Positions 1-64,000 of a stretch of 64,000 bases of DNA are shown one piece after another; the first letter of the stretch is position 1; each line of letters opens with the position of its first letter. This DNA is from Lepisosteus oculatus. Taxonomy: Eukaryota; Chordata; Actinopteri; Semionotiformes; Lepisosteidae. The stretch covers positions 41,858,490 to 41,922,489 of the forward strand of contig NC_090709.1 in assembly GCF_040954835.1 (NCBI RefSeq), in the 5' to 3' direction. The notes under the pieces are model-generated. The model worked only from the letters and a program-made list of their open reading frames with translations, was not told where the DNA came from and ran no database searches. The translations under genes and the position numbers were made by a program.

Positions 1-1600
1 GAATGTTCCTTGGCTTCAACTGGCTGGTACCCCACTCCTCCAGCTCCCACCTGGCTGGTACCCCACTCCTCTCACCATTCCAGCGAACACAGAGAGACAC
101 CGGTTTAGTGACTCACCATTCCAGTGAATACCCAGCACGGTAACTATGTAGTACAATAATTATTCACAAAATACACTGATGTTTTTTTGTACAGCCATTG
201 CTGAACACCCAGCGTAGTGAAGACCCAATAGTTATTCATAGTAGAGTGACTGGTTTAGTGTCCAACCATCACAGTGAACATTCTGTACAGCGAATATTTA
301 ATAAAATAAGCAAAGACACCAACGAGTGTAGTGACTTACCATTTCAGTTAATATCTTTTAAACCATTACTATGAATTTCCAATACAGACAATTATCTATG
401 ACAGTGAATCTCCAGTACAGAGACTCAGTCACAGAGAATATTCATTACATTGCTTATCTGTTACAGTGAATACACATTACCAGTCACAGTGAATATCAGT
501 TAAAGTGAATAATTGTAAGTAATTACTAAGACTGTTGTGACTAACCATTACAAATTACTATCCAGTAAACTGAATATCCAACAGAAAATATTCAGGGAAA
601 AGACAGCCTGGATTAGTGACTAACCATTAGAGAGATAATCCAGGACAGTGAAGATGCAAAAAGAGATTCAGGAAAGAAGCTGGTTTAGTGACCTACCATA
701 CCAGTGAACCCCCAGCATGGTAAACAGGCCAATAAACTTATTATTCAGGAAGCAGACTGAAGAGACGGTCTGGTTTAGTGGTTCACACTGAAGAAAGATG
801 TGAAGACGGGGGTTTGAATTTAATCCTTTCTGTAGGGGGTTTAGACTTCTAAGTCACAAGCTGGGGTTTATGGCAGGAAAGGGGGTTAACTGATAAGGAT
901 TGCAGATGCAAGCTAGGAACCCCCCTGGGTGTAATGTTAAACTAGGAACCCCCCTGGGTGTAATGTTAAACTGACCATTTGCCCAGAACATCGTAAACTG
1001 GCCAAATACCATGAACCCCCCTCTTTACCATCAGACCGAGTGACGTCAGAAACGGAGAAGAAAACACTATATAACCCAAAAGTTTGTAACAGTACATTGA
1101 ACAATACTTCGGTTTTGTTGTTTCTTGCGGGAAACAAGACTTCGGCTTTATTGTTCCTTGCATGCAATAAACTCATCTGTTTTACTTCATCTCGGAATCA
1201 AGAACCTTATTTCTTCTGTTACAACAACACGTACAGAGAATATCCAAGAAAGGGTGTCCTCGTTAATTCTCCGTCAGGTTTTCAGTTGTTTTGGTACAAG
1301 ACTGTCCTTCATTAAGCAACACCTGCAGACTTCCGCTGAACTGTTCCAAATGTCCGTCTGTGTTTTCCAAGGAATCATGTGGGCTTGCGAGGAGAATTGG
1401 AGACAAACAATGATAAACTATTGACATATTCATACTTGGTCAGATATTAAGTTTAACATCATCGGCTCAAAATGGCTGGTGATACTCAGGTCTACAGCCA
1501 CACTAAACCTGACAGTGAAGTAGCTGTCTCTGCTCTGCACCGCGCGTCTCTATCCTGTACAAATACAGGTCAGGTGTGACTCTGCACCACACGTCTCTGG
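1..1600. repeat. Inverted-repeat arm, block A (left copy)
   Basis: This block is the reverse complement of about 52000-53222, readable nearly base by base from its first line (the twin GGCTGGTACCCCACTCC motifs) to the segment before the 47-bp minisatellite. It is mostly a degenerate satellite in which phrases such as CAGTGAATACCCAGTACAG recur. The left copy differs by a solo LTR at 789-1226. No coding exon was recognised. The arm probably continues left of the window. Confidence 0.85.
789..1226 (+). mobile_element. Solo LTR of an LTR retroelement (fossil)
   Basis: The element begins TG and ends CA, is 438 bp long and is flanked by the 4-bp target duplication ACAC (785-788 and 1227-1230). The homologous site in the right arm (near 52378) is empty and has ACAC once. 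Parts seen are a short internal tandem duplication (near 918-975), a TATA-like box near 1067 and a polyadenylation signal near 1167. No internal region is present, so it is a recombined relic. The family is LTR retroelement, either Ty3/gypsy-like or ERV-like. It inserted after the two arms were duplicated, so it is younger than the inverted duplication. Confidence 0.8.
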
Positions 1601-3240
1601 ACTGTATAGATACAAGTCAGGTGTGTCTCTGCACAACACGTCTCTGGACTGTACAGATACAGGTCAGGTGTGACTCTGCACAACACGTCTCTGGACTGTA
1701 CAGATACAGGTCAGGTGTGACTCTGCACAACACGTCTCTGGACTGTACAGATACAGGTCAGGTGTGACTCTGCACCACGCGTTTCTGGACTGTATAGATA
1801 CAGGACAGGTGTGTCTCTGCACCACGCGTCTCTGGACTGTATAGATACAGGACAGGTGTGTCTCTGCACCACGCGTCTCTGGACTGTACAGATACAGGAC
1901 AGGTGTGTCTCTACTGTGCGTCTCTGGACTGTACAGATACAGGTCAGGTGTGTCTCTGCACAACACGTCTCTGGACTGTACAGATACAGGTCAGGTGTGT
2001 CTCTGCACAACACGTCTCTGGACTGTACAGATACAGGACAGGTGTGTCTCTGCACCACGTGTCTCTGGACTGTACAGATACAGGACAGGTGTGTCTCTGC
2101 ACCACGTGTCTCTGGACTGTACAGATACAGGACAGGTGTGTCTCTGCACCACGTGTCTCTGGACTGTACAGATACAGGACAGGTGTGTCTCTGCACCACA
2201 CGTCTCTGGACTGTATAGATACAGGACAGGTGTGTCTCTGCACCACGCGTCTCTGGACTGTATAGATACAGGACAGGTGTGTCTCTGCACCACGCGTCTC
2301 TGGACTGTACAGATACAGGACAGGTGTGTCTCTGCACCACGCGTCTCTGGACTGTACAGATACAGGACAGGTGTGTCTCTGCACAACGCGTCTCTGGACT
2401 GTACAGATACAGGACAGGTGTGACTCTGCACAACGCGTCTCTGGACTGTACAGATACAGGTCAGGTGTGTCTCTGCACCACGCGTTTCTGGACTGTATAG
2501 ATACAGGACAGGTGTGTCTCTGCACCACGCGTCTCTGGACTGTACAGATACAGGACAGGTGTGTCTCTGCACAACGCGTCTCTGGACTGTACAGATACAG
2601 GACAGGTGTGTCTCTGCACAACGCGTCTCTGGACTGTACAGATACAGGACAGGTGTGTCTCTGCACAACGCGTCTCTGGACTGTACAGATACAGGACAGG
2701 TGTGTCTCTGCACAACGCGTCTCTGGACTGTACAGATACAGGACAGGTGTGTCTCTGCACAACGCGTCTCTGGACTGTACAGATACAGGTCAGGTGTGTC
2801 TCTGCACCACGCGTTTCTGGACTGTATAGATACAGGACAGGTGTGTCTCTGCACCACGTGTCTCTGGACTGTACAGATATAGGACAGGTGTCTCTGCACC
2901 ATGCGTTTCTGGACTGTACAGATACAGGACAGGTGTGTCTCTGCACCACGCGTTTCTGGACTGTATAGATACAGGACAGGTGTGTCTCTGCACCACGCGT
3001 CTCTAGACTGTGGAAATACAAGACCGGTGCAACTCTGTGTCTCTAGACTGTATAGATACAGGACAGGTTGCGTCCCTGTACTGCGCATCCCTAGACTGAA
3101 TAGATACAGGACAGGTGCAAATCTGTACTGCATGTCCCTAGACTGTATAGGTACAGGACAGGGGCGTCTCTAGACCGTATAGATACAGGACAGGGGCGTC
3201 TCTAGACCGTATAGATACAGGACAGGGGCGTCTCACTCAC
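1573..3240. repeat. 47-bp minisatellite, about 35 copies
   Basis: Units run CTGCACCACGCGTCTCTGG, then ACTGTACAGATACAGGACAG, then GTGTGTCT, at a strict 47-bp spacing to about 3000 and degenerate to 3240. Because 47 is not divisible by three and stops are rare, long reading frames appear on both strands. They are by-products of the repeat. The matching place in the right arm (about 52010-52075) has only one to two units, so the expansion is specific to this arm. Confidence 0.95.
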
Positions 3241-3615
3241 CTCTCTCATGCTCAGTCACTGAGCCAGTGGACACACGCAGAAGGAGAGCAGAGAACAGGG
3301 TGAAGATCAGACTCACTCCCCATCAGGGTGGGTGGGCTCTTTTTCCTTTTCCTCTCAATCACAAGAAGGAAGATCAGAAACCCTTCAGCACAGGCAGTGA
3401 GTTCTCCTCCTCAGTCTCATTATTAATTTCACGCTCCTGCCCCAGCTTGTATTCAGTAAACAGGAACGTGAGGGTGGATGAGACTGAGGAAGAACTACAA
3501 TGAGCTGTTTTTTTCCTACAACAGACAAGATGGATCACAAAGAAGGAGGAGGAGTCCTCTGGCCCATCTTACCCCTCTGGCAGTTAGGAGTTACATGTTT
3601 GGAGGATCTGGAGAG
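3241..3615. other. Unassigned spacer
   Basis: There is unique-looking sequence between the minisatellite and an L2 tail. I see no supported exon, RNA gene or known repeat here. Confidence 0.5.
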
Positions 3616-3924
3616 AATAATAATAATAATAATAAACTTTATTTTATATAGCGCCTTTAAAGGTGGCTTCTCAAAGCGCTTTACAGGATGACAATAACAA
3701 TAAATAAGAAAATTTCACAAGACAGGACACAATTATAATTACAACAATAACAATAGAGGAGACCGTGGAAGATGGTATTAAGAAGAGCAGAGGGGTGAAG
3801 AATGGAACCAGTTAAGTAAAGGCTTTTCTGAAAAGGAGGGTTTTGAGTCTGGATTTGAAGGAGTTTAGAGAAGGTGACTCTCTAATATCCTTGGGCAAGG
3901 AGTTCCAGAGCTTGGGGGAAGCCA
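3616..3924 (-). mobile_element. L2-type LINE 3' end
   Basis: On the - strand this ends in the L2-like tail (AAAGCGCTTTGAGAAGCCAC, CTTTAAAGGCGCTATATAAA, then ATT repeats). Upstream it holds the end of the reverse-transcriptase frame (the region reading LWNSLPKDI in the better copy at 17.8-18.4 kb). It is 5'-truncated, as LINE copies usually are. Confidence 0.75.
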
Positions 3925-4135
3925 GGGTTCGACAACATGGCTGGGCAGCTTGTTCCCCACCCCCACCACCCTTGGTGTAATGAAGCGTAGATATGACCCA
4001 CCAAGAGCAAGCTCAAACTTCCCCCACCTGCCGGGAATAAACACTTGAACAAGGACTTAAGGCAACCAACGTCTGCATTTTTTCCCTCCCAGAAGATGCA
4101 GACCGACTTCACACACCTCCTTAATCTGCCCTTGA
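3925..4135. repeat. Fragment of the 121-bp dispersed repeat
   Basis: It carries GGGCAGCTTGTTCCCCACCC and flanking words also found in the arrays at 24.1, 29.2 and 47.0 kb, here as about one degenerate copy joined to the L2 tail. Confidence 0.55.
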
Positions 4136-4379
4136 CCTACCGTCAGGACGTCCCACACAGAGCACAAGCAGCCTCACAGAAACACTGTTCTCTCCCCCTT
4201 GAGGCAGCAGTCTGGCTCTCTTCCCAGTTTGAATGCCAAACTTCCTGAACTAAACCCCTACACAGCTGCAGGAAAATCTGCAGATTGTTTTTACATGTAT
4301 ATTTTCCACGGTCTGACAGATTTCGTCTCTAAATATTGAGATCACAGCCTGCCACACCCCACATAAAGAAAAGAGTGTG

Positions 4380-5217
4380 ATTTGTCCCCACCTGTAAGCA
4401 GTCTGGTTGGATCTCTCCTCCATCTCTGGTGGTGCAGTAGTACAGTCTCTCTGAGCCTCTCAATTCTCAGACTGGGAGAGCGAGTGGAGCTGGAAGACCA
4501 TCAGGACTGAGAGCGATACAAGAACCCCCACTGTCAGGAGTGTAGACCCCTCTAGTGACCCCTCTAGTGACCTGCTCACCTCCCACACTGACGATAGTGT
4601 TTCCCTGAAGGTCCCTCACTCTGTAGCTCCCCTGATCAGACGCCCTCAGGTCCTTGCAGACACATACAAGCGAAAAATAAAACCGGTCACTTCCATACGA
4701 AAGACCTCCGTCTTCATCGAAATCGTTCATCAGCGCAAATAAAAGACGCTATTATTGGATTCGCGTTCAGATCACATTCAAACAGGCAACCGCTGCTCTC
4801 GTTTGTTCAACGACTAATTACCCTTGAGTATCGCGCTTGTACGCTCATCTGGTATACAAAAATGCCCTTTTTAAACTTAAAAACAAGAACTTCCCGTTAT
4901 ACATAAACACGACAAAGTAATTCTATATTAACGTGCCCTACATGTTCATTTACGGTTTAAATTAATTGAAATGCTCCGACTCAGAGCGTCTAATTAGGAC
5001 AACAATGCTGAGCCCTTTGTGTATTAAGCACAAGTTCAGCTGGTCTCCAACTTGACTCCGCACGGTTTTTCGTAGCATTGAGCTCAGAGCTGTAGCTCTT
5101 CTCCAGACAGCAGCGTGCTCTCCGAGAGCTCATTAGAACTGACCCACAGCGGTCAGTATGAAGTTTGCACTGTACACTGTCCATCACCCACACGCGGTAC
5201 CTCTGCTTCCCACAGTT
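4380..5217. repeat. Inverted-repeat arm, block B (left copy)
   Basis: The reverse complement matches about 50396-51530, plus intron sequence near 51960. At 5217 it joins block C abruptly: sequence that lies at 50396 in the right arm is fused to sequence that lies at 55860. The right copy carries an internal tandem duplication (50548-50960 and 51053-51400) absent here. Confidence 0.8.
4580..4652 (-). pseudogene. Ig-domain exon 3' fragment (relic)
   Basis: The - strand reads KDLRASDQGSYRVRDLQG followed by VGG and a phase-1 donor. This is the F-G strand end of the short Ig domains found in genes 1 and 2. The 5' part of the exon is missing; upstream sequence is unrelated to an Ig fold. The intron that follows is a shortened form of the conserved 90-bp intron, and the next complete Ig exon present in the right arm is absent. 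This is a non-functional mirror of 51450-51522. Confidence 0.75.
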
Positions 5218-7945
5218 GTCCTTCCTCTTGACTTGAAATTTTCCACAAATAATTCGGTAGCCTGATACCCCCACTCTTCCTCTGAGCCAGCTGGTACCCC
5301 CAATTCCTACTGCTCGCCCCCGGCAGACACCCCAACACCTCCTGCTCTCATCAAGACAATCATTAGCTTAGTAATGAACAATTACAATAAACATCTAGTA
5401 CACTGAATATCCAGTAAAAAAAGACTGTCAGGACAGAGATTGACTAGCAATTACAGCAAACGTATACAATAACCATTCAAGACAAACACTGGCTTAGTGT
5501 TGAACAATTATGGTGAACACCCAGTAGAGTCAAATCAGTAATGATTCAGGAAAGAAACTGTCTAGTTGAGCGATTAAACATCACAGTGAATAAGCAGTAC
5601 AGAGGTTATCCATTACAGTGAATCTACGTTAAACACTACTGTAAATTTCCAGTAACTTTTCAGGAAAGAGACTGCAGAAGTGACAAACCATAATAGTAAA
5701 TGAACAAGTAATAGGTTTATTCCATGCTGAAAAGAAGAAGGAAGCTCACCTCACCTGACCCTCCTCTCTAATTACATTCCCTCTTCTGGATCCGGCAGTC
5801 TTTTCAGGAGCACACCTATTAACTTAAAAAACAGGGATTTATCTGTACAGTGAATAACGGACAGCACGCTGAATACACCAAGCAGAGGTGATTACAGTGA
5901 ACACCCAGTACAGTCATTATCAATACCCAGTACAGTGAATATTACAGTGAATACCCAGTACAGTGACTGGCCCATCAAAGTGAATACCCAGTGCAGCTAT
6001 TATTACAGTGAATTGCTCAGTATAGTGACCATCAGTGAATATGGAGTTCAGTTATTATATTGAATACACACTGCAGCAATTATTACAGTGAACACCCAGT
6101 ATAGTGACTGTCATAGTGAATATGGAGTTCAGTGATTATACTGAATACCCAGTACAGTGATTGTCCCTCAATGAAAACAGTTCAGTAATTAGTATATTGA
6201 ATACCCAGTACAGTGATTATTATACTGAACACCCAGTATGGTGATTATTCCAGTGAACACACAGTACAGTCATTGTCCCTCATAATGAAAACAGAGTTAA
6301 GTGATTATTATACTGAATACCCAGTACAGTGTCTGTCCATCACACAGAATAAGCAGCACATTGAACAGCCAGTAATCTCCTATTACAGGGAACACTGGGT
6401 CGGTCTGAGCTCTGCTGCCCCCTGCAGAAGACTTGTCCTGAGGTCAGAGTAGACGGTGGTCTCGCCCTCCCTGGGGACGCCCTGTCCACTCTGGGGTCCT
6501 GCAGCTCCCTGCAGCCCCGCAGTGCAGGATCCAGTACAAAACAGCTCCTCAAACCTGGCTCTTCCTCCTGCTGTGAAGACGATGGCCTTGAGGTTCTCAA
6601 TGCAGACTCTGGCTCAACTCACACCAGGAAGCTGAGTAACACCATCACCCAGCGACAGGGTCCTGATCCAAGACTCACCTCCCACAGCGAGTCCAGACCA
6701 GGACTGGGAGCAGATCGGTCAGGGGTGAGATCCACTTCAGACCTCTGCCGGCTCTCTTCCTGAAGAGCTTCCCGAGAACCTGCTGGAAGGCCCTTCTGAG
6801 ACACCCGTCCACAAACGTGAACACAAGAGCCCACAGACACAGCCCCCACCCAGCCCCCCCCCACAGTCCTCACCAACCCCCCGCCTGCATGTGCACCCCC
6901 ATCCATCACTAGAACCCCAACCTGCCCCGGTCACTTCACATTCGCCATCTCACACCGATGTCTCGCCAAATAACCAACATTCATGCAAAACTCCACCTGA
7001 TGTACAGAAAACGCTGGTTCTGACTGAAGCAACCTTATTAGCAAATACACCCTAATGGATTTTAAATGATCAAATTCCCCCCTGAAGTAAGAAGAAACAG
7101 CACACATCTACAGTCTGGGTGTTGATTTAGAAGATCAGCCTGTAAAACAAACCTGACAGGACTCAGTTTCCAGGGAAAAGCTGTGGAGTGAAAATGACTC
7201 AAGACCGAGAAACAGAACCGAGAACAGTCCCTCTGTCTCAGCTACACTCTCATGTTCATGTGTATCAGCAAAATTTGTTGTTTTGAGGGTGTCATGTAGC
7301 TGCCTCTGCATAAGTGTATTTATTTTGTTTAACAATGAAAGGATTTACAAATACCACACAAAATCTATTGCTTTCATCTTTCGGTTGTTTTTATATAATG
7401 AACTATTTACATTATGCCAGCACAGATAACACAAACACGGTCTTTCAAAGAAATAATGTCAGAGACCTGTTTTATTGATTACTTCAAGAGCAGCTGTGTG
7501 TATCTTTTGCTATTTAATGCCGTAAACAAATATAATTTTCTATTATAAACTCATGGGATATTTGTGTGGGTCACTATTATATCCAGGGTTGTAAATGGCA
7601 TTCGACAACAAAAAAAATACTTTCTTTGTAGCATTTAATGAGCGCTGAACAGTAGTGTTAAAGCATTGGTTTATCACATAAAAACTAAAAAACGGAACCA
7701 AAAAATGGATTTTGTGTATAAAACTCACTCGAGCTGAAATATCAAAATCGGCACATCCCTATTAAGACTTAAACAATATCAAGAAGTACAGACGCACACT
7801 GTTGGGTCTTTAACTTGATAGAGCCCATAACAGACATATCGGACTACACGTGTGTCATTTGCTTACGACGCGACACGTCTCAGTTCCCCAAACATTTTGT
7901 AATCGTTTCTCAGAATAACACGCATGCCTCTAAACACGAACATTA
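5217..7945. repeat. Inverted-repeat arm, block C (left copy)
   Basis: The reverse complement matches about 53930-55860. The part from 5380 to 6400 is a degenerate tandem satellite built on phrases like ACCCAGTACAGTGATTATT. A segment of about 450 bp (roughly 6520-6965) has no counterpart in the right arm near 54930. No coding exon was recognised. Confidence 0.8.
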
Positions 7946-8640
7946 AGTTTGTTTTCAAAGCAATCAAACTATTTCCGAATAAACGAGTTACAACAAAACC
8001 ACTTCAGCCAGAAACGGGCAAATAAGATACATTTTAACCCGCAAAAGCAAAACACAGCACCACGGACTATATATCCCAAAACGCAAGACAGCCTAAGCTT
8101 TCCAGAACTGTGTTTTGTAACCAGATACATCAACATGAAGCAAACGAACCTCTTTTTCATATAAATATTCACCTCGCGTTTCAGTTTAAAATACGCCAAA
8201 GCATATCGCTAATTCATCAGCTTTCCAGTAAAACGCAACCGCAAAAGCGAAGGTTCGCTAAATCGCATAAAAACTCTTTCCCTTGCCTTGGAAAAACACG
8301 TTTTTTCTTGCGATAAAGGTAAAACACCTGTTTGCTCCAACACACATTACAGACAAAACGACGCCAAACCCCCCTCCCAGCAGTTCAAATAGCCCGGCTG
8401 TGGCATCAGCTCCTCTAATAGGTGGAAACCTCTGTCACTCACAGACTTCGGACCAATCAGAGACTGGTCTCCACAGCGCGCCCGCCCGCTTTGTTTTTCC
8501 AACCTGTTTCTCATTAAGAACTCAGCTCAGTCCACGGTCATCTGCACAAGCGCAATGCGTGTAGGCTGCAGGACAGAGATATTGAGGCAACACCAAAAAC
8601 ATTAACACACAACAGCAGCAGCAACAACGAGTTTAATAAC
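7946..8640. promoter_or_regulatory. Possible promoter region beyond the arm
   Basis: Just outside the inverted repeat the sequence has retained CpGs, a CCAAT box (GACCAATCAGAG near 8449) and an ACTATATATCCCA match to the ACTAYRNNNCCCR motif near 8066. No downstream exon could be recognised on either strand, so the assignment is tentative. Confidence 0.3.
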
Positions 8641-8839
8641 ACACATCTTTAAAAAAGAGAGCATCAGTCTGATCTAGAGTTCAGAACTTGAGTCACTTGG
8701 GAGAAAACACAGAAAAGTGCAAGTAAAAAAAAAGTTAAAATCGCTTCTTTTAAATAGTAAAAAATTAAATAAGTCTCTGTAGGACCAGCAGTAGTGAGAT
8801 ACAACATCAAAATAATACATCAATTAGATGTGGAGTCAC

Positions 8840-9390
8840 ACTCTCCAGGTGTGACAGTGCTGTCAGACTCCCAGTGCGCAGCAGTCTGATCCACTCCAGG
8901 TGTGACAGTGCTGTCAGTCAGACTCCCAGTGCGCAGCAGTCTGATCCGCTCCTGGTGTGACAGTGCTGTCAGTCAGACTCCCAGTGGGCAGCAGTCTGAT
9001 CTGCTCCAGGTGTGACAGTGCTGTCAGACTCCCAGTGCGCAGCAGTCTGATCCACTCCAGGTGTGACAGTGCTGTCAGTCAGACTCCCAGTGGGCAGCAG
9101 TCTGATCCACTCCAGGTGTGACAGTGGTGTCAGTCAGACTCCCAGTGCGCAGCAGTCTGATCCACTCCTGGTGTGACAGTGCTGTCAGTCAGACTCCCAG
9201 TGCCCAGCAGTCTGATCTGCTCCAGGTGTGACAGTGCTGTCAGACTCCCAGTGCGCAGCAGTTTGATCCGCTCCAGGTGTGACAGTGCTGTCAATCAGAC
9301 TCCCAGTGCGCAGCAGTCTGATCCACTCCTGGTGTGACAGTGCTGTCAGACTCCCAGTGCACAGCAGTCTGATCCGCTCCAGGTGTGACA
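8840..9390. repeat. 51/55-bp minisatellite, about 10 copies
   Basis: Units read CCAGGTGTGACAGTGCTGTC, AGTCAGACTCCCAGTGCGCA, GCAGTCTGATCCG. Two length classes differ by a TCAG duplication. Confidence 0.9.
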
Positions 9391-10830
9391 CAAGGTTAGG
9401 AACTGGACTGTCAGGGAATGTCGTCACTTCAATTAGAAATCAGTGTCTATTATAAATCAGTATTCTGTGCTACACTGAAAAATGCTAGTCGCCCTCGAGC
9501 TGATCTAGAATTTGTTTCCGTACACTGCCCAAGGGTGAGCCTTCAGAGAACCCAAAAATGTCACACACAGCTTGGGCCACAGGGCCCTAGTGATCGAAAC
9601 AGGTCACGTGTTCTCAGAGCAACGTGCGAGTCATTGGGCCCAAAACCAGAGATCACAATATTGTCGGGAACGACAAACACCACTACAAACTCGATCCGGA
9701 CATCTGACTGAGACTCTGGAAATTTCCCATTTTAGTTTCATACTTGCTCATGAGTCCTAGCAATTTCAGCTGTTTTTTTAATCTGAGTTTAGCGCTACGA
9801 AATAAAATATTCATTTTCCGTGCAGGTTTTATTTTCTAAAACAAATGTCGTTATTTATAGATTTATTGTTTCATTATTTTCAGTATAAATCGGAAATATT
9901 TGGGCTTGTGTTTTCATCATCTTTAACGTGTTCAGAAGGACTAGCCTTCTGCCTTGTCACTGTGCGCTGTCACACTGAGCTGCGCCTGACTCAGCTGGGA
10001 TAATCAGGATAACTTGTGTCTAAAGTGTAATAAAGATGCTGACACAGAAGGCGTGATGCTTAAGATGGGAATCTAAATCGATACTTTATTGATCCCGTGA
10101 GGGAAACTGCAGTAAGGGTTGTGTGACTGTCTGAACGCTTCACAGTGTTTAACATAATAGCTCCCTGGCTGAAAACCTAGCACCTCAACTACACCCTTGG
10201 AGCTGGCTCCCTGGTTCATTCCTCATGAAGGAGGTGGGTTGTGACAGTGCTGATCTTCGCTCAGTGCTCTCAGTTCCTCAGCCTGGCAAGCTAATGTCAA
10301 ACACTGGAGTATTAAGGAGTATGCAATATCACCTGAAGACTACATTGACTTTATACCGATATGTATACTGATGATAAATAAATGAAAATTATACTAACAT
10401 TACAGTATTGTTTTTCCCATATCAGCCTACTATATCAGCTGCATATGCATCTAGGTTTCTCTAAACTTTATGTTATGAATCGATACTTTCAAAACTGATC
10501 CGTGAGACAGGGTTATACAATAGTTTGTGTCCACAATTGTCTTTAAATGATTTGATTATTCATGTTTTTTTTAATTGCGACTTCCTTTATGCTGCTGAAG
10601 ATGGTAGCAAAGGTGGGTGTTTGCTCTCATCCATAGAGAAGCTGGTTAAAAAATATCAATCCAAAGTGCCTCTATCCTGCCAAAAAGCCCAGAAGATCTA
10701 CTTTTATCGTGCCACGCAGGAGTAATTTCAACACACAAATACGCAGAAGAAACTGGTCAATAGGCTTGCAAACAACAGCCTGTTACAAATGCCAAGAACC
10801 GCAAGGGCAAATATCCACCCATTTGTTTTC
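9391..10830. other. Unassigned spacer
   Basis: This is mostly AT-rich unique sequence. I see no Ig exon, no RNA gene and no clear repeat until the SINE-derived array. Confidence 0.45.
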
Positions 10831-10834
10831 TAAC

Positions 10835-11275
10835 CCCTTTATTCAGTACAGGGGAAACTGGGGTCTTTCCAAGCAAGCAACAAGAGCAAGGCAGGATACA
10901 CCTGGGACAGGACAGCAGTCCATCACAGGACACACACACTCACACACCCTGGACAGGACAACAGTCCACTACAGGTCAAACACACACACACCCTGGACAG
11001 GACAGCAGTCCATCACAGGACACACACAGACACACACACCCTGGACAGGACACCAGTCCATCACAGGACACACACAGACACACACACCCTGGACAGGACA
11101 CCAGTCCATCACAGGACACACACACCCCCTGGACGAGACACCAGTACATCACAGGACACACACACACACACTCACACACCCTGGACAGGACACCTGTTCA
11201 TCACAGGACACACACAGACTCACACACACCCTGGACAGGACACCAGTCCATCACAGGTCAAACACCATGGTCAAT
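10835..11275 (-). repeat. SINE-derived ~40-bp minisatellite
   Basis: Units read ACACACCCTGGACAGGACAC, CAGTCCATCACAGGACACAC. This is the reverse complement of the internal GTCCTGTGATGGACTGGTGT segment of a common fish SINE, and the start retains the flanking SINE sequence with the TATTCAGTACAGGGGAAACT-like end. About nine units. Confidence 0.8.
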
Positions 11276-11279
11276 TTTC

Positions 11280-13650
11280 CCAGAACCAACCTTCGTATGT
11301 CTTTGGACTGCAGAGGTGAAACAGAACCAGTGTTGTCTTTATTTTGTATCCACAGAACACAGCTGGAAGTTGTACAGGTAGAGAGGCCCCACATCCGAAA
11401 CGTTGTGTTTCTTTTCAGCATGGAATAAACCTTTACTTGTTCTTCCTATCGTTGAAAGTCTAAATATGTCATCCATAAATAAGACCACAAAATTAGGGAC
11501 TCTTAACCTTTTAAATGGGAAAGGAATGAAAAAAAAACATACAAACTAAAAATAAACATATAGAACTCAGTATTTCTGAAAGGATCACAGGTAGGATCAA
11601 TTATCCTTGCAAACGGATCATGTCTTCCGCTGTTTGTTCTTGAACTGTTTTTCGGGCGGAGACCAACTCCCCACCCACCCCTTCGACTTGCTTATATCGG
11701 TTTCCAACGTATTCAAACACGTTTTAATCCTTTTTCTTTTTAGGAAAACAGAGGGTGTGTTCGCGATCATTTCTGGGAGAATGCGACAGGGAACGTGGAC
11801 ATGTTACGAGCTTTGCATGTTTAACTGGGCTCGGTGTGTTACAATGTTATTAAAATAAATCACGCCAGTCTGCGGTAGGGACGCGGTGCATTCTCAGCTT
11901 TCGCCTGGTATCTGCGTGGGGAAAAAGCGAAATGTTGCACAGATCCCCGATCGCAGTGTTTCTGCAGCGCTGAAGGACAAGGGGCGGATTCCTCGTTTGA
12001 CGCTACACGACTCTTTAATCGAATTCACGAGCGGAGTGAGGACATCATGATCGGAGAATTTCTAGTCTTGTGTTTGTGCTCAAGGTGCACACTGGACACG
12101 ATGATGTCTCATTTTTCTTTGAATTCCAGCACGACTCCGTGTCGACCGCTGTAATGAACAGTAGACGCACACGCCCTTTGGAGCCAGGCCAGACCATGCT
12201 GAAACAGCCCAGCTACAGCGGTGTCTGGGCGAAAAGGTAAGAGATACCAGATTCGCCTTTCACGTCTGTTTTGGCTGTGTCCAGTTGTGTACTGTGGAGA
12301 GTTAAGAGTTGTGTGAGAGAAATCTAGCCCTGACACCAGCTTCCTATGCCAGCAGATAACTAACGCCTTAAAGTTGGGGGTTACTGTGCGGGGTGTGTCA
12401 CTATGAATTCCCAGTCTTTTTCACTGCTTTATAATTGTTTTCCTACTGTATCTACTGATATTGTACAGTCCAAGGGTTTGAGAGTGATGCTTGATAATTG
12501 ATAATTGATATTTATAATTGATATTTATCCATCTGCAGTCACTGTTGAAGAGAGAGTAATATTCAATTCAATTCAAGGTGCTTTGTTATCATGACCGATG
12601 GGTACAATCAGTGTTGCCAAAGCAAATGAAATAATGAAATTCACATGAAACAAAACAAAAAATAACAACAATATAAAATCCACAGACATATTCCAGACAT
12701 TTACAACAAAGACGTATTATAAAATATTGACATATTCTGTAGGCGGCTGGAGCATTATTGGGAGACGGACTCACTGTTCCTCAGGCTGTGACAGGAGATC
12801 ACATACTGGGCTGCCAGATCAACTGAGTTCCCTCCTCTTTCTCCCAGTAGGATTGGGACCCGTTGTGACTCTGGCAGGTGTGGGAACTCTGGGATTAGAT
12901 TTCTGAATTTCGGGAAGAATGTTTCTCTAATCCCAGAGTATCTGTCCCAGTGCAGTAGGCTCCCTTGTCCAGCGAGTTTTTCTGTCATGTGCTGTAAGAC
13001 CCGGTTCTGTCCCGGGCAGGTGTTTTCTGTCATGTGCTGTAAGACCTGGTTCTGTCCCGGGCAGGTGTTTTCTGTCTGGTGCTGTAAGACCCGGCTCTGT
13101 CCCGGGCAAAAGACACTTCAGGCTCGAATCTCTTGGTTTCTACATATCATTTTTTTTTTGTACTTTTGCAAACTATGCACTTCGGAGGCTTGAAGTAGAA
13201 TTTGTGCTCAAATACGTATATAAAGATGCTGCCTGACCTCGGTCAGTAAGATAAGGGGCATGTATTTGGAAAGCACGCCCAGAACATGAAAAGAACTAAC
13301 TGCTGTCTAGTCTGCAGCTTGGATATAATTAATTGGCATGTGTTTCAGTTTCTGGGTGATATTTTGTGATGACAGTGTCCAGGGGTTTCAGTGGAAGTGA
13401 TTGAATAGCTTGGCAGGAGAAAAGAGAGCAGAAAGCTGATGTCAAAGTGGTTTTTAATCCAGGTATTTTGTCATTTATGTTATCAAATAATATGATTTTG
13501 TATTAACAGATATTTTATTTCTGGAGCGTACGTTTAGTTCAGCTCAGAGGCAGAGAAGTGTTATGAGACAATGGGACCACGTGAATATTCCATCCACAGC
13601 CGACAGTAACTCCAAACTTAGGATCAAACCTTTCCTTTTCTTCATTCCAG
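11280..13650. other. Unassigned spacer with a small 45-bp repeat
   Basis: It contains three 45-bp units at 12984-13115 (GTCATGTGCTGTAAGACCCG, GTTCTGTCCCGGGCAGG). A pyrimidine-rich acceptor-like stretch ends near 13650. Otherwise nothing is recognised; the ATG exon of gene 1 may lie here but could not be pinned down. Confidence 0.4.
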
Positions 13651-14161
13651 CAGAAACAGCAGCCACATCACCCTGCAGCTCCCAGCTGGCAGCCCCCACT
13701 GGAGCTCAGCAGGAGTGAGCCTGGTCAGTACCTGGAGGGGAGACTCCTGGGAAAAACTAAGGCTACTGCTGGGAGAGGTGTGAGTGGGGCCAGCAGGGGG
13801 CGCTCTCACTCTGCGGTCTGTGTGGGTTCTGATGCCCCAGTATAGTGACGGGGGACACTGGACTGTAAACAGGCGCCGTCCTTCGGATGAGACGTCAAAC
13901 CGAGGTCCTGACTCTCTGTGCTCATTAACAATCCTGGGGTGTCTCTGGAGAAGAGTAGGGGTGTTACCCCAGTGTCCTGGCCTGATTCCCCCTCTGGTCT
14001 TTACCCATCATGTCCTCCTAATAACCCCCCTCTCTGAACTGGAACTGGCTCCATTACTCTTCTCTGCACTCTGGTGAGGCAGGAGGGGATCCACATGACC
14101 TGTAAAGCGCTTTGAGTGGAGCATCCACTTAAAATTAAGGAATTATTGTTATTGTTATTAC
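13651..14161 (+). mobile_element. V-SINE-like element
   Basis: The sequence runs from CAGCTCCCAGCTGGCAGCCC through GGCGCCGTCCTTCGGATGAG to a 3' end with GTAAAGCGCTTTGAGTGGAG and (ATT)n. Further copies lie at 15255, 22950, 27715, 28150 (-) and 43835. The L2-like 3' end suggests L2-mediated retroposition. Its 3' end directly abuts the signal-peptide exon of gene 1 and supplies the TTACAG acceptor. Confidence 0.7.
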
Positions 14162-14163
14162 AG

Positions 14164-17100
14164 GTCACCCACATGGATTCTGTTGCTGATTCTCTCATCA
14201 GGTGAGTCAGGTTTTGGGACCCCTGGACTAACTGGACCAGGGACATAGACCCCTGGACTGACTGGACTGGGGACACAGACCCCCTGGACTGACTGGACCG
14301 GGGACACAGACCCCCTGGACTGACTGGACCGGGGACACAGACCCCCTGGACTGACTGGACCGGGGACACAGACCCCCTGGACTGACTGGACCAGAGGTCA
14401 CAGACCCCCTGGACTGACTGGACCAGAGGTCACAGACCCCCTGGACTGACTGGACCGGGGTCACAGACTACTTCTCTCACTGGATTGAGGTTCTTCAGGA
14501 CCAGGGTTGGAGACCCCTTATTTAGATGAGCCTCATCCTCTTTCCTGTTGGCTGATGGGACAGTGCAAGTGTCCCTGAGCCCACCAGCTCCAGAATGGAT
14601 GTACTGTTGGATATACTGGGTGCTGTGGTTAGTGGTGTCCCGGGTTTCCTCTGACCAGTCCAGACGCACGCTGGTTGGTGTAACTGGCTTCTGGGTGTGA
14701 GTGTGTGTCTGCCCCAGTAGTGTGTGTCTGCCCCAGCGTGTGCCTGGCGTCTGTACCCTGCCTTGCACCTGTTGCATGCTGGGATAGGCTCTGCCATCCC
14801 CGGCAACTCCGACCTGGAAATAGTGATCAGAAGACGGAGGGATGGGATTGAATTTATTCCGAAATTCTTTCCCATGTTCTTGCTTTCTTTCCCCCCCATC
14901 GCCCAGTCTCCTCGGAACACGTCCCGGTGGCGGCGAAATTTGGGGATTCGGTCACTCTGCCCTGCGACGGAAAACCCTACAGCCTTGGGATCCCTGAAGA
15001 TGTGCTCCACGTTTTCTGGGAAACCCTGGATTACCTCGTCTACGAGGTCGTGGGCAGGAAGGGCTATCCTGACAACGGGTTTCAGGACAGAGCCGAGATG
15101 TCCCGAGAGAAGATCAGCCAGGGGGACTTCTCTCTGACCGTCCACAACACCACCTTCTCCGATGGCCAGATCTACGTGTGTTACCTCCTAACAGAGAGCA
15201 GACGCTTGCTTCAGGTGGTGGAACTTGTCATTCTAGGTATGTTTTTATATGGCCAGCAGCCAGATCACCCTGCAACTCACAGCTGGCTGCTGGGAGAGGT
15301 GTTAGTGGGACCAGCAGGGGGCGCTCACCCTGCGGTCCATGTGGGTCCTAATGCCCCAGTATAGTGACGGGGGACACTGGACTGTAAACAGGCGCCGTCC
15401 TTCGGATGAGACGTAAAACCGAGGTCCTGACTCTCTGTGGTCATTAACAATCCCAGGGTGTTTCTCGAAAAGAGTAGGGGTGTAACCCTGGCGTCCTGGC
15501 CAAATTTCCCATTGACCTTTACCCATCATGGCCTCCTAATAACGCCCCTCTCTGAATTGGCTTCATCACTCTGCTCTCCTCCCCACTGAGAGCTGCTGTG
15601 TGGGGAGCGTTCTGGCGCACTATGGCTGCCGTCGCATCATCCAGGTGGGGCTGCACATTGGTGGCAGAGTGGGATTCCCCATTACCTGTAAAGGGCTTTG
15701 AGTGGAGTCTCCAGAAAAGCGCTATATAAGTGTAAGCAATCATTATTATTAATATTATTATTACAAAGATGGTGGTTACGAATATAGAAAGCACTGAGAG
15801 GGGATAATCAATAATTAAATTGACCATCAGACCATTTGACCATTTAATAATTAAATTGACCAAATTGTGTTGCCAGGAATATAGCCGAATGGTCAGTATA
15901 GTTAGAGGCACCGAGATCTTTATTCTTTGGCACAGTTTCGGCGAGGGAGCAATACATCAGAGGCCAACTGGGTTGATCACACATTTCTGAAGAATGACGA
16001 TGACACCGACAACTAAACAACACGACAGACGACATGTACTTTACCCTTATTCAAAGACAGGGCATCTCGGAGGTCAGTGTCCTGACCAGCCGGTGAAACC
16101 CACACTACTGCCCAGTGTTGCTGCCCGATTCTCCCTTCCTGTAATAAAACGCATGAGAATCTGGCTCCGTGTTTAACTCCTCCAGCTCCCAATAGCCAAG
16201 GGAGAACGTTTTTGACCTGCGGATTCCCGATAGAGGAAATCAGGAGTTTCCTAAAATAACAAGTTCCCTTGGGCATCGGGTCAAGTGCCGAGCAGGAAAC
16301 TGGTCCGTAAGGCTGAGCTAAGGCGGAACTAACGTAGGGGTCTCATAACTCTGCGTGCACGGGGTTCGGGAATGTCGGTACGGCTCCCGTCTGTGAGACC
16401 TCTGGTGACGGGCTCAGTCCTCAGAGAAGTGAGCCGCTGTCCTGTCCGAGGAGACACAGAAAAGCTCCCGACCTGAAATTCTTTGTGTCCCAGCGTGTTC
16501 CAGGTTTGCATGAATCCATCACGAGTCGCTCTGTACTTTCTGTGTGTTTCAAATATCGACTCTGTACAGAAGAGCATATTAATGTGTTCATGTTACTCGT
16601 GTAGAGGAATCGTAGCTGAGATATTTTCTCATACACCGACACCGATACCTAGTGGTGGCGTGAGGCACTGTGAGAGGATCAGGGAGGTGAGAGGGAACGT
16701 TTTTCCAACATCCTAAAACTGATCGGAAGTTCTGATGGCAGGAAATTAGCTTTTTCCCCCCCCGAAAGAATTCATCTTTTTTTCCAGTTGTCCATTTCAC
16801 CAAGAACGGTAAGGTGGCTTGCTTACTGATTTCATTGGGGATATGTTTGTTTGTTCAAAGAAGAATTAAAAGGTGTAAAAAGTTAGTTTCTCCCTTTGAT
16901 GAGGACAGACTGGATCAAACCAAAACAACATTTTGAAGTGAATTGCGAATATATTGAGTTGTGATGCAACCATAACTTGAACCTAACGTGCCTGGGGCGT
17001 GTGTTTGTGAAATTGCGTTTGAAATGCAAAATGAAGCTGATCGCAGTCCAAACTCGAGGTGTTGTTGTCAAACTACATATTCAACAGGTTTCTACCTGTC

Positions 17101-18624
17101 CCTTTTCAGCTCGCTCAGAAGTCCACAGCCTGCAGTCTGGTGCCTCTCTGTCTCTCCCCCTGCACACTGCTGGTCCAGTGGAGGTGCTGTTTGATCCTGG
17201 AGGATCTGCCCAGTCTCGCAGGGTCTTACTGAGCAGGGCAGGGCTCCCTGGACCCAGGTACAAGCAGAGAGTGTCAGTGCAGAACAGCTCTCTGACACTG
17301 CGTTCCCTCACTCCAGCTGATCAGGGCAACTACACAGTGAGGGACCTTCAGGGAAACACTATCAGCACTGTGACAGTCACTGTGGATGGTAAGCAGGTCT
17401 ACAGTAGGGTCACTAGAGGGGTCTACACTCCTGACAGAGGGTGTTCTTATATCAGTTTCTGTCCTGATTGTCTTTCAGCTCACAGAGACACTGTCACCCT
17501 GCAGCCTGGAGCCTCTCTGTCTGTCCCCCTGTTCACTGGAGAGCCAGTGGAGGTGCTGTTTGACCCTGCAGGAGGTGGGAACTGGACCTCAGTGTGTTCT
17601 GTCCAGAACAGCACAGCCCGCTGTGTCCCCCAGTACAGAGACAGAGTGTCGGTGCAGGACGGCTCTCTGACACTGCATTCCCTCACTCCAGCTGATCAGG
17701 GCAACTACACAGTGAGGGACCTTCAAGGAAACACTATCAGCACCGTGATCTTCACTGTGGGAGGTGAATAACAATATAATTATGAACTTTATTTTATATA
17801 GCGCCTTTAAAGGTGGCTTCTCAAAGCGCTTTACAGGATGACAATAACAATAAATAAGAAGGCTACAACAATAAATAAGAAGAATACACAAGTTAAGAGA
17901 CAATTACAATGACAACAATACAACAATAACAATAGAGGAGACCGTGGAAGGTGGTACTGAGAAGAGCAGAGGGGTGAAGAATGGAGCCAGTTAAGTAAAG
18001 GCTTTTCTGAAGAAGAAGGAGTTAGAGAAGGTGATTCTCTGATATCCTTGGGCAAAGAGTTCCAGAGCTTGGGGGCATAGCAGGAGAAGGCCCTGTCGCC
18101 CATACAATGTAGACGGGCTTGGGGGACAGTAAGGAGGGCAGAATTTGAAGAGCGGAGTTTGCGAGGTGGGGAGTAGGGCGATAATAGTTCAGACAGGTAT
18201 TGAGGTGCCCAGCCATGTAGAGCCTTATAGGTGAGCAGGAGGATTTTGAAGTCCACGCGGAATTTGACCGGAAGCCAGTGCAGGGACTCCAGGATAGGAG
18301 TAATGTGAACACTTGCACTAGACCTGGTCAGGATTCTGGCTGCTGAATTTTGGACCTACTGCGGTTTGTTCAGAGTAGATTTAAATACCCCAGTGAGTAG
18401 AGCATTGCAGTACTCAATTCGAGAGAATACAAATATGTTGATCCGAATGCCATAATACCGAATACCGGAATAAATTCCGGTATCTGAGAGTTTTTTTGCA
18501 CCTGCAAAACATGGAGTGTAGCTCGTGCCTGGCCTGAACCCTCTCCAATGGCTGAGCGACGTGCCTCTGCGGCTCTTGCAATGGCAGCTCAGCACTTGCA
18601 GTGGAACTACACCCTCAATCAGGA

Positions 18625-18709
<85 letters not shown>

Positions 18710-19676
18710 GGGGACATGCAAAACTCCCCTTCCTGTCGACTGTTGTGCTGTTGCACGTGAACTTAGTTTATAAATCCTTTCGCCCTGAAATAAAGGGAAA
18801 GTTGAGTTTTTACCACTATTATTGGTTTTCGATGAGACGGCGGTTCGAAGGGAGCTGGTGATGCTATTTACCAGTTACTAGTAGTTTTTTGCGAGTTACT
18901 TACCCATGTAGATCAGATCACTTTACTAACCCTATACAATGTCTGGCATGAGGAATCGGTCTTGTCGCAGACCCCAGCTGGCTCTCCAGGAGACACACAG
19001 ACAGGGAGAGAGAAGCTGGGGGTCAGAGCGCAGGGTCGGCCATTTCTACGGCGCCCCTGGAGCAGCTGGGGTTCAGGGCCTCGCGCAGGGGGGGCCCCAA
19101 CGGAGTAGGATTCCTCTGCCGGCCGCGGGATTCGAACCGGCAAACCCCTCCCAGCCACAGAGCCACAGCTCCGCCCCGGTATCCCTATCTGAACTGTATG
19201 TTGGGATCAGATCTCAAGCTCATTACATTATTCTTTATGGATATTAATTCCCCTTTTGCTAGACGTTGCGTTATTTTTCAGGAACATAACCTGACCTTAC
19301 AGTTGACCTCTCTGTACTGTATTTGGTAGCTGCAAGTGAACCACAAACTCTGTTTAACTGGCGGTCTCTAACCTGCCTCTAATCCATTTCTTCTTATGGG
19401 GAAAGAACTTGAACTTGAAGTTCACGAGGATTATGATGAATTATTATTGTTGTCTTTCTCTTGTCCTCTGGTCTCACAGGACCAGCTCCTCCAGGACGAA
19501 CTCGTCTCCTCTCCATCCTCATCCCTGTCCTGACTGTCCTGTCCGCCCTGGGAGTCCTGGCTGGTCTGTACTATGGAAAGACCAGGAGAGAGAACCAGGC
19601 AGGAGACAGGCCTGCGATGTTCTCTGCCCTCAGAGATGGCGACGATGGAGAGACGGGAGACCAGGAGGCACAGTAA
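14164..19676 (+). CDS. IgSF membrane protein gene 1 (V + two cysteine-poor Ig domains + TM), spliced
   Basis: Exons I can support: 14164-14201 (hydrophobic signal segment TWILLLILSS), 14907-15236 (V domain), 17110-17388 and 17479-17763 (two short Ig-like domains), 19480-19676 (transmembrane and tail, TAA stop). Each internal exon starts after CAG and ends at GTGAGT, GTATGT, GTAAGC or GTGAAT. All are phase 1 and the frame stays open. The V domain has the B-strand LPC, C-strand VFW and F-strand DGQIYVC motifs. Domains two and three have LSLPL and SVPL in place of the B-strand Cys and GNYTV in place of the F-strand Cys; domain three has an extra pair (CSVQNSTARC). The membrane helix is ILIPVLTVLSALGVLAGLYY, followed by a 35-residue acidic tail without ITIM motifs. 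The ATG exon is not identified. Known of the family: such proteins are cell-surface receptors or ligands; the V domain resembles B7/butyrophilin types. Ligand and ortholog are unknown. Confidence 0.82.
14225..14466. repeat. 31-bp minisatellite in intron 1 of gene 1
   Basis: About eight units of CCCCTGGACTGACTGGACCG, GGGACACAGAC lie just after the signal-exon donor. Confidence 0.9.
14690..14810 (+). mobile_element. 3' fragment of the common fish SINE
   Basis: It carries GTGTGAGTGTGTGTCTG followed by TGTACCCTGCCTTGCACCTG and GCTGGGATAGGCTC, the typical 3' half of the element seen more fully at 25270 and 47690. Confidence 0.6.
15255..15765 (+). mobile_element. V-SINE-like element in intron 2 of gene 1
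   Basis: Same family as 13651-14161, with GGCGCCGTCCTTCGGATGAG and the 3' end AAAAGCGCTATATAAGTGTA followed by ATT repeats. The 5' part is shortened. Confidence 0.75.
15766..17109. other. Rest of intron 2 of gene 1
   Basis: There is unique sequence without a recognised exon or repeat up to the TTTTCAG acceptor at 17109. Confidence 0.5.
17768..18440 (-). mobile_element. L2-type LINE, reverse-transcriptase C-terminus and 3' end
   Basis: The - strand encodes IEYCNALLTGVFKSTLNK, HWLPVKFRVDFKILLLTYKA, then APKLWNSLPKDI, the classic end of L2 reverse transcriptase, before the 3' tail with AAGCGCTTTGAGAAGCCACC and (ATT)n. It is 5'-truncated and carries frame breaks between the first and second segments. 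It lies in intron 4 of gene 1, antisense to the gene. Confidence 0.85.
18627..18708. repeat. (GT)n microsatellite
   Basis: About 40 uninterrupted GT units lie in intron 4 of gene 1. Confidence 0.98.
18915..19190 (-). mobile_element. tRNA-derived SINE
   Basis: On the - strand there is a Pol III B-box-like GGTTCGAATCCC near 19126-19137, then body sequence (CCAGCTGGGGTCTGCGACAA) and a tail ATTGTATAGGGTTAGTAAAG. Two more copies lie at 21535-21800 (-) and 32095-32395 (+). Confidence 0.75.
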
Positions 19677-20350
19677 GAGAGGAGAGAGTCTGGGGGAGTA
19701 GAGGTGCACATTGTTGGCGATGATGGAGAGACGGGAGAGGAGGAGGCACAGTCAGAGAGGAGAGAGTCTGGGGGAGTAGAGGTGCACACTGCTGGTGATG
19801 ATGGAGAGATGGGAGAGGAGAGAGTCAGGGAGAGGAGAGACACACACTGCTGGTGATGATGGAGAGACAGCAGAGCAGGAGGCACAGCCAGAGAGGAGAG
19901 AGTCTGGGAGAGGAGAGGTGCACACTGCTGACGACGATGGGGAGATGGGAGAGGAGGAGGCACAGTCAGAGAGGAGAGAGTCAGGGAGAGGAGAGACGCA
20001 CACTGCTGGTGATGATGGAGAGACAGCAGAGCAGGAGGCACAGCCAGAGAGGAGAGAGTCTGGGGGAGTAGAGGTGCACACTGCTGGTGATGATGGAGAG
20101 ACGGGAGAGCAGTCAGAGAGGAGAGAGTCTGGGAGAGTAGAGGTGCACACTGCTGGTGATGATGGAGAGACGGGAGAGGAGGAGGCACAGCGAGAGAGGA
20201 GAGAGTCAGGGAGAGTAGAGACGCACACTGCTGGTGATGATAGAGAGACGGGAGAGGAGGAGGCACAGCGAGAGAGGAGAGAGTCAGGGAGAGGAGAGAC
20301 GCACACTGCTGGTGCCGTCGGAGACGCAGGAGATGAAGCAGCACAGACCC
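19632..20350 (+). repeat. 78-bp (26-codon) minisatellite overlapping the tail of gene 1
   Basis: The first unit lies inside the last exon of gene 1 (tail GDDGETGDQEAQ, then TAA). Later units read GDDGETGEEEAQRERRESG and VETHTA at 78-bp spacing, which keeps frame. The stop in unit one is a TAA where later units have TCA, CCA or CGA, so one base change ended the protein early. A short deletion in the third unit shifts the frame; from 19795 a frame stays open to 20373. About nine units. Confidence 0.85.
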
Positions 20351-20439
20351 TCCCCTGTGCTGCAGTGACATAAGATCCGTCCTCATCTCCTGTTTGACAG
20401 GACTGTTGTAAGACCTGACATTAGAAGACCCGTTGTCTG

Positions 20440-20880
20440 TGTGTCTCCCAGGGGGGGTTACTGGTGCAGAATGATCACTGTGCGTTTCCCAGGGGGGGTT
20501 ACTGGTGCAGAATGATCACTGTGCGTTTCCCAGGGGGGGTTACTGGTGCAGAATGATCACTGTGCGTCTCCCAGGTGGGGTTACTGGTGGAGAATGATTG
20601 CTGTGCGTCTCCCAGGTGGGGTTACTGGTGCAGAATGATCACTGTGTGTCTCCCAGGTGGGGTTGCTGGTGCAGAATGATCACTGTGCGTCTCCCAGGTG
20701 CAGAATGATCACTGTGCGTCTCCCAGGTGGGGTTACTGGTGGAGACTGATCACTGTGCGTCTCCCAGGGGGGGTTACTGGTGCAGAATGATCACTGTGTG
20801 TCTCCCAGGTGCAGAATGATCACTGTGCGTCTCCCAGGTGGGGTTACTGGTGGAGACTGATCACTGTGCGTCTCCCAGGT
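20440..20880. repeat. 41-bp minisatellite
   Basis: Units read GGTTACTGGTGCAGAATGAT, CACTGTGCGTCTCCCAGG. About ten units, some shortened. Confidence 0.9.
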
Positions 20881-20884
20881 GAGT

Positions 20885-21375
20885 TTGCTGATCGCTGTGT
20901 GATGGACTGGTGTCCTGTCCAGGGTGTATGAGTGTGTGTGTGTGTGTGTCCTGTGATGGACTGGTGTCCTGTCCAGGGTGTGTGAGTGTCTGTGTGTGTC
21001 CTGTGATGGACTGGTGTCCTGTCCAGGGTGTATGAGTGTGTGTGTGTGTCCTGTGATGGACTGGTGTCCTGTCCAGGGTGTGTGAGTGTGTGTGTGTGTC
21101 CTGTGATGGACTGCTGTCCTGTCCAGGGTGTGTGTGTGTGTCCTGTGATGGACTGGTGTCCTGTCCAGGGTGTGTGAGTGTGTGTGTCCTGTGATGGACT
21201 GCTGTCCTGTCCAGGGTGTGTGAGTGTGTGTGTCCTGTGATGGACTGGTGTCCTGTCCAGGGTGTGTGAGTGTGTGTGTGTGTCCTGTGATGGACTCGTG
21301 TCCTGTCCAGGGTGTGTGAGTGTGTGTGTGAGTGTGTGTGTACTGTGATGGACTGGTGTCATGTATATTATTATA
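20885..21375 (+). repeat. SINE-derived ~40-bp minisatellite
   Basis: Units read TGTCCTGTGATGGACTGGTG, TCCTGTCCAGGGTGTGTGAG with variable TG runs. Same internal SINE segment as at 10.9, 22.3 and 47.9 kb. About eleven units. Confidence 0.85.
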
Positions 21376-21534
21376 AATATTTTGACCAGCAAACTCAAAA
21401 CACGGCGCCAGGGACTGCATATCGCCAGGACACAACCCGGCAGCGTGTTTCCGCCTTAACTAATGTTGCAGCTCGGGAATAAACCTATTGCTCGTAACTA
21501 TTAATAATAATAATAATAATATCACTTTATTAAC

Positions 21535-21800
21535 CTTTTACAATGTCTTGCACGAGGAATTGGTCTTGTCGCAGACCCCAGCTGGCTCTCCAGGAGACAC
21601 ACAGACAGGGAGAGAGAGAAGCTGGGGGTCAGAGCGCAGGGGCAGACATTGTACAGCGCCACCTGGAGCAGCTGGGGTTCAGGGCCTCGCTCAGGAGCCC
21701 CAACGGAGTAGGATTCCTCTGCCGGCCGCGGGATTTGAACCGGCAAACCCCTTCCAGCCCCAGGCGCAGATCCTTGGCCATAGAGCCACAATCCTGATAT
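21535..21800 (-). mobile_element. tRNA-derived SINE
   Basis: Second copy of the family at 18915, with the reverse complement of the B-box (GGGATTTGAACCGGCAAACC) near 21731 and the tail ACCTTTTACAATGTCTTGCA at the other end. Confidence 0.75.
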
Positions 21801-22320
21801 ATCCTGTTTATACAAATATATATCCTGATCCTGTTGATGCTGCTAATTTGTATATTGAACTTTTCTGCTCTTTAATGCGACTTCAAGAACGCTCAACTTC
21901 TGAAGAGGTGCTGAGGTCTGTGAACGAGATCTACTTTGAAGAGTTTTACTTCTTGCTGTGTTCTATGAGGTGCACATGACCGTTAAAGCACTGTGATGTT
22001 ATGACTGATTTTGTTTTTTTTTATAATAAAAATTAACATTGTGGTTAACATTCTTAATGCATTTTGGGTATTTAATCAGCCTGAGATATCCAGATGTGCT
22101 GCTGCGTCGACAGCTGTGCTCTTGTGCCCAAATCTATCCTGAAAATTGTCTCTGTCTTTTAATTGAAACGTTAATTGACTCACAAATCGGACCCCGGCTG
22201 CTGTCTCTGTACATATCCAAGCCCGTCTCACACAGGTTCACCAGCGACTGCAGTCTCGACTACAGTCCTTCATTCGAAAGCAGTTCAGATCATGGCTGAG
22301 GGCTTCAAAATTTGCAGATC
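21801..22320. other. Unassigned spacer
   Basis: Unique sequence; nothing recognised. Confidence 0.45.
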
Positions 22321-22324
22321 TAAG

Positions 22325-22558
22325 TGCGTTTGTCTGTCCTGTGATGGTGTCCTGTCCAGGGTGTGTGAGTGTGTGTGTGTGTCCTGTGATGGACTGGTGT
22401 CCTGTCCAGGGTGTGTGAGTGTGTGTGTGTGTGTGTGTCCTGTGATGGTGTCCTGTCCAGGGTGTGTGAGTGTGTGTGTGTGTCTTGTGATGGACTGGTG
22501 TCCTGTCCAGGGTGTGTGAGTGTGTGTGTGTGTCCTGTGATGGACTGGTGTCCTGTCC

Positions 22559-22642
<84 letters not shown>

Positions 22643-22665
22643 TGTGATGGACTGGTGTCCTGTCC

Positions 22666-22710
<45 letters not shown>

Positions 22711-22905
22711 TGTGATGGACTGGTGTCCTGTCCAGGGTGTGTGAGTGTGTGTGTGTGTCCTGTGATGGACTGGTGTCCAGTCCAGGGTGTGTGAGTGTCT
22801 GTGTGTGTGTGTCCTGTGATGAACTGACGTCACATCCAGGGTGTACCCTCCCCTGTGCCCATTGCTTGCTGGGATAGACTCCCGCTCCTACGGCGTACAC
22901 AAGGG
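22325..22905 (+). repeat. SINE-derived minisatellite with long (GT)n tracts
   Basis: Units of CCTGTGATGGACTGGTGTCC, TGTCCAGGGTGTGTGAG are interrupted by GT runs at 22561-22640 and 22670-22708. It ends in the SINE 3' part (CCCATTGCTTGCTGGGATAG). Confidence 0.85.
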
Positions 22906-22949
22906 GGGGGCAGCTGATTACAGGGGTTACACAGGGTCTCCTGGATACC

Positions 22950-23228
22950 TGTTCCAATGCCAGCAGCCATCTCACCCTGCAGCTCCCAGCTGGCAGCCCC
23001 CTCCACTGGAGCTCAGCAGGTGTGAGCCTGGTCAGTACCTGGAGGGGAGACTCCTGGGAAAAACTGAGGTTGCTGCTGCTGGGAGAGGTGTGAGTGGGGC
23101 CAGCAGGGGGCGCTCTCACCCCGCGGTCTGTGTGGGTCCTGATGCCCCAGTATAGTGACGGGGGACACTGGGCTGTAAGAAGGCGCCGTCCTTCGGATGA
23201 GACGTCAAACCGAGGTCCTGACTCGGGG
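22950..23228 (+). mobile_element. V-SINE-like element, 5' half
   Basis: CAGCTCCCAGCTGGCAGCCC through GGCGCCGTCCTTCGGATGAG; it stops after CCGAGGTCCTGACTC where another SINE fragment begins. Confidence 0.7.
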
Positions 23229-23520
23229 GGCTGTCTGTGGGGAGTCTGCATGTTCTCCCTGCGTTGGCCTGAGTTTTCTCCAGGTGGTCCGGCTGGTGGG
23301 TGACAGTCCAGAGCCGGGCTGGTGGGTGACTTGACTTCTGGGAAAACTGGGCTCTGGTGGGTGTCTGTGTTTGTGATGGACTGGTGTTAGTGGGGCCAGC
23401 AGGGGGCGCTCTCACCCTGTGGTCTGTGTGGGTCCTCATGCCCCAGCATAGTGCCGGGGGGACACTGGACTGTAACCTCATGCCCCAGCATAGTGCCGGG
23501 GGGACACTGGACTGTAATAT
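23229..23520 (+). mobile_element. Composite of SINE fragments
   Basis: Pieces of the common SINE (TGGGGAGTCTGCATGTTCTC, GGGAAAACTGGGCTCTGGTG) are joined to two tandem copies of the V-SINE middle (ATGCCCCAGCATAGTGCCGG). Confidence 0.6.
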
Positions 23521-23874
23521 CTCCGGCCCCACAAGCTGTTTGCGCACGCGGCGGTTTTCTGGCGGCTGCTGCTGTATTATTTTTATTTTGAGGGGCTCAC
23601 CTCTGACCCCCAAGGCCAAGGCGCAGAGCCCTGGGTCAGCACCGGTGCGCTATCAGGGCGTAGGTGGTGGGCTCTGCTCTGCTGCTGGGCGGTCTCTACT
23701 GGGGCTGGTGAACGGAGGAGTAGTGCACTGTGGTGTATTCTTCCTGCTCGCAGACAGACACACACACACACAGAGGTGTGCTGAGCCCAGCTCAAGAGCT
23801 CTTGATCTGGTCGTTTCTTGATCACACCTCCAGGAAACTCACAGGACGCACACAGAGCAAAGAGAGCTGAGGTT

Positions 23875-23876
<2 letters not shown>

Positions 23877-23930
<54 letters not shown>
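23877..23930. repeat. (AC)n microsatellite
   Basis: About 27 AC units. Confidence 0.97.
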
Positions 23931-24089
23931 TTATTCTACACCGAGCTCATTTTCTTTGTCAGCATGCAGACAGAGCAAAGACCTATTACCTGGCTCTCTT
24001 GAGTGGCTCTCTTGACGCTCCTCATCTGGCGGCTCCCTTCATCAGAGCTCCTGTCTCTGCGGTCTAGAAATAAATCAGGAGCAGTAAAT

Positions 24090-24405
24090 CAGGGTACCAG
24101 GCCCAGCAACAGGGCTGGACGGCTTGTTCCCCACCCCCACCACCCTCTGTGTACAGTAGAGCCTCCTGTCCTGACTGGAGGAGCTCACCCAGCTGTGTCT
24201 GGAGAGAAGCCAGGGTATCGGCTTCAACCACAGGGCTGGGCGGCTTGTTCCCCACCCCCGCCACCCTCTGTGTACAGTAGAGCCTCCTGTCCTGACTGGA
24301 GGAGCTCACCCAGCTGTGTCCTGAGAGAAGCCAGGGTATCGGCCTCAACCACAGGGCTGGGTGGCCTGTTCCCCACCCCCCCCCCCCCTCTGTGTACAGA
24401 CGTGT
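24090..24405 (-). repeat. 121-bp tandem repeat, 2.5 copies
   Basis: Units spaced exactly 121 bp (GGCTTGTTCCCCACCCCCAC at 24121 and 24242). On the - strand one frame reads VVEADTLASLQTQLGELLQS, resembling the last residues of LINE reverse transcriptases. Confidence 0.75.
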
Positions 24406-25010
24406 CCCGCGCTTTCAGATATAAATCCAACTTCGTTTCAACTTGAGTGGCGGCGGGTTCTTCTTTCAGCCGGGGGGGCGTATTTCTGACCAGGTGTGTA
24501 TTTCTGTTGGTGACTCCACTCGGTTGGCGAAGGGGGTACCAAGGTGACTCATTTGTAGATCAGAGCACCAGGCAGAGTATGAGGTAGGAGGGGGAAATGA
24601 ATGATGATAATAATGGTAACAAGACACCCCCAGACACGACAGAGTTCAGCTGAGGGTGAGGGCGTATTCAAAGGGAATGGAGAGACGATATGAATGTCAC
24701 CTGTGTGCGATGCGTGCTCTCTGCCTCACAGCATCAAAAGAACACGATCGACACCTCGTGAGACAACCGAGGTCCTGCAACCTCGGCCCCCTGCGTGTGC
24801 GAAGACACAGGCTGCACCTCCGCGCGTCTGCTGTCGCGTCTCTGGGTGAGACTCTCCACGGTTTGACACCTCTCTGTTTTCTGTTAGGCAGAAGCCAGCG
24901 ACAGCCCAACAGACAACAGGAAGCCATCGACGTGAAACGTTTGTTTTTTTTGAGGCTCCTCTCGAGACTGGATGTTAAGAGAGGGCGATTTTTTTTTTCC
25001 TCCCACAGCA
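24406..25010. other. Unassigned spacer
   Basis: It is GC-rich with an open frame on the + strand, but with no splice context or recognisable domain. Confidence 0.4.
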
Positions 25011-25011
25011 A

Positions 25012-25221
25012 CATCTTTACGCAAAGAGTGGGGGGTGACTGGAACGAGCTGCCTGGCCCCAAGCTGGGGGGACAACTGAGGCACAGCGGACTGAAATGTT
25101 ACCGTCCGTTGCGTTCTAAGGAGGAGAAGATGAGAGGAGCAGGGGCAGGTTCGGGGGGGGGGGGTTTTCTCTGACCTCTACAGTCAAACAGGGCCACCAG
25201 CGGACGAGAGGGTTACTGTCT
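25012..25221 (+). repeat. Dispersed direct repeat, copy 1
   Basis: Almost identical to 44484-44698. Its start encodes FTQRVGGDWNELPGPKLGG, again similar to the C-terminus of LINE reverse transcriptase, so it is probably a LINE-derived fragment. Confidence 0.75.
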
Positions 25222-25269
25222 GGTTTATATTTTTTTTTCAGCAGCTTCGATACAGAAATGGGGCCCATA

Positions 25270-25530
25270 CACTGGCCCAGGCAGGGGTAAGCGCTGGAGC
25301 CCTGGGTTCAATTCTGGACCTGGGGTGCTGTCCGTGTGGAGTCTGCATGTTCTCCCATGGTTTGCATAGGTTTCCTCCCGCAGCCCAAAGACTGAATTGG
25401 ATTTCTGGGAAAACTGACCCCGGTAGGAGTGTATGTTTGTGTCTGTGCGTCTGTCCCTGCGATGTCCAGGGTGCGCCCCATTGCACTCTGGGATAGGCTC
25501 CGGCTCCCAGCCCTTGACCACTCATTCTTA
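25270..25530 (+). mobile_element. Common fish SINE, near-complete copy
   Basis: B-box-like GGGTTCAATTCTGGACCTGG, then GAGTCTGCATGTTCTCCC, GCCCAAAGACTGAATTGG, and the 3' part ATTGCACTCTGGGATAGGCT. This copy lacks the minisatellite expansion and shows the ancestral layout. Confidence 0.7.
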
Positions 25531-25965
25531 ACGAGCGACCTTAACGACGCCCTGCGCCTGGGAGAGCCCGCGGATCGCCCTACGGTATTCTGAGCGCTTT
25601 TTCGGCTCTGCGTTGTTTGCAAAAGTTTACAACAGGATCGGTTTGCTAAAACTGGAGGAAGGAACTGTACCCCCCTAACACCTGAGAAGCGAACAGCGGT
25701 GATCTGTGGGCTGCCAAATAAACAGACAGTAGCCACTGAGAACCTCACACTTGCTTCTGTGCGCGTCAGAGCTGTTAGCGCGCACAGCTGGGGGGGCTGC
25801 CATCTACAGCACCCGAGCTGTCGTAGTGACAATACGTGCAGATTCACACCTGTCTCCTCTCTCTCTCTCTGCGCCTCAGAACTGTGAGATCTCAGAGCTG
25901 AGGCTGCTATGGGATATATCTTTTGGACCCGAACTCACAACCGGCATGTGCAACACAGAATCGCA
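25531..25965. other. Unassigned spacer
   Basis: Unique sequence; nothing recognised. Confidence 0.4.
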
Positions 25966-25969
25966 TCTG

Positions 25970-26266
25970 ACTCATCTCTGGGCTCACCAGAGCTTTTAGA
26001 CGCACCGAATGTGCACACAGAATCACGCTGGGCTCGTCTCTGGGCTCACCAGAGCTTTTAGACACACTGTGCACACAGGATCACGTTTGGCTCGTCTCTG
26101 GGCTCACCAGAGCTTTTAGACACACTGGATGTGCACACAGAATCACGCTCGCTCGTCTCTGGGCTCACCAGAGCTTTTAGACACACTGAATGTGCACACA
26201 GGATCACGCTTGGCTCGTCTCTGGGCTCACCAGAGCTTTTAGACACACCGAATGTGCACACATTCA
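25970..26266. repeat. 58-62-bp minisatellite, five copies
   Basis: Units read TCTGGGCTCACCAGAGCTTT, TAGACACACTGAATGTGCAC. The same unit occurs in reverse orientation at 48140-48385. Confidence 0.9.
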
Positions 26267-26270
26267 AAAT

Positions 26271-26385
26271 TTGTGAATTTTCCAGGTAAGGAAGCTTCCG
26301 ATCGTAGTATCGTCCCGGTGAGATGACTTAATTCCCACCCCCCCACCCAAACCAAGCTGGACTGTTACAGTTAAAAATAATGAGA
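26271..26385. repeat. Dispersed repeat pair, copy 1
   Basis: Matches 30140-30265, including CCAGGTAAGGAAGCTTCCGA and TCGTAGTATCGTCCCGGTGA. The family is unknown. Confidence 0.75.
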
Positions 26386-26767
26386 AAAGTGCAGTACAGC
26401 CCAATGAGAGTAGGGTAAAAACACAGTACAGTACAGTATTATAATATTTTATAATACACAGTATTATATTCATTTTATAATATTTATATACACATATATA
26501 TTTATAAAACATTCGGATCAAGGGGACATCTCTCTGCCGTCCTGTCCTCCTGTGACCGGCTCTCTCGACAGACGCGCTCCCTCCTCTGGACCGACTCCGG
26601 GAAATCAGGTGGTTTCTATAACTATGGGGACTCAGGCAGCCCTCTGCTGTCCATCCGCTGGAACTGCAGCCTCTCTGCGGCCAGGCGGTGCTGGAGCGCC
26701 CTCCTGTGGACACTGTGAGTCAGGACAGCCTGCGCCGAGAGCCGCGGTCTGGGGGAGAATTGCGGTG
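26386..26767. other. Unassigned spacer
   Basis: AT-rich then GC-rich unique sequence leading into the minisatellite; nothing recognised. Confidence 0.4.
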
Positions 26768-27710
26768 CTGTATTTTTACCCTGATCTTACTGGGCTCTAC
26801 TGCACTGTACTGTGTTTTTACCCTGATCTCACTGGGCTGTACTGCACTGTATTGTGTTTTTACCCCTCTCTCAGTGGGCTCTACTGCACTGTACTGTGTT
26901 TTTACCCTGATCTTACTGGGCTGTACTGTGTTTTTACGCTGATCTCACTGGGCTGTACTACACTGTACTGTGTTTTTACCCTGATCTCACTGGGCTCTAC
27001 TGCACTGTACTGTGTTTTTACTCTGATCTCACTGGGCTCTACTGTGTTTTTACCCTGATCTCACTGGGCTGTACTGCGCTGTACTGTGTTTTTACCCCTC
27101 TCTCACTGGGCTTTACTGCGCTGTACTGTGTTTTTACCCTGATCTCACTGGGCTCTACTGCACTGTACTGCGTTTTTACGCTGATCTCACTGGGCTGTAC
27201 TGCACTGTACTGTGTTTTTACCCTGATCTCACTGGGCTCTACTGCGCTGTACTGTGTTTTTACCCTGATCTCACTGGGCTGTACTGCACTGTATTGTGTT
27301 TTTACCCCTCTCTCAGTGGGCTCTACTGCACTGTACTGTGTTTTTACCCTGATCTTACTGGGCTGTACTGTGTTTTTACGCTGATCTCACTGGGCTGTAC
27401 TACACTGTACTGTGTTTTTACCCTGATCTCACTGGGCTCTACTGCACTGTACTGTGTTTTTACTCTGATCTCACTGGGCTCTACTGTGTTTTTACCCTGA
27501 TCTCACTGGGCTGTACTGCGCTGTACTGTGTTTTTACCCCTCTCTCACTGGGCTTTACTGCGCTGTACTGTGTTTTTACCCCTCTCTCACTGGGCTTTAC
27601 TGCGCTGTACTGTTTTTACCCCTCTCTCACTGGGCTTTACTGCACTGTACTGTCTTTTTACCCTGATCTCACTGGGCTCTACTGCGCTGTACTGTGTTTT
27701 TACACATATT
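26768..27710. repeat. 42-bp minisatellite, about 22 copies
   Basis: Units read ACTGTGTTTTTACCCTGATC, TCACTGGGCTCTACTGCACT. A higher-order repeat is visible: 26830-27100 is repeated almost exactly at 27270-27550. Confidence 0.93.
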
Positions 27711-27714
27711 ATAT

Positions 27715-27990
27715 ATGGTGTTACCCCAGTGTCCTGGCCTAATTCCCCCCCTGGTCTTTACCCATCATGGCCTCCTAATCACCCCCCTCTCTGAACTGGC
27801 TCCATCACTCTGCTCTCCTCCCCACTGAGAGCTGCTGTGTGCTGAGCGGACTGGAGCATCATCCAGGTGGGGGCTGCACACTGGGGGGGGGGGGGGGCTG
27901 GAGGGGATCCCCCTTAACTGGGAAGAGATCTGAGGGGAGCATTCGGGAAAGCGCTATACAAAGGTGTAAGCAATTAGTATGATCAATTCT
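27715..27990 (+). mobile_element. V-SINE-like element, 3' half
   Basis: TGTTACCCCAGTGTCCTGGC through CTGAGAGCTGCTGTGTGCTG to GAAAGCGCTATACAAAGGTG. Confidence 0.7.
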
Positions 27991-28149
27991 TAAAAAAGGA
28001 AGAAGCCTTTCCACATACAGGATCATCACGTTTTTGTCAGGCACTCTGTCGATTATTAATCACCACAAGGGGGCAGCAGAAAACACTGAAGACAAGGATT
28101 CGAGAAGACTTCTCCAGCATCACACGGTGCATAAGATTGTAACTTGTGT

Positions 28150-28695
28150 TGTAATAATAATTGCTTACACTCCTATAGCGCTTTTCTGGAGACTCCACTC
28201 AAAGCGCTTGACAGGTCATGGGGAATCCCACTACCGCCACCAGTGTGCAGCTCCACCTGGATGATGCTCCAGTCCGCTCAGCACACAGCGGCTCTCAGTG
28301 GGGAGGAGAGCAGAGTGATGAAGCCAGTTCAGAGAGGGGGGTTATTAGGAGGCCATGATTGGTAAGGGCCAATAGGAAATTTGGCCAGGACACTGGGGTT
28401 ACACCCCTACTCTTTTCGAGAAACGCCCTGGGATTTTTAATGACCACAGAGAGTCAGGACCTCGGTTTGACGTCTCATCCGAAGGACGGCGCCTGTTTAC
28501 AGTCCAGTGTCCCCCATCACTATACTGGGGCATTAGGACCCACACGGACCGCAGGGTGAGCGCCCCCTGCTGGCCCCACTAACACCTCTTCCAGCAGCAA
28601 CCTTAGTTTTTTCCCAGGAGGTCTCCCCTCCAGGGACTGACCAGGCTCACACCTGCTGAGCTCCAGTTGGGGGGGCTGCCAGTTGTGAGGTGCAG
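28150..28695 (-). mobile_element. V-SINE-like element, nearly complete
   Basis: The reverse-complement copy begins ATAATAATTGCTTACACTCC, passes GACGTCTCATCCGAAGGACG and ends in the 5' region near 28690. It shows the element is about 540 bp long. Confidence 0.8.
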
Positions 28696-29195
28696 GGTGA
28701 TCTGGCTACTATGTATGTATGTAGCTTAGAAAGCTTAGAAAGCTGTCACCCCGAAAACCTGGGACTGACCAGCGTTATCCAGTACTGCTGCCCACCTGAT
28801 GGGAGTTCAGTTCTGTTTCTGAAGACATCCTGATTTTATTCTGTGGTTGTTGTTTTTTAAAAAAAACCAACCTCATAGTCCTTATCGGGCATGATTGCTT
28901 TAGAAAAAAAACCTGTATATTTTTACCATGACCTGTAAGCCAGTCTAAATGACATACAGAAAAAGAAAAACCAACCGAGGCTGGCAGATATAGAAACAGG
29001 TTTCTCGGAGCATATTTTACAGAATGACATGTCTCTACACAAAGTACCGTTTGAAAGGGAGAGAACCAGACACCTCCCACATTTTTCACGTTGTGCCTTT
29101 TTTCTCGACTCTACAATTCCGTTACGCCGGATTATTGCGGGTTGACTAACAAACGCAGGTTAAAGCACTATTGTGTTTTACAACACATAACAATT
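28696..29195. other. Unassigned spacer
   Basis: Unique AT-rich sequence; nothing recognised. Confidence 0.45.
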
Positions 29196-29580
29196 ATCAG
29201 CTTTGTTCCACACCCCCACCACCCTCTGTGTACAGAAGAGCCCCCCCCGTCCTGACTGGAGGAGCTCACCCAGCTGTGTCTGGAGAGGAGCCAGGGTATC
29301 GGCTTCAACCACAGGGCTGGGCGGCTTGCTCCCCACCCCCACCCCACTCTGTGTACAGAAGACCCTCCTGTCCTGACTGGAGGAGCTCACCCAGCTGTGT
29401 CTGGAGAAAAGCCAAGGTATCGGCTTCAACCCCATGGACTGGGCAGCTTGTTCCCCACCCCCACCACCCTTTGTGTAAAGAAGCACCCCCCCTTTTCTGA
29501 CTGGAGGAGCTCACCCAGCTGTGTCTGGAGAGAAGCCAGGGTATCGGCTTCAACCGCACGGACTGGGCAGATTGGTCCAG
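29196..29580 (-). repeat. 121-bp tandem repeat, about three copies
   Basis: Same unit as at 24.1 kb (TCCTGACTGGAGGAGCTCAC, CCAGCTGTGTCTGGAGAGAA). Confidence 0.75.
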
Positions 29581-30139
29581 ATTCGAACTGTGACCTCTTG
29601 TTGCTTTGCAGAAACAAAAAAAAATAACAAAGAAAAGACTTTCCACGAGAGAAGCCCCCTAAAACGCAGCTGAACCTGTTTTACATGACTGCTTGGTGTC
29701 GAATGAAACTGAAACGCACCTTATTTTTGAATTCACACAGGCTGGGCTGCTCGCTGGGCTCGTCAGGATGTGGTTTTGAAGTCTTTTTTTTTTTTTTTTT
29801 CCGCTGCCTGACATCTAAATAAAGCAGCTGCTGCTCAGAGTGAAAGAGACTCTCATGCGAACGTGGGCAGGGAGAGTCTCAAGGCATCGGCGTTCAGACA
29901 GGTGTGACCTGCGCGAATCGGTTTCTGGCGCTGTGCGCCTGTGTAGAACCGCTGGGAGATCGCGATACCGCCTGCAGATGCTGGCCTGTTCGTCAACAGT
30001 GTCTACGAGTTCGGGTCTCTTCCTTGCTTTCCTGGGCTTGAGGAGCCCTGTTCAGTTCACGATCCGTTTTCTGTGTCTGATGACCCGGTAGTTCTGTTGT
30101 TTTGTTTTTTTCTCCAGAATCCCATACAGAAGCCCGATT
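29581..30139. other. Unassigned spacer
   Basis: Unique sequence; nothing recognised. Confidence 0.4.
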
Positions 30140-30410
30140 TGTGAATCTTCCAGGTAAGGAAGCTTCCGATCGTAGTATCGTCCCGGTGAGATGACTTAAT
30201 TCCACCCACCCACCCAAAACAAGCTGGACTGTTACAGTTAACACTGTGAAAAAGATAATGAGGAAAGGAGAGCCCTTCCTATCTCTCAACTGGAGTTCTG
30301 TCTAACCAATCAATCACCCTGAAAGCATTCCGGCTTTCCAAGTGTTGTCGTTCTGTAAAGCGCTTTAAAGGCGCTATATAAAATCAAGTTCATTATTATA
30401 ACTTGGGAGG
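30140..30410. repeat. Dispersed repeat copy 2 and a short L2-type tail
   Basis: 30140-30265 matches 26271-26385. It is followed at 30350-30405 by an L2-like + strand tail (GTAAAGCGCTTTAAAGGCGC then TATATAAAATC). Confidence 0.7.
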
Positions 30411-30629
30411 CAGGAGCACCTGGAGAGAGAGAAAAAAAAACCCGCAGGGGGAACATGCAAACTCCACACAGAAGGTTCTCCACCCGCTGGTCGGTCCTAG
30501 GGGCAGGGGGCGGCGCTAACCTGCCACGGACCCCCGCTGCCCCCCGCGACGCACAGCTCCGTCAGGGTAGGCGGGCAGAACCGGGACGGCCTTAAAGCTT
30601 TAACGAGCGGGTCGTGTCCTCCTGTCTCA

Positions 30630-31355
30630 CAGCACCCTGAGAGACACTGTGAGACACTGAAATACCTGGGAGACCTGAGAGACACTGCGAGACGCAGAGA
30701 GACACTGAGATAACCTGGGAGACCCCGAGAGAGATTGGGAGACGCCGAGAGACACTGAGATACCCTGAGATACCCTGAGAGACACTGAGATACACTGGGA
30801 GACACAGAGAGACACTGGGAGACGCAGAGAGACACCGGGAGACACTGAGCTACCCTGAGAGACCCTGAGAGACACTGGGAGACACAGAGAGACACTGGGA
30901 GACGCAGAGAGACACCGGGAGACACTGAGCTACCCTGAGAGACCCTGAGAGACACTCTGAGACCCTGAGAGACACTGGGAGACCCTGGGAGACCCTGAGA
31001 GACAATGAAATACCTGGGAGACCCTGAGAGACAATGAAATACCTGGGAGACCCTGAGAGACACTGAGACACTGGGAGACCCTGAGAGACACTGTGAGACA
31101 CTGAAATACCTGGGAGACACTGCGAGACGCAGAGAGACACTGAGATAACCTGGGAGACCCCGAGAGACATTGGGAGACGCCGAGAGACACTGAGAGACAC
31201 TGGGAGACCCTGAGAGACACTGAGATACCCTGGGAGACTCTGAGTGACACTGAGATACTCTGGGAGACACGGGGAGACCCCGAGAGACTGTGGGAGACTC
31301 TGGGAGACGCTGAGGGTCGCGGAGAGATGCTGGGAAATGCTGAGAGACACAGGGA
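30630..31355. repeat. GAGACCCTGAGA-type minisatellite
   Basis: Short 10-13-bp units (GAGACACTGGGA, GAGACCCTGAGA) form higher-order blocks. Long serine-rich frames on the - strand are by-products. Confidence 0.92.
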
Positions 31356-32090
31356 GCTATATGAAATACGAAGAAAAAAAAAACCAGAAATAACCTCCCT
31401 GTTCCTCCAGTCATTCACTAGAACTGCCGCCCAGTTAATAATACGGGTGAAAACAGGTTAACAGCCGGATACGGGTGAATTTCCTGTGCAGTGGTTGAAG
31501 AAGGCATCCTCCAGCCAGGTCGGGGCGGCCCTACTTTACAGCAAGGGTGGTGGGGGCGGGGAACAAGCTGGGATGGCGTGAGGACTCTGCTGCCACATCA
31601 GGACGAACGCTCGCTTGTCCTCTCCGCTATAAATAACACAGTGTGCAGCAGCGACGACAACAACAACAACAATAATAATAAAGGTGAAACTAACGGTTTC
31701 TGTTTTGCTAGGTGCCGCTCGTTAAAACCGGCGATTAGCCGGAATTGTGCCTGGATGTGCAGAGAAACGTCACAGGTGCCCATTGCTTGCTGGGACAGAC
31801 TCCACCTCCCCTGTAGCCCTGTACTGGGCAAACTGGGAATACAATGTATAGCATAATATTTTTAATTTTTTTTTAATTAAATGTATAAAGAATTTACCAA
31901 TACAACTACAACCAGAGGATCAGAAACAGGTACAAGAGGAAAAAACACACAAACAGGAAAAAAAAAAACATTTAACCGCCAGAGGTAATGAAGTCAATGA
32001 CGTGATCAAATTGTATTTTTTACATATATCATGTTTTTCTTGCTTTATTATTTCTACACTTTTTAAAATAGAATTCATATAGTTTCAGCT
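31356..32090. other. Unassigned spacer with small repeat fragments
   Basis: A 121-bp-repeat scrap near 31530 and a SINE scrap near 31780 (CATTGCTTGCTGGGACAGAC). Nothing else recognised. Confidence 0.45.
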
Positions 32091-32094
32091 CCAC

Positions 32095-32395
32095 CTCAAA
32101 AGGATCTCTGCGCCTGGGGCTGGGAGGGGTTTGCCGGTTCGAATCCCGCGGCCGGCAGAGGAATCCTACTCCGTTGGGGCCCCCCCTGAGCGAGGCCCTG
32201 AACCCCAGCTGCTCCAGGTGGCGCTGTACAATGTCTGCCCCTGCGCTCTGACCCCCAGGTTCTCTCTCTCTCCCTGTCTGTGTGTCTCCTGGAGAGCCAG
32301 CTGGGGTCTGCGACAAGACCGATTCCTCATGCAAGACATTGTATAGGGTTAGTAAAGTGATGTTATTATTATTATTATTATTATTATTATAAATG
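32095..32395 (+). mobile_element. tRNA-derived SINE
   Basis: B-box-like GGTTCGAATCCCGCGGCC near 32136, body through CCAGCTGGGGTCTGCGACAA, tail ATTGTATAGGGTTAGTAAAG and an (ATT)n end. This is the third copy and the only one in + orientation. Confidence 0.8.
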
Positions 32396-33555
32396 CACCA
32401 AAGATCAACGGATCGTCCTGCGCATGCTTCAATGCAGAGAGCACTAATCTAACTGGATAAAACCTATGAACAATTGTAAACGATCTCTCTCATGTCATAT
32501 TGATAATAATACTAACATTATATTATTAGAAGCCTGGATGTCCGGGAAAGACGTCATGGGGAGTTTGAGGGCGGCGCTATCCATTCTCATCCGATCTGCA
32601 GTAAGGGGGTAGGATACTTTCATATTACCCGTGGGGTCTCCTTTTCACATTCCACCTGGTTTTGCGGGGGGCTGTACAAATTGTTTTAGCGCTATAAGTG
32701 TGTCCAGGATGTGTTTTTTTCCTCCGGGGCAGGTTTTGGTAGGTATTTTGACGGCGCCGCTTAATGCCGCCACTCACGACAACAAGAGCTCCGGTCCCGC
32801 CGCGCTGCAGTCGGAATTGAAAGTTGAGCACACGCGTAGATAACAAAATAACCGGTTAAATGTGTAAAAAAAAATAAAAAGGACACGAAATAGGAGTAGC
32901 TCAGATATCCGCTGCCCGGGGCGACGCATTTTTGCGGAGTGATGACTGTTTATCGCGGAAGTGCCCGGTCTTATTTCATTGTACTTACTTTACTTTATGT
33001 GTCTGCTTAATTATATATATATACACACGCATAAATACTTCAGTTTCATAACTCATATCTCCCCACCTGTCGCTTTACACCTAGAACATGCCTTAGCCCT
33101 TCAGTCGTTTGATATAATTAAACGTACGATGTCGGATATTGTAGTTTTGGGCTTCGTTGTGTTATCATATAGTAGGTGCCAGCCCCAGCAGAACGTACTG
33201 GTAACTGAGCACCGCACCCGTCCCCAGGAGTTGCATGGTGTTGTCCATTCTGCTAGCTGCTAGCGTTGAACTGTGTGTTGGATGCACATGAATTGAAGGA
33301 ATGGGCAAACATCGCTGATGCGGATCCACAGAGCCAGCACAGAGCCAGCATATAAGATGTTTATAATTAGAGGCAATTTGTTTAAATAACTAGGTATGGA
33401 TAACTAGGTTTAAATAACTAGGTATGGATACTGATGTGCAAGAGAGGTGGAAAGGCTGTTTCCTTAAGCCAGCACTATAAAATGTTTTATTCTCAGTGAG
33501 ATGCTGCCATTTCATAGTGGGTTTCTGGGTTTCTTCAGTGCCTTTACTTCCATCC
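32396..33555. other. Unassigned spacer
   Basis: Some CpG-containing sequence (32540-32840) and AT-rich sequence. No exon or repeat could be supported. Confidence 0.4.
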
Positions 33556-33559
33556 ATTT

Positions 33560-33690
33560 CTAATCTCTTTATCCAGTACAGAGGATTTGGAGCCTATCCC
33601 AGTAAGCGACGGACACAAGGCAGAATACACCCTGGACATAGCGCCAGTCCATCACAGGACAGACAGACACAAACACACACACACCAGGGC
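33560..33690 (-). mobile_element. Common fish SINE, 3' fragment
   Basis: TCTTTATCCAGTACAGAGGA, GGAGCCTATCCCAGTAAGCG, CACCCTGGACATAGCGCCAG, and AC repeats, reverse complement of the 25270 element. Confidence 0.7.
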
Positions 33691-33905
33691 CAGTTTAAAT
33701 CTAACCTCAGAACCTTTCTTTTCAGAAGACTTAGTGTCTGTATCTGCTTCATTTTCTAATTTTGGTAGCACCTCTAACTGCTTGTCTTTCTTATATGCAT
33801 TTACTTTGTAATCTGTGGTCCTTTTATCTGTTTTTACATCTACTGTATTGCTTTGAGATGCCACCTTTAATGGTGATATATCAAATAAAGTTTTTTATTA
33901 TTGTT
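33691..33905 (+). mobile_element. L2-like LINE 3' end
   Basis: FKSNLRTFLFRRL matches the last residues of L2-type reverse transcriptase, followed by GCTTTGAGATGCCACCTTTA and an ATCAAATAAAG tail with TTATTATTG. Confidence 0.65.
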
Positions 33906-34394
33906 ATAGGGAAACATGATCAGATTTTCCCTGGTTCAGAAAAAAAGATCTAAAGTATACTAGTTTGTCACTCTTCTCATTCCCTTTGCTAAATGACTTT
34001 TCATACTAATCTGATCAATCTAACTGCCAGTTTTCTGTGCTTTCTCTATCCTGCTAGATTTGCAATTATTCTGAAAATTTTCATCTTGAAATAACTCATT
34101 TCTAAATACCTTTTTCACTGTTAACATCTTGCAGCAACTCTGCGACAAAATATACACTCTGACAGTTCATCCTGCTACCAACATTAAATAAAACAAATCT
34201 TAAGATTTCTATATTTATGTCTTTATTTAGTGATTTCATTAGTGACAAAGGCTAAGCTTTCTTGGAAAAATGTATTTTATGTGTTGCGGAAAAAATTGAC
34301 TTGCTTTAACAAAATATGTTTACAAATCCTTTCACCTGGCATTTTCGTAGTTAGAAATTATGGAACGCTCTGTTAAAAGCAAGGGAGTTTTTAT
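33906..34394. other. Unassigned AT-rich spacer
   Basis: Nothing recognised. Confidence 0.45.
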
Positions 34395-34705
34395 GTCCGT
34401 TGCAGTTCTTTTGCAACATGAATATAATTATATCGTTATTAATTTCTTGAGATACGCGATTCCATATTATATTCCCTTTTAATCAAATTCTAAAAGTATG
34501 CTTCTTGACTCCGGTATCGCGTTAGTTAAAGACTTCGATGCTTAAAATGTTTAGGGAGAAATGGAATACTGGTGTGTATGTTTTCTTTAAAGTACCGAGA
34601 CCAGCCATATACTGTATGTTTAAGTTCCAAAATTAATATCGTTTATGGACTTCACACGCGTTGCAGTATGCTCCTATTCTTTTTATGCTCAGGCACTAAG
34701 TAAAA
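34395..34705. repeat. Direct repeat pair, copy 1
   Basis: Closely matches 35938-36235 (shared words GATACGCGATTCCATATTAT, AAAATGTTTAGGGAGAAATG). Family unknown; there is no long reading frame between the copies. Confidence 0.85.
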
Positions 34706-35814
34706 GGAGATGCTTCATATTGCTTGACTAATTTTAAAAACTAAGTTACAAATGCAGACGCTCCCTCGGTGCGCTGCTCTGGTGCGCCGGCTCTTACACA
34801 GTGCCTGTCTGCCGTAAGCGTTACAATATACATACCCAACACTGCTTGTACCCATCTGTCATGCAAATAAAACACCTTGAATTTAATTGAATTGAGGGGA
34901 GAAGGGGGGAATACTAAAGCCAATACTGGCTCAATGGGCTTTGACGTGCTAATGCGTTGGTTTAACGGTCCGGGTGTGGCAGGCTTCCAATGTCAACTCG
35001 ACTCGATTGGAAGACAATGAACGTATTTTAGCCCTAAATGAATTAATAGCAAACATGGTTTACATAAAATACATTTTTCCAAGAAAGTTTATAATAATAC
35101 GATCTATAGTTGAAATCTGAGCCTACTTTAAAAATAAAGGAAAAGCGTTTTCAGAGAGCAATCACGCTGTGTTTATGTAGAAAAAGCGATTAGGTTTATG
35201 AGCAATCTAATTACCTATTCGCTTAAAACGCTATATAAAATAAAGTTTATTTAGAGATGAATGATCAGTGTCGCAGTTTAAATAATGGGAGTCAGGAAAC
35301 TAACACAGCGCCACCGGATTTAATAACGCAATAAAAACGCTATAAAATAATGTGACTAGGCACAGAAAAAGTTTACAGCACAGTACAATAATAAATGCTG
35401 ACCATGACTTTAGAAGCATAAATTACCTTACACTCAATTTAAACACAAGCTGTCTTTCTGTATGAACCTCTAAGCTGGTTCATACAGAAAATGTAGAAAT
35501 GCATTAGCCTGATTATGATTAAAAAACACATATAATTAAACACGCGTTTGCGATTTAAATCAGAACACGATTTAAATCAATATAAATGTTTATATTGTAA
35601 TGCATACTGTCCAGCCTCCATTTCTCTATAAAAAGTTACTCTGTTGCACACACACACACAATAGAAGCAGGAACCGTTGTCAGAAGGGAAGAAGGTGACT
35701 ATTCATTGTTATCAAAAATGACTTAGAATCGATCATGTTGCGATATTTTGAAATATAAAAGTCAATTGATTGTCCATAACATCGCTATTCTATTTTTTCG
35801 AAGAAATGTTTGTT
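34706..35814. other. AT-rich interval between the direct repeats
   Basis: It includes a scrap of L2-type tail near 35230 (ACGCTATATAAAATAAAGTT). No exon seen. Confidence 0.45.
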
Positions 35815-35819
35815 AAAAG

Positions 35820-35905
35820 AAAAGTCCAGCACCAGCTGGATTCGAACACACAACCTACCAGCTGGTAGTCACGCACCTTGACCAGTAGGCTACAAGACAG
35901 CTCGC
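35820..35905 (-). other. tRNA-like Pol III sequence
   Basis: The - strand has an A-box-like TAGCCTACTGGTCAAGGTG and a B-box-like TGTTCGAATCC at tRNA-like spacing. The region between is the palindrome CTACCAGCTGGTAG, which does not give a normal seven-base anticodon loop. It is more likely a tRNA relic or SINE head than a working tRNA gene. Confidence 0.5.
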
Positions 35906-35937
35906 ATGAACAGGCAGGCGAAACAGCCCCACACAGC

Positions 35938-36235
35938 CCTGTCGCAGTGCACGAATATAATCATACCGTTATTAAATTCTTTAGATACGCGATTCCATAT
36001 TATATTCCCTTTTAATCAAATTCTAAAAGTATGCTTGTTGACTTCGGTATCACGTTAGTTAAAGACTTCGAAGCTTAAAATGTTTAGGGAGAAATGGAAT
36101 ACTGGTGTGTATTTTTTTCTTTAAAGTACCAAGACCAGCTATATACTGTATGTTTATGTTCCAAAATTAATATCGTTTATGACCTTCAGATGCGTTATGC
36201 TCCTCTTCTTTTTATGCTCAGCTACTAAAATTTCC
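35938..36235. repeat. Direct repeat pair, copy 2
   Basis: Counterpart of 34395-34705, about 1.54 kb downstream, starting just after the tRNA-like sequence. Confidence 0.85.
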
Positions 36236-36860
36236 CTTTAGTGGTAAAATTCCATATAAATATTCAAAACTAAGCGGATTGAAATGTGCACAGTAAAGAC
36301 ATTAAATGATTAAATCTTTTCACTACCAACCAATGCACCACGAGTGCCCCTGTCGGTCATTTTGGCCAGCCAATCACTTGCCCTGCGGTGCCCTACGGTG
36401 CCCTGCGGGTTGGTTACTGTACCGCGGGTTTTTACCGCTCATTTTGAATGGCTGCATCTGTAGCAGGATTCAACATCCAGGCAGGGCCCTGTCAGATGAC
36501 CTCGAAATTTGCTTACTTCTCCGTTTTTTTAAAAATCCGCCATCTCGCTCGCCGTGTCGGCTGAGGGGCCAATGACAAAAGTCAGGGGGGCTCACAACAC
36601 AACACAATCCAAACACAACGGTCCCGGTTCCGTTACAATCCCGTAAATAAACAAAAGCCGACAACACACAAGAAGACGTTCACAAACCAAAACATGGGGC
36701 GTCATTGCCTTTCTCCACACCAAACAAAACAAAACAGAACAACACTTTTCTCTCCGGACACGCTCCAGACGCTCTCAGTGACGAGAGAAAACACAAAGTC
36801 TAACGTAAGCTACTGTGCTGCTCTCGGACTTTTCTACATAAAACAAACATAGATTCCATA
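36236..36860. other. Unassigned spacer
   Basis: Contains a small imperfect repeat (CCCTGCGGTGCCCTACGGTG near 36380). Nothing else recognised. Confidence 0.4.
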
Positions 36861-36866
36861 CAGACT

Positions 36867-37432
36867 GTGTCCAGGCTGTGGGCACTGAGCCTGTCCTCTC
36901 TGGGCAGCCAGGTCTGCCTGTGTCCAGTGTCTGTGTCCAGGCTGTGGGCACTGAGCCTGTCCTCTCTGGACAGCCAGGTCTGCCTGTGTCCAGTTTCTCT
37001 GTCCAGGCTGTGGGCACTGAGCCTGTCCTCTCTGGACAGCCAGATCTGCCTGTGTCCAGTTTCTCTGTCCAGGCTGTGGGCACTGAGCCTGTCCTCTCCG
37101 GACAGCCAGGTCTGCCTGTGTCCAGTTTCTCTGTCCAGGCTGTGGGCACTGAGCCTGTCCTCTCCGGACAGCCAGGTCTGCCTGTGTCCAGTTTCTCTGT
37201 CCAGGCTGTGGGCACTGAGCCTGTCCTCTCTGGGCAGCCAGGTCTGCCTGTGTCCAGTGTCTGTGTCCAGGCTGTGGGCACTGAGCCTGTCCTTTCTGGA
37301 CAGCCAGGTCTGCCTGTGTCCAGTTTCTCTGTCCAGGCTGTGGGCACTGAGCCTGTCCTCTCTGGGCAGCCGGGTCTGCCTGTGTCCAGTTTCTCTGCCC
37401 AGGCTGTGGGCGCTGAGCCTGTACTTCATAAG
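36867..37432. repeat. 66-bp minisatellite, about 8.5 copies
   Basis: Units read GTCCAGGCTGTGGGCACTGA, GCCTGTCCTCTCTGGACAGC, CAGGTCTGCCTGTGTCCAG. The length is a multiple of three, so several frames on both strands are open throughout. I see no start, splice or signal context for a protein. Confidence 0.93.
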
Positions 37433-37499
37433 GTTGTAGGCAGCCATGTTGGAAGAGCGTTAAATCCAGTCTTTATAAAGTAAAAGGCATCTAAAAGGA

Positions 37500-38310
37500 A
37501 GAGGAGGGTTTAGAATACTAAAGCAGACTAGGGCCTTAGCTGTAACATAGGAATCAGATTAGACATCCAGTTCTAGAATACAACATAGAGTAGGACCTTT
37601 GTTGTAGTCTGTAATCCAGACTAGACTAATGGCTCTAGAATAAAACCCCAGACTAGATCCATGGCTCTAGATTAAAACCCCAGGCTAGATTAATGGCTCT
37701 AGAACACAATCCAGATGAGACCCACGGTTCTAGAATAAAATCAGACTAGATCTGTTGCTCTAGAATAGAAATACAGACTAGCCTAATGGCTCTAGATTAA
37801 AATCTCAGGCTAGATCCTTTGCTCTAGATTAAAATGCCAGACTAGATCGATGGCTCTAGAACACAATCCAGACGCGACCCATGGCTCTGGAATAAATTCA
37901 GACTAGACCCATGGCTCTAGATTAAAATCCCAGACTAGATCAGTGGCTCTAGAAAGCAGTCCAGATGAGACCCATGGCTCTAGATTAAAATCCCAGTCTA
38001 GATCCAGGTCTTGAGAATACAATCCCAGACTAGATTAAATTCTCTAGAATTAAAATCCAGACTAGACCCAAGGCTCTGGAATAAAACCCAAGACAAGACT
38101 CGTGGCTCTAGATTAAAATCCCAGGATAGATCCTCTGCTCTAGAATAAAATCCAAGACTTGATTAATGGCTCTAGAACACAATCCAGATTAGATCCATGG
38201 CTCTAGATTAAAATCCCAGACTAGACCCATGGCTCGAGAATACATACCCAGACTAGATTAATGTCTCTAGAATAAAAGTCTAGACCAGACCCAAGGCTCT
38301 GGAATGGACC
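37500..38310. repeat. Degenerate ~40-bp repeat rich in TCTAGA
   Basis: Variants of CAGACTAGATCCATGGCTCT, AGATTAAAATCC recur about twenty times up to 100 bp before the gene 2 promoter side. Confidence 0.85.
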
Positions 38311-38804
38311 ATGAAGCCAGGTGGTGACCAGCTTGGCTGTGAGCAGCAGGACTCTAAAGGCAGCTGGTTTAATCTCCTCCACAGGTGCTCGCCGGTCCCC
38401 AGCCAGCTCGGCGTCGGAGGGAGATGCTCAGCGGTCATCCTCAATGCCAGTCCACGGCCCAGGAAGAGGAAGAGCAAGAGGGAGGTGAGATGGGGGCTGT
38501 GTTGTGCAGGAGAAGGGTGGTTTCAGGAAAGAGGCTAGTGCGAGTGTCCAAGGTCGACCAGCGACTGCAGTCGGACAAAGCAGTTCAGATTGTGGGGATC
38601 CGCAATTTCATACTGCGCCGTCGGCGAAGTCAGGTGTCAGGCCCGATTCTCAGTGTCGAGCGACACAGCGCAGGGGCCCCGGGTTTCATTCCCAGAACAT
38701 TAGCTGTGTTCTGTAACGATGCTAACAGCTGTCGGGGAAAGTGAGTGAAGGCTGACCCTTCGACTAGGTTGTCCGTCCACCCGTCCGACGGGCCGTTCCG
38801 GAAA
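38311..38804. promoter_or_regulatory. Presumed 5' flank of gene 2
   Basis: Unique sequence lies between the TCTAGA repeat and the gene 2 start codon. No convincing TATA box. It is assigned as 5' flank by position only. Confidence 0.35.
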
Positions 38805-41800
38805 ATGATTGATCTCCCTCTCGGTTTCAGCTCCTTCGCGCTGTGGTCGGCCTGGATTCAGCTGCTGCCCCTGCTGACGGAGGGTGAGTCCCCAGATCTC
38901 CAGATCTCCTGATCTCCTGATCCCCTGATCCCCTGATCCCCTGTAGCTGGTGTCTCACCTCTGCCTCTCCTCTCCTGACTCTCTTGTTTTTTCTCTTGAC
39001 TTCTTGACATCAAATCTGCAACCTCACAAATCACCTCTTGTTGAGAACATCAACGTCCTGTCTCAGATGTTTTGATTGTCATTGTGGGGGAGACGGTCCT
39101 GAGGGAGAGAGAGCTGGTGTCCAACCCCCCCTGGTCCTGAGGGAGAGAGAGCTGGTGTCCAACCCCCTCTGGTCCTGAGGGAGAGAGAGCTGGTGTCCAA
39201 CCTCCTCTGGTCCTGAGGGAGAGAGAGCTGGTGTCCAACCTCCTCTGGTCCTGGGGGAGAGAGAGCTGGTGTCCAACCCCCCTGGTCCTAATGGAGAGAG
39301 AGCTGGTGTCCGACCCCCCCAGTCCTGGGGGAGAGAGAGCTGGTGTCCAACCCCCCCAGTCCTGGGGGAGAGAGAGCTGGTGTCCAACAATCCTCCCTGA
39401 TCGTGGGGTCCCCCTGTGCCTGCTGGTGTTTTTACCAACCGATCTGTAGGGTTGTCCTAATTGGCATCTTTGATTAGGCCGCCGGTGGTGGTCCTGAATT
39501 CTGTGCAGCTGTTTCCGTGATCTTTCCAGGGTATCCCAAGGTGCTCCCCTTCCAGCAGGCTTTGTGATTTTGCGTTCGGCTGCGTTTTTTTTCTTGCTGG
39601 CTTCGGTCCGTTTTGACTAGTTTGCCTGAGTCATTCTGGGCCTCTGTCACCCCCCTGTTTCTTCAGGGCTCCTCCAGGTGTCGGTGAAATATGGCCAGGC
39701 GGTCACCCTGCCCTGTGACGGGACCGCCCACGTGCCCAGGATTCCCGAGGACCAGCTGCACGTGCTGTGGAAGACGCTGGATCAGCACGTCTACGAGTTC
39801 ATGGATGGAAAATTCTACCCCAGTGCCGGGTTCGAGCACAGAGCCCAGATGTCCCAAGAGGAGATCAGGCGGGGGGATTTCTCCCTGACCCTCGGCCGCA
39901 CCACCTTCTCCGATGAGCACGTCTACGAGTGCCTCCTGGAGGCGGATAAGGAGTACCTGCTCGCCAGCATGGAGCTGTCCATTCTGGGTAATAATAATAC
40001 TAATAATACTACTCCTAATAATTGCTTACACTTCTGTAGCTCTTTTCTGGACTCTCCACTCGGAGCTCTTCACAGGTCATGGGGATCCCACTACCGCCAC
40101 CAGTGTGCAGCTCTTTACAGGTCATGGGGATCCCACTACTGCCACCAGTGTGCAGCTCTTCACAGGTCATGGGGATCCCACTACCGCCACCATTGGGCCA
40201 TTCTGGGTAATTCCCACCTGCTCGCCAGCATGGAGCTGTCCGTTCTGGGTAATAATAATACTACTCCTAATAATTGCTTACACTTCTGTAGCTCTTTTCT
40301 GGACTTTCCACTCAGAGCTCTTCATAGGTCATGGGGATCCCACTACCGCCACCAGTGTGCAGCTCTTTACAGGTCATGGGGATCCCACTACCGCCACCAG
40401 TGTGCAGCTCTTTACAGGTCATGTGGATCCCACTACCGCCACCAGTGTGCAGCTCTTTACAGGTCATGGGGATTCCACTACCAGGGTGGCCATTCTGGGT
40501 AATTCCCACCTGTCGCTCTGGGCTGCAGGGAATTGTACAGTTGAGCGCGGATACTGGCTCCTTCTTCTTGATGAGGCCAAATAAGCTCTTCCTCCCCCGG
40601 GACCCGGAATGCCACCAGAAATAAGAGTTTAAAAAGCTTAGTTTGAAAAGGAGTCCCTTTGCAATTGGAATTAGATACTCATTGGCCAACAGTGCCATCT
40701 AGTGGATAAATCGCCACAGTACAAGCTCCTCATTAATATTCTAATTGTTCCTAATATAATGAAACCATATGATCTAAAACAGAAAAGACGTATTCGTGAT
40801 ATAATGGGAGTATTTTTGTCTTACACGGAGGTCCCTCGTTCAAATGTCGAACGGCGTGTGACGTTTTCGAAGTTCACGGGTTGACATGAGTCCCAAAACC
40901 CAGCTGACGTCCTGATGTTCAATCTCTCTGCTTTCAGCTCATAAAGAAAGTGTCACCCATCAGTCTGGAGTCTCTCTCTCTCTCCCTCTCCGCACTGCTG
41001 GTCCAGTGGAGGTGCTGTTTGATCCTGGAGGATCTGCCCAGTCTCCCAGAGTCTTACTGAGCAGCGCAGGGCTCCCTGGCCCCGGGTACGAGCAGAGAGT
41101 GTTGGTGCAGGACGGCTCTCTGACATTGCGTCCCCTCACTCCAGCTGATCAGGGCAACTACACAGTGAGGGACCTTCAGGGAAACACTATCAGCAATGTG
41201 ACAGTCACTGTGGATGGTGAGCAGGTCTACAGTAGGGTCACTAGAGGGGTCTACACTCCTGACAGAGGGGGTTCTTGTATCATCTTCTGTCCTGATTGTC
41301 TTTCAGCTCACAGAGACACTGTCACCCTGCAGCCTGGAGCCTCTCTGTCTGTCCCCCTGTTCACTGGAGAGCCAGTGGAGGTGCTGTTTGAGCCTGCAGG
41401 AGCTGGAGACTCGACCTCAGTGTGTTCTGTCCAGAACGGCACACCCCGCTGTGTCCCCCAGTACAGAGACAGAGTGTCGGTGGAGAATCAGGAGCTGAGA
41501 TTGCAGGACCTGAGGAAATCCGATCAGGGGAACTACACAGCACTGCTGTCACACAGCAGGAGAGCCATCAGTATTGTGTCTCTCACTGTGGGAGGTGAGT
41601 AACTACACAGAATGAATGGGATCGTATTAGAAAGTCTACTGGCCCCGGAACAGAGCCTTCTCCCCAGTGTCTCCTTTAACGGACACTGACCCTTTCATAC
41701 AGCTCATACCTGTGTGATAATCTTACATTCCCATTAAACTAAATACATGAGTGCGGCTCTATGCATAAACGTATTGCTCACGGTGCCCTCTAGTGGCCGC

Positions 41801-42550
41801 CTCTTGTCACTGCTGTCCTCTCAGGACACCTCACCTGTGATCTGTTGAATTTTCCCAGACCCCCAACATTTTCTGCATTATTCGAATGTCACTTGATGTA
41901 CACCACCTAAATCCGCTAGATCCTTTTAAAAAGCCCCTGGGATTTAATCTTCCCACCTCCGTCTGGAAAGCACTCTGTTCTATTAAGGCCGTGACCGACC
42001 CCCAAACCAGCACTGTGCTTGTGGGCCATCGTTGGGGGGGAATGAGGTGAATTGATGTACTCAGGGGAACTGCTGTCCTTGCTGTCGCCTTGCACCATGG
42101 GAGTTGTAGTTTACAACTATGCACCATGGGAGTTGTAGTTTACAACCATGCACTGTGGGGGTTGTAGTTTACCGCCGTGCACCGTGGGGGTTGTAGTTTA
42201 CCGCCGTGCACCGTGGGGGTTGTAGTTTACCACCGTGCACTGTGGGAGTTGTAGTTTCTGTCAAGTGCATGCAGGACGGTCTCCCAGATGCATTTTTCCA
42301 CCCAGGAGTGTTTTATAGTAAGCGCTTTCATTGATCAGAATTTTTCCTGTCCACAGGTGGAGACTCCCATTTCGTGTACCTCTGGATCCTGGTTCCCGTG
42401 GCCCTGCTGCTGGTGGTGCTGGGAGTCGGGCTGGTGCTGTACAGGAAGAGACAAGGGCGCTGGTCAGGATCCGCAGTGAGATACTCTCCGGGGGATAATA
42501 TGGTGGAGAAGCCCGGAGCCGAGAGAGTGAGAGAGTCCGGGCTGTCGTGA
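38805..42550 (+). CDS. IgSF membrane protein gene 2 (V + two cysteine-poor Ig domains + TM), five exons
   Basis: Exons 38805-38883, 39667-39987, 40938-41216, 41307-41594 and 42357-42550 total 1161 nt, exactly 387 codons with TGA. All junctions are AG/GT and phase 1. Residues 1-26 are a hydrophobic signal peptide (core FALWSAWIQLLPLL); the ATG reads through what could alternatively be an acceptor at 38830. The V domain (27-133) has Cys43, Trp61 and Cys115. Domain two (134-226) and domain three (227-322) have Leu in place of the B-strand Cys and YTV or YTA at the F strand; domain three carries Cys266 and Cys275. The membrane helix is about 328-350; the 36-residue basic tail has no ITIM. It is a full paralog of gene 1 about 25 kb downstream. 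Role by family: cell-surface recognition, B7/butyrophilin-like V domain. Ortholog and ligand are unknown. An ATTAAA at 43381 is a possible poly(A) signal. Confidence 0.88.
39085..39400. repeat. 38-bp minisatellite in intron 1 of gene 2
   Basis: Units read GTCCTGAGGGAGAGAGAGCT, GGTGTCCAACCCCCTCTG. About eight copies. Confidence 0.9.
39955..40510 (+). repeat. V-SINE-derived 46-bp repeat and duplicated exon end in intron 2 of gene 2
   Basis: The 46-bp units (GGTCATGGGGATCCCACTAC, CGCCACCAGTGTGCAGCTC) derive from the 3' part of the V-SINE. At 40218-40255 the last 33 bases of the V exon and its donor (CAGCATGGAGCTGTCCGTTC, TGGGTAATAA) are repeated, so the segment 39955-40217 was tandemly duplicated. 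Confidence 0.8.
41217..41306 (+). other. Conserved 90-bp intron between Ig exons
   Basis: It is nearly identical to the 90-bp intron 17389-17478 of gene 1 and to introns flanking the relic exon at 51613-51893 (GTCTACAGTAGGGTCACTAG, AGGGGTCTACACTCCTGACA). Such constraint or recent copying in an intron is unusual and marks the exon-intron pair as the duplicating unit. Confidence 0.85.
42091..42262 (-). promoter_or_regulatory. 29-bp tandem array with six ACTAYRNNNCCCR sites
   Basis: Each unit holds GGGAGTTGTAGTTTA or GGGGGTTGTAGTTTA, whose reverse complement (AAACTACAACTCCCA) matches the known vertebrate promoter motif ACTAYRNNNCCCR bound by ZNF143/THAP11. It lies in the last intron of gene 2. 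Confidence 0.65.
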
Positions 42551-42804
42551 GCGACCCGCCAGCGTCTGGTTTCCGTGTGTATTGGGGTGAGGGTGTACCC
42601 CAAAGCGCACACACACAGACTTCCCAGGCTGCTCGCAGATGAGGAGACCCGATCCCGGATCACGGAGCCGCACGGCCCGGCAGAACCGCCCGGGGACTGA
42701 CACCCTGGTCCGCCGGGCGTGTTTGTAGAGGTCGCTCTGACGCTGGTGACCTGTCCCAGGAGGGTTTGTCTGTCCACACCAGGGGCCGGACTGTGGCACT
42801 GGAC

Positions 42805-43230
42805 CCCCAGTCCTGTGAGTCTTATAGCTCAGGGGTCCCCAGTCCAGTGAGTCTTATATCCCAGGGGTCCCCTGTCCAGTGAGTCTTATAGCTCAGGGGA
42901 CCCCAGTCCAGTGAGTCTTATAGCTCAGGGGTCCCCAGTCCAGTGAGTCTCATAGCTCAGGGGTCCCCAGTCCTGTGAGTCTTACAGCTCAGGGGTCCCC
43001 AGTCCAGTGACTCTTATAGCTCAGGGGTCCCCAGTCCTGTAAGTCTCATAGCTCAGAGGTCCCCAATCCAGTGAGTCTTATAGCTCAGGGGTCCCCAGTC
43101 CAGTGAGTCTTATAGCTCAGGGGTCCCCCAGTCCAGTGAGTCTTATAGCTCAGGGGTCCCCCAGTCCAGTGAGTCTTATAGCTCAGGGGTCCCCAGTCCA
43201 GTGAGTCCAGCCCCTGGGGTCCCCAGTCCA
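42805..43230. repeat. 32-bp minisatellite after gene 2
   Basis: Units read GTCCCCAGTCCAGTGAGTCT, TATAGCTCAGGG. About thirteen copies starting about 250 bp after the stop codon, perhaps within the 3' UTR. Confidence 0.9.
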
Positions 43231-43830
43231 GCAGGTCTATGATGTACAGCCCTGGCTGCCCGAACAGATTGGGATCTTCTCTAATAGGCTGCTACCCTGT
43301 GTCTCTCATAGCAGAAAACGGCATTAATACTCACTACTCGAACCCCTAGCGTTCACTCTCTCTGTGAATCGATATTTATCATTAAATTCTCTGCTAAAGA
43401 AAGTCTCTTTGTCTAATTAAAAAAAGCAGTTATGCCACACCGATAAATATGCTCCCCCTCGTTTCTGTGCGAGAGAATTTGTTGACGGTGTGTTTGTTCA
43501 CCTCAGGTGAACACGTGCAGTAACCGGCGGTGTCCACTGGAGGGCAGCGGTGAGCTGGAGCCTCTCACCACAGACACTGGGCAAACTCCACCCTGGCATC
43601 AGCTGATCCCCCCTCCCCCCCAGAGCCGTAAGGCAGCAGATCACGCCACCCTGCTGCCCTCACACTGGCCTGGCAAGAGGGGGAACCCCGTCCCACCCCC
43701 CCCAGGAAAACCTCCCCCAGGAGAACTGCAGGCAGGCTCCCCACAACCCCCCCTTCACGAGGACACACAGGAGCTGTGCACAGGACCACTTCCTTTTATT
43801 GGGCTTAAGCTTTGACACAAAGTCACTCCC
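43231..43830. other. Unassigned 3' flank of gene 2
   Basis: It holds a possible ATTAAA signal at 43381. A + strand open frame at 43507-43815 is proline-rich without a recognised domain. Confidence 0.4.
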
Positions 43831-43834
43831 AGTT

Positions 43835-44330
43835 GCCAGACGTATATCGCTCTGCAGCTCCCAGCTGGCAGCCCTCTCCCCCAACACTGGAGCCCAGCAG
43901 GTGTGAGCCTGGCCAGTACCTGGAGGGGAGACTCCTGGGAAAAACTAAGGCTGCTGCTGGGAGAGGTGTGAGTGGGGCCAGCAGGGGGCGCTCTCACCCT
44001 GTGGTCTGTGTGGGTCCTGATGCCCCAGTATAGTGACGGGGGACACTGGACTGTAAACAGGCGCCGTCCTTCGGATGAGACGTCAAGCCGAGGTCCTGAC
44101 TCTCTGTGCTCATTAACAATCCCGGGGTGTCTCTGGAGAAGAGTAGGGGTGTTACCCCAGTGTCCTGGCCTGATTCCCCCCCTGGTCTTGACCCATCATG
44201 GCCTCCTAATCACCCCCCTCTCTGAACTGGCTCCATCCCTCTGCTCTCCTCCCCACTGAGAGCTGCTGTGTGCAAAGTGCTTTGGGTACAGTGTCTAAAA
44301 CAGCACTATATATATCTAAGGAGTTGTTAT
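43835..44330 (+). mobile_element. V-SINE-like element
   Basis: CAGCTCCCAGCTGGCAGCCC through GGCGCCGTCCTTCGGATGAG to AAAGTGCTTTGGGTACAGTG and ATATATCTAAGGAG. Confidence 0.75.
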
Positions 44331-44483
44331 TATATACTTATATGCACAGTGATGTATTTTACAGGAATTGGGGCAGAATGCTTCGCTCAAGTGCACAACA
44401 GGGGCAGCATCTCAGCCGGGATTCGAACCCTCAACCGGAGCTCAAACCACTGCCTTTCGTTCATTAACCCTTTACACAAATCT

Positions 44484-44698
44484 TTACACAAAGAGTGGGG
44501 GGTGACTGGAACGAGCTGCCTGGCCCCAAGCTGGGGGGACAACTGAGGCACAGCGGACTGAAATGTTACCATCCGTTGCGTTCTAAGGAGGAGAAGATGA
44601 GAGACTGGGGGAGCAGGGGAAGGTTCGGGGGGGGCGGGGGTTTTCTCTGACCTCTACAGTCAAACAGGGCCACCAGCGGACGAGAGGGTTACTGTCTG
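44484..44698 (+). repeat. Dispersed direct repeat, copy 2
   Basis: Counterpart of 25012-25221, about 19.5 kb away, with only a few differences. Confidence 0.8.
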
Positions 44699-44989
44699 GA
44701 GACGCGTTTTCGCTGGTTCCCACCGTCTCCATTGAGAGGTTTTTCGATGGTCTTTTCACCCCGAGCGCCCGGGGCCGTTTATACAGCAAGTGTCGAACCG
44801 CGTAAGCAAGGACAAAAAAATGCAATTGTATGTGAAAGACCTGCATATCAGTTCACAACTGATTGGATTCCTTAAACATCTGGAAATTGATTTTCTCTGT
44901 CCTTAAGCATCGTCATTGGTTCGTTTTTGATCAGTGTTTCTCTTAAAAACGAATTTGAGAACGCAATGCTTAGACGTATGCCCATATTG

Positions 44990-46769
44990 ATCATCCTTTA
45001 CGTTAATAATCTGTCATGGTGTGATTTCACGTTATTGTCTTGACTACAAATGACTGTTTTTTTTGTTAGTCACGGGCGTAGTCGTTTCGGATCGGAAAGG
45101 TCTGTGCCCTGAAATCATGATTGTGGTCGTGTTACAGATCGGTGTTTTCTGATGGATTCGAGTGGTCCATCGCCGTCAGCGCGGCAGTCGATTAAATGAT
45201 CGACTTGTAGAGGACAGTGGTCGAGTCGTTTAGGATTTAAAAATCGAACTTCGCTTTCAAAGTCGCAGAGTGAGTGAATGAGAGACCCGAGCCGTTTCTT
45301 TCTTTAAACGCGACGGCGGCTGAAGACCTCAAACATCAAAGCATTGCTGTACTTAAAGGACACCCAAGGTCTAACGTTAAATAACCTAACACTTCGTGCC
45401 TTTTTTTTATTAAAGGTTTCAAACCTCAGTATCTTGGAGTCGTGGATATTTTCTATTCCAAATGTGCCCAAATGCGTTTTAGGATATTTCCTTGGACATA
45501 TCGATAGTTTTACCTGTGGGGCTCGCAGAGTTGCCCTATCTCTCCGACTAGGGACAGGAGTAGGTTGAAAAACGACATTTTAATAGAACACAAATCGATT
45601 TTAAAAAAATCGACTACTCGGGGGGAATCGAACAAAAGTCGAGCCCGGCGATACAGTTTGGCGGCGCGACCCTGCACGTGTCCGGTTTTGAAACGCGTCG
45701 AGGTCGATGTGACGGTCCTGAAAACCCACCCGGCGTCGAAAACGGTCTCGATGTCGGCAAAGCACACAAGGTGGTCGGGGAGACTGGCGCAAAATCGAAA
45801 AGTCCCTTTTTCACGTCTGGCGGTGTCCAATCTGTGCGTGAAAAAAAAAACTTTTCTCCAACGGTTTTCAAAGTAACACTTAATCGCTCGACCAGGCTGA
45901 ACGTTGTACGGGAAAATATCACGGTGGCTTTAAATTCGGACATAATATAAAATGTACTTAAATCTTGCGATTAATGCCACTACGTTAAAAAAACAAAACA
46001 GGGCTTTTCCGACACTCTGTGAACAGTTCATTTATCATGCCGATATTTCCACGATGTATTTAATTCCAACCACTGGGGTCAAAACGTGTTCCCAAGCCAA
46101 AAAATGTACCGTCAACCGTCGTCTCTTAAAGTTACGCTGGAGCACCTCGCTGGTTATTTCAAGCAGCCGGCACTCCTGTGAATAATTTAGCAATATCTCT
46201 ATTAGAGACCTAATAGGTTCTAAACCAAATGTATACAATTCTACTTTAATCGCTCTGAGTTGTTCAGTAGTCGCCGACGAGAAGTTTCGGACCGCTTTTC
46301 TGATTATTGTTACGAGCCGGCTTTCGGACATTAGGGAAGCCGTAAAAAGACGAGAGAAGTCAGTTTAGGTCCGTCTAAAAAAAATAATAATAAAATACAT
46401 AAATCAACTTTGTTTACCGTGTGCTGCATGTTTGAAAGACACCGGACCGTGACATCTTCCGTAGCAGGCCGCCAGGTAGACATTTAGGCACACAAAAAAC
46501 AATTCAAGCTCACGTTTGTACGATCTATTGCACTTGTATACTCACAGATCACAAAGAGCAGCTTCATTTTTTAATTTGATTTTTTTTCTGCTGGGTTGAT
46601 CCTCAAACCGAACTCAGGCGGGTGGCACCTTTCATAGGCAGCTCGACTCTCGGTGTCTCTGAGCTTTTTCGCCCTGTCTTTCCTCCTTAAACGATATTAA
46701 TCGAAGCCCCGCCTTGGGCTAAGCCTTTCTGTGACGAGAGGTGAAGGGCAGCCGAGGTGTTCCTTAGAA
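44990..46769. promoter_or_regulatory. CpG-retaining region, candidate bidirectional promoter
   Basis: GTCGA, CGTCG and GCGACG words are far denser than in neighbouring DNA, although the base composition is not very GC-rich. This is typical of DNA that escapes methylation in the germ line. It ends at two divergent signal-peptide-like exon candidates (46567 leftward, 46770 rightward). A GC-box-like CCCCGCC lies near 46708. Confidence 0.4.
46546..46567 (-). CDS. Candidate signal-peptide first exon (MKLLFVI), leftward
   Basis: ATG at 46567 on the - strand opens MKLLFVI and reaches a strong donor (GTGAGTAT) after one extra base, phase 1 like the Ig genes here. No downstream exon was recognised on the - strand, so it may be chance or the first exon of a gene with distant exons. 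Confidence 0.3.
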
Positions 46770-46827
46770 ATGTTGTTGGGAGTCGCGTTTTTTTTTCCAG
46801 TTTTTGTGGGTTTTCTCTGTGCCACAG
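46770..46827 (+). CDS. Candidate signal-peptide first exon (MLLGVAFFFPVFVGF), rightward
   Basis: ATG at 46770 opens a typical signal peptide (MLLGVAFFFPVFVGFLCAT) and is followed by a GTAGAG donor in phase 1, the phase used by all Ig exons in this window. The Ig relic at 51450-51893 lies 4.6 kb downstream on the same strand, with no V exon between. It may be the surviving start of a third IgSF gene. Confidence 0.45.
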
Positions 46828-46954
46828 GTAGAGTTGCAATCGAGTTACACTACTGGGATTAAAATAATTTTAAGGGTGCGAGGAAAAGTCGGAGAACCTT
46901 TTTTTTGCGGGGGGGCAGCTGGTTGAGATGCCGCAGCCAGGACGGGACGGGACG

Positions 46955-47270
46955 GGGGGTGTTTCTTTACACAGAGGGTGGCGGGGGTGGGGAACAAGCT
47001 GCCCAGTCCCTGTGGTTGAAGCCGATACCCTGGCTTCTCCCCAGACACAGCTGGGTGAGCTCCTCCAGTCAGGACAGGAGGCTCTACTGTACACAGAGGG
47101 GGGTGGGGGTGGGGAACAAGCTGCCCAGTCCCTGTGGTTGAAGCCGATACCCCGGCTTCTCTCCAGACACAGCTGGGTGAGCTCCTCCAGTCAGGACGGG
47201 GGGTCGCTTCTGTACACAAAGAGTGGCGGGGGTGGGGAACAACCACCTCCCCAGCCATGATGTTGAGGCC
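46955..47270 (+). repeat. 121-bp tandem repeat, about 2.5 copies
   Basis: Same unit as at 24.1 and 29.2 kb but in opposite orientation (GGGGTGGGGAACAAGCTGCC, CAGTCCCTGTGGTTGAAGCC). Confidence 0.75.
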
Positions 47271-47689
47271 GCTATCCTGACGGGGTGATATCGATTAGAG
47301 GTGTAGATCGAGGTAGCGGCCTCCTCTCTATTACATACATTTTCTGCATTGAGAAAAGTCGCCAGAGATGTGACCGCGCAGTTACTTCAAGGGAACAGAA
47401 TCGCAGATCGCGGGGGCGCTTTGAAGCTTCAATAGCGCATAAATGTGGGAGGTATCTTTAACTCTCAGAAGCCCCGCGCTTCTTCTGATCATTATCCAAG
47501 TGAAAATGTGTCGAGTTGTCGCGGACAGTTCTATAAGCACGTAACGTTTCCGGGTCCAACGGATTGCTTTTCGCTGCCCTGAACGTGATGCGGCTTTCGA
47601 GAAAACACGCCGTCCGCCTTCTCTCCTGTGTGTGGCCGATCTCCCCTGCTCGCTGGTGTCTTGGAGTGCGGAATTTACGCCGGGGATCG
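47271..47689. other. Unassigned spacer
   Basis: Nothing recognised. Confidence 0.4.
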
Positions 47690-48140
47690 GCACGGCGTCG
47701 TAGTCGCCAGCATGGGTGGCCTCGGATTGACGGGGGACCCGGGTTCGAATCTGGACCTGGAGTTTATCTGGTGTTCGTGGGGGGTTTCCTGCACACGGCT
47801 CAGAGACGTGCTGGTGGGTTGATCAGCTTCCGGGAAAACTGGCCCTGGTGTGAGTGTGTGTGTGTGTCCTGTGATGGACTGGTGTCCTGTCCAGGGTGTG
47901 TGAGTGTGTGTGTGTGTCCTGTGAAGGACTGATGTCCTGTCCAGGGTGTGTTAGTGTGTGTGTCCTGTGATGGACTGGTGTCCTGTCCAGGGTGTGTGTG
48001 TTTGTCCTGTGATGGACTAGTGTCCTGTCCAGTATGTGTGTGAGTGTGTGTCCTGTGATGGACTGGTGTCCTGTCCAGGGTGTGTGAGTGTGTGTCCTGT
48101 GATGGACTGCCTTGTACCTGTTGCTTGATGGGATAAACTC
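47690..48140 (+). mobile_element. Common fish SINE with internal minisatellite expansion
   Basis: A tRNA-like head with B-box CGGGTTCGAATCTGGACC near 47739, then CTTCCGGGAAAACTGGCCCT, then about seven expanded units of CCTGTGATGGACTGGTGTCC, and a 3' part CTTGTACCTGTTGCTTGATG. It shows how the plain element gives rise to the arrays. Confidence 0.8.
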
Positions 48141-48385
48141 CAGCGTGATTCTGTGTCTCTAAAAGCTCTGGTGAGCTCAGACACGAGCCCAGCGTGATCC
48201 TGTGTGCACATCCGGTGTGTCTAAAAGCTCTGGTGAGCCCAGACACGAGCCCAGCGTGATCCTGTGTGCACATCCGGTGTGTCTTAAAGCTCTGGTGAGC
48301 CCAGAGACGAGCCCAGCGTGATTCTGCGAGCACATTCAGTGTCTAAAAGCTCTGGTGAGCCCAGAGACGAGCCAAACGGAGGTTG
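48141..48385. repeat. ~60-bp minisatellite, four copies
   Basis: Units AAAAGCTCTGGTGAGCCCAG, ACACGAGCCCAGCGTGATCC, reverse complement of the 25970-26266 array. Confidence 0.9.
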
Positions 48386-48559
48386 GCGTGTCAAGACCTG
48401 CTCGGATCTGAGCGCAAAACTACTGCTGACATCCTGTGACTCCAGACCACAGGAGCCTTTACGTGTGCTCAGGCTGCACTCCCCCCAAAACCGCAACTAA
48501 CGGTCAGCGAGCAGAAGCACTTGTAGGCGTTTTGAAGTGTTAGTAGACCATCGATCTGT

Positions 48560-49000
48560 TAGCAGTAGCTGCGGGTTTTCAACGTGATAAGACGCCATGT
48601 CGAGCCCCCTGTTTACGGCTCTGGTGCTGTCGTGGGCTTCCTCCTACGCGACACGCCCACCAGCGCCCGCCCCGCCCACTCCCGTCGGAGTCGCGGCATT
48701 GATTGGCCGACGGAGACGACGTAAACACGCCCCCCCCTGCCCTCTGGCCCCTCCCATGTCCGCTCAGGAGTTGTCACAAACTGCTCGGGCGTGCGAGACG
48801 GAAGCATACAGAAAGCCAGGAGCCTCTATCTGATTAAATACTGCTTATATCCTTATTGTTCCCGACCCCAATGTGCTCAGACCATCCTGCATCTGCACTG
48901 GACCGGACCGGACCGGACCAGAACGGAACGGCACACAAGCGCGGTGCTCACGGACTACAAGACCGGGGCGTGAAAGAACTACATTTCCCGGGAGGCACCG
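48560..49000 (+). promoter_or_regulatory. GC-rich promoter-like block
   Basis: GC boxes (CCGCCCCGCCCAC near 48669), an inverted CCAAT box (GATTGGCC near 48699), an (ACCGG)n-like tract near 48900 and an ACTACATTTCCCG motif at 48979. An open frame from ATG 48597 starts with a hydrophobic stretch but has no donor in support. Confidence 0.35.
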
Positions 49001-49427
49001 AGCCCACAAAAAGTGGGGACCACGTTTTGTCTCCTTTAAACTTTTTCCAGCCAAAGCGTAGTGTAAATTAAGATTCATACGTCTTTAGTTTAATTCATGG
49101 ACAGTCTGTTTTGAAATCCGCCTAGTATTTGGTCTTCTGTAGAGAGGGAAATGTCTGTACTGTGATGGGGTGCCACCTTGTGGACAAAGACAGGAAGTAC
49201 TCCGTAGGTACACTCTTCAGACCGTGTGCTATTATAGATTATTGAGACCATTTCAGTGTTTTAACAATCATATATAATATCACACGTTTATATGTTGACA
49301 ATTTAATGTTTTGCTCATTTACGTCTTCAGTACAAAAGGGCTGCGTTTCTTTCCAGGGAAAAAGCGAGTACCTCTCCTCCGTGCTCAGATAGATCTCCGA
49401 TTTATGCACAGGATTTATCTATGACCA

Positions 49428-49748
49428 GGACTGGACAGCCCTGCTTTAAAGACCCCTGGAGACTCTGCAGACACACACACACTGACCCCTCCAGGACCAG
49501 GACTGGACAGCCCTGCTTTAAAGACCCCTGGAGACTCTGCAGACACACACACACACTGACCCCTCCAGGACCAGGACTGGACAGCCCTGCTTTAAAGACC
49601 CCTGGAGACTCTGCAGACACACACACACTGACCCCTCCAGGACCAGGACTGGACAGCCCTGCTTTAAAGACCCCTGGAGACTCTGCAGACACACACACAC
49701 ACTGACCCCGCCAGGACCAGGACTGGACAGCCCTGCTTTAAAGACAGA
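49428..49748. repeat. ~71-bp minisatellite, about 4.5 copies
   Basis: Units ACCAGGACTGGACAGCCCTG, CTTTAAAGACCCCTGGAGAC with variable AC runs. Confidence 0.92.
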
Positions 49749-50380
49749 TCCCTGCTTCACCAGATATGGACACTGGCTTCATAAATTGTGATTGCATAGC
49801 CTAGTCTTTGTGTTATTTTCTGCTTTTTAGTGTGAAACTACATTTTTACCCAAACCTATGAAGCCTATTTCCAAGTTTTTCATAAAAGAATCACAGAAGG
49901 GTTAGACAAGACAGTTAAAGGCTTAATCTAATCTATCTACAATATGAGTGTGACACTAATCTGTCACATTCATATCGTATAGATTTAATGAGTTCAAAAG
50001 TAAAGGTTCATTAGGTTTGATTTAAACCTGACTGAAATAATCACTGATCACATTGTGTGTGTGTGTGTCCTGTGATGGACTGGTGTCCTGTCCAGTGTGT
50101 GAGTGTGTGTGTCCTGTGATGGACTGGTGTCCTGAGAGGAGAGGGGACCCCCGATTGCCTTTTCAATCAAAATTATGACTATTTTCAGGTGCATTCTTTG
50201 CAATAAAGTTTCTGGACTCTTAATTGCTTAATTGATGAAGTCTCCTGATTGGCCGGGGTGCGATCTCACCCAGGTGGTGTGAGAGAGGTCTGTGGTCCAG
50301 AGCGGAGGGAAACGTCATTTGTCGGATCAGATCACAGGGGAGTGAGAGAGCGGAGGTCCTGTCGTGAACACAGCAGAGCT
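49749..50380. other. Spacer with a short SINE fragment
   Basis: 50055-50135 is two units of the SINE-derived TGTCCTGTGATGGACTGGTG repeat. The remainder has nothing recognised. Confidence 0.5.
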
Positions 50381-51449
50381 GTGTGGGCTCGGAAGCAGAG
50401 GTACCGCGTGTGGGTGATGTACGGTGTTCAGCGCAAACTTCATACTGACCGCTGTGGGTCAGTTATAACGAGCTCTCGGAGAGCACGCTGCTGTCTGGAG
50501 AAGAGCTACAGCTCTGAGCTCAATGCTACGAAAAACCGTGCGGAGTCAAGTTGGAGACCAGCTGAATTTGTGCTTAATACGCAAAGGGCTCAGCATTGTT
50601 GTCCTAATCAGCACGGACTACAAGACGCTCTGAATCGCAACATCTCAATTAATTTAAACCGTAAATGAATATGTTGGTCACGTTAATATAGAACTATTAC
50701 TTTGTGTCGTGTTTATGTATAACGGGATGTTCCTGTTTTAAATTTAAATTTAAGAGGGTCATTCCTGCTAAATTATACCAGATGAGTGTACGAGATTACT
50801 AACGCGATACTCAAGTGCAATTCGTCACGACACAAACGAGAGCAGCAGTTGCGGGTTTGAATTTGAGCGCGAATCCTATTGAAGCGGGTTTTATTTGCAC
50901 TGATAAATGACGAAGATTCATACGGAGGTTCTTCATAAGTAAGCGAACGTTTTTTTTTGTTCGGTTGTATGTACAATATATACATTTGTGTCTGCACATT
51001 TAGGGGTGACGTGTTGCAGTTTATCGAAGTTTGTTTTTAATTTATGTGAAGTTAGAGACCAGCTGAACTTGTGCTTAATACACAAAGGGCTCAGCATTGT
51101 TGTCCTAATTAGACGCTCTGAGTCGGAGCATTTCAATTAATTTAAACCGTAAATGAACATGTAGGGCACGTTAATATAGAATTACTTTGTCGTGTTTATG
51201 TATAACGGGAAGTTCTTGTTTTTAAGTTTAAAAAGGGCATTTTTGTATACCAGATGAGCGTACAAGCGCGATACTCAAGGGTAATTAGTCGTTGAACAAA
51301 CGAGAGCAGCGGTTGCCTGTTTGAATGTGATCTGAACGCGAATCCAATAATAGCGTCTTTTATTTGCGCTGATGAACGATTTCGATGAAGACGGAGGTCT
51401 TTCGTATGGAAGTGACCGGTTTTATTTTTCGCTTGTATGTGTCTGCAAG
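50381..51449. repeat. Inverted-repeat arm, block B (right copy) with internal duplication
   Basis: Matches the reverse complement of 4650-5217. About 50548-50960 and 51053-51400 are tandem duplicates (shared GTGCTTAATAC, CAAAGGGCTCAGCATTGTTG, TTATGTATAACGGGA); the left arm has a single copy. Confidence 0.8.
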
Positions 51450-51893
51450 GACCTGAGGGCGTCTGATCAGGGGAGCTACAGAGTGAGGGACCTTCAGGGA
51501 AACACTATCGTCAGTGTGGGAGGTGAGCAGGTCTACAGTAGGGTCACTAGAGGGCTCTATATTCTTGACGGAGTGTGTTCTTATATCATCCTCTGTCCTG
51601 ATTGTCTTTCAGCTCACAGAGACACTGTCACCCTGCAGCCTGAAGCCTCTCTGTCTGTCCCTCTGTTCAATGGAGAGCCGGTGGAGGTTCTGTTTCCACC
51701 TGCAGGAGGTGGAAACTGGACCTCAGTGTGTTCTGTCCAGAACAGCACAGCTGTGTCCCCCAGTACAGAGACAGAGTGTCGGTGTGGGATGGCTCTCTGA
51801 CACTGTACTCCCTCACTCCAGCTGATCAGGGGAGCTACACAGTGAGGGACCTTCAGGGAAACACTATCAGCACCGTGATCTTCACTGTGGGAG
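51450..51893 (+). pseudogene. Relic of a third IgSF gene: partial Ig exon plus frameshifted Ig exon
   Basis: 51450-51522 encodes only the end of a short Ig domain (DLRASDQGSYRVRDLQG) with a phase-1 donor. After a 90-bp intron of the conserved type, 51613-51893 is a complete-length Ig exon (AHRDTVTLQPEASLSVPLFN and so on) bounded by CAG and GTGAGC. It is 281 nt instead of 285: four bases are missing beside the CSVQNSTA motif, which shifts the frame. A further 90-bp-type intron follows and ends at TTCCAG/CTCCACT, but no domain follows. No V or transmembrane exon is present nearby. Confidence 0.8.
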
Positions 51894-51974
51894 GTGAGCA
51901 GGTCTACAGTAGGGTCACTAGAGGGGTCTACACTCCTGACAGAGGGGGTTCTTGTATCGCTCTCAGTCCTGATG

Positions 51975-53222
51975 GTCTTCCAGCTCCACTAGCGCTCTAG
52001 AGACGCGTGGTGCAGAGTCACACCGGACCTGTATTTGTACAGGATAGAGACGCGCGGTGCAGAGCAGAGACAGCTACTTCACTGTCAGGTTTAGTGTGGC
52101 TGTAGACCTGAGTATCACCAGCTATTTTGAGCCGATGATGTTAAACTTAAAATCTGACCAAGTATGAATACGTCAATAGTTTATCATTGTTTGTCTCCAA
52201 TTCTCCTCGCAAGCCCACATGATTCCCTGGAAAACACAGACGGACGTTTGGAACAGTTCAGCGGAAGTCTGCAGGTGTTTCTTAATGAAGGACAGTTTTG
52301 TACCAAGACAACTGAAAACCTGACGGAGAATTAACGAGGACACCCTTTCTTGGATATTCTCTGGACGTGTGAACCACTAAACCAGACCACTAAATTCAGT
52401 CTGCTTCCTGAATAATTCGTTTATTGGCCTGTTTACCATGCTGGGGGTTCACTGGTATGGTAGGTCACTAAATCAGCTTCTTTCCTGAATCTCTTTTTGC
52501 ATCATCACTGTCCTGGATTATCTCTCTAATGGTTAGTCACTAATCCAGGCAGTCTTTTCCCTGAATATTTTGTGTTGGATATTCAGTTTACTGGATAGTA
52601 ATTTGTAATGGTTAGTCACAACAGTCTTTGTCCTCAATATTCACTTTTATTCACTGTAGTGGCCAGTTACTAATACTGGTATTTGTTGTAATAGGTAATT
52701 ACTTACAATTATTCACTTTAACTGATATTCACTGTGACTGGTATTGTGTATTCACTGTAACAGATAAGCAATGTAATGAATATTCTCTGTGACTGATAGT
52801 CTCTGTACTGGAGATTCACTGTCATAGATAATTGTCTGTATTGGAAATTCACAGTAATGGTTTACAAGATATTCACTGAAATGGTAAGTCACTACACTCG
52901 TTGGTGTCTTTGCTTATTTTATTAAATATTCACTGTACAGAATGTTCACTGTGATGGTTGGACACTAAACCAGTCACTCTACTATGAATAACTATTGGGT
53001 CTTCACTACGCTGGGTGTTCAGCAATGGCTGTACAAAAAACATCAGTTTATTTTGTGAATAATTATTGTACTACATAGTTACTGTGCTGGGTATTCACTG
53101 GAATGGTGAGTCACTAAACCAGTGGGTCTCTGTGTTCACTGGAATGGTGAGAGGAGTGGGGTACCAGCCAGGTGGGAGCTGGAGGAGTGGGGTACCAGCC
53201 AGTTGAAGCCAAGGAACATTCC
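51975..53222. repeat. Inverted-repeat arm, block A (right copy)
   Basis: Reverse complement of 1-1600, without the LTR and with only one to two units of the 47-bp repeat. Mostly degenerate satellite (TATTCACTGTACTGGGTATT type). Confidence 0.85.
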
Positions 53223-53267
53223 TGTGTGACAGTGAACACGCTCAACCGAGATCTCTGTGGGATCTTG

Positions 53268-53895
53268 AAGGAGGAAAAGTCAAGAGGGAGGACAGACACC
53301 CCGACATCGGAGCTCTCTCCCGGTCGGACACCAGGAGCCCTGACGCCCACATCCTCCCCCATCGGCTCCATCTCTCCGGTCGTGTCGTCTGGACGTCGGA
53401 CTCCAGGATCTCAGGGAAGGTTTCCTCCTCCCAGCCCGGCTCAGGCCTGAGGAGTCTGGAAGATCTGGGAGAAGCCAACAGGGAGAAACTCCTCCTGGAC
53501 CTCGACTCTGGGAGGAGCCCAGTGCCTGGACCCCCAGAAGACTCAGGATGACCAGGAGGAGCCCAGGGGTTTCAGAATAAGGAGGAAGAGGAGCCCAGTG
53601 GTGCCACATCAATGAAGAGGAGCCCAGGGGTGTCAGAACCCCCAAACAAGGTGAGGAAGGGATAAGAGAGCCTGTGGACAACACGCCTGTGTCTTTCCAG
53701 GACGGGTCACCAGAACAGCAGCTCTGGGCCGGAGCAGTCGGGACTCGGTGGAGCACAGGCTGCCTTCAGGCATGTTTATTCCCAACGGGAGCCAGGTCAG
53801 ACCCTGTACCACGCAGGAGAGGGCACCCCCAGACCTGCAGTTAGAAGTCCAGAGGGTGTTCTCGACCGGTCAGCACAGGAGGGGACAGGGAACTG
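53268..53895 (+). repeat. Block D, copy 1, with exon-like frames
   Basis: Direct duplicate of 55855-56470. One frame in the first part reads LRSLEDLGEANREKLLLDLD in both copies. A second part begins after a CTTTCCAG acceptor at 53699 and reads DSVEHRLPSGMFIPNGSQVR, in phase 1. An AAG/GTGAGG donor lies near 53650. The protein family is not recognised; this copy loses similarity after about 53890, where block C begins. Confidence 0.55.
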
Positions 53896-53929
53896 TTCAT
53901 TTGTTTATTACAAAATTGGTTTGTTTTCA

Positions 53930-55855
53930 AAGCAATTAATACTCGCGTTTAGAGCCATTTGTGTTATTTTGAGAAATGATTACAAAATGTTTGGGGAACT
54001 GAAAACTGTAGCGTTTTAAGCAAATACACACATGTAGTCTGCTATGTCTGTTAAGAGCTGTTTAATATTCAAGACCCACCAGTGTGTGTACTTCTTGATA
54101 GTGTTAAAGTCTTAATAGGGATGTGCAGATTTGGATATTTCAGGTCAGTTTTATACACAAAATCAATTTTTTGGTTCAGTTTATTTTTTTAACGTGATAA
54201 ACCGGTGCTTTAACATGAGTTTTCAAACCTCACTAAATGCTCGAAAGAAAGTATTTTGTGTTGTCAAATGACATTTTCAACTCTGGATATAATAATACTG
54301 ACCCAGAAGAAATACCCAATGGCTTTATAATAGAGAATTATATTTGTTTACAGCATTAAATAGCAAAAGATGCACACAGCGGCTCTAAAAGTAATCAATA
54401 AAACAGGTCTCTGACATTATTTCTTTGAAAGATGGTGTTTGTGGTATCTGTGCTGGCATAATGTAAATAGTTCATTATATAAAAACAACCGAGAGATGAA
54501 AGCAATAGACTTTATTTTGTGTGGTATTTGTAGAATCTTTCATTGTTAAACAAAAAAGAAAAACATTTCTACAGAGGCAGCTACATGACGCCCTCTCAAA
54601 ACAACAGATTTTGCTGATACACCTGAACATGAGAGAGTGTAGCTGAGACAGAGGGACTGTTCTCAGTTCTGTTTCTCTGTCTTGAGTCATTTTCACTCCA
54701 CAGCTTTTCCCTGAAAGCTGAGTCCTGCCAGGTTTGTTTTACAGGCTGATCTTATCAATCAACACCTAGACTGTAGATGTGTGCTGTTTCTTCTTACTTC
54801 AGGGAGGAATTTGATCATTTAAAATCCATTAGAGGGTATTTGCTAATAAGATTGCCTCAGTCAGAACCATTGTTTCTTGGACACCAGGTTATGTTTTGCA
54901 TGAATGTCAGTTATTTTGAGTTTCCCAGAGGTGGCAGCAGGACCCCAAAGAGGACAGGGTGTCCCCAGGGAGGGCGAGACCACCGTCTACTCTGACCTCA
55001 GGACAAGTCTTCTGCAGGGGGCAGCAGAGCTCAGACCGACCCAGTGTTCCCTGTAATAGGAGATTACTGGCTGTTCAATGTGCTGCTTATTCTGTGTGAT
55101 GGACAGACACTGTACTGGGTATTCAGTATAATAATCACTTAACTCTGTTTTCATTATGAGGGACAATGACTGTACTGTGTTCACTGGAATAATCACCATA
55201 CTGGGTGTTCAGTATCATCACTGTACTGGGTATTCAATATACTAATCACTGAACTGTTTTCAGTGAGGGACAATCGCTGTACTGGGTTTTCGGTATAGTC
55301 AATTTACTGGGTATGCTGTATAATCACTGTACTGGGTATTCACTGTAATAATCTCTGCGCTGTGTATCAGTATAATAACTGAACTCCATATTCACTATGA
55401 CAGTCGCTATACTGGGTGTTCACTAAAAGTTGCTCAACTGGATATTCACTATAATAATCACTGTACTGAGTGTTCACTGTAATCACTGCACTGGGTAGTA
55501 ATCATCACTGTACTGGGTGTTTGCTGTAATCATCACTGTACTGGGTGTTTGCTGTAATCATCACTGTACTGGGTGTTTGCTGTAATCATCACTGTACTGG
55601 GTGTTCGCTGTAATCATCACTGCACGGTGTATTCAGTGTGTTGTCTGTTATTCACTGTACAGATAAATCCCTGTGTTTTGGTAATAGGTGGGCTCCTGAG
55701 AAGACTGCCGAACCCAGAAGAGGGAATGTAATTGGAGAGGAGGGTGAGGTGAGCTGATCATTGTCTTGATGAGAGCAGCGGGTGTTGGGGTATCTGCTGG
55801 GCGAGACAGAGAGTGGGGGTATCAGGCTACCGAATTATTTGTGGAAAATTTCAAG
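53930..55855. repeat. Inverted-repeat arm, block C (right copy)
   Basis: Reverse complement of 5290-7945, lacking the roughly 450-bp segment at 6520-6965. From 55080 to 55640 it is the degenerate ACTGTACTGGGTGTTCACTG satellite. Confidence 0.82.
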
Positions 55856-56505
55856 TCAAGAGAAAGGACAGACACCCCGACATTGGAGCTCTCCCCCGGT
55901 CGGACACCAGGAGCCCCGACGCCCACATCCTCTCCCATCGGCTCCATCTCTCCGGTCGTGTCGTCTGGACATCGGACTCCAGGATCTCGGGGAAGGTTCC
56001 CTCCTCCCAGCCCGGCTCAGACCTGAGGAGTCTGGAAGATCTGGGAGAAGCCAACAGGGAGAAAATCCTCCTGGACCTCGACTCTGGGAGGAGCCCCAGC
56101 GCCTGGACCCCCGGAAGACTCTGGCTGGCCAGGAGGAGCACAGAGGTATCAGAATAAGGAGGAGGAGGAGCCCAGGGGTGCCACAACAATGAAGAGGAGT
56201 CCAAGAGTGTCAGAACCCCCAGACAAGGTGAGGAAGGGATAAGAGAGCCTGTAGACAACACGCCTGTGTCTTTCCAGGACGGGTCACCAGAACAGCAGCT
56301 CTGGACCGGAACAGTTGGGACTCAGTGGAGCACAGGCTGCCTTCAGGCATGTTTATTCCCAACAGGAGCCAGGTCAGACCCTGTACCACACAGGAGAGGG
56401 CACCCCCAGACCTGCAGTTAGAAGTCAAGAGGCTGTTGTCGACTGGTCAGCACAGGAGGGGACAGGGTACCCGATCAGCACTGAAGGACACGAGGCACCA
56501 GGCAG
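55855..56505 (+). repeat. Block D, copy 2, with a 228-nt phase-1 exon candidate
   Basis: The second part, 56278-56505, runs from CTTTCCAG to CAG/GTGAGT, is exactly 76 codons in phase 1-1, and stays open (core SVEHRLPSGMFIPNRSQVRP, PDLQLEVKRLLSTGQ). The first part contains SLEDLGEANREKILLDLDSG and ends in stops; a donor AAG/GTGAGG lies near 56229. An alternative phase-0 reading (MKRSPRVSEPPDK then DGSPEQQLW) stops at a TAG within the exon. I do not recognise the family. Confidence 0.5.
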
Positions 56506-57195
56506 GTGAGTGCAGACCAGGTGAGTCTCTCCTTCACTGGCTGTCCCTCGCAGGTGACGCTGGTCTTACATGATCGGGGCTGATCGGACCAATCTGGGAT
56601 CCACAGACTCCCAGGGGACAGAGCAGGAGTCGTCTCGGGGAGACATCCAGGGTGTCCCGATCTCCTGCCTGCTTGAGCCTGTGAGGATGACCATGATGAT
56701 GAAGAGCTGCAGGTGACCCCGATTCAGGCTGCTCCCTGGAGACGAGCTCCAGGCGGTGAGCCAGTGGACTCCTCCTATCGGGGCTCAATGGGGTGACCCT
56801 CAGGGCTGTGTCCTGACCTCCTGCTGTCTCTCGCCCCCAAGGACCTGGTCAGTGTGCTGTTGACACTCTCGTACCCGAGTCCAACACCAACCTCCAGCCT
56901 GAGCACAAGGTCAGGTTAGTCCTGTCACTCCTGTGTCGCACTCAGGGCATGAACACACAACCCTACTAGTGAGAGAGGAGAACCGTTATAAAGTTACTAG
57001 CATTGATATTAGAGCCTGGTGAAGTATTGTTATTGTGTTGAATTAACACAATCTTGAGTGACCAGTTACCACTGGGCTGAACACAGATGACGAGGCACAG
57101 AGAGACTGCAGAGCCAGACTGCTGCCCTCAGACACACGGACCAGCTGTCACAGCTGTGCAGCCTACAGCAGTGTGTCCTGGGATGGAGGTGGGAT
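56506..57195. other. Unassigned spacer
   Basis: Nothing recognised beyond the donor at 56506. Confidence 0.4.
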
Positions 57196-57199
57196 GCTC

Positions 57200-58800
57200 T
57201 CTCCTGTCTCTTTCCCCTTTTCCAATAAGTCCAGCAGCTGACACTGGGAAGACATGTACGTATGAAGATTGAACCCTCTCCTGTTTCCTTTTCCCTAATT
57301 TTCCAGGATGTCCAGGGGCAGACAGTGGAGAGACAAGTATGGCTGGGATAGAGGTTGGATGTTCTCTCCTATAATCCTTTCCCTCATTTTTCTAGGATGT
57401 CCATAAAATTGACAGTGGGAAGACGGGTATGGAGGCGGAGTTGGAATGGAGGTTGATGCTCTCTCCTGTCTTTTTTCCCTAATTTTCCAGAATGTCCAGA
57501 GGCTGACACGGGGGAGACAGGTGTGGATAGGAAGATGGAATGGGGATTGATGGTCTCTCCTGTCTCCAGCAGCGTCTCCTGCTCTCTGAGCTCAAACACC
57601 AAAATGTCAGGGGTCAGAGGTTAAGATGGACTCCAGTGCAGGGGCAGCCAGTGGGAAGACCAGTGTGGATGGAGGTTGACGCTCTGTCCTGTGTTCATTT
57701 CTGTAGTTTTCCAGAATGTCCAGAGGCAGACAGAAGATGGGTTATCCAGTGGCTGATGGTGGGAAGACCAGTATGGATGAGGAGCTGGGATAGAGGTGGG
57801 ATGCTCTCTCCTGTCTCGCATTTCCCTTTTCCATTTTCCAGGCTGGCCAGAGGCTGCCAGTGGGAAGACTGGTATGGCTGGGAGTTGGGATAGATGTTGG
57901 CTACCCTCTCCTGTAACTTTTCCCTTAATTTTCCAGGATGTCCAAAAGAATTGACAGTGGGAAGATGGATTGGAGTTTGGATGCTGTCTAGGATGTCTGG
58001 AAAACAGCCAGTGGGAAGACCAGCGTGGATGAGGTGTTGGGATGGAGGTTGACACTCTGTCCCATGTTCATTTCTGTTGTTTTCCAGGATGTCCTGAGGC
58101 TGCCAGTGGGAAGATGGTATGGATGAGGAGTTGGAATGGAGCTTGGATGCTCACTCCTGTCTCCTGCCTCAGTCCAGAGGCTGCCAGTGGGAAGATGAGT
58201 ATGAAAGGTGTCGGGATTGACATTGGACTGTATTTTCCTTAATTTTCCAGGCTGGCCAGAGGCCGATAGTGGGAGGACGGGTATGTATGAAGATTGAACC
58301 CTTTCCTTTACTCTTGTTCCCTAACTTTCCAGGATGTTCTGAGGAATACTGTGGGAAGACTGGTATAGATTGGGGGTTGGATGCTATCTACTGTTTCTTT
58401 TCCCTAATTTTCCAGGATGTCCAGAAAAGTCAGTGGGAACACCAGTGTGGATGAAGCGTTGGGATGGAGGTTGACGCTCTGTCCTGTGTTCATTTCTGTA
58501 GTTTTCCAGGATGTCCTGAGGCTGCTAGTGGGAAGATGGTATGGATGACGAGTTGGGATAGTGGCTAGTTGCTCCCTCCCTGTTTTTTTTTTCTTCCTTT
58601 TCCAGGAAAGGGGCAGAGGCTGACATTGTGGAAGACATGTACGTATGAAGATTGAACGGTGTCCTAAATTCTTTTCCCTAATTTTCCAGGATGTTCACAA
58701 GCAGACAGTCGAGAGGCAGGTGTAGTGTTGGGATTGATGCTGAACTCTCTCGACTGTGTTTTCCAGGCTGGCCAGGGGCAGATAGTGGGAAGACGGGTAT
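57200..58800 (+). repeat. Tandem array of ~110-bp units resembling intron-microexon cassettes
   Basis: About fourteen units. Most contain a pyrimidine tract with CCTAATTTTCCAG, a 29-31-nt core (GATGTCCAGAGGCTGACAGT, GGGAAGACAG) and GTATGG or GTGTGG. Cores of exactly 30 nt lie at 57307-57336, 57491-57520, 57842-57871, 58251-58280, 58333-58362, 58690-58719 and 58767-58796. Read in phase 1 they encode (G)CPEADSGKT, (G)WPEAASGKT, (G)WPEADSGRT, (G)CSEEYCGKT and similar 10-residue modules. Others are 29 or 31 nt or have lost a donor (57937). This could be a decaying repeat of a real microexon, or an array that happens to carry splice signals. Confidence 0.6.
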
Positions 58801-58959
58801 GGCTGGGAGTTGGGATGGAGGTGAGGAGCTCTTTCCTGTCTCTTTCTTCCTCCTTGTCGGTCTCTGTGACGTCTCTCTGCCTGTCTCTTGAGCTGTGTCT
58901 TTCTATCAGTCCAGCTGCTTGTGCTCTGTAAAACACTACACTTCTGCAGTATTAAACAG

Positions 58960-61900
58960 GGCTTCTTGACTGTGGATTGCAGGTTTGATTCCAGAGGGGG
59001 ACAGTCTTGTACCCCAGAGTGAGATACTTTGCTCAGATACTGTTCTGATCATGGTTATCAGTGGCTGTACTGTAGGGAGTGGAGTGTTGACAATGGTGTA
59101 CTCAATTCTCAAGAGGATTGTACCTTAATACACTGACACATCTGTGTGTTGAACGTTCACCTGTACTAAGCTTTGTTACTCGATGATGTATATGAGTGTG
59201 CTGAAGTCTCTTATCATACTTTAATACCCACACCTGTGTACTGTACTGTATTCCCATCTCCACTGAGCGTTAATACTGGTAATCCTCAAACTTGTGTACA
59301 AAACTCTCTCCTGTACTGAGCTTTAATTCCCAATGACAGACCTGTGTGCTGAGCTATCCTGTGGACTGTACTGTAATACTTAAACCAGCGTGCTGAACTT
59401 GTACTTAATTTAATTCTCACATTGACACAAGTGCTGAACTATACTGTGCTTTCATACTCAAAAGTGTGTACTGACCGCTCATGTGGACTGTAGTATTATA
59501 CTTAAACCAGTGCCAAACTCTCACCTTTACTGTGCTTTAATCCTCAAACCTGTGTGCTCAGCTCTCACCTGGACTGCACTGAAATACTTAAACCAGTGTT
59601 GTGCTGATCTCTAACTTGTAAGTGAGCTTTAAAATCCAGTCACATGGTTGTATGCTGAAATTTCATCTGTAGTGTACTTTAATACTTGAATCTGTGTGTT
59701 ACACTCTTACCTTGATTGAATTTTAATACTCCGATACCTGTGTGCTTTACTCTCACTTGCTTTAAATCTCAGATCAGTGTGGTCAGCTCTGGACTAAACT
59801 TAAACCAGTTTTTTTCCTGTGCTTTAATACAGAAACCTGTGTGCTCATCTCTCACCTCGAGTGTACTCAACATAACGGGTACTTTTTCCAGTGTTTTTAA
59901 TGCTGAAACCTGTGCTCTGAACTCGCGTCTCCACTGAACTGTAATGCATGGTAATACTTAAACCTGTAAATGTAACTCTTACTGTGCTTCAATACTTCAA
60001 TCTGTGTCGTCAGGTCTCACCTGGACTGTACTGAAATACTTAAACCGGGGGGTGAGCTTGTACTGAGCTTTACTATTCAGTGACGTGTATGCTGAGCCTT
60101 CATCTGTAGTGTACTTAAATACTCAAATCTGTGCGCTACACTCTTACCTCTACTGAGTTTCAGTACTCAATGACACACCTGTGTGCTTTACTCTCACCTT
60201 TGCTGTACTGTAATAGTAAACCCAGTGTGCTGATCCCTAACTTGTAAGTGAGTTTTAATACTCAGTGGCATGCATGCTAAACCTTCACAAGCAGTGTATT
60301 TTAATACTCAAATCTGTGTGCTGGACTGTCAGCTGTACTAGTAGAATACTCAGCCCTGTGTGATGAACTGTAACCTGTATTGTGTTGTAATACTCATGTG
60401 AATTGGTATTATTTTGCAGGGCTCAGACTTGTTCTGAACTCTCGCCTGTGCTGAGCTTTAATACTTAAACTAGCATGCTGAACTCACGTGGAGCGATCTG
60501 TACTATTCAGTGACGTCTATGCTCAACCTTCATCTATAGTGTACTTTAATACTGGAATCGGTGAGGGCTACACTCTTACCTTGATTGAGCTTCAATACTC
60601 AATGACACACCTGTGTGCTTTACTCTCACCTTTTTAAAAAAAAAATTAATTCTCAGATCTGTGTTCAGCTCTCACTTGGACTGTACAAAAATACTTAATC
60701 TAGTGTGCTGATCTCTTGTTCAAACTGAACTTTAATTCTCAGTGCTACAACCATTTCTTAAACCTTCACTCGCAGTGTATTTTAATACTCTGGTCTCACT
60801 GTTGAAATTAACTGTCCTATTGTCAGACTCAGCCCTGTGTCCTGTGCTATTATAATACATATAATACCCAGACCTGTGTAGTGTATGGTGATGTGAACTG
60901 TCACTTGTATTGTGGTGTAGTACCCAGACCTGTCTGCTATTCTGTGCTGTGAACTGTCACCTGTATCGTTGTAATATCCAGTCATGTGTACTGTACTAAA
61001 ATGTAATATGACCCATGTACCAAACTGTCACCTGTACTTCTATTATAATACTGAACTGTCACTTGTCGTAACAGTTGTGTAGAAAGCTCCACAGCTGAAC
61101 TGTTTCCTTTCTTCTCTTCAGCAGGTGAGAAACCTGGCCTTGTTCCTTTGCTGCCTCCACAAGCAGATGTATCTCCTTCCTTGAACTGTTGTAACACTGT
61201 CCTTTTTGAGGAGTGGTGTGTTGAATTGTCACTTGTAATGCTCAGAGCTGTGTACCGTGTTGTAATACAAGGACTGCTGTACTGAAGTGTTTGTTCCTTG
61301 TGCAATGTTGTAACACTCAGGCCTCTGTACTGTATTTCTGTGTAACACACGGAGTGTGGATTATTGGAAAATGTCACCGGTACTTGATTGTAAGACTCTG
61401 AACTGTGTATTGTGATGTGAACTGTTAATGCTGGTGTGTTGTAATACTCACTTATCTTTAAAACTATCACCTGTGCTTTTGTCATACTTATGGTTGAGTA
61501 CTGAACTGTCACTTTCACAGTGTTGGAACAGTCCCCCTTGTTATTGTAAGTGAATGTAACCTGGATTTCTAGCTGAACCTATCACCTGTACTTGATTGTA
61601 ATGTATAGCCTGTTGTAGTGTAGTGCACTGTGCTCTGTTGCCTGTATTGTGTTGTAATACCCTAGCCTCTGTACAGTGTTGCAGTGTAATACTGACTTAT
61701 ACCTATCTCTGTCACCTGTATTCAAGTGTTCTATGCCAATGTATGAACCGGCCCCTGTATGCTGTTTACTGTATTGTAGTGTTACTCAAACTTGTGTCCC
61801 ACACTGTCACCTGTACTTGATTGTAGTAGTTAAAGGTGTTTAATGTTATATGGTACTGTGGTTTGCTGATGTGGGTTGTAATACCCAACACCTGCCTACT
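58960..61900. repeat. Degenerate satellite (TTTAATACTCAAACCTGTGTG type)
   Basis: Phrases such as CTCACCTGGACTGTACTGAA, ATACTTAAACCAGTGTGCTG recur every 60-75 bp with heavy divergence. No coding or RNA gene was recognised. Confidence 0.75.
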
Positions 61901-63150
61901 GTATTGTGAACTGTCACCTCTACTCTATTGTAATATAGAGCTGGGGTGGGGTAAATCCAACCTGTTCTATTGTGAATCGGCCAGCTGTCTGTACTAAATG
62001 CTTGCTACTATTTCAGTGCTCAGGTGGATACTTGCTAGTATGGTCCTGTAATCAACAACTGGGCCTCCTAGTGTTTTTCTAAGCTTTTGTGTTGACTTGG
62101 TCCGGGGCTGAGCTGTGTCTTGTGTTTTACATTATCTCACGGTGTGAGGCTTCACCTGCAGTCTGTTTTTTTTTTGCTCCCCCAGTTGCTGCTTGTTAAT
62201 AAAGCAACTGTGATCGAGGTGTTCAAAGAGGGGAACATGAGACGGCACAAGGCCACCCCCTGAGAGGGGGGAATGAAGTCAGTGGAGGGGTGTGTGAGAG
62301 AGGTGGGAAAGATGCTTTCATGGTTTTCTGATGTGGGTGGTGGAGATAGGCCCTACTTAAAAAAAGTGTTCTCCCTTCTACCCTTAAGTACTTAGGCACA
62401 ATTTTTTTTTTCAACAGTTCTAGCCCATCTGGTTTTGGGTTTTTTTTTTTACCTGGTCTTTCCCTTCCCCCGGGGAATATGAACATGCACCTCCAGTGCC
62501 TTAGTTCTGTTCTGTGGTCATCATGAGGTTAACTTGTTTCAAGGGGGGAAGGCTGATCTCTCCACTGTTCTTTGGGGGTGAGACTGGGGTGGGGGGGGAC
62601 CCTAGATGTGTTTTTAAGGTTGTAACGCTCCCTGATTCAACTGCTCTACACTGCGCTAAGGTTATTGGAGATGCGTGTGACTCGGGACTGGAGTTGTGCT
62701 TCAGGACAGAGCTCTGGGTAGGGTCTGTGTGCCGGTAGAAGGAATGTCCCCTCGGGGCAGTGGAGCCTGTGTGCAGCAGGAGCTGTGTACAAACACACCA
62801 CCCCTCTGTCTGAAAGGGGAGAGAGCTGACTGGGCTGTGAGTGAAGCCGGTAAGGACCAGTAAGAGTGAATATTAATCTACCTGCTGCCTCTAAGCAGGA
62901 GGGATCGAGGTTGAGCAGGAGCTCTTAATTGTTCAAGAGGGAGAGAGCGGATTGCTACTCCACAGCCTCAACCAATCTGCTTTCTCTTCAATATAATGCA
63001 CCTCCTTGCTCTTGGCTCCCTGGTACAGTCATCCTCTCCAGGCTGGACTCATCTTACACCGAGAGATACAGGTGGGGCAGTGTTGGAGTGTGTGTGTGTG
63101 TAAGATGGGGGGGGGGTGTTACTTTCTCACTGGGACTGTCCTGCTGCAGG
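61901..63150. other. Unassigned spacer
   Basis: Unique sequence. A few short open frames, none with supporting context. Confidence 0.4.
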
Positions 63151-63154
63151 ACTT

Positions 63155-63250
63155 CATGAACTACGTTTCCCAGCATGCCATGGGGAGAATGGTGGCCAAT
63201 AGGTTGCCTCCCCTGGGTTAATGAGGCTCAGCTGGTGTATATAAGGAGGG
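63155..63250 (+). promoter_or_regulatory. Promoter-like block: ACTAYRNNNCCCR motif, CCAAT and TATA
   Basis: ACTACGTTTCCCAGCATGC at 63160-63178 (full-length ZNF143-type site), GGCCAATAGG near 63194, and TGTATATAAGG near 63237. Order and spacing fit a + strand Pol II promoter with a start near 63270. Confidence 0.6.
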
Positions 63251-64000
63251 TAGGGGAGCTCAGCTCCAGCAGCAGGGTGGAAGGTGGAGGCAGTGGTCTG
63301 TTCAGTGAGTTGGACTTGGGGGTGGGAAGAAAACATTTGGAGCTGCAGAGAAACTGGCAGCGGTTTTAAGAAGGGAAGAGAGGGAGGGAGAAGTGGGGGT
63401 GGTTCTCAGTGAACGAGGAGCTGTCCTGGGGCCTGGGTTCAGATTTTATTCATCTCTTCCTTCATCAGTTCTCACCCTGGGAGCAGGATCTGTGTTCCTG
63501 GTGCTTGAAGGCCGCAGGGGGGGGGGGGCTCTTGGGTGCAGGCAGGGCCTGTGTTTCTCTTTTCTCTCAGAGGAGGCTCAGCAGGAGCCCCTATGAACAT
63601 CTAGAAGCAGACGGGGCAGGGGCCCTTATTTCTTCCTGGGCTTGTTTCTCAGGGACCTGGTGTGGACATGTGCTGGTGACCCCCCAGTCATTTGACACCC
63701 ACCCAACTGTGGTCAGACCCTCAGCAACAGGGATCAGGAGTTCCAGCAGGGCAGCTCTGGGCACAAACACTCACAGCCACAAGGGAAGGGATCGCAGTGC
63801 TCTTTATTCACAGAGAGGGACACAGCAGGCCAGAAACCACAAGACAGACCCTCGCTCTTACCTGGAGCCACCACCAGCTTCAAACCAGGCCTGTGGCAAG
63901 AAAGCCAGCACTCCCAGTTCCCAGGCTCGGCAGTCCAACACAGCAGCAGCAGCACAGCTCTGAAGCTCCTCTCTCCTGCTCCGCTCAGCACAACCACTCT
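63251..64000 (+). other. Possible transcribed region after the promoter
   Basis: Downstream of the TATA box there is no recognised coding exon. An open frame at 63409-63963 has no known domain. An AATAAA on the - strand near 63800 (GTGAATAAAGAGCACTG) could belong to another transcript. Confidence 0.3.

Follow-up and report, generated by a model that had tools for sequence, protein, structure and literature searches.

To our knowledge, extracellular Ig domains seldom lose the canonical disulfide. In the CD2-SLAM group (CD2, CD58, CD48, 2B4) a V-set domain lacks the bond between strands B and F; it is missing in the first domain, which is followed by a Cys-paired C2 domain, and CD2 keeps the core Trp. 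Tandem Ig domains without disulfides are also found in titin-type tandem I-set domains of intracellular muscle proteins. In NITR-type receptors the V domain bears an FGxGT motif of J-like type. The V-like domains of zebrafish Cd58 and Cd2 are likewise said to be without the B-F disulfide (PMC5990624). CEA-family IgV domains are described as held by a salt bridge in place of the cysteines of the IgC domains (PMC4079198), and mouse PSGs as having 3-8 CEA-type N domains (PMC546212). Combining these two papers, we infer that mouse PSGs, with at least three successive CEA-type N domains without the bond (N1-N2-N3), are a precedent for successive V-type domains lacking the disulfide, and the original claim that successive domains of this kind have no precedent was too strong.

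The window analyzed here, the whole stretch of 64,000 nt in which all coordinates are given, contains two IgSF genes on the forward strand (Table 1). The span of the original prediction (14164..42550) takes in both, and exons and splice sites lie where it puts them: gene 1 extends from its signal exon at 14164 to a TAA ending at 19676, and gene 2 from 38831 to a TGA ending at 42550. Exon borders were read from AG/GT splice sites. For gene 1, no initial exon carrying the ATG was found. The D2 and D3 exons are separated by 90 bases according to the splice borders, and this stretch has no in-frame stop in five of five copies (87 of the 90 bases compared, by eye), so that D2-intron-D3 resembles a single ORF. 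We read it as an intron because it begins with GT, ends with AG and lies between two Ig exons of phase 1; an isoform that retains it, with D2-intron-D3 read through, may also exist.

Table 1. Exons of the two genes and related remnants in the window.
Feature	Position	Strand	Basis
Gene 1 signal-peptide exon	14164..14201	+	AG/GT borders; hydrophobic WILLLILSS; putative role
Gene 1 V-set exon, canonical Cys pair	14907..15236	+	Pfam V-set 31.8 bits; splice borders
Gene 1 D2, disulfide-less Ig domain, without Cys	17110..17388	+	Splice borders; domain alignment
Gene 1 D3; B-F Cys pair missing, strands C' and C'' with Cys; D-G half D2-like	17479..17763	+	Splice borders; alignment; AlphaFold2 model
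Gene 1 transmembrane and cytoplasmic tail exon, TAA	19480..19676	+	Borders; copy identity
Gene 2 signal-peptide exon	38831..38883	+	Borders; alternative start is ATG at 38805 if unspliced
Gene 2 V-set exon, canonical Cys pair	39667..39987	+	Pfam V-set 31.8 bits; borders
Gene 2 D2, without Cys	40938..41216	+	Borders; alignment
Gene 2 D3, Cys on C' and C'', Ala at F position	41307..41594	+	Borders; alignment
Gene 2 transmembrane and tail exon, TGA	42357..42550	+	Borders; copy identity
Third, broken copy: D2 F-G remnant and D3 frameshifted by a 4-base deletion	51447..51898	+	Sequence search
Isolated F-G remnant of a D2-like exon	4584..4655	-	Sequence search

The first Ig domain of both genes scores above the Pfam V-set cut-off of 26 bits, which places it in the V-set of the IgSF. 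D2 and D3 reach no Pfam cut-off in the sequence profile search, and their V-type fold comes from prediction. A non-Ig fold of these exons had been named as grounds for abandoning the original prediction; AlphaFold2, run on 4-row alignments, gives a V-type Ig fold for both. The D3 model has a pLDDT of 89.1 and a pTM of 0.79, and the D2 model a pLDDT of 75, with residues 31-50 (the C' region) poor at pLDDT 55-58; scores below 55 were given to two of the five models of D3 and one of the five of D2. D3 was compared by Foldseek with pdb and viral structures, and D2 with pdb_via only. The VIA matches (best 50 each) are nearly all antibody V domains, with one Fc mu receptor, and thus show fold, not kinship. 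Among the best 50 of 1999 pdb matches of D3, which include CD58 and 2B4, the rmsd is mostly 3.4-5.5 A; the best 50 of 1181 viral (BFVD) matches are viral proteins with 11-23% identity, a likeness of shape only.

The cysteine pattern first described for the two genes is borne out. The V domain retains the B and F cysteines, in four of four genes when two copies on the opposite strand are added, whereas in D2 and D3 the residue at the B position is Leu (LSLPL, LSVPL) and that at the F position is Val or Ala. Of the four window domains, three carry Val there and one, gene 2 D3, carries Ala; the combination recurs in all eight D2/D3 domains with the two inverted copies included. The accompanying claim of a conserved Trp/Tyr framework stands in part: the F-strand Tyr is invariant across the four window domains, as is an Arg...Asp pair, but the core Trp is replaced by Phe, unlike in CD2. 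The C strand reads VEVLFD, in a register set by alignment to the V domain and read by eye, and Cys-Trp-Cys becomes Leu-Phe-Val/Ala. In the V alignment, the gene 2 row opens with two intronic residues (SS), whose invariance is an artefact. D2 has no Cys in four of four copies. D3 is not cysteine-free, as it carries two other Cys (columns 39 and 48) in four of four, which the predicted structure places on strands C' and C'', where they probably form a hairpin disulfide. We know of no such C'-C'' pair in PSGs.

The gene pair belongs to one of the two arms of an extensive inverted duplication (block list filtered at 500 bases and 88% identity). Two further copies, gene 1' and gene 2', lie on the opposite strand; their Ig and membrane exons are open, and the cysteine pattern is identical in all four genes. 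The transmembrane/tail exon of gene 1 is 98.5% identical over 65 aa to its inverted copy (L017 7746-7552); that of gene 2 is 82% identical over the first 49 aa of the matched stretch, and the gene 2' tail is shorter, stopping before the end of the gene 2 tail. The gene 2 signal peptide, MIDLPLGFSSFALWSAWIQLLPLLTE, is identical at 26/26 residues in the inverted copy (L014). Together with the broken third copy and the isolated remnant, these copies support a local expansion. The original prediction of an IgSF gene pair is supported too. In the remnant search, matches with E above 0.1 were set aside, and three antisense matches over D3 (E 0.0056, 0.07, 0.41) were taken as reverse-strand artefacts.

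That four gene copies whose Ig and membrane exons are open share the cysteine pattern argues that it goes beyond chance; the D2+D3 omega, less than 1 when the genes are compared with their inverted copies (0.42 and 0.63; pooled p=0.02), points the same way, though weakly. D2+D3 are under weak purifying selection; the test is not significant for gene 2 alone (p=0.33) or for the V domain (p=0.27). Part of the motif shared by the domains is due to gene conversion, since half of gene 1 D3 (D-G) has been overwritten by D2 sequence. We regard it as improbable that the genes are decaying, with Cys lost neutrally from copies that no longer function. Such decay would fit the broken copy and remnants, the D2/D3 omega of 0.7-0.9 when gene 1 is set against gene 2 (D2 0.70, D3 0.88; intervals include 1), and the four nonsynonymous and zero synonymous changes between the V domains of gene 2 and gene 2'. 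However, the V, D2, D3 and membrane exons are open in every one of the four full copies, with identical substitutions at both positions, and the omega of 0.42 is that of D2+D3 between gene 1 and its inverted copy.

Kinship with known families was assessed from profile matches and domain order. The V domain matches MXRA8, CD276, ICOS ligand, PD-L1 and BTN3A1, its closest solved sequence relatives; MXRA8 and B7-group matches lead and other V-set families follow in this profile ranking, where the matches are modest (for the best MXRA8 match, single stretches at E near 0.01). These matches and the short tails speak for a divergent B7/butyrophilin-like ligand, its membrane-proximal IgC replaced by duplicated disulfide-less V-type exons. 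We consider this origin unlikely, as the Cys-paired membrane-proximal IgC domain of B7/BTN proteins is absent from both genes, and the matches are modest in a V-set that matches many families. A divergent fish CEACAM/CEA cluster, a family with disulfide-less V-type domains as its hallmark and expansion by lineage, seems even less probable. CEACAM8, CEA and CEACAM6 chains occur among the D2/D3 profile matches (E 0.0046-0.016), but FGFR3, VEGFR2, JAML and contactin-2 outscore them, all within the best 60 of 79. The spotted gar is one of 33 species covered by a study that reports 14 CEA homologues from teleosts (PMC4079198), and fish CEACAM loci are also described elsewhere (PMC3628338). In CEACAMs, however, the disulfide-less domain is N-terminal and Cys-paired C2 domains follow. 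We rejected CEACAM/CEA membership on this domain order, which is reversed here: the N-terminal V has both Cys in all four genes, D2 has none and D3 has non-canonical ones. PSGs also differ in having no membrane anchor, an N domain first and an IgC-like A domain last. CD2/SLAM membership was likewise rejected, as a canonical V comes first and D2 and D3 lack the bond. Titin-type domains are intracellular, in contrast to D2/D3, which the putative architecture places outside the cell; the FGxGT motif of NITR type is absent from the V domains by eye.

We favor, as the probable reading, that the genes belong to a small family of type I membrane proteins, expanded locally, with a V and two disulfide-less V-type Ig domains. 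Each protein would comprise a signal peptide, the canonical V, D2 and D3, a transmembrane helix and a short tail. D2 and D3 would have arisen by exon duplication and would hold the Ig fold through a hydrophobic core in which Leu-Phe-Val/Ala takes over from Cys-Trp-Cys, with the probable C'-C'' disulfide added in D3. With the V domain as likely binding head and D2-D3 as a spacer or second adhesive surface, the product would most likely be a cell-surface ligand or adhesion molecule. The word 'paired' in its activating/inhibitory sense finds no support, as no ITIM or ITAM was seen by eye in the final exons of either gene; the tails may extend into further exons. An immune context stands at about even chances. 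The family appears to depart in an unusual way from a known kind of adhesion or immune molecule, without being a new type of system.

Similar predicted proteins probably exist in other fish. No description of this domain order was found in the titles and abstract openings of part of the literature. It is possible, though doubtful, that this is an undescribed fish surface family whose whole membrane-proximal stalk consists of V domains that no longer have any of the Cys-Trp-Cys pin, the D3 disulfide having shifted onto the edge hairpin C'-C''. Such domains would have diversified as neighbouring exons converted each other over half a domain and as the inverted duplication arose, in a region rich in immune receptors. 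Two successive disulfide-less domains that have also lost the Trp, and of which one carries a Cys pair at another edge, would offer a natural test of the requirements of an extracellular Ig fold. The mosaic left in the sequence by the D2/D3 half-domain swap shows how surface receptors can exchange units below the size of a domain. In the flanks, the 60 longest of 377 filtered ORFs were inspected and seven run on Pfam, so that other neighbours may be missed; FGNGT/IGNGT is present in two neighbouring exons.

The V domains (V) of gene 1 and gene 2, the paired IgSF genes, retain both canonical cysteines and match Pfam V-set at 31.8 bits (cut-off, 26 bits). The two Ig-type domains that follow (D2 and D3) score below the cut-off, with E-values of 0.0006, 0.001 and 0.0057 for three of them and no V-set match up to E 1 for gene 2 D3. 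In agreement with the original prediction, the alignment of the four D2/D3 domains in the window places Leu at the B-strand Cys position in all of them, and Val (three domains) or Ala (one) at the F-strand position. The Trp of the framework, predicted to persist, does not; the C strand carries Phe instead (VEVLFD). Arg and Asp are invariant at the sites of the usual D-strand/EF-turn salt bridge. When the inverted copies of both genes beyond the window (gene 1' and gene 2') are included, all four D2 are devoid of Cys and all four D3 contain two of them, in columns 39 and 48 of the alignment. As the predicted D3 model has strands C' and C'' at residues 37-43 and 46-49, we infer that these two cysteines probably pair with each other.

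The V, D2 and D3 exons all fit phase 1, each with a length that is a multiple of 3. For gene 1, no first coding exon was detected; for gene 2, the ATG at 38805 may be the start. The D2-D3 intron (90 bases; 17389-17478 in gene 1 and 41217-41306 in gene 2) is identical at 82 of 87 compared bases, and as its length is a multiple of 3 and it contains no in-frame stops, its retention would preserve the frame. The stop codon of gene 1 terminates its tail at the first unit of a minisatellite (78-base, or 26-codon, unit; 19637-20314), which starts within the end of the tail exon and repeats that end downstream, where a long stretch is open in one frame. At 40209-40250, an intron of gene 2 contains a brief repeat of the 3' end of its V exon (LLASMELSVLG), of which gene 2' has a copy, and the gene 2' tail (near 4470-4430 of the flanking piece L014) has an earlier stop than that of gene 2.

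Gene 1 D3 is a mosaic. In its A-C'' half it differs by 4.2% from gene 2 D3 and by 37.1% from gene 1 D2; for its D-G half the figures are 37.4% and 8.9%. From these sequence comparisons we conclude that D2-type sequence probably overwrote this domain's D-G half. Replacement of the D-G half of gene 2 D3 is the reverse case, and would also need a mosaic event. Overwriting in gene 1 would predate the inverted duplication, because gene 1' shows the same mosaic (38.4% and 10.6%). The LTPADQGNYT motif is present in gene 1 D3, as predicted, but following such an overwriting it need not reflect independent conservation there.

Between gene 1 and gene 2, dS is 0.82 for V, 0.15 for D2 and 0.23 for D3, with omega (a dN/dS-type ratio) of 0.43 (bootstrap 0.24-0.80), 0.70 (0.35-1.54) and 0.88 (0.55-1.58). 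The lower dS of D2 and D3, together with the near-identical intron between them, suggests that D2-D3 is younger than V, or homogenised. Across the inverted copies, D2+D3 shows 12 synonymous and 14 nonsynonymous changes for gene 1 (omega 0.42) and 4 and 7 for gene 2 (omega 0.63); V of gene 2 shows 0 and 4. One-sided Fisher tests on rounded counts gave p=0.025 (gene 1), p=0.33 (gene 2) and p=0.021 (pooled) for D2+D3, and p=0.27 for V.

In profile searches V matched MXRA8, CD276, ICOS ligand, PD-L1 and BTN3A1. Matches to D2/D3 were scattered Ig proteins, those listed including FGFR3 (5.1e-5), VEGFR2 (6.1e-5), JAML (8.6e-5), contactin-2 (1e-4), JAM-A (1.8e-4) and CEACAM8 (0.0046); these E-values refer to entire chains, and for the top three the individual stretches score about 1 or higher. 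The family lacks defining features of the CEACAM, CD2/SLAM and B7/BTN families. V domains without the disulfide are described for CD2/CD58, including zebrafish (PMC5990624), and for CEACAM IgV (PMC4079198); mouse PSGs carry 3-8 N domains (PMC546212), probably of this type. The order found here, a canonical V followed by two disulfide-less domains adjoining the membrane, is unlike any of them. Most likely the proteins would act as surface ligands or adhesion molecules, V forming the head and D2-D3 a disulfide-less stalk; no signalling motif was seen in the tail exons of gene 1 and gene 2.

With 200 kb of flanks taken in, the domain search covered 264 kb and recovered four V, four D2 and four D3, plus a broken third copy. 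Three short F-G remnants are present, one belonging to that copy. Self-comparison places the genes in a large imperfect palindrome (window 5.9-58.8 kb against 74-161 kb; the inverted blocks, filtered at 88%, are 88-97% identical), with its inner axis near 65-67 kb, just beyond the window; the main gene blocks are 94.1% (gene 1) and 97.3% (gene 2) identical.

Genes, copies and neighbouring exons (L-numbers are pieces of flanking DNA with their own internal coordinates; other positions are in window coordinates)
Feature	Position	Strand	Content
Gene 1	14164-19676	+	signal-peptide, V, D2, D3, transmembrane/tail exons; AG and GT borders
Gene 2	38831-42550	+	signal-peptide, V, D2, D3, transmembrane/tail exons; AG and GT borders
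Third copy	51447-51898		broken; 4-base deletion shifts frame
Gene 2'	about 98.6-102.1 kb	opposite	signal, V, D2, D3, membrane exons in L014
Gene 1'	about 131.5-138.0 kb	opposite	V, D2, D3 in L018; membrane exon in L017
V-set exon	L013 6748-7266	+	flank ORF, Pfam; IGNGT or FGNGT J-like end
V-set exon	L016 5778-6371	+	flank ORF, Pfam; IGNGT or FGNGT J-like end
C-type lectin domain exon	L019 5112-5630	-	Pfam Lectin_C 1.3e-18
Repeated ORFs	L002 8592-9212, L003 7972-8592, L005 847-1512		207-222 aa; PATSPLHKRLTTP at start; coiled-coil-like

The two V-set exons in the flanks, of which the one in L016 matches antibody V domains in PDB, and the C-type lectin exon suggest an immune-receptor region around the genes. 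One of the ORFs starting with PATSPLHKRLTTP was sent to Pfam and gave no family above cut-off; these ORFs are duplicated to the left of the cluster.
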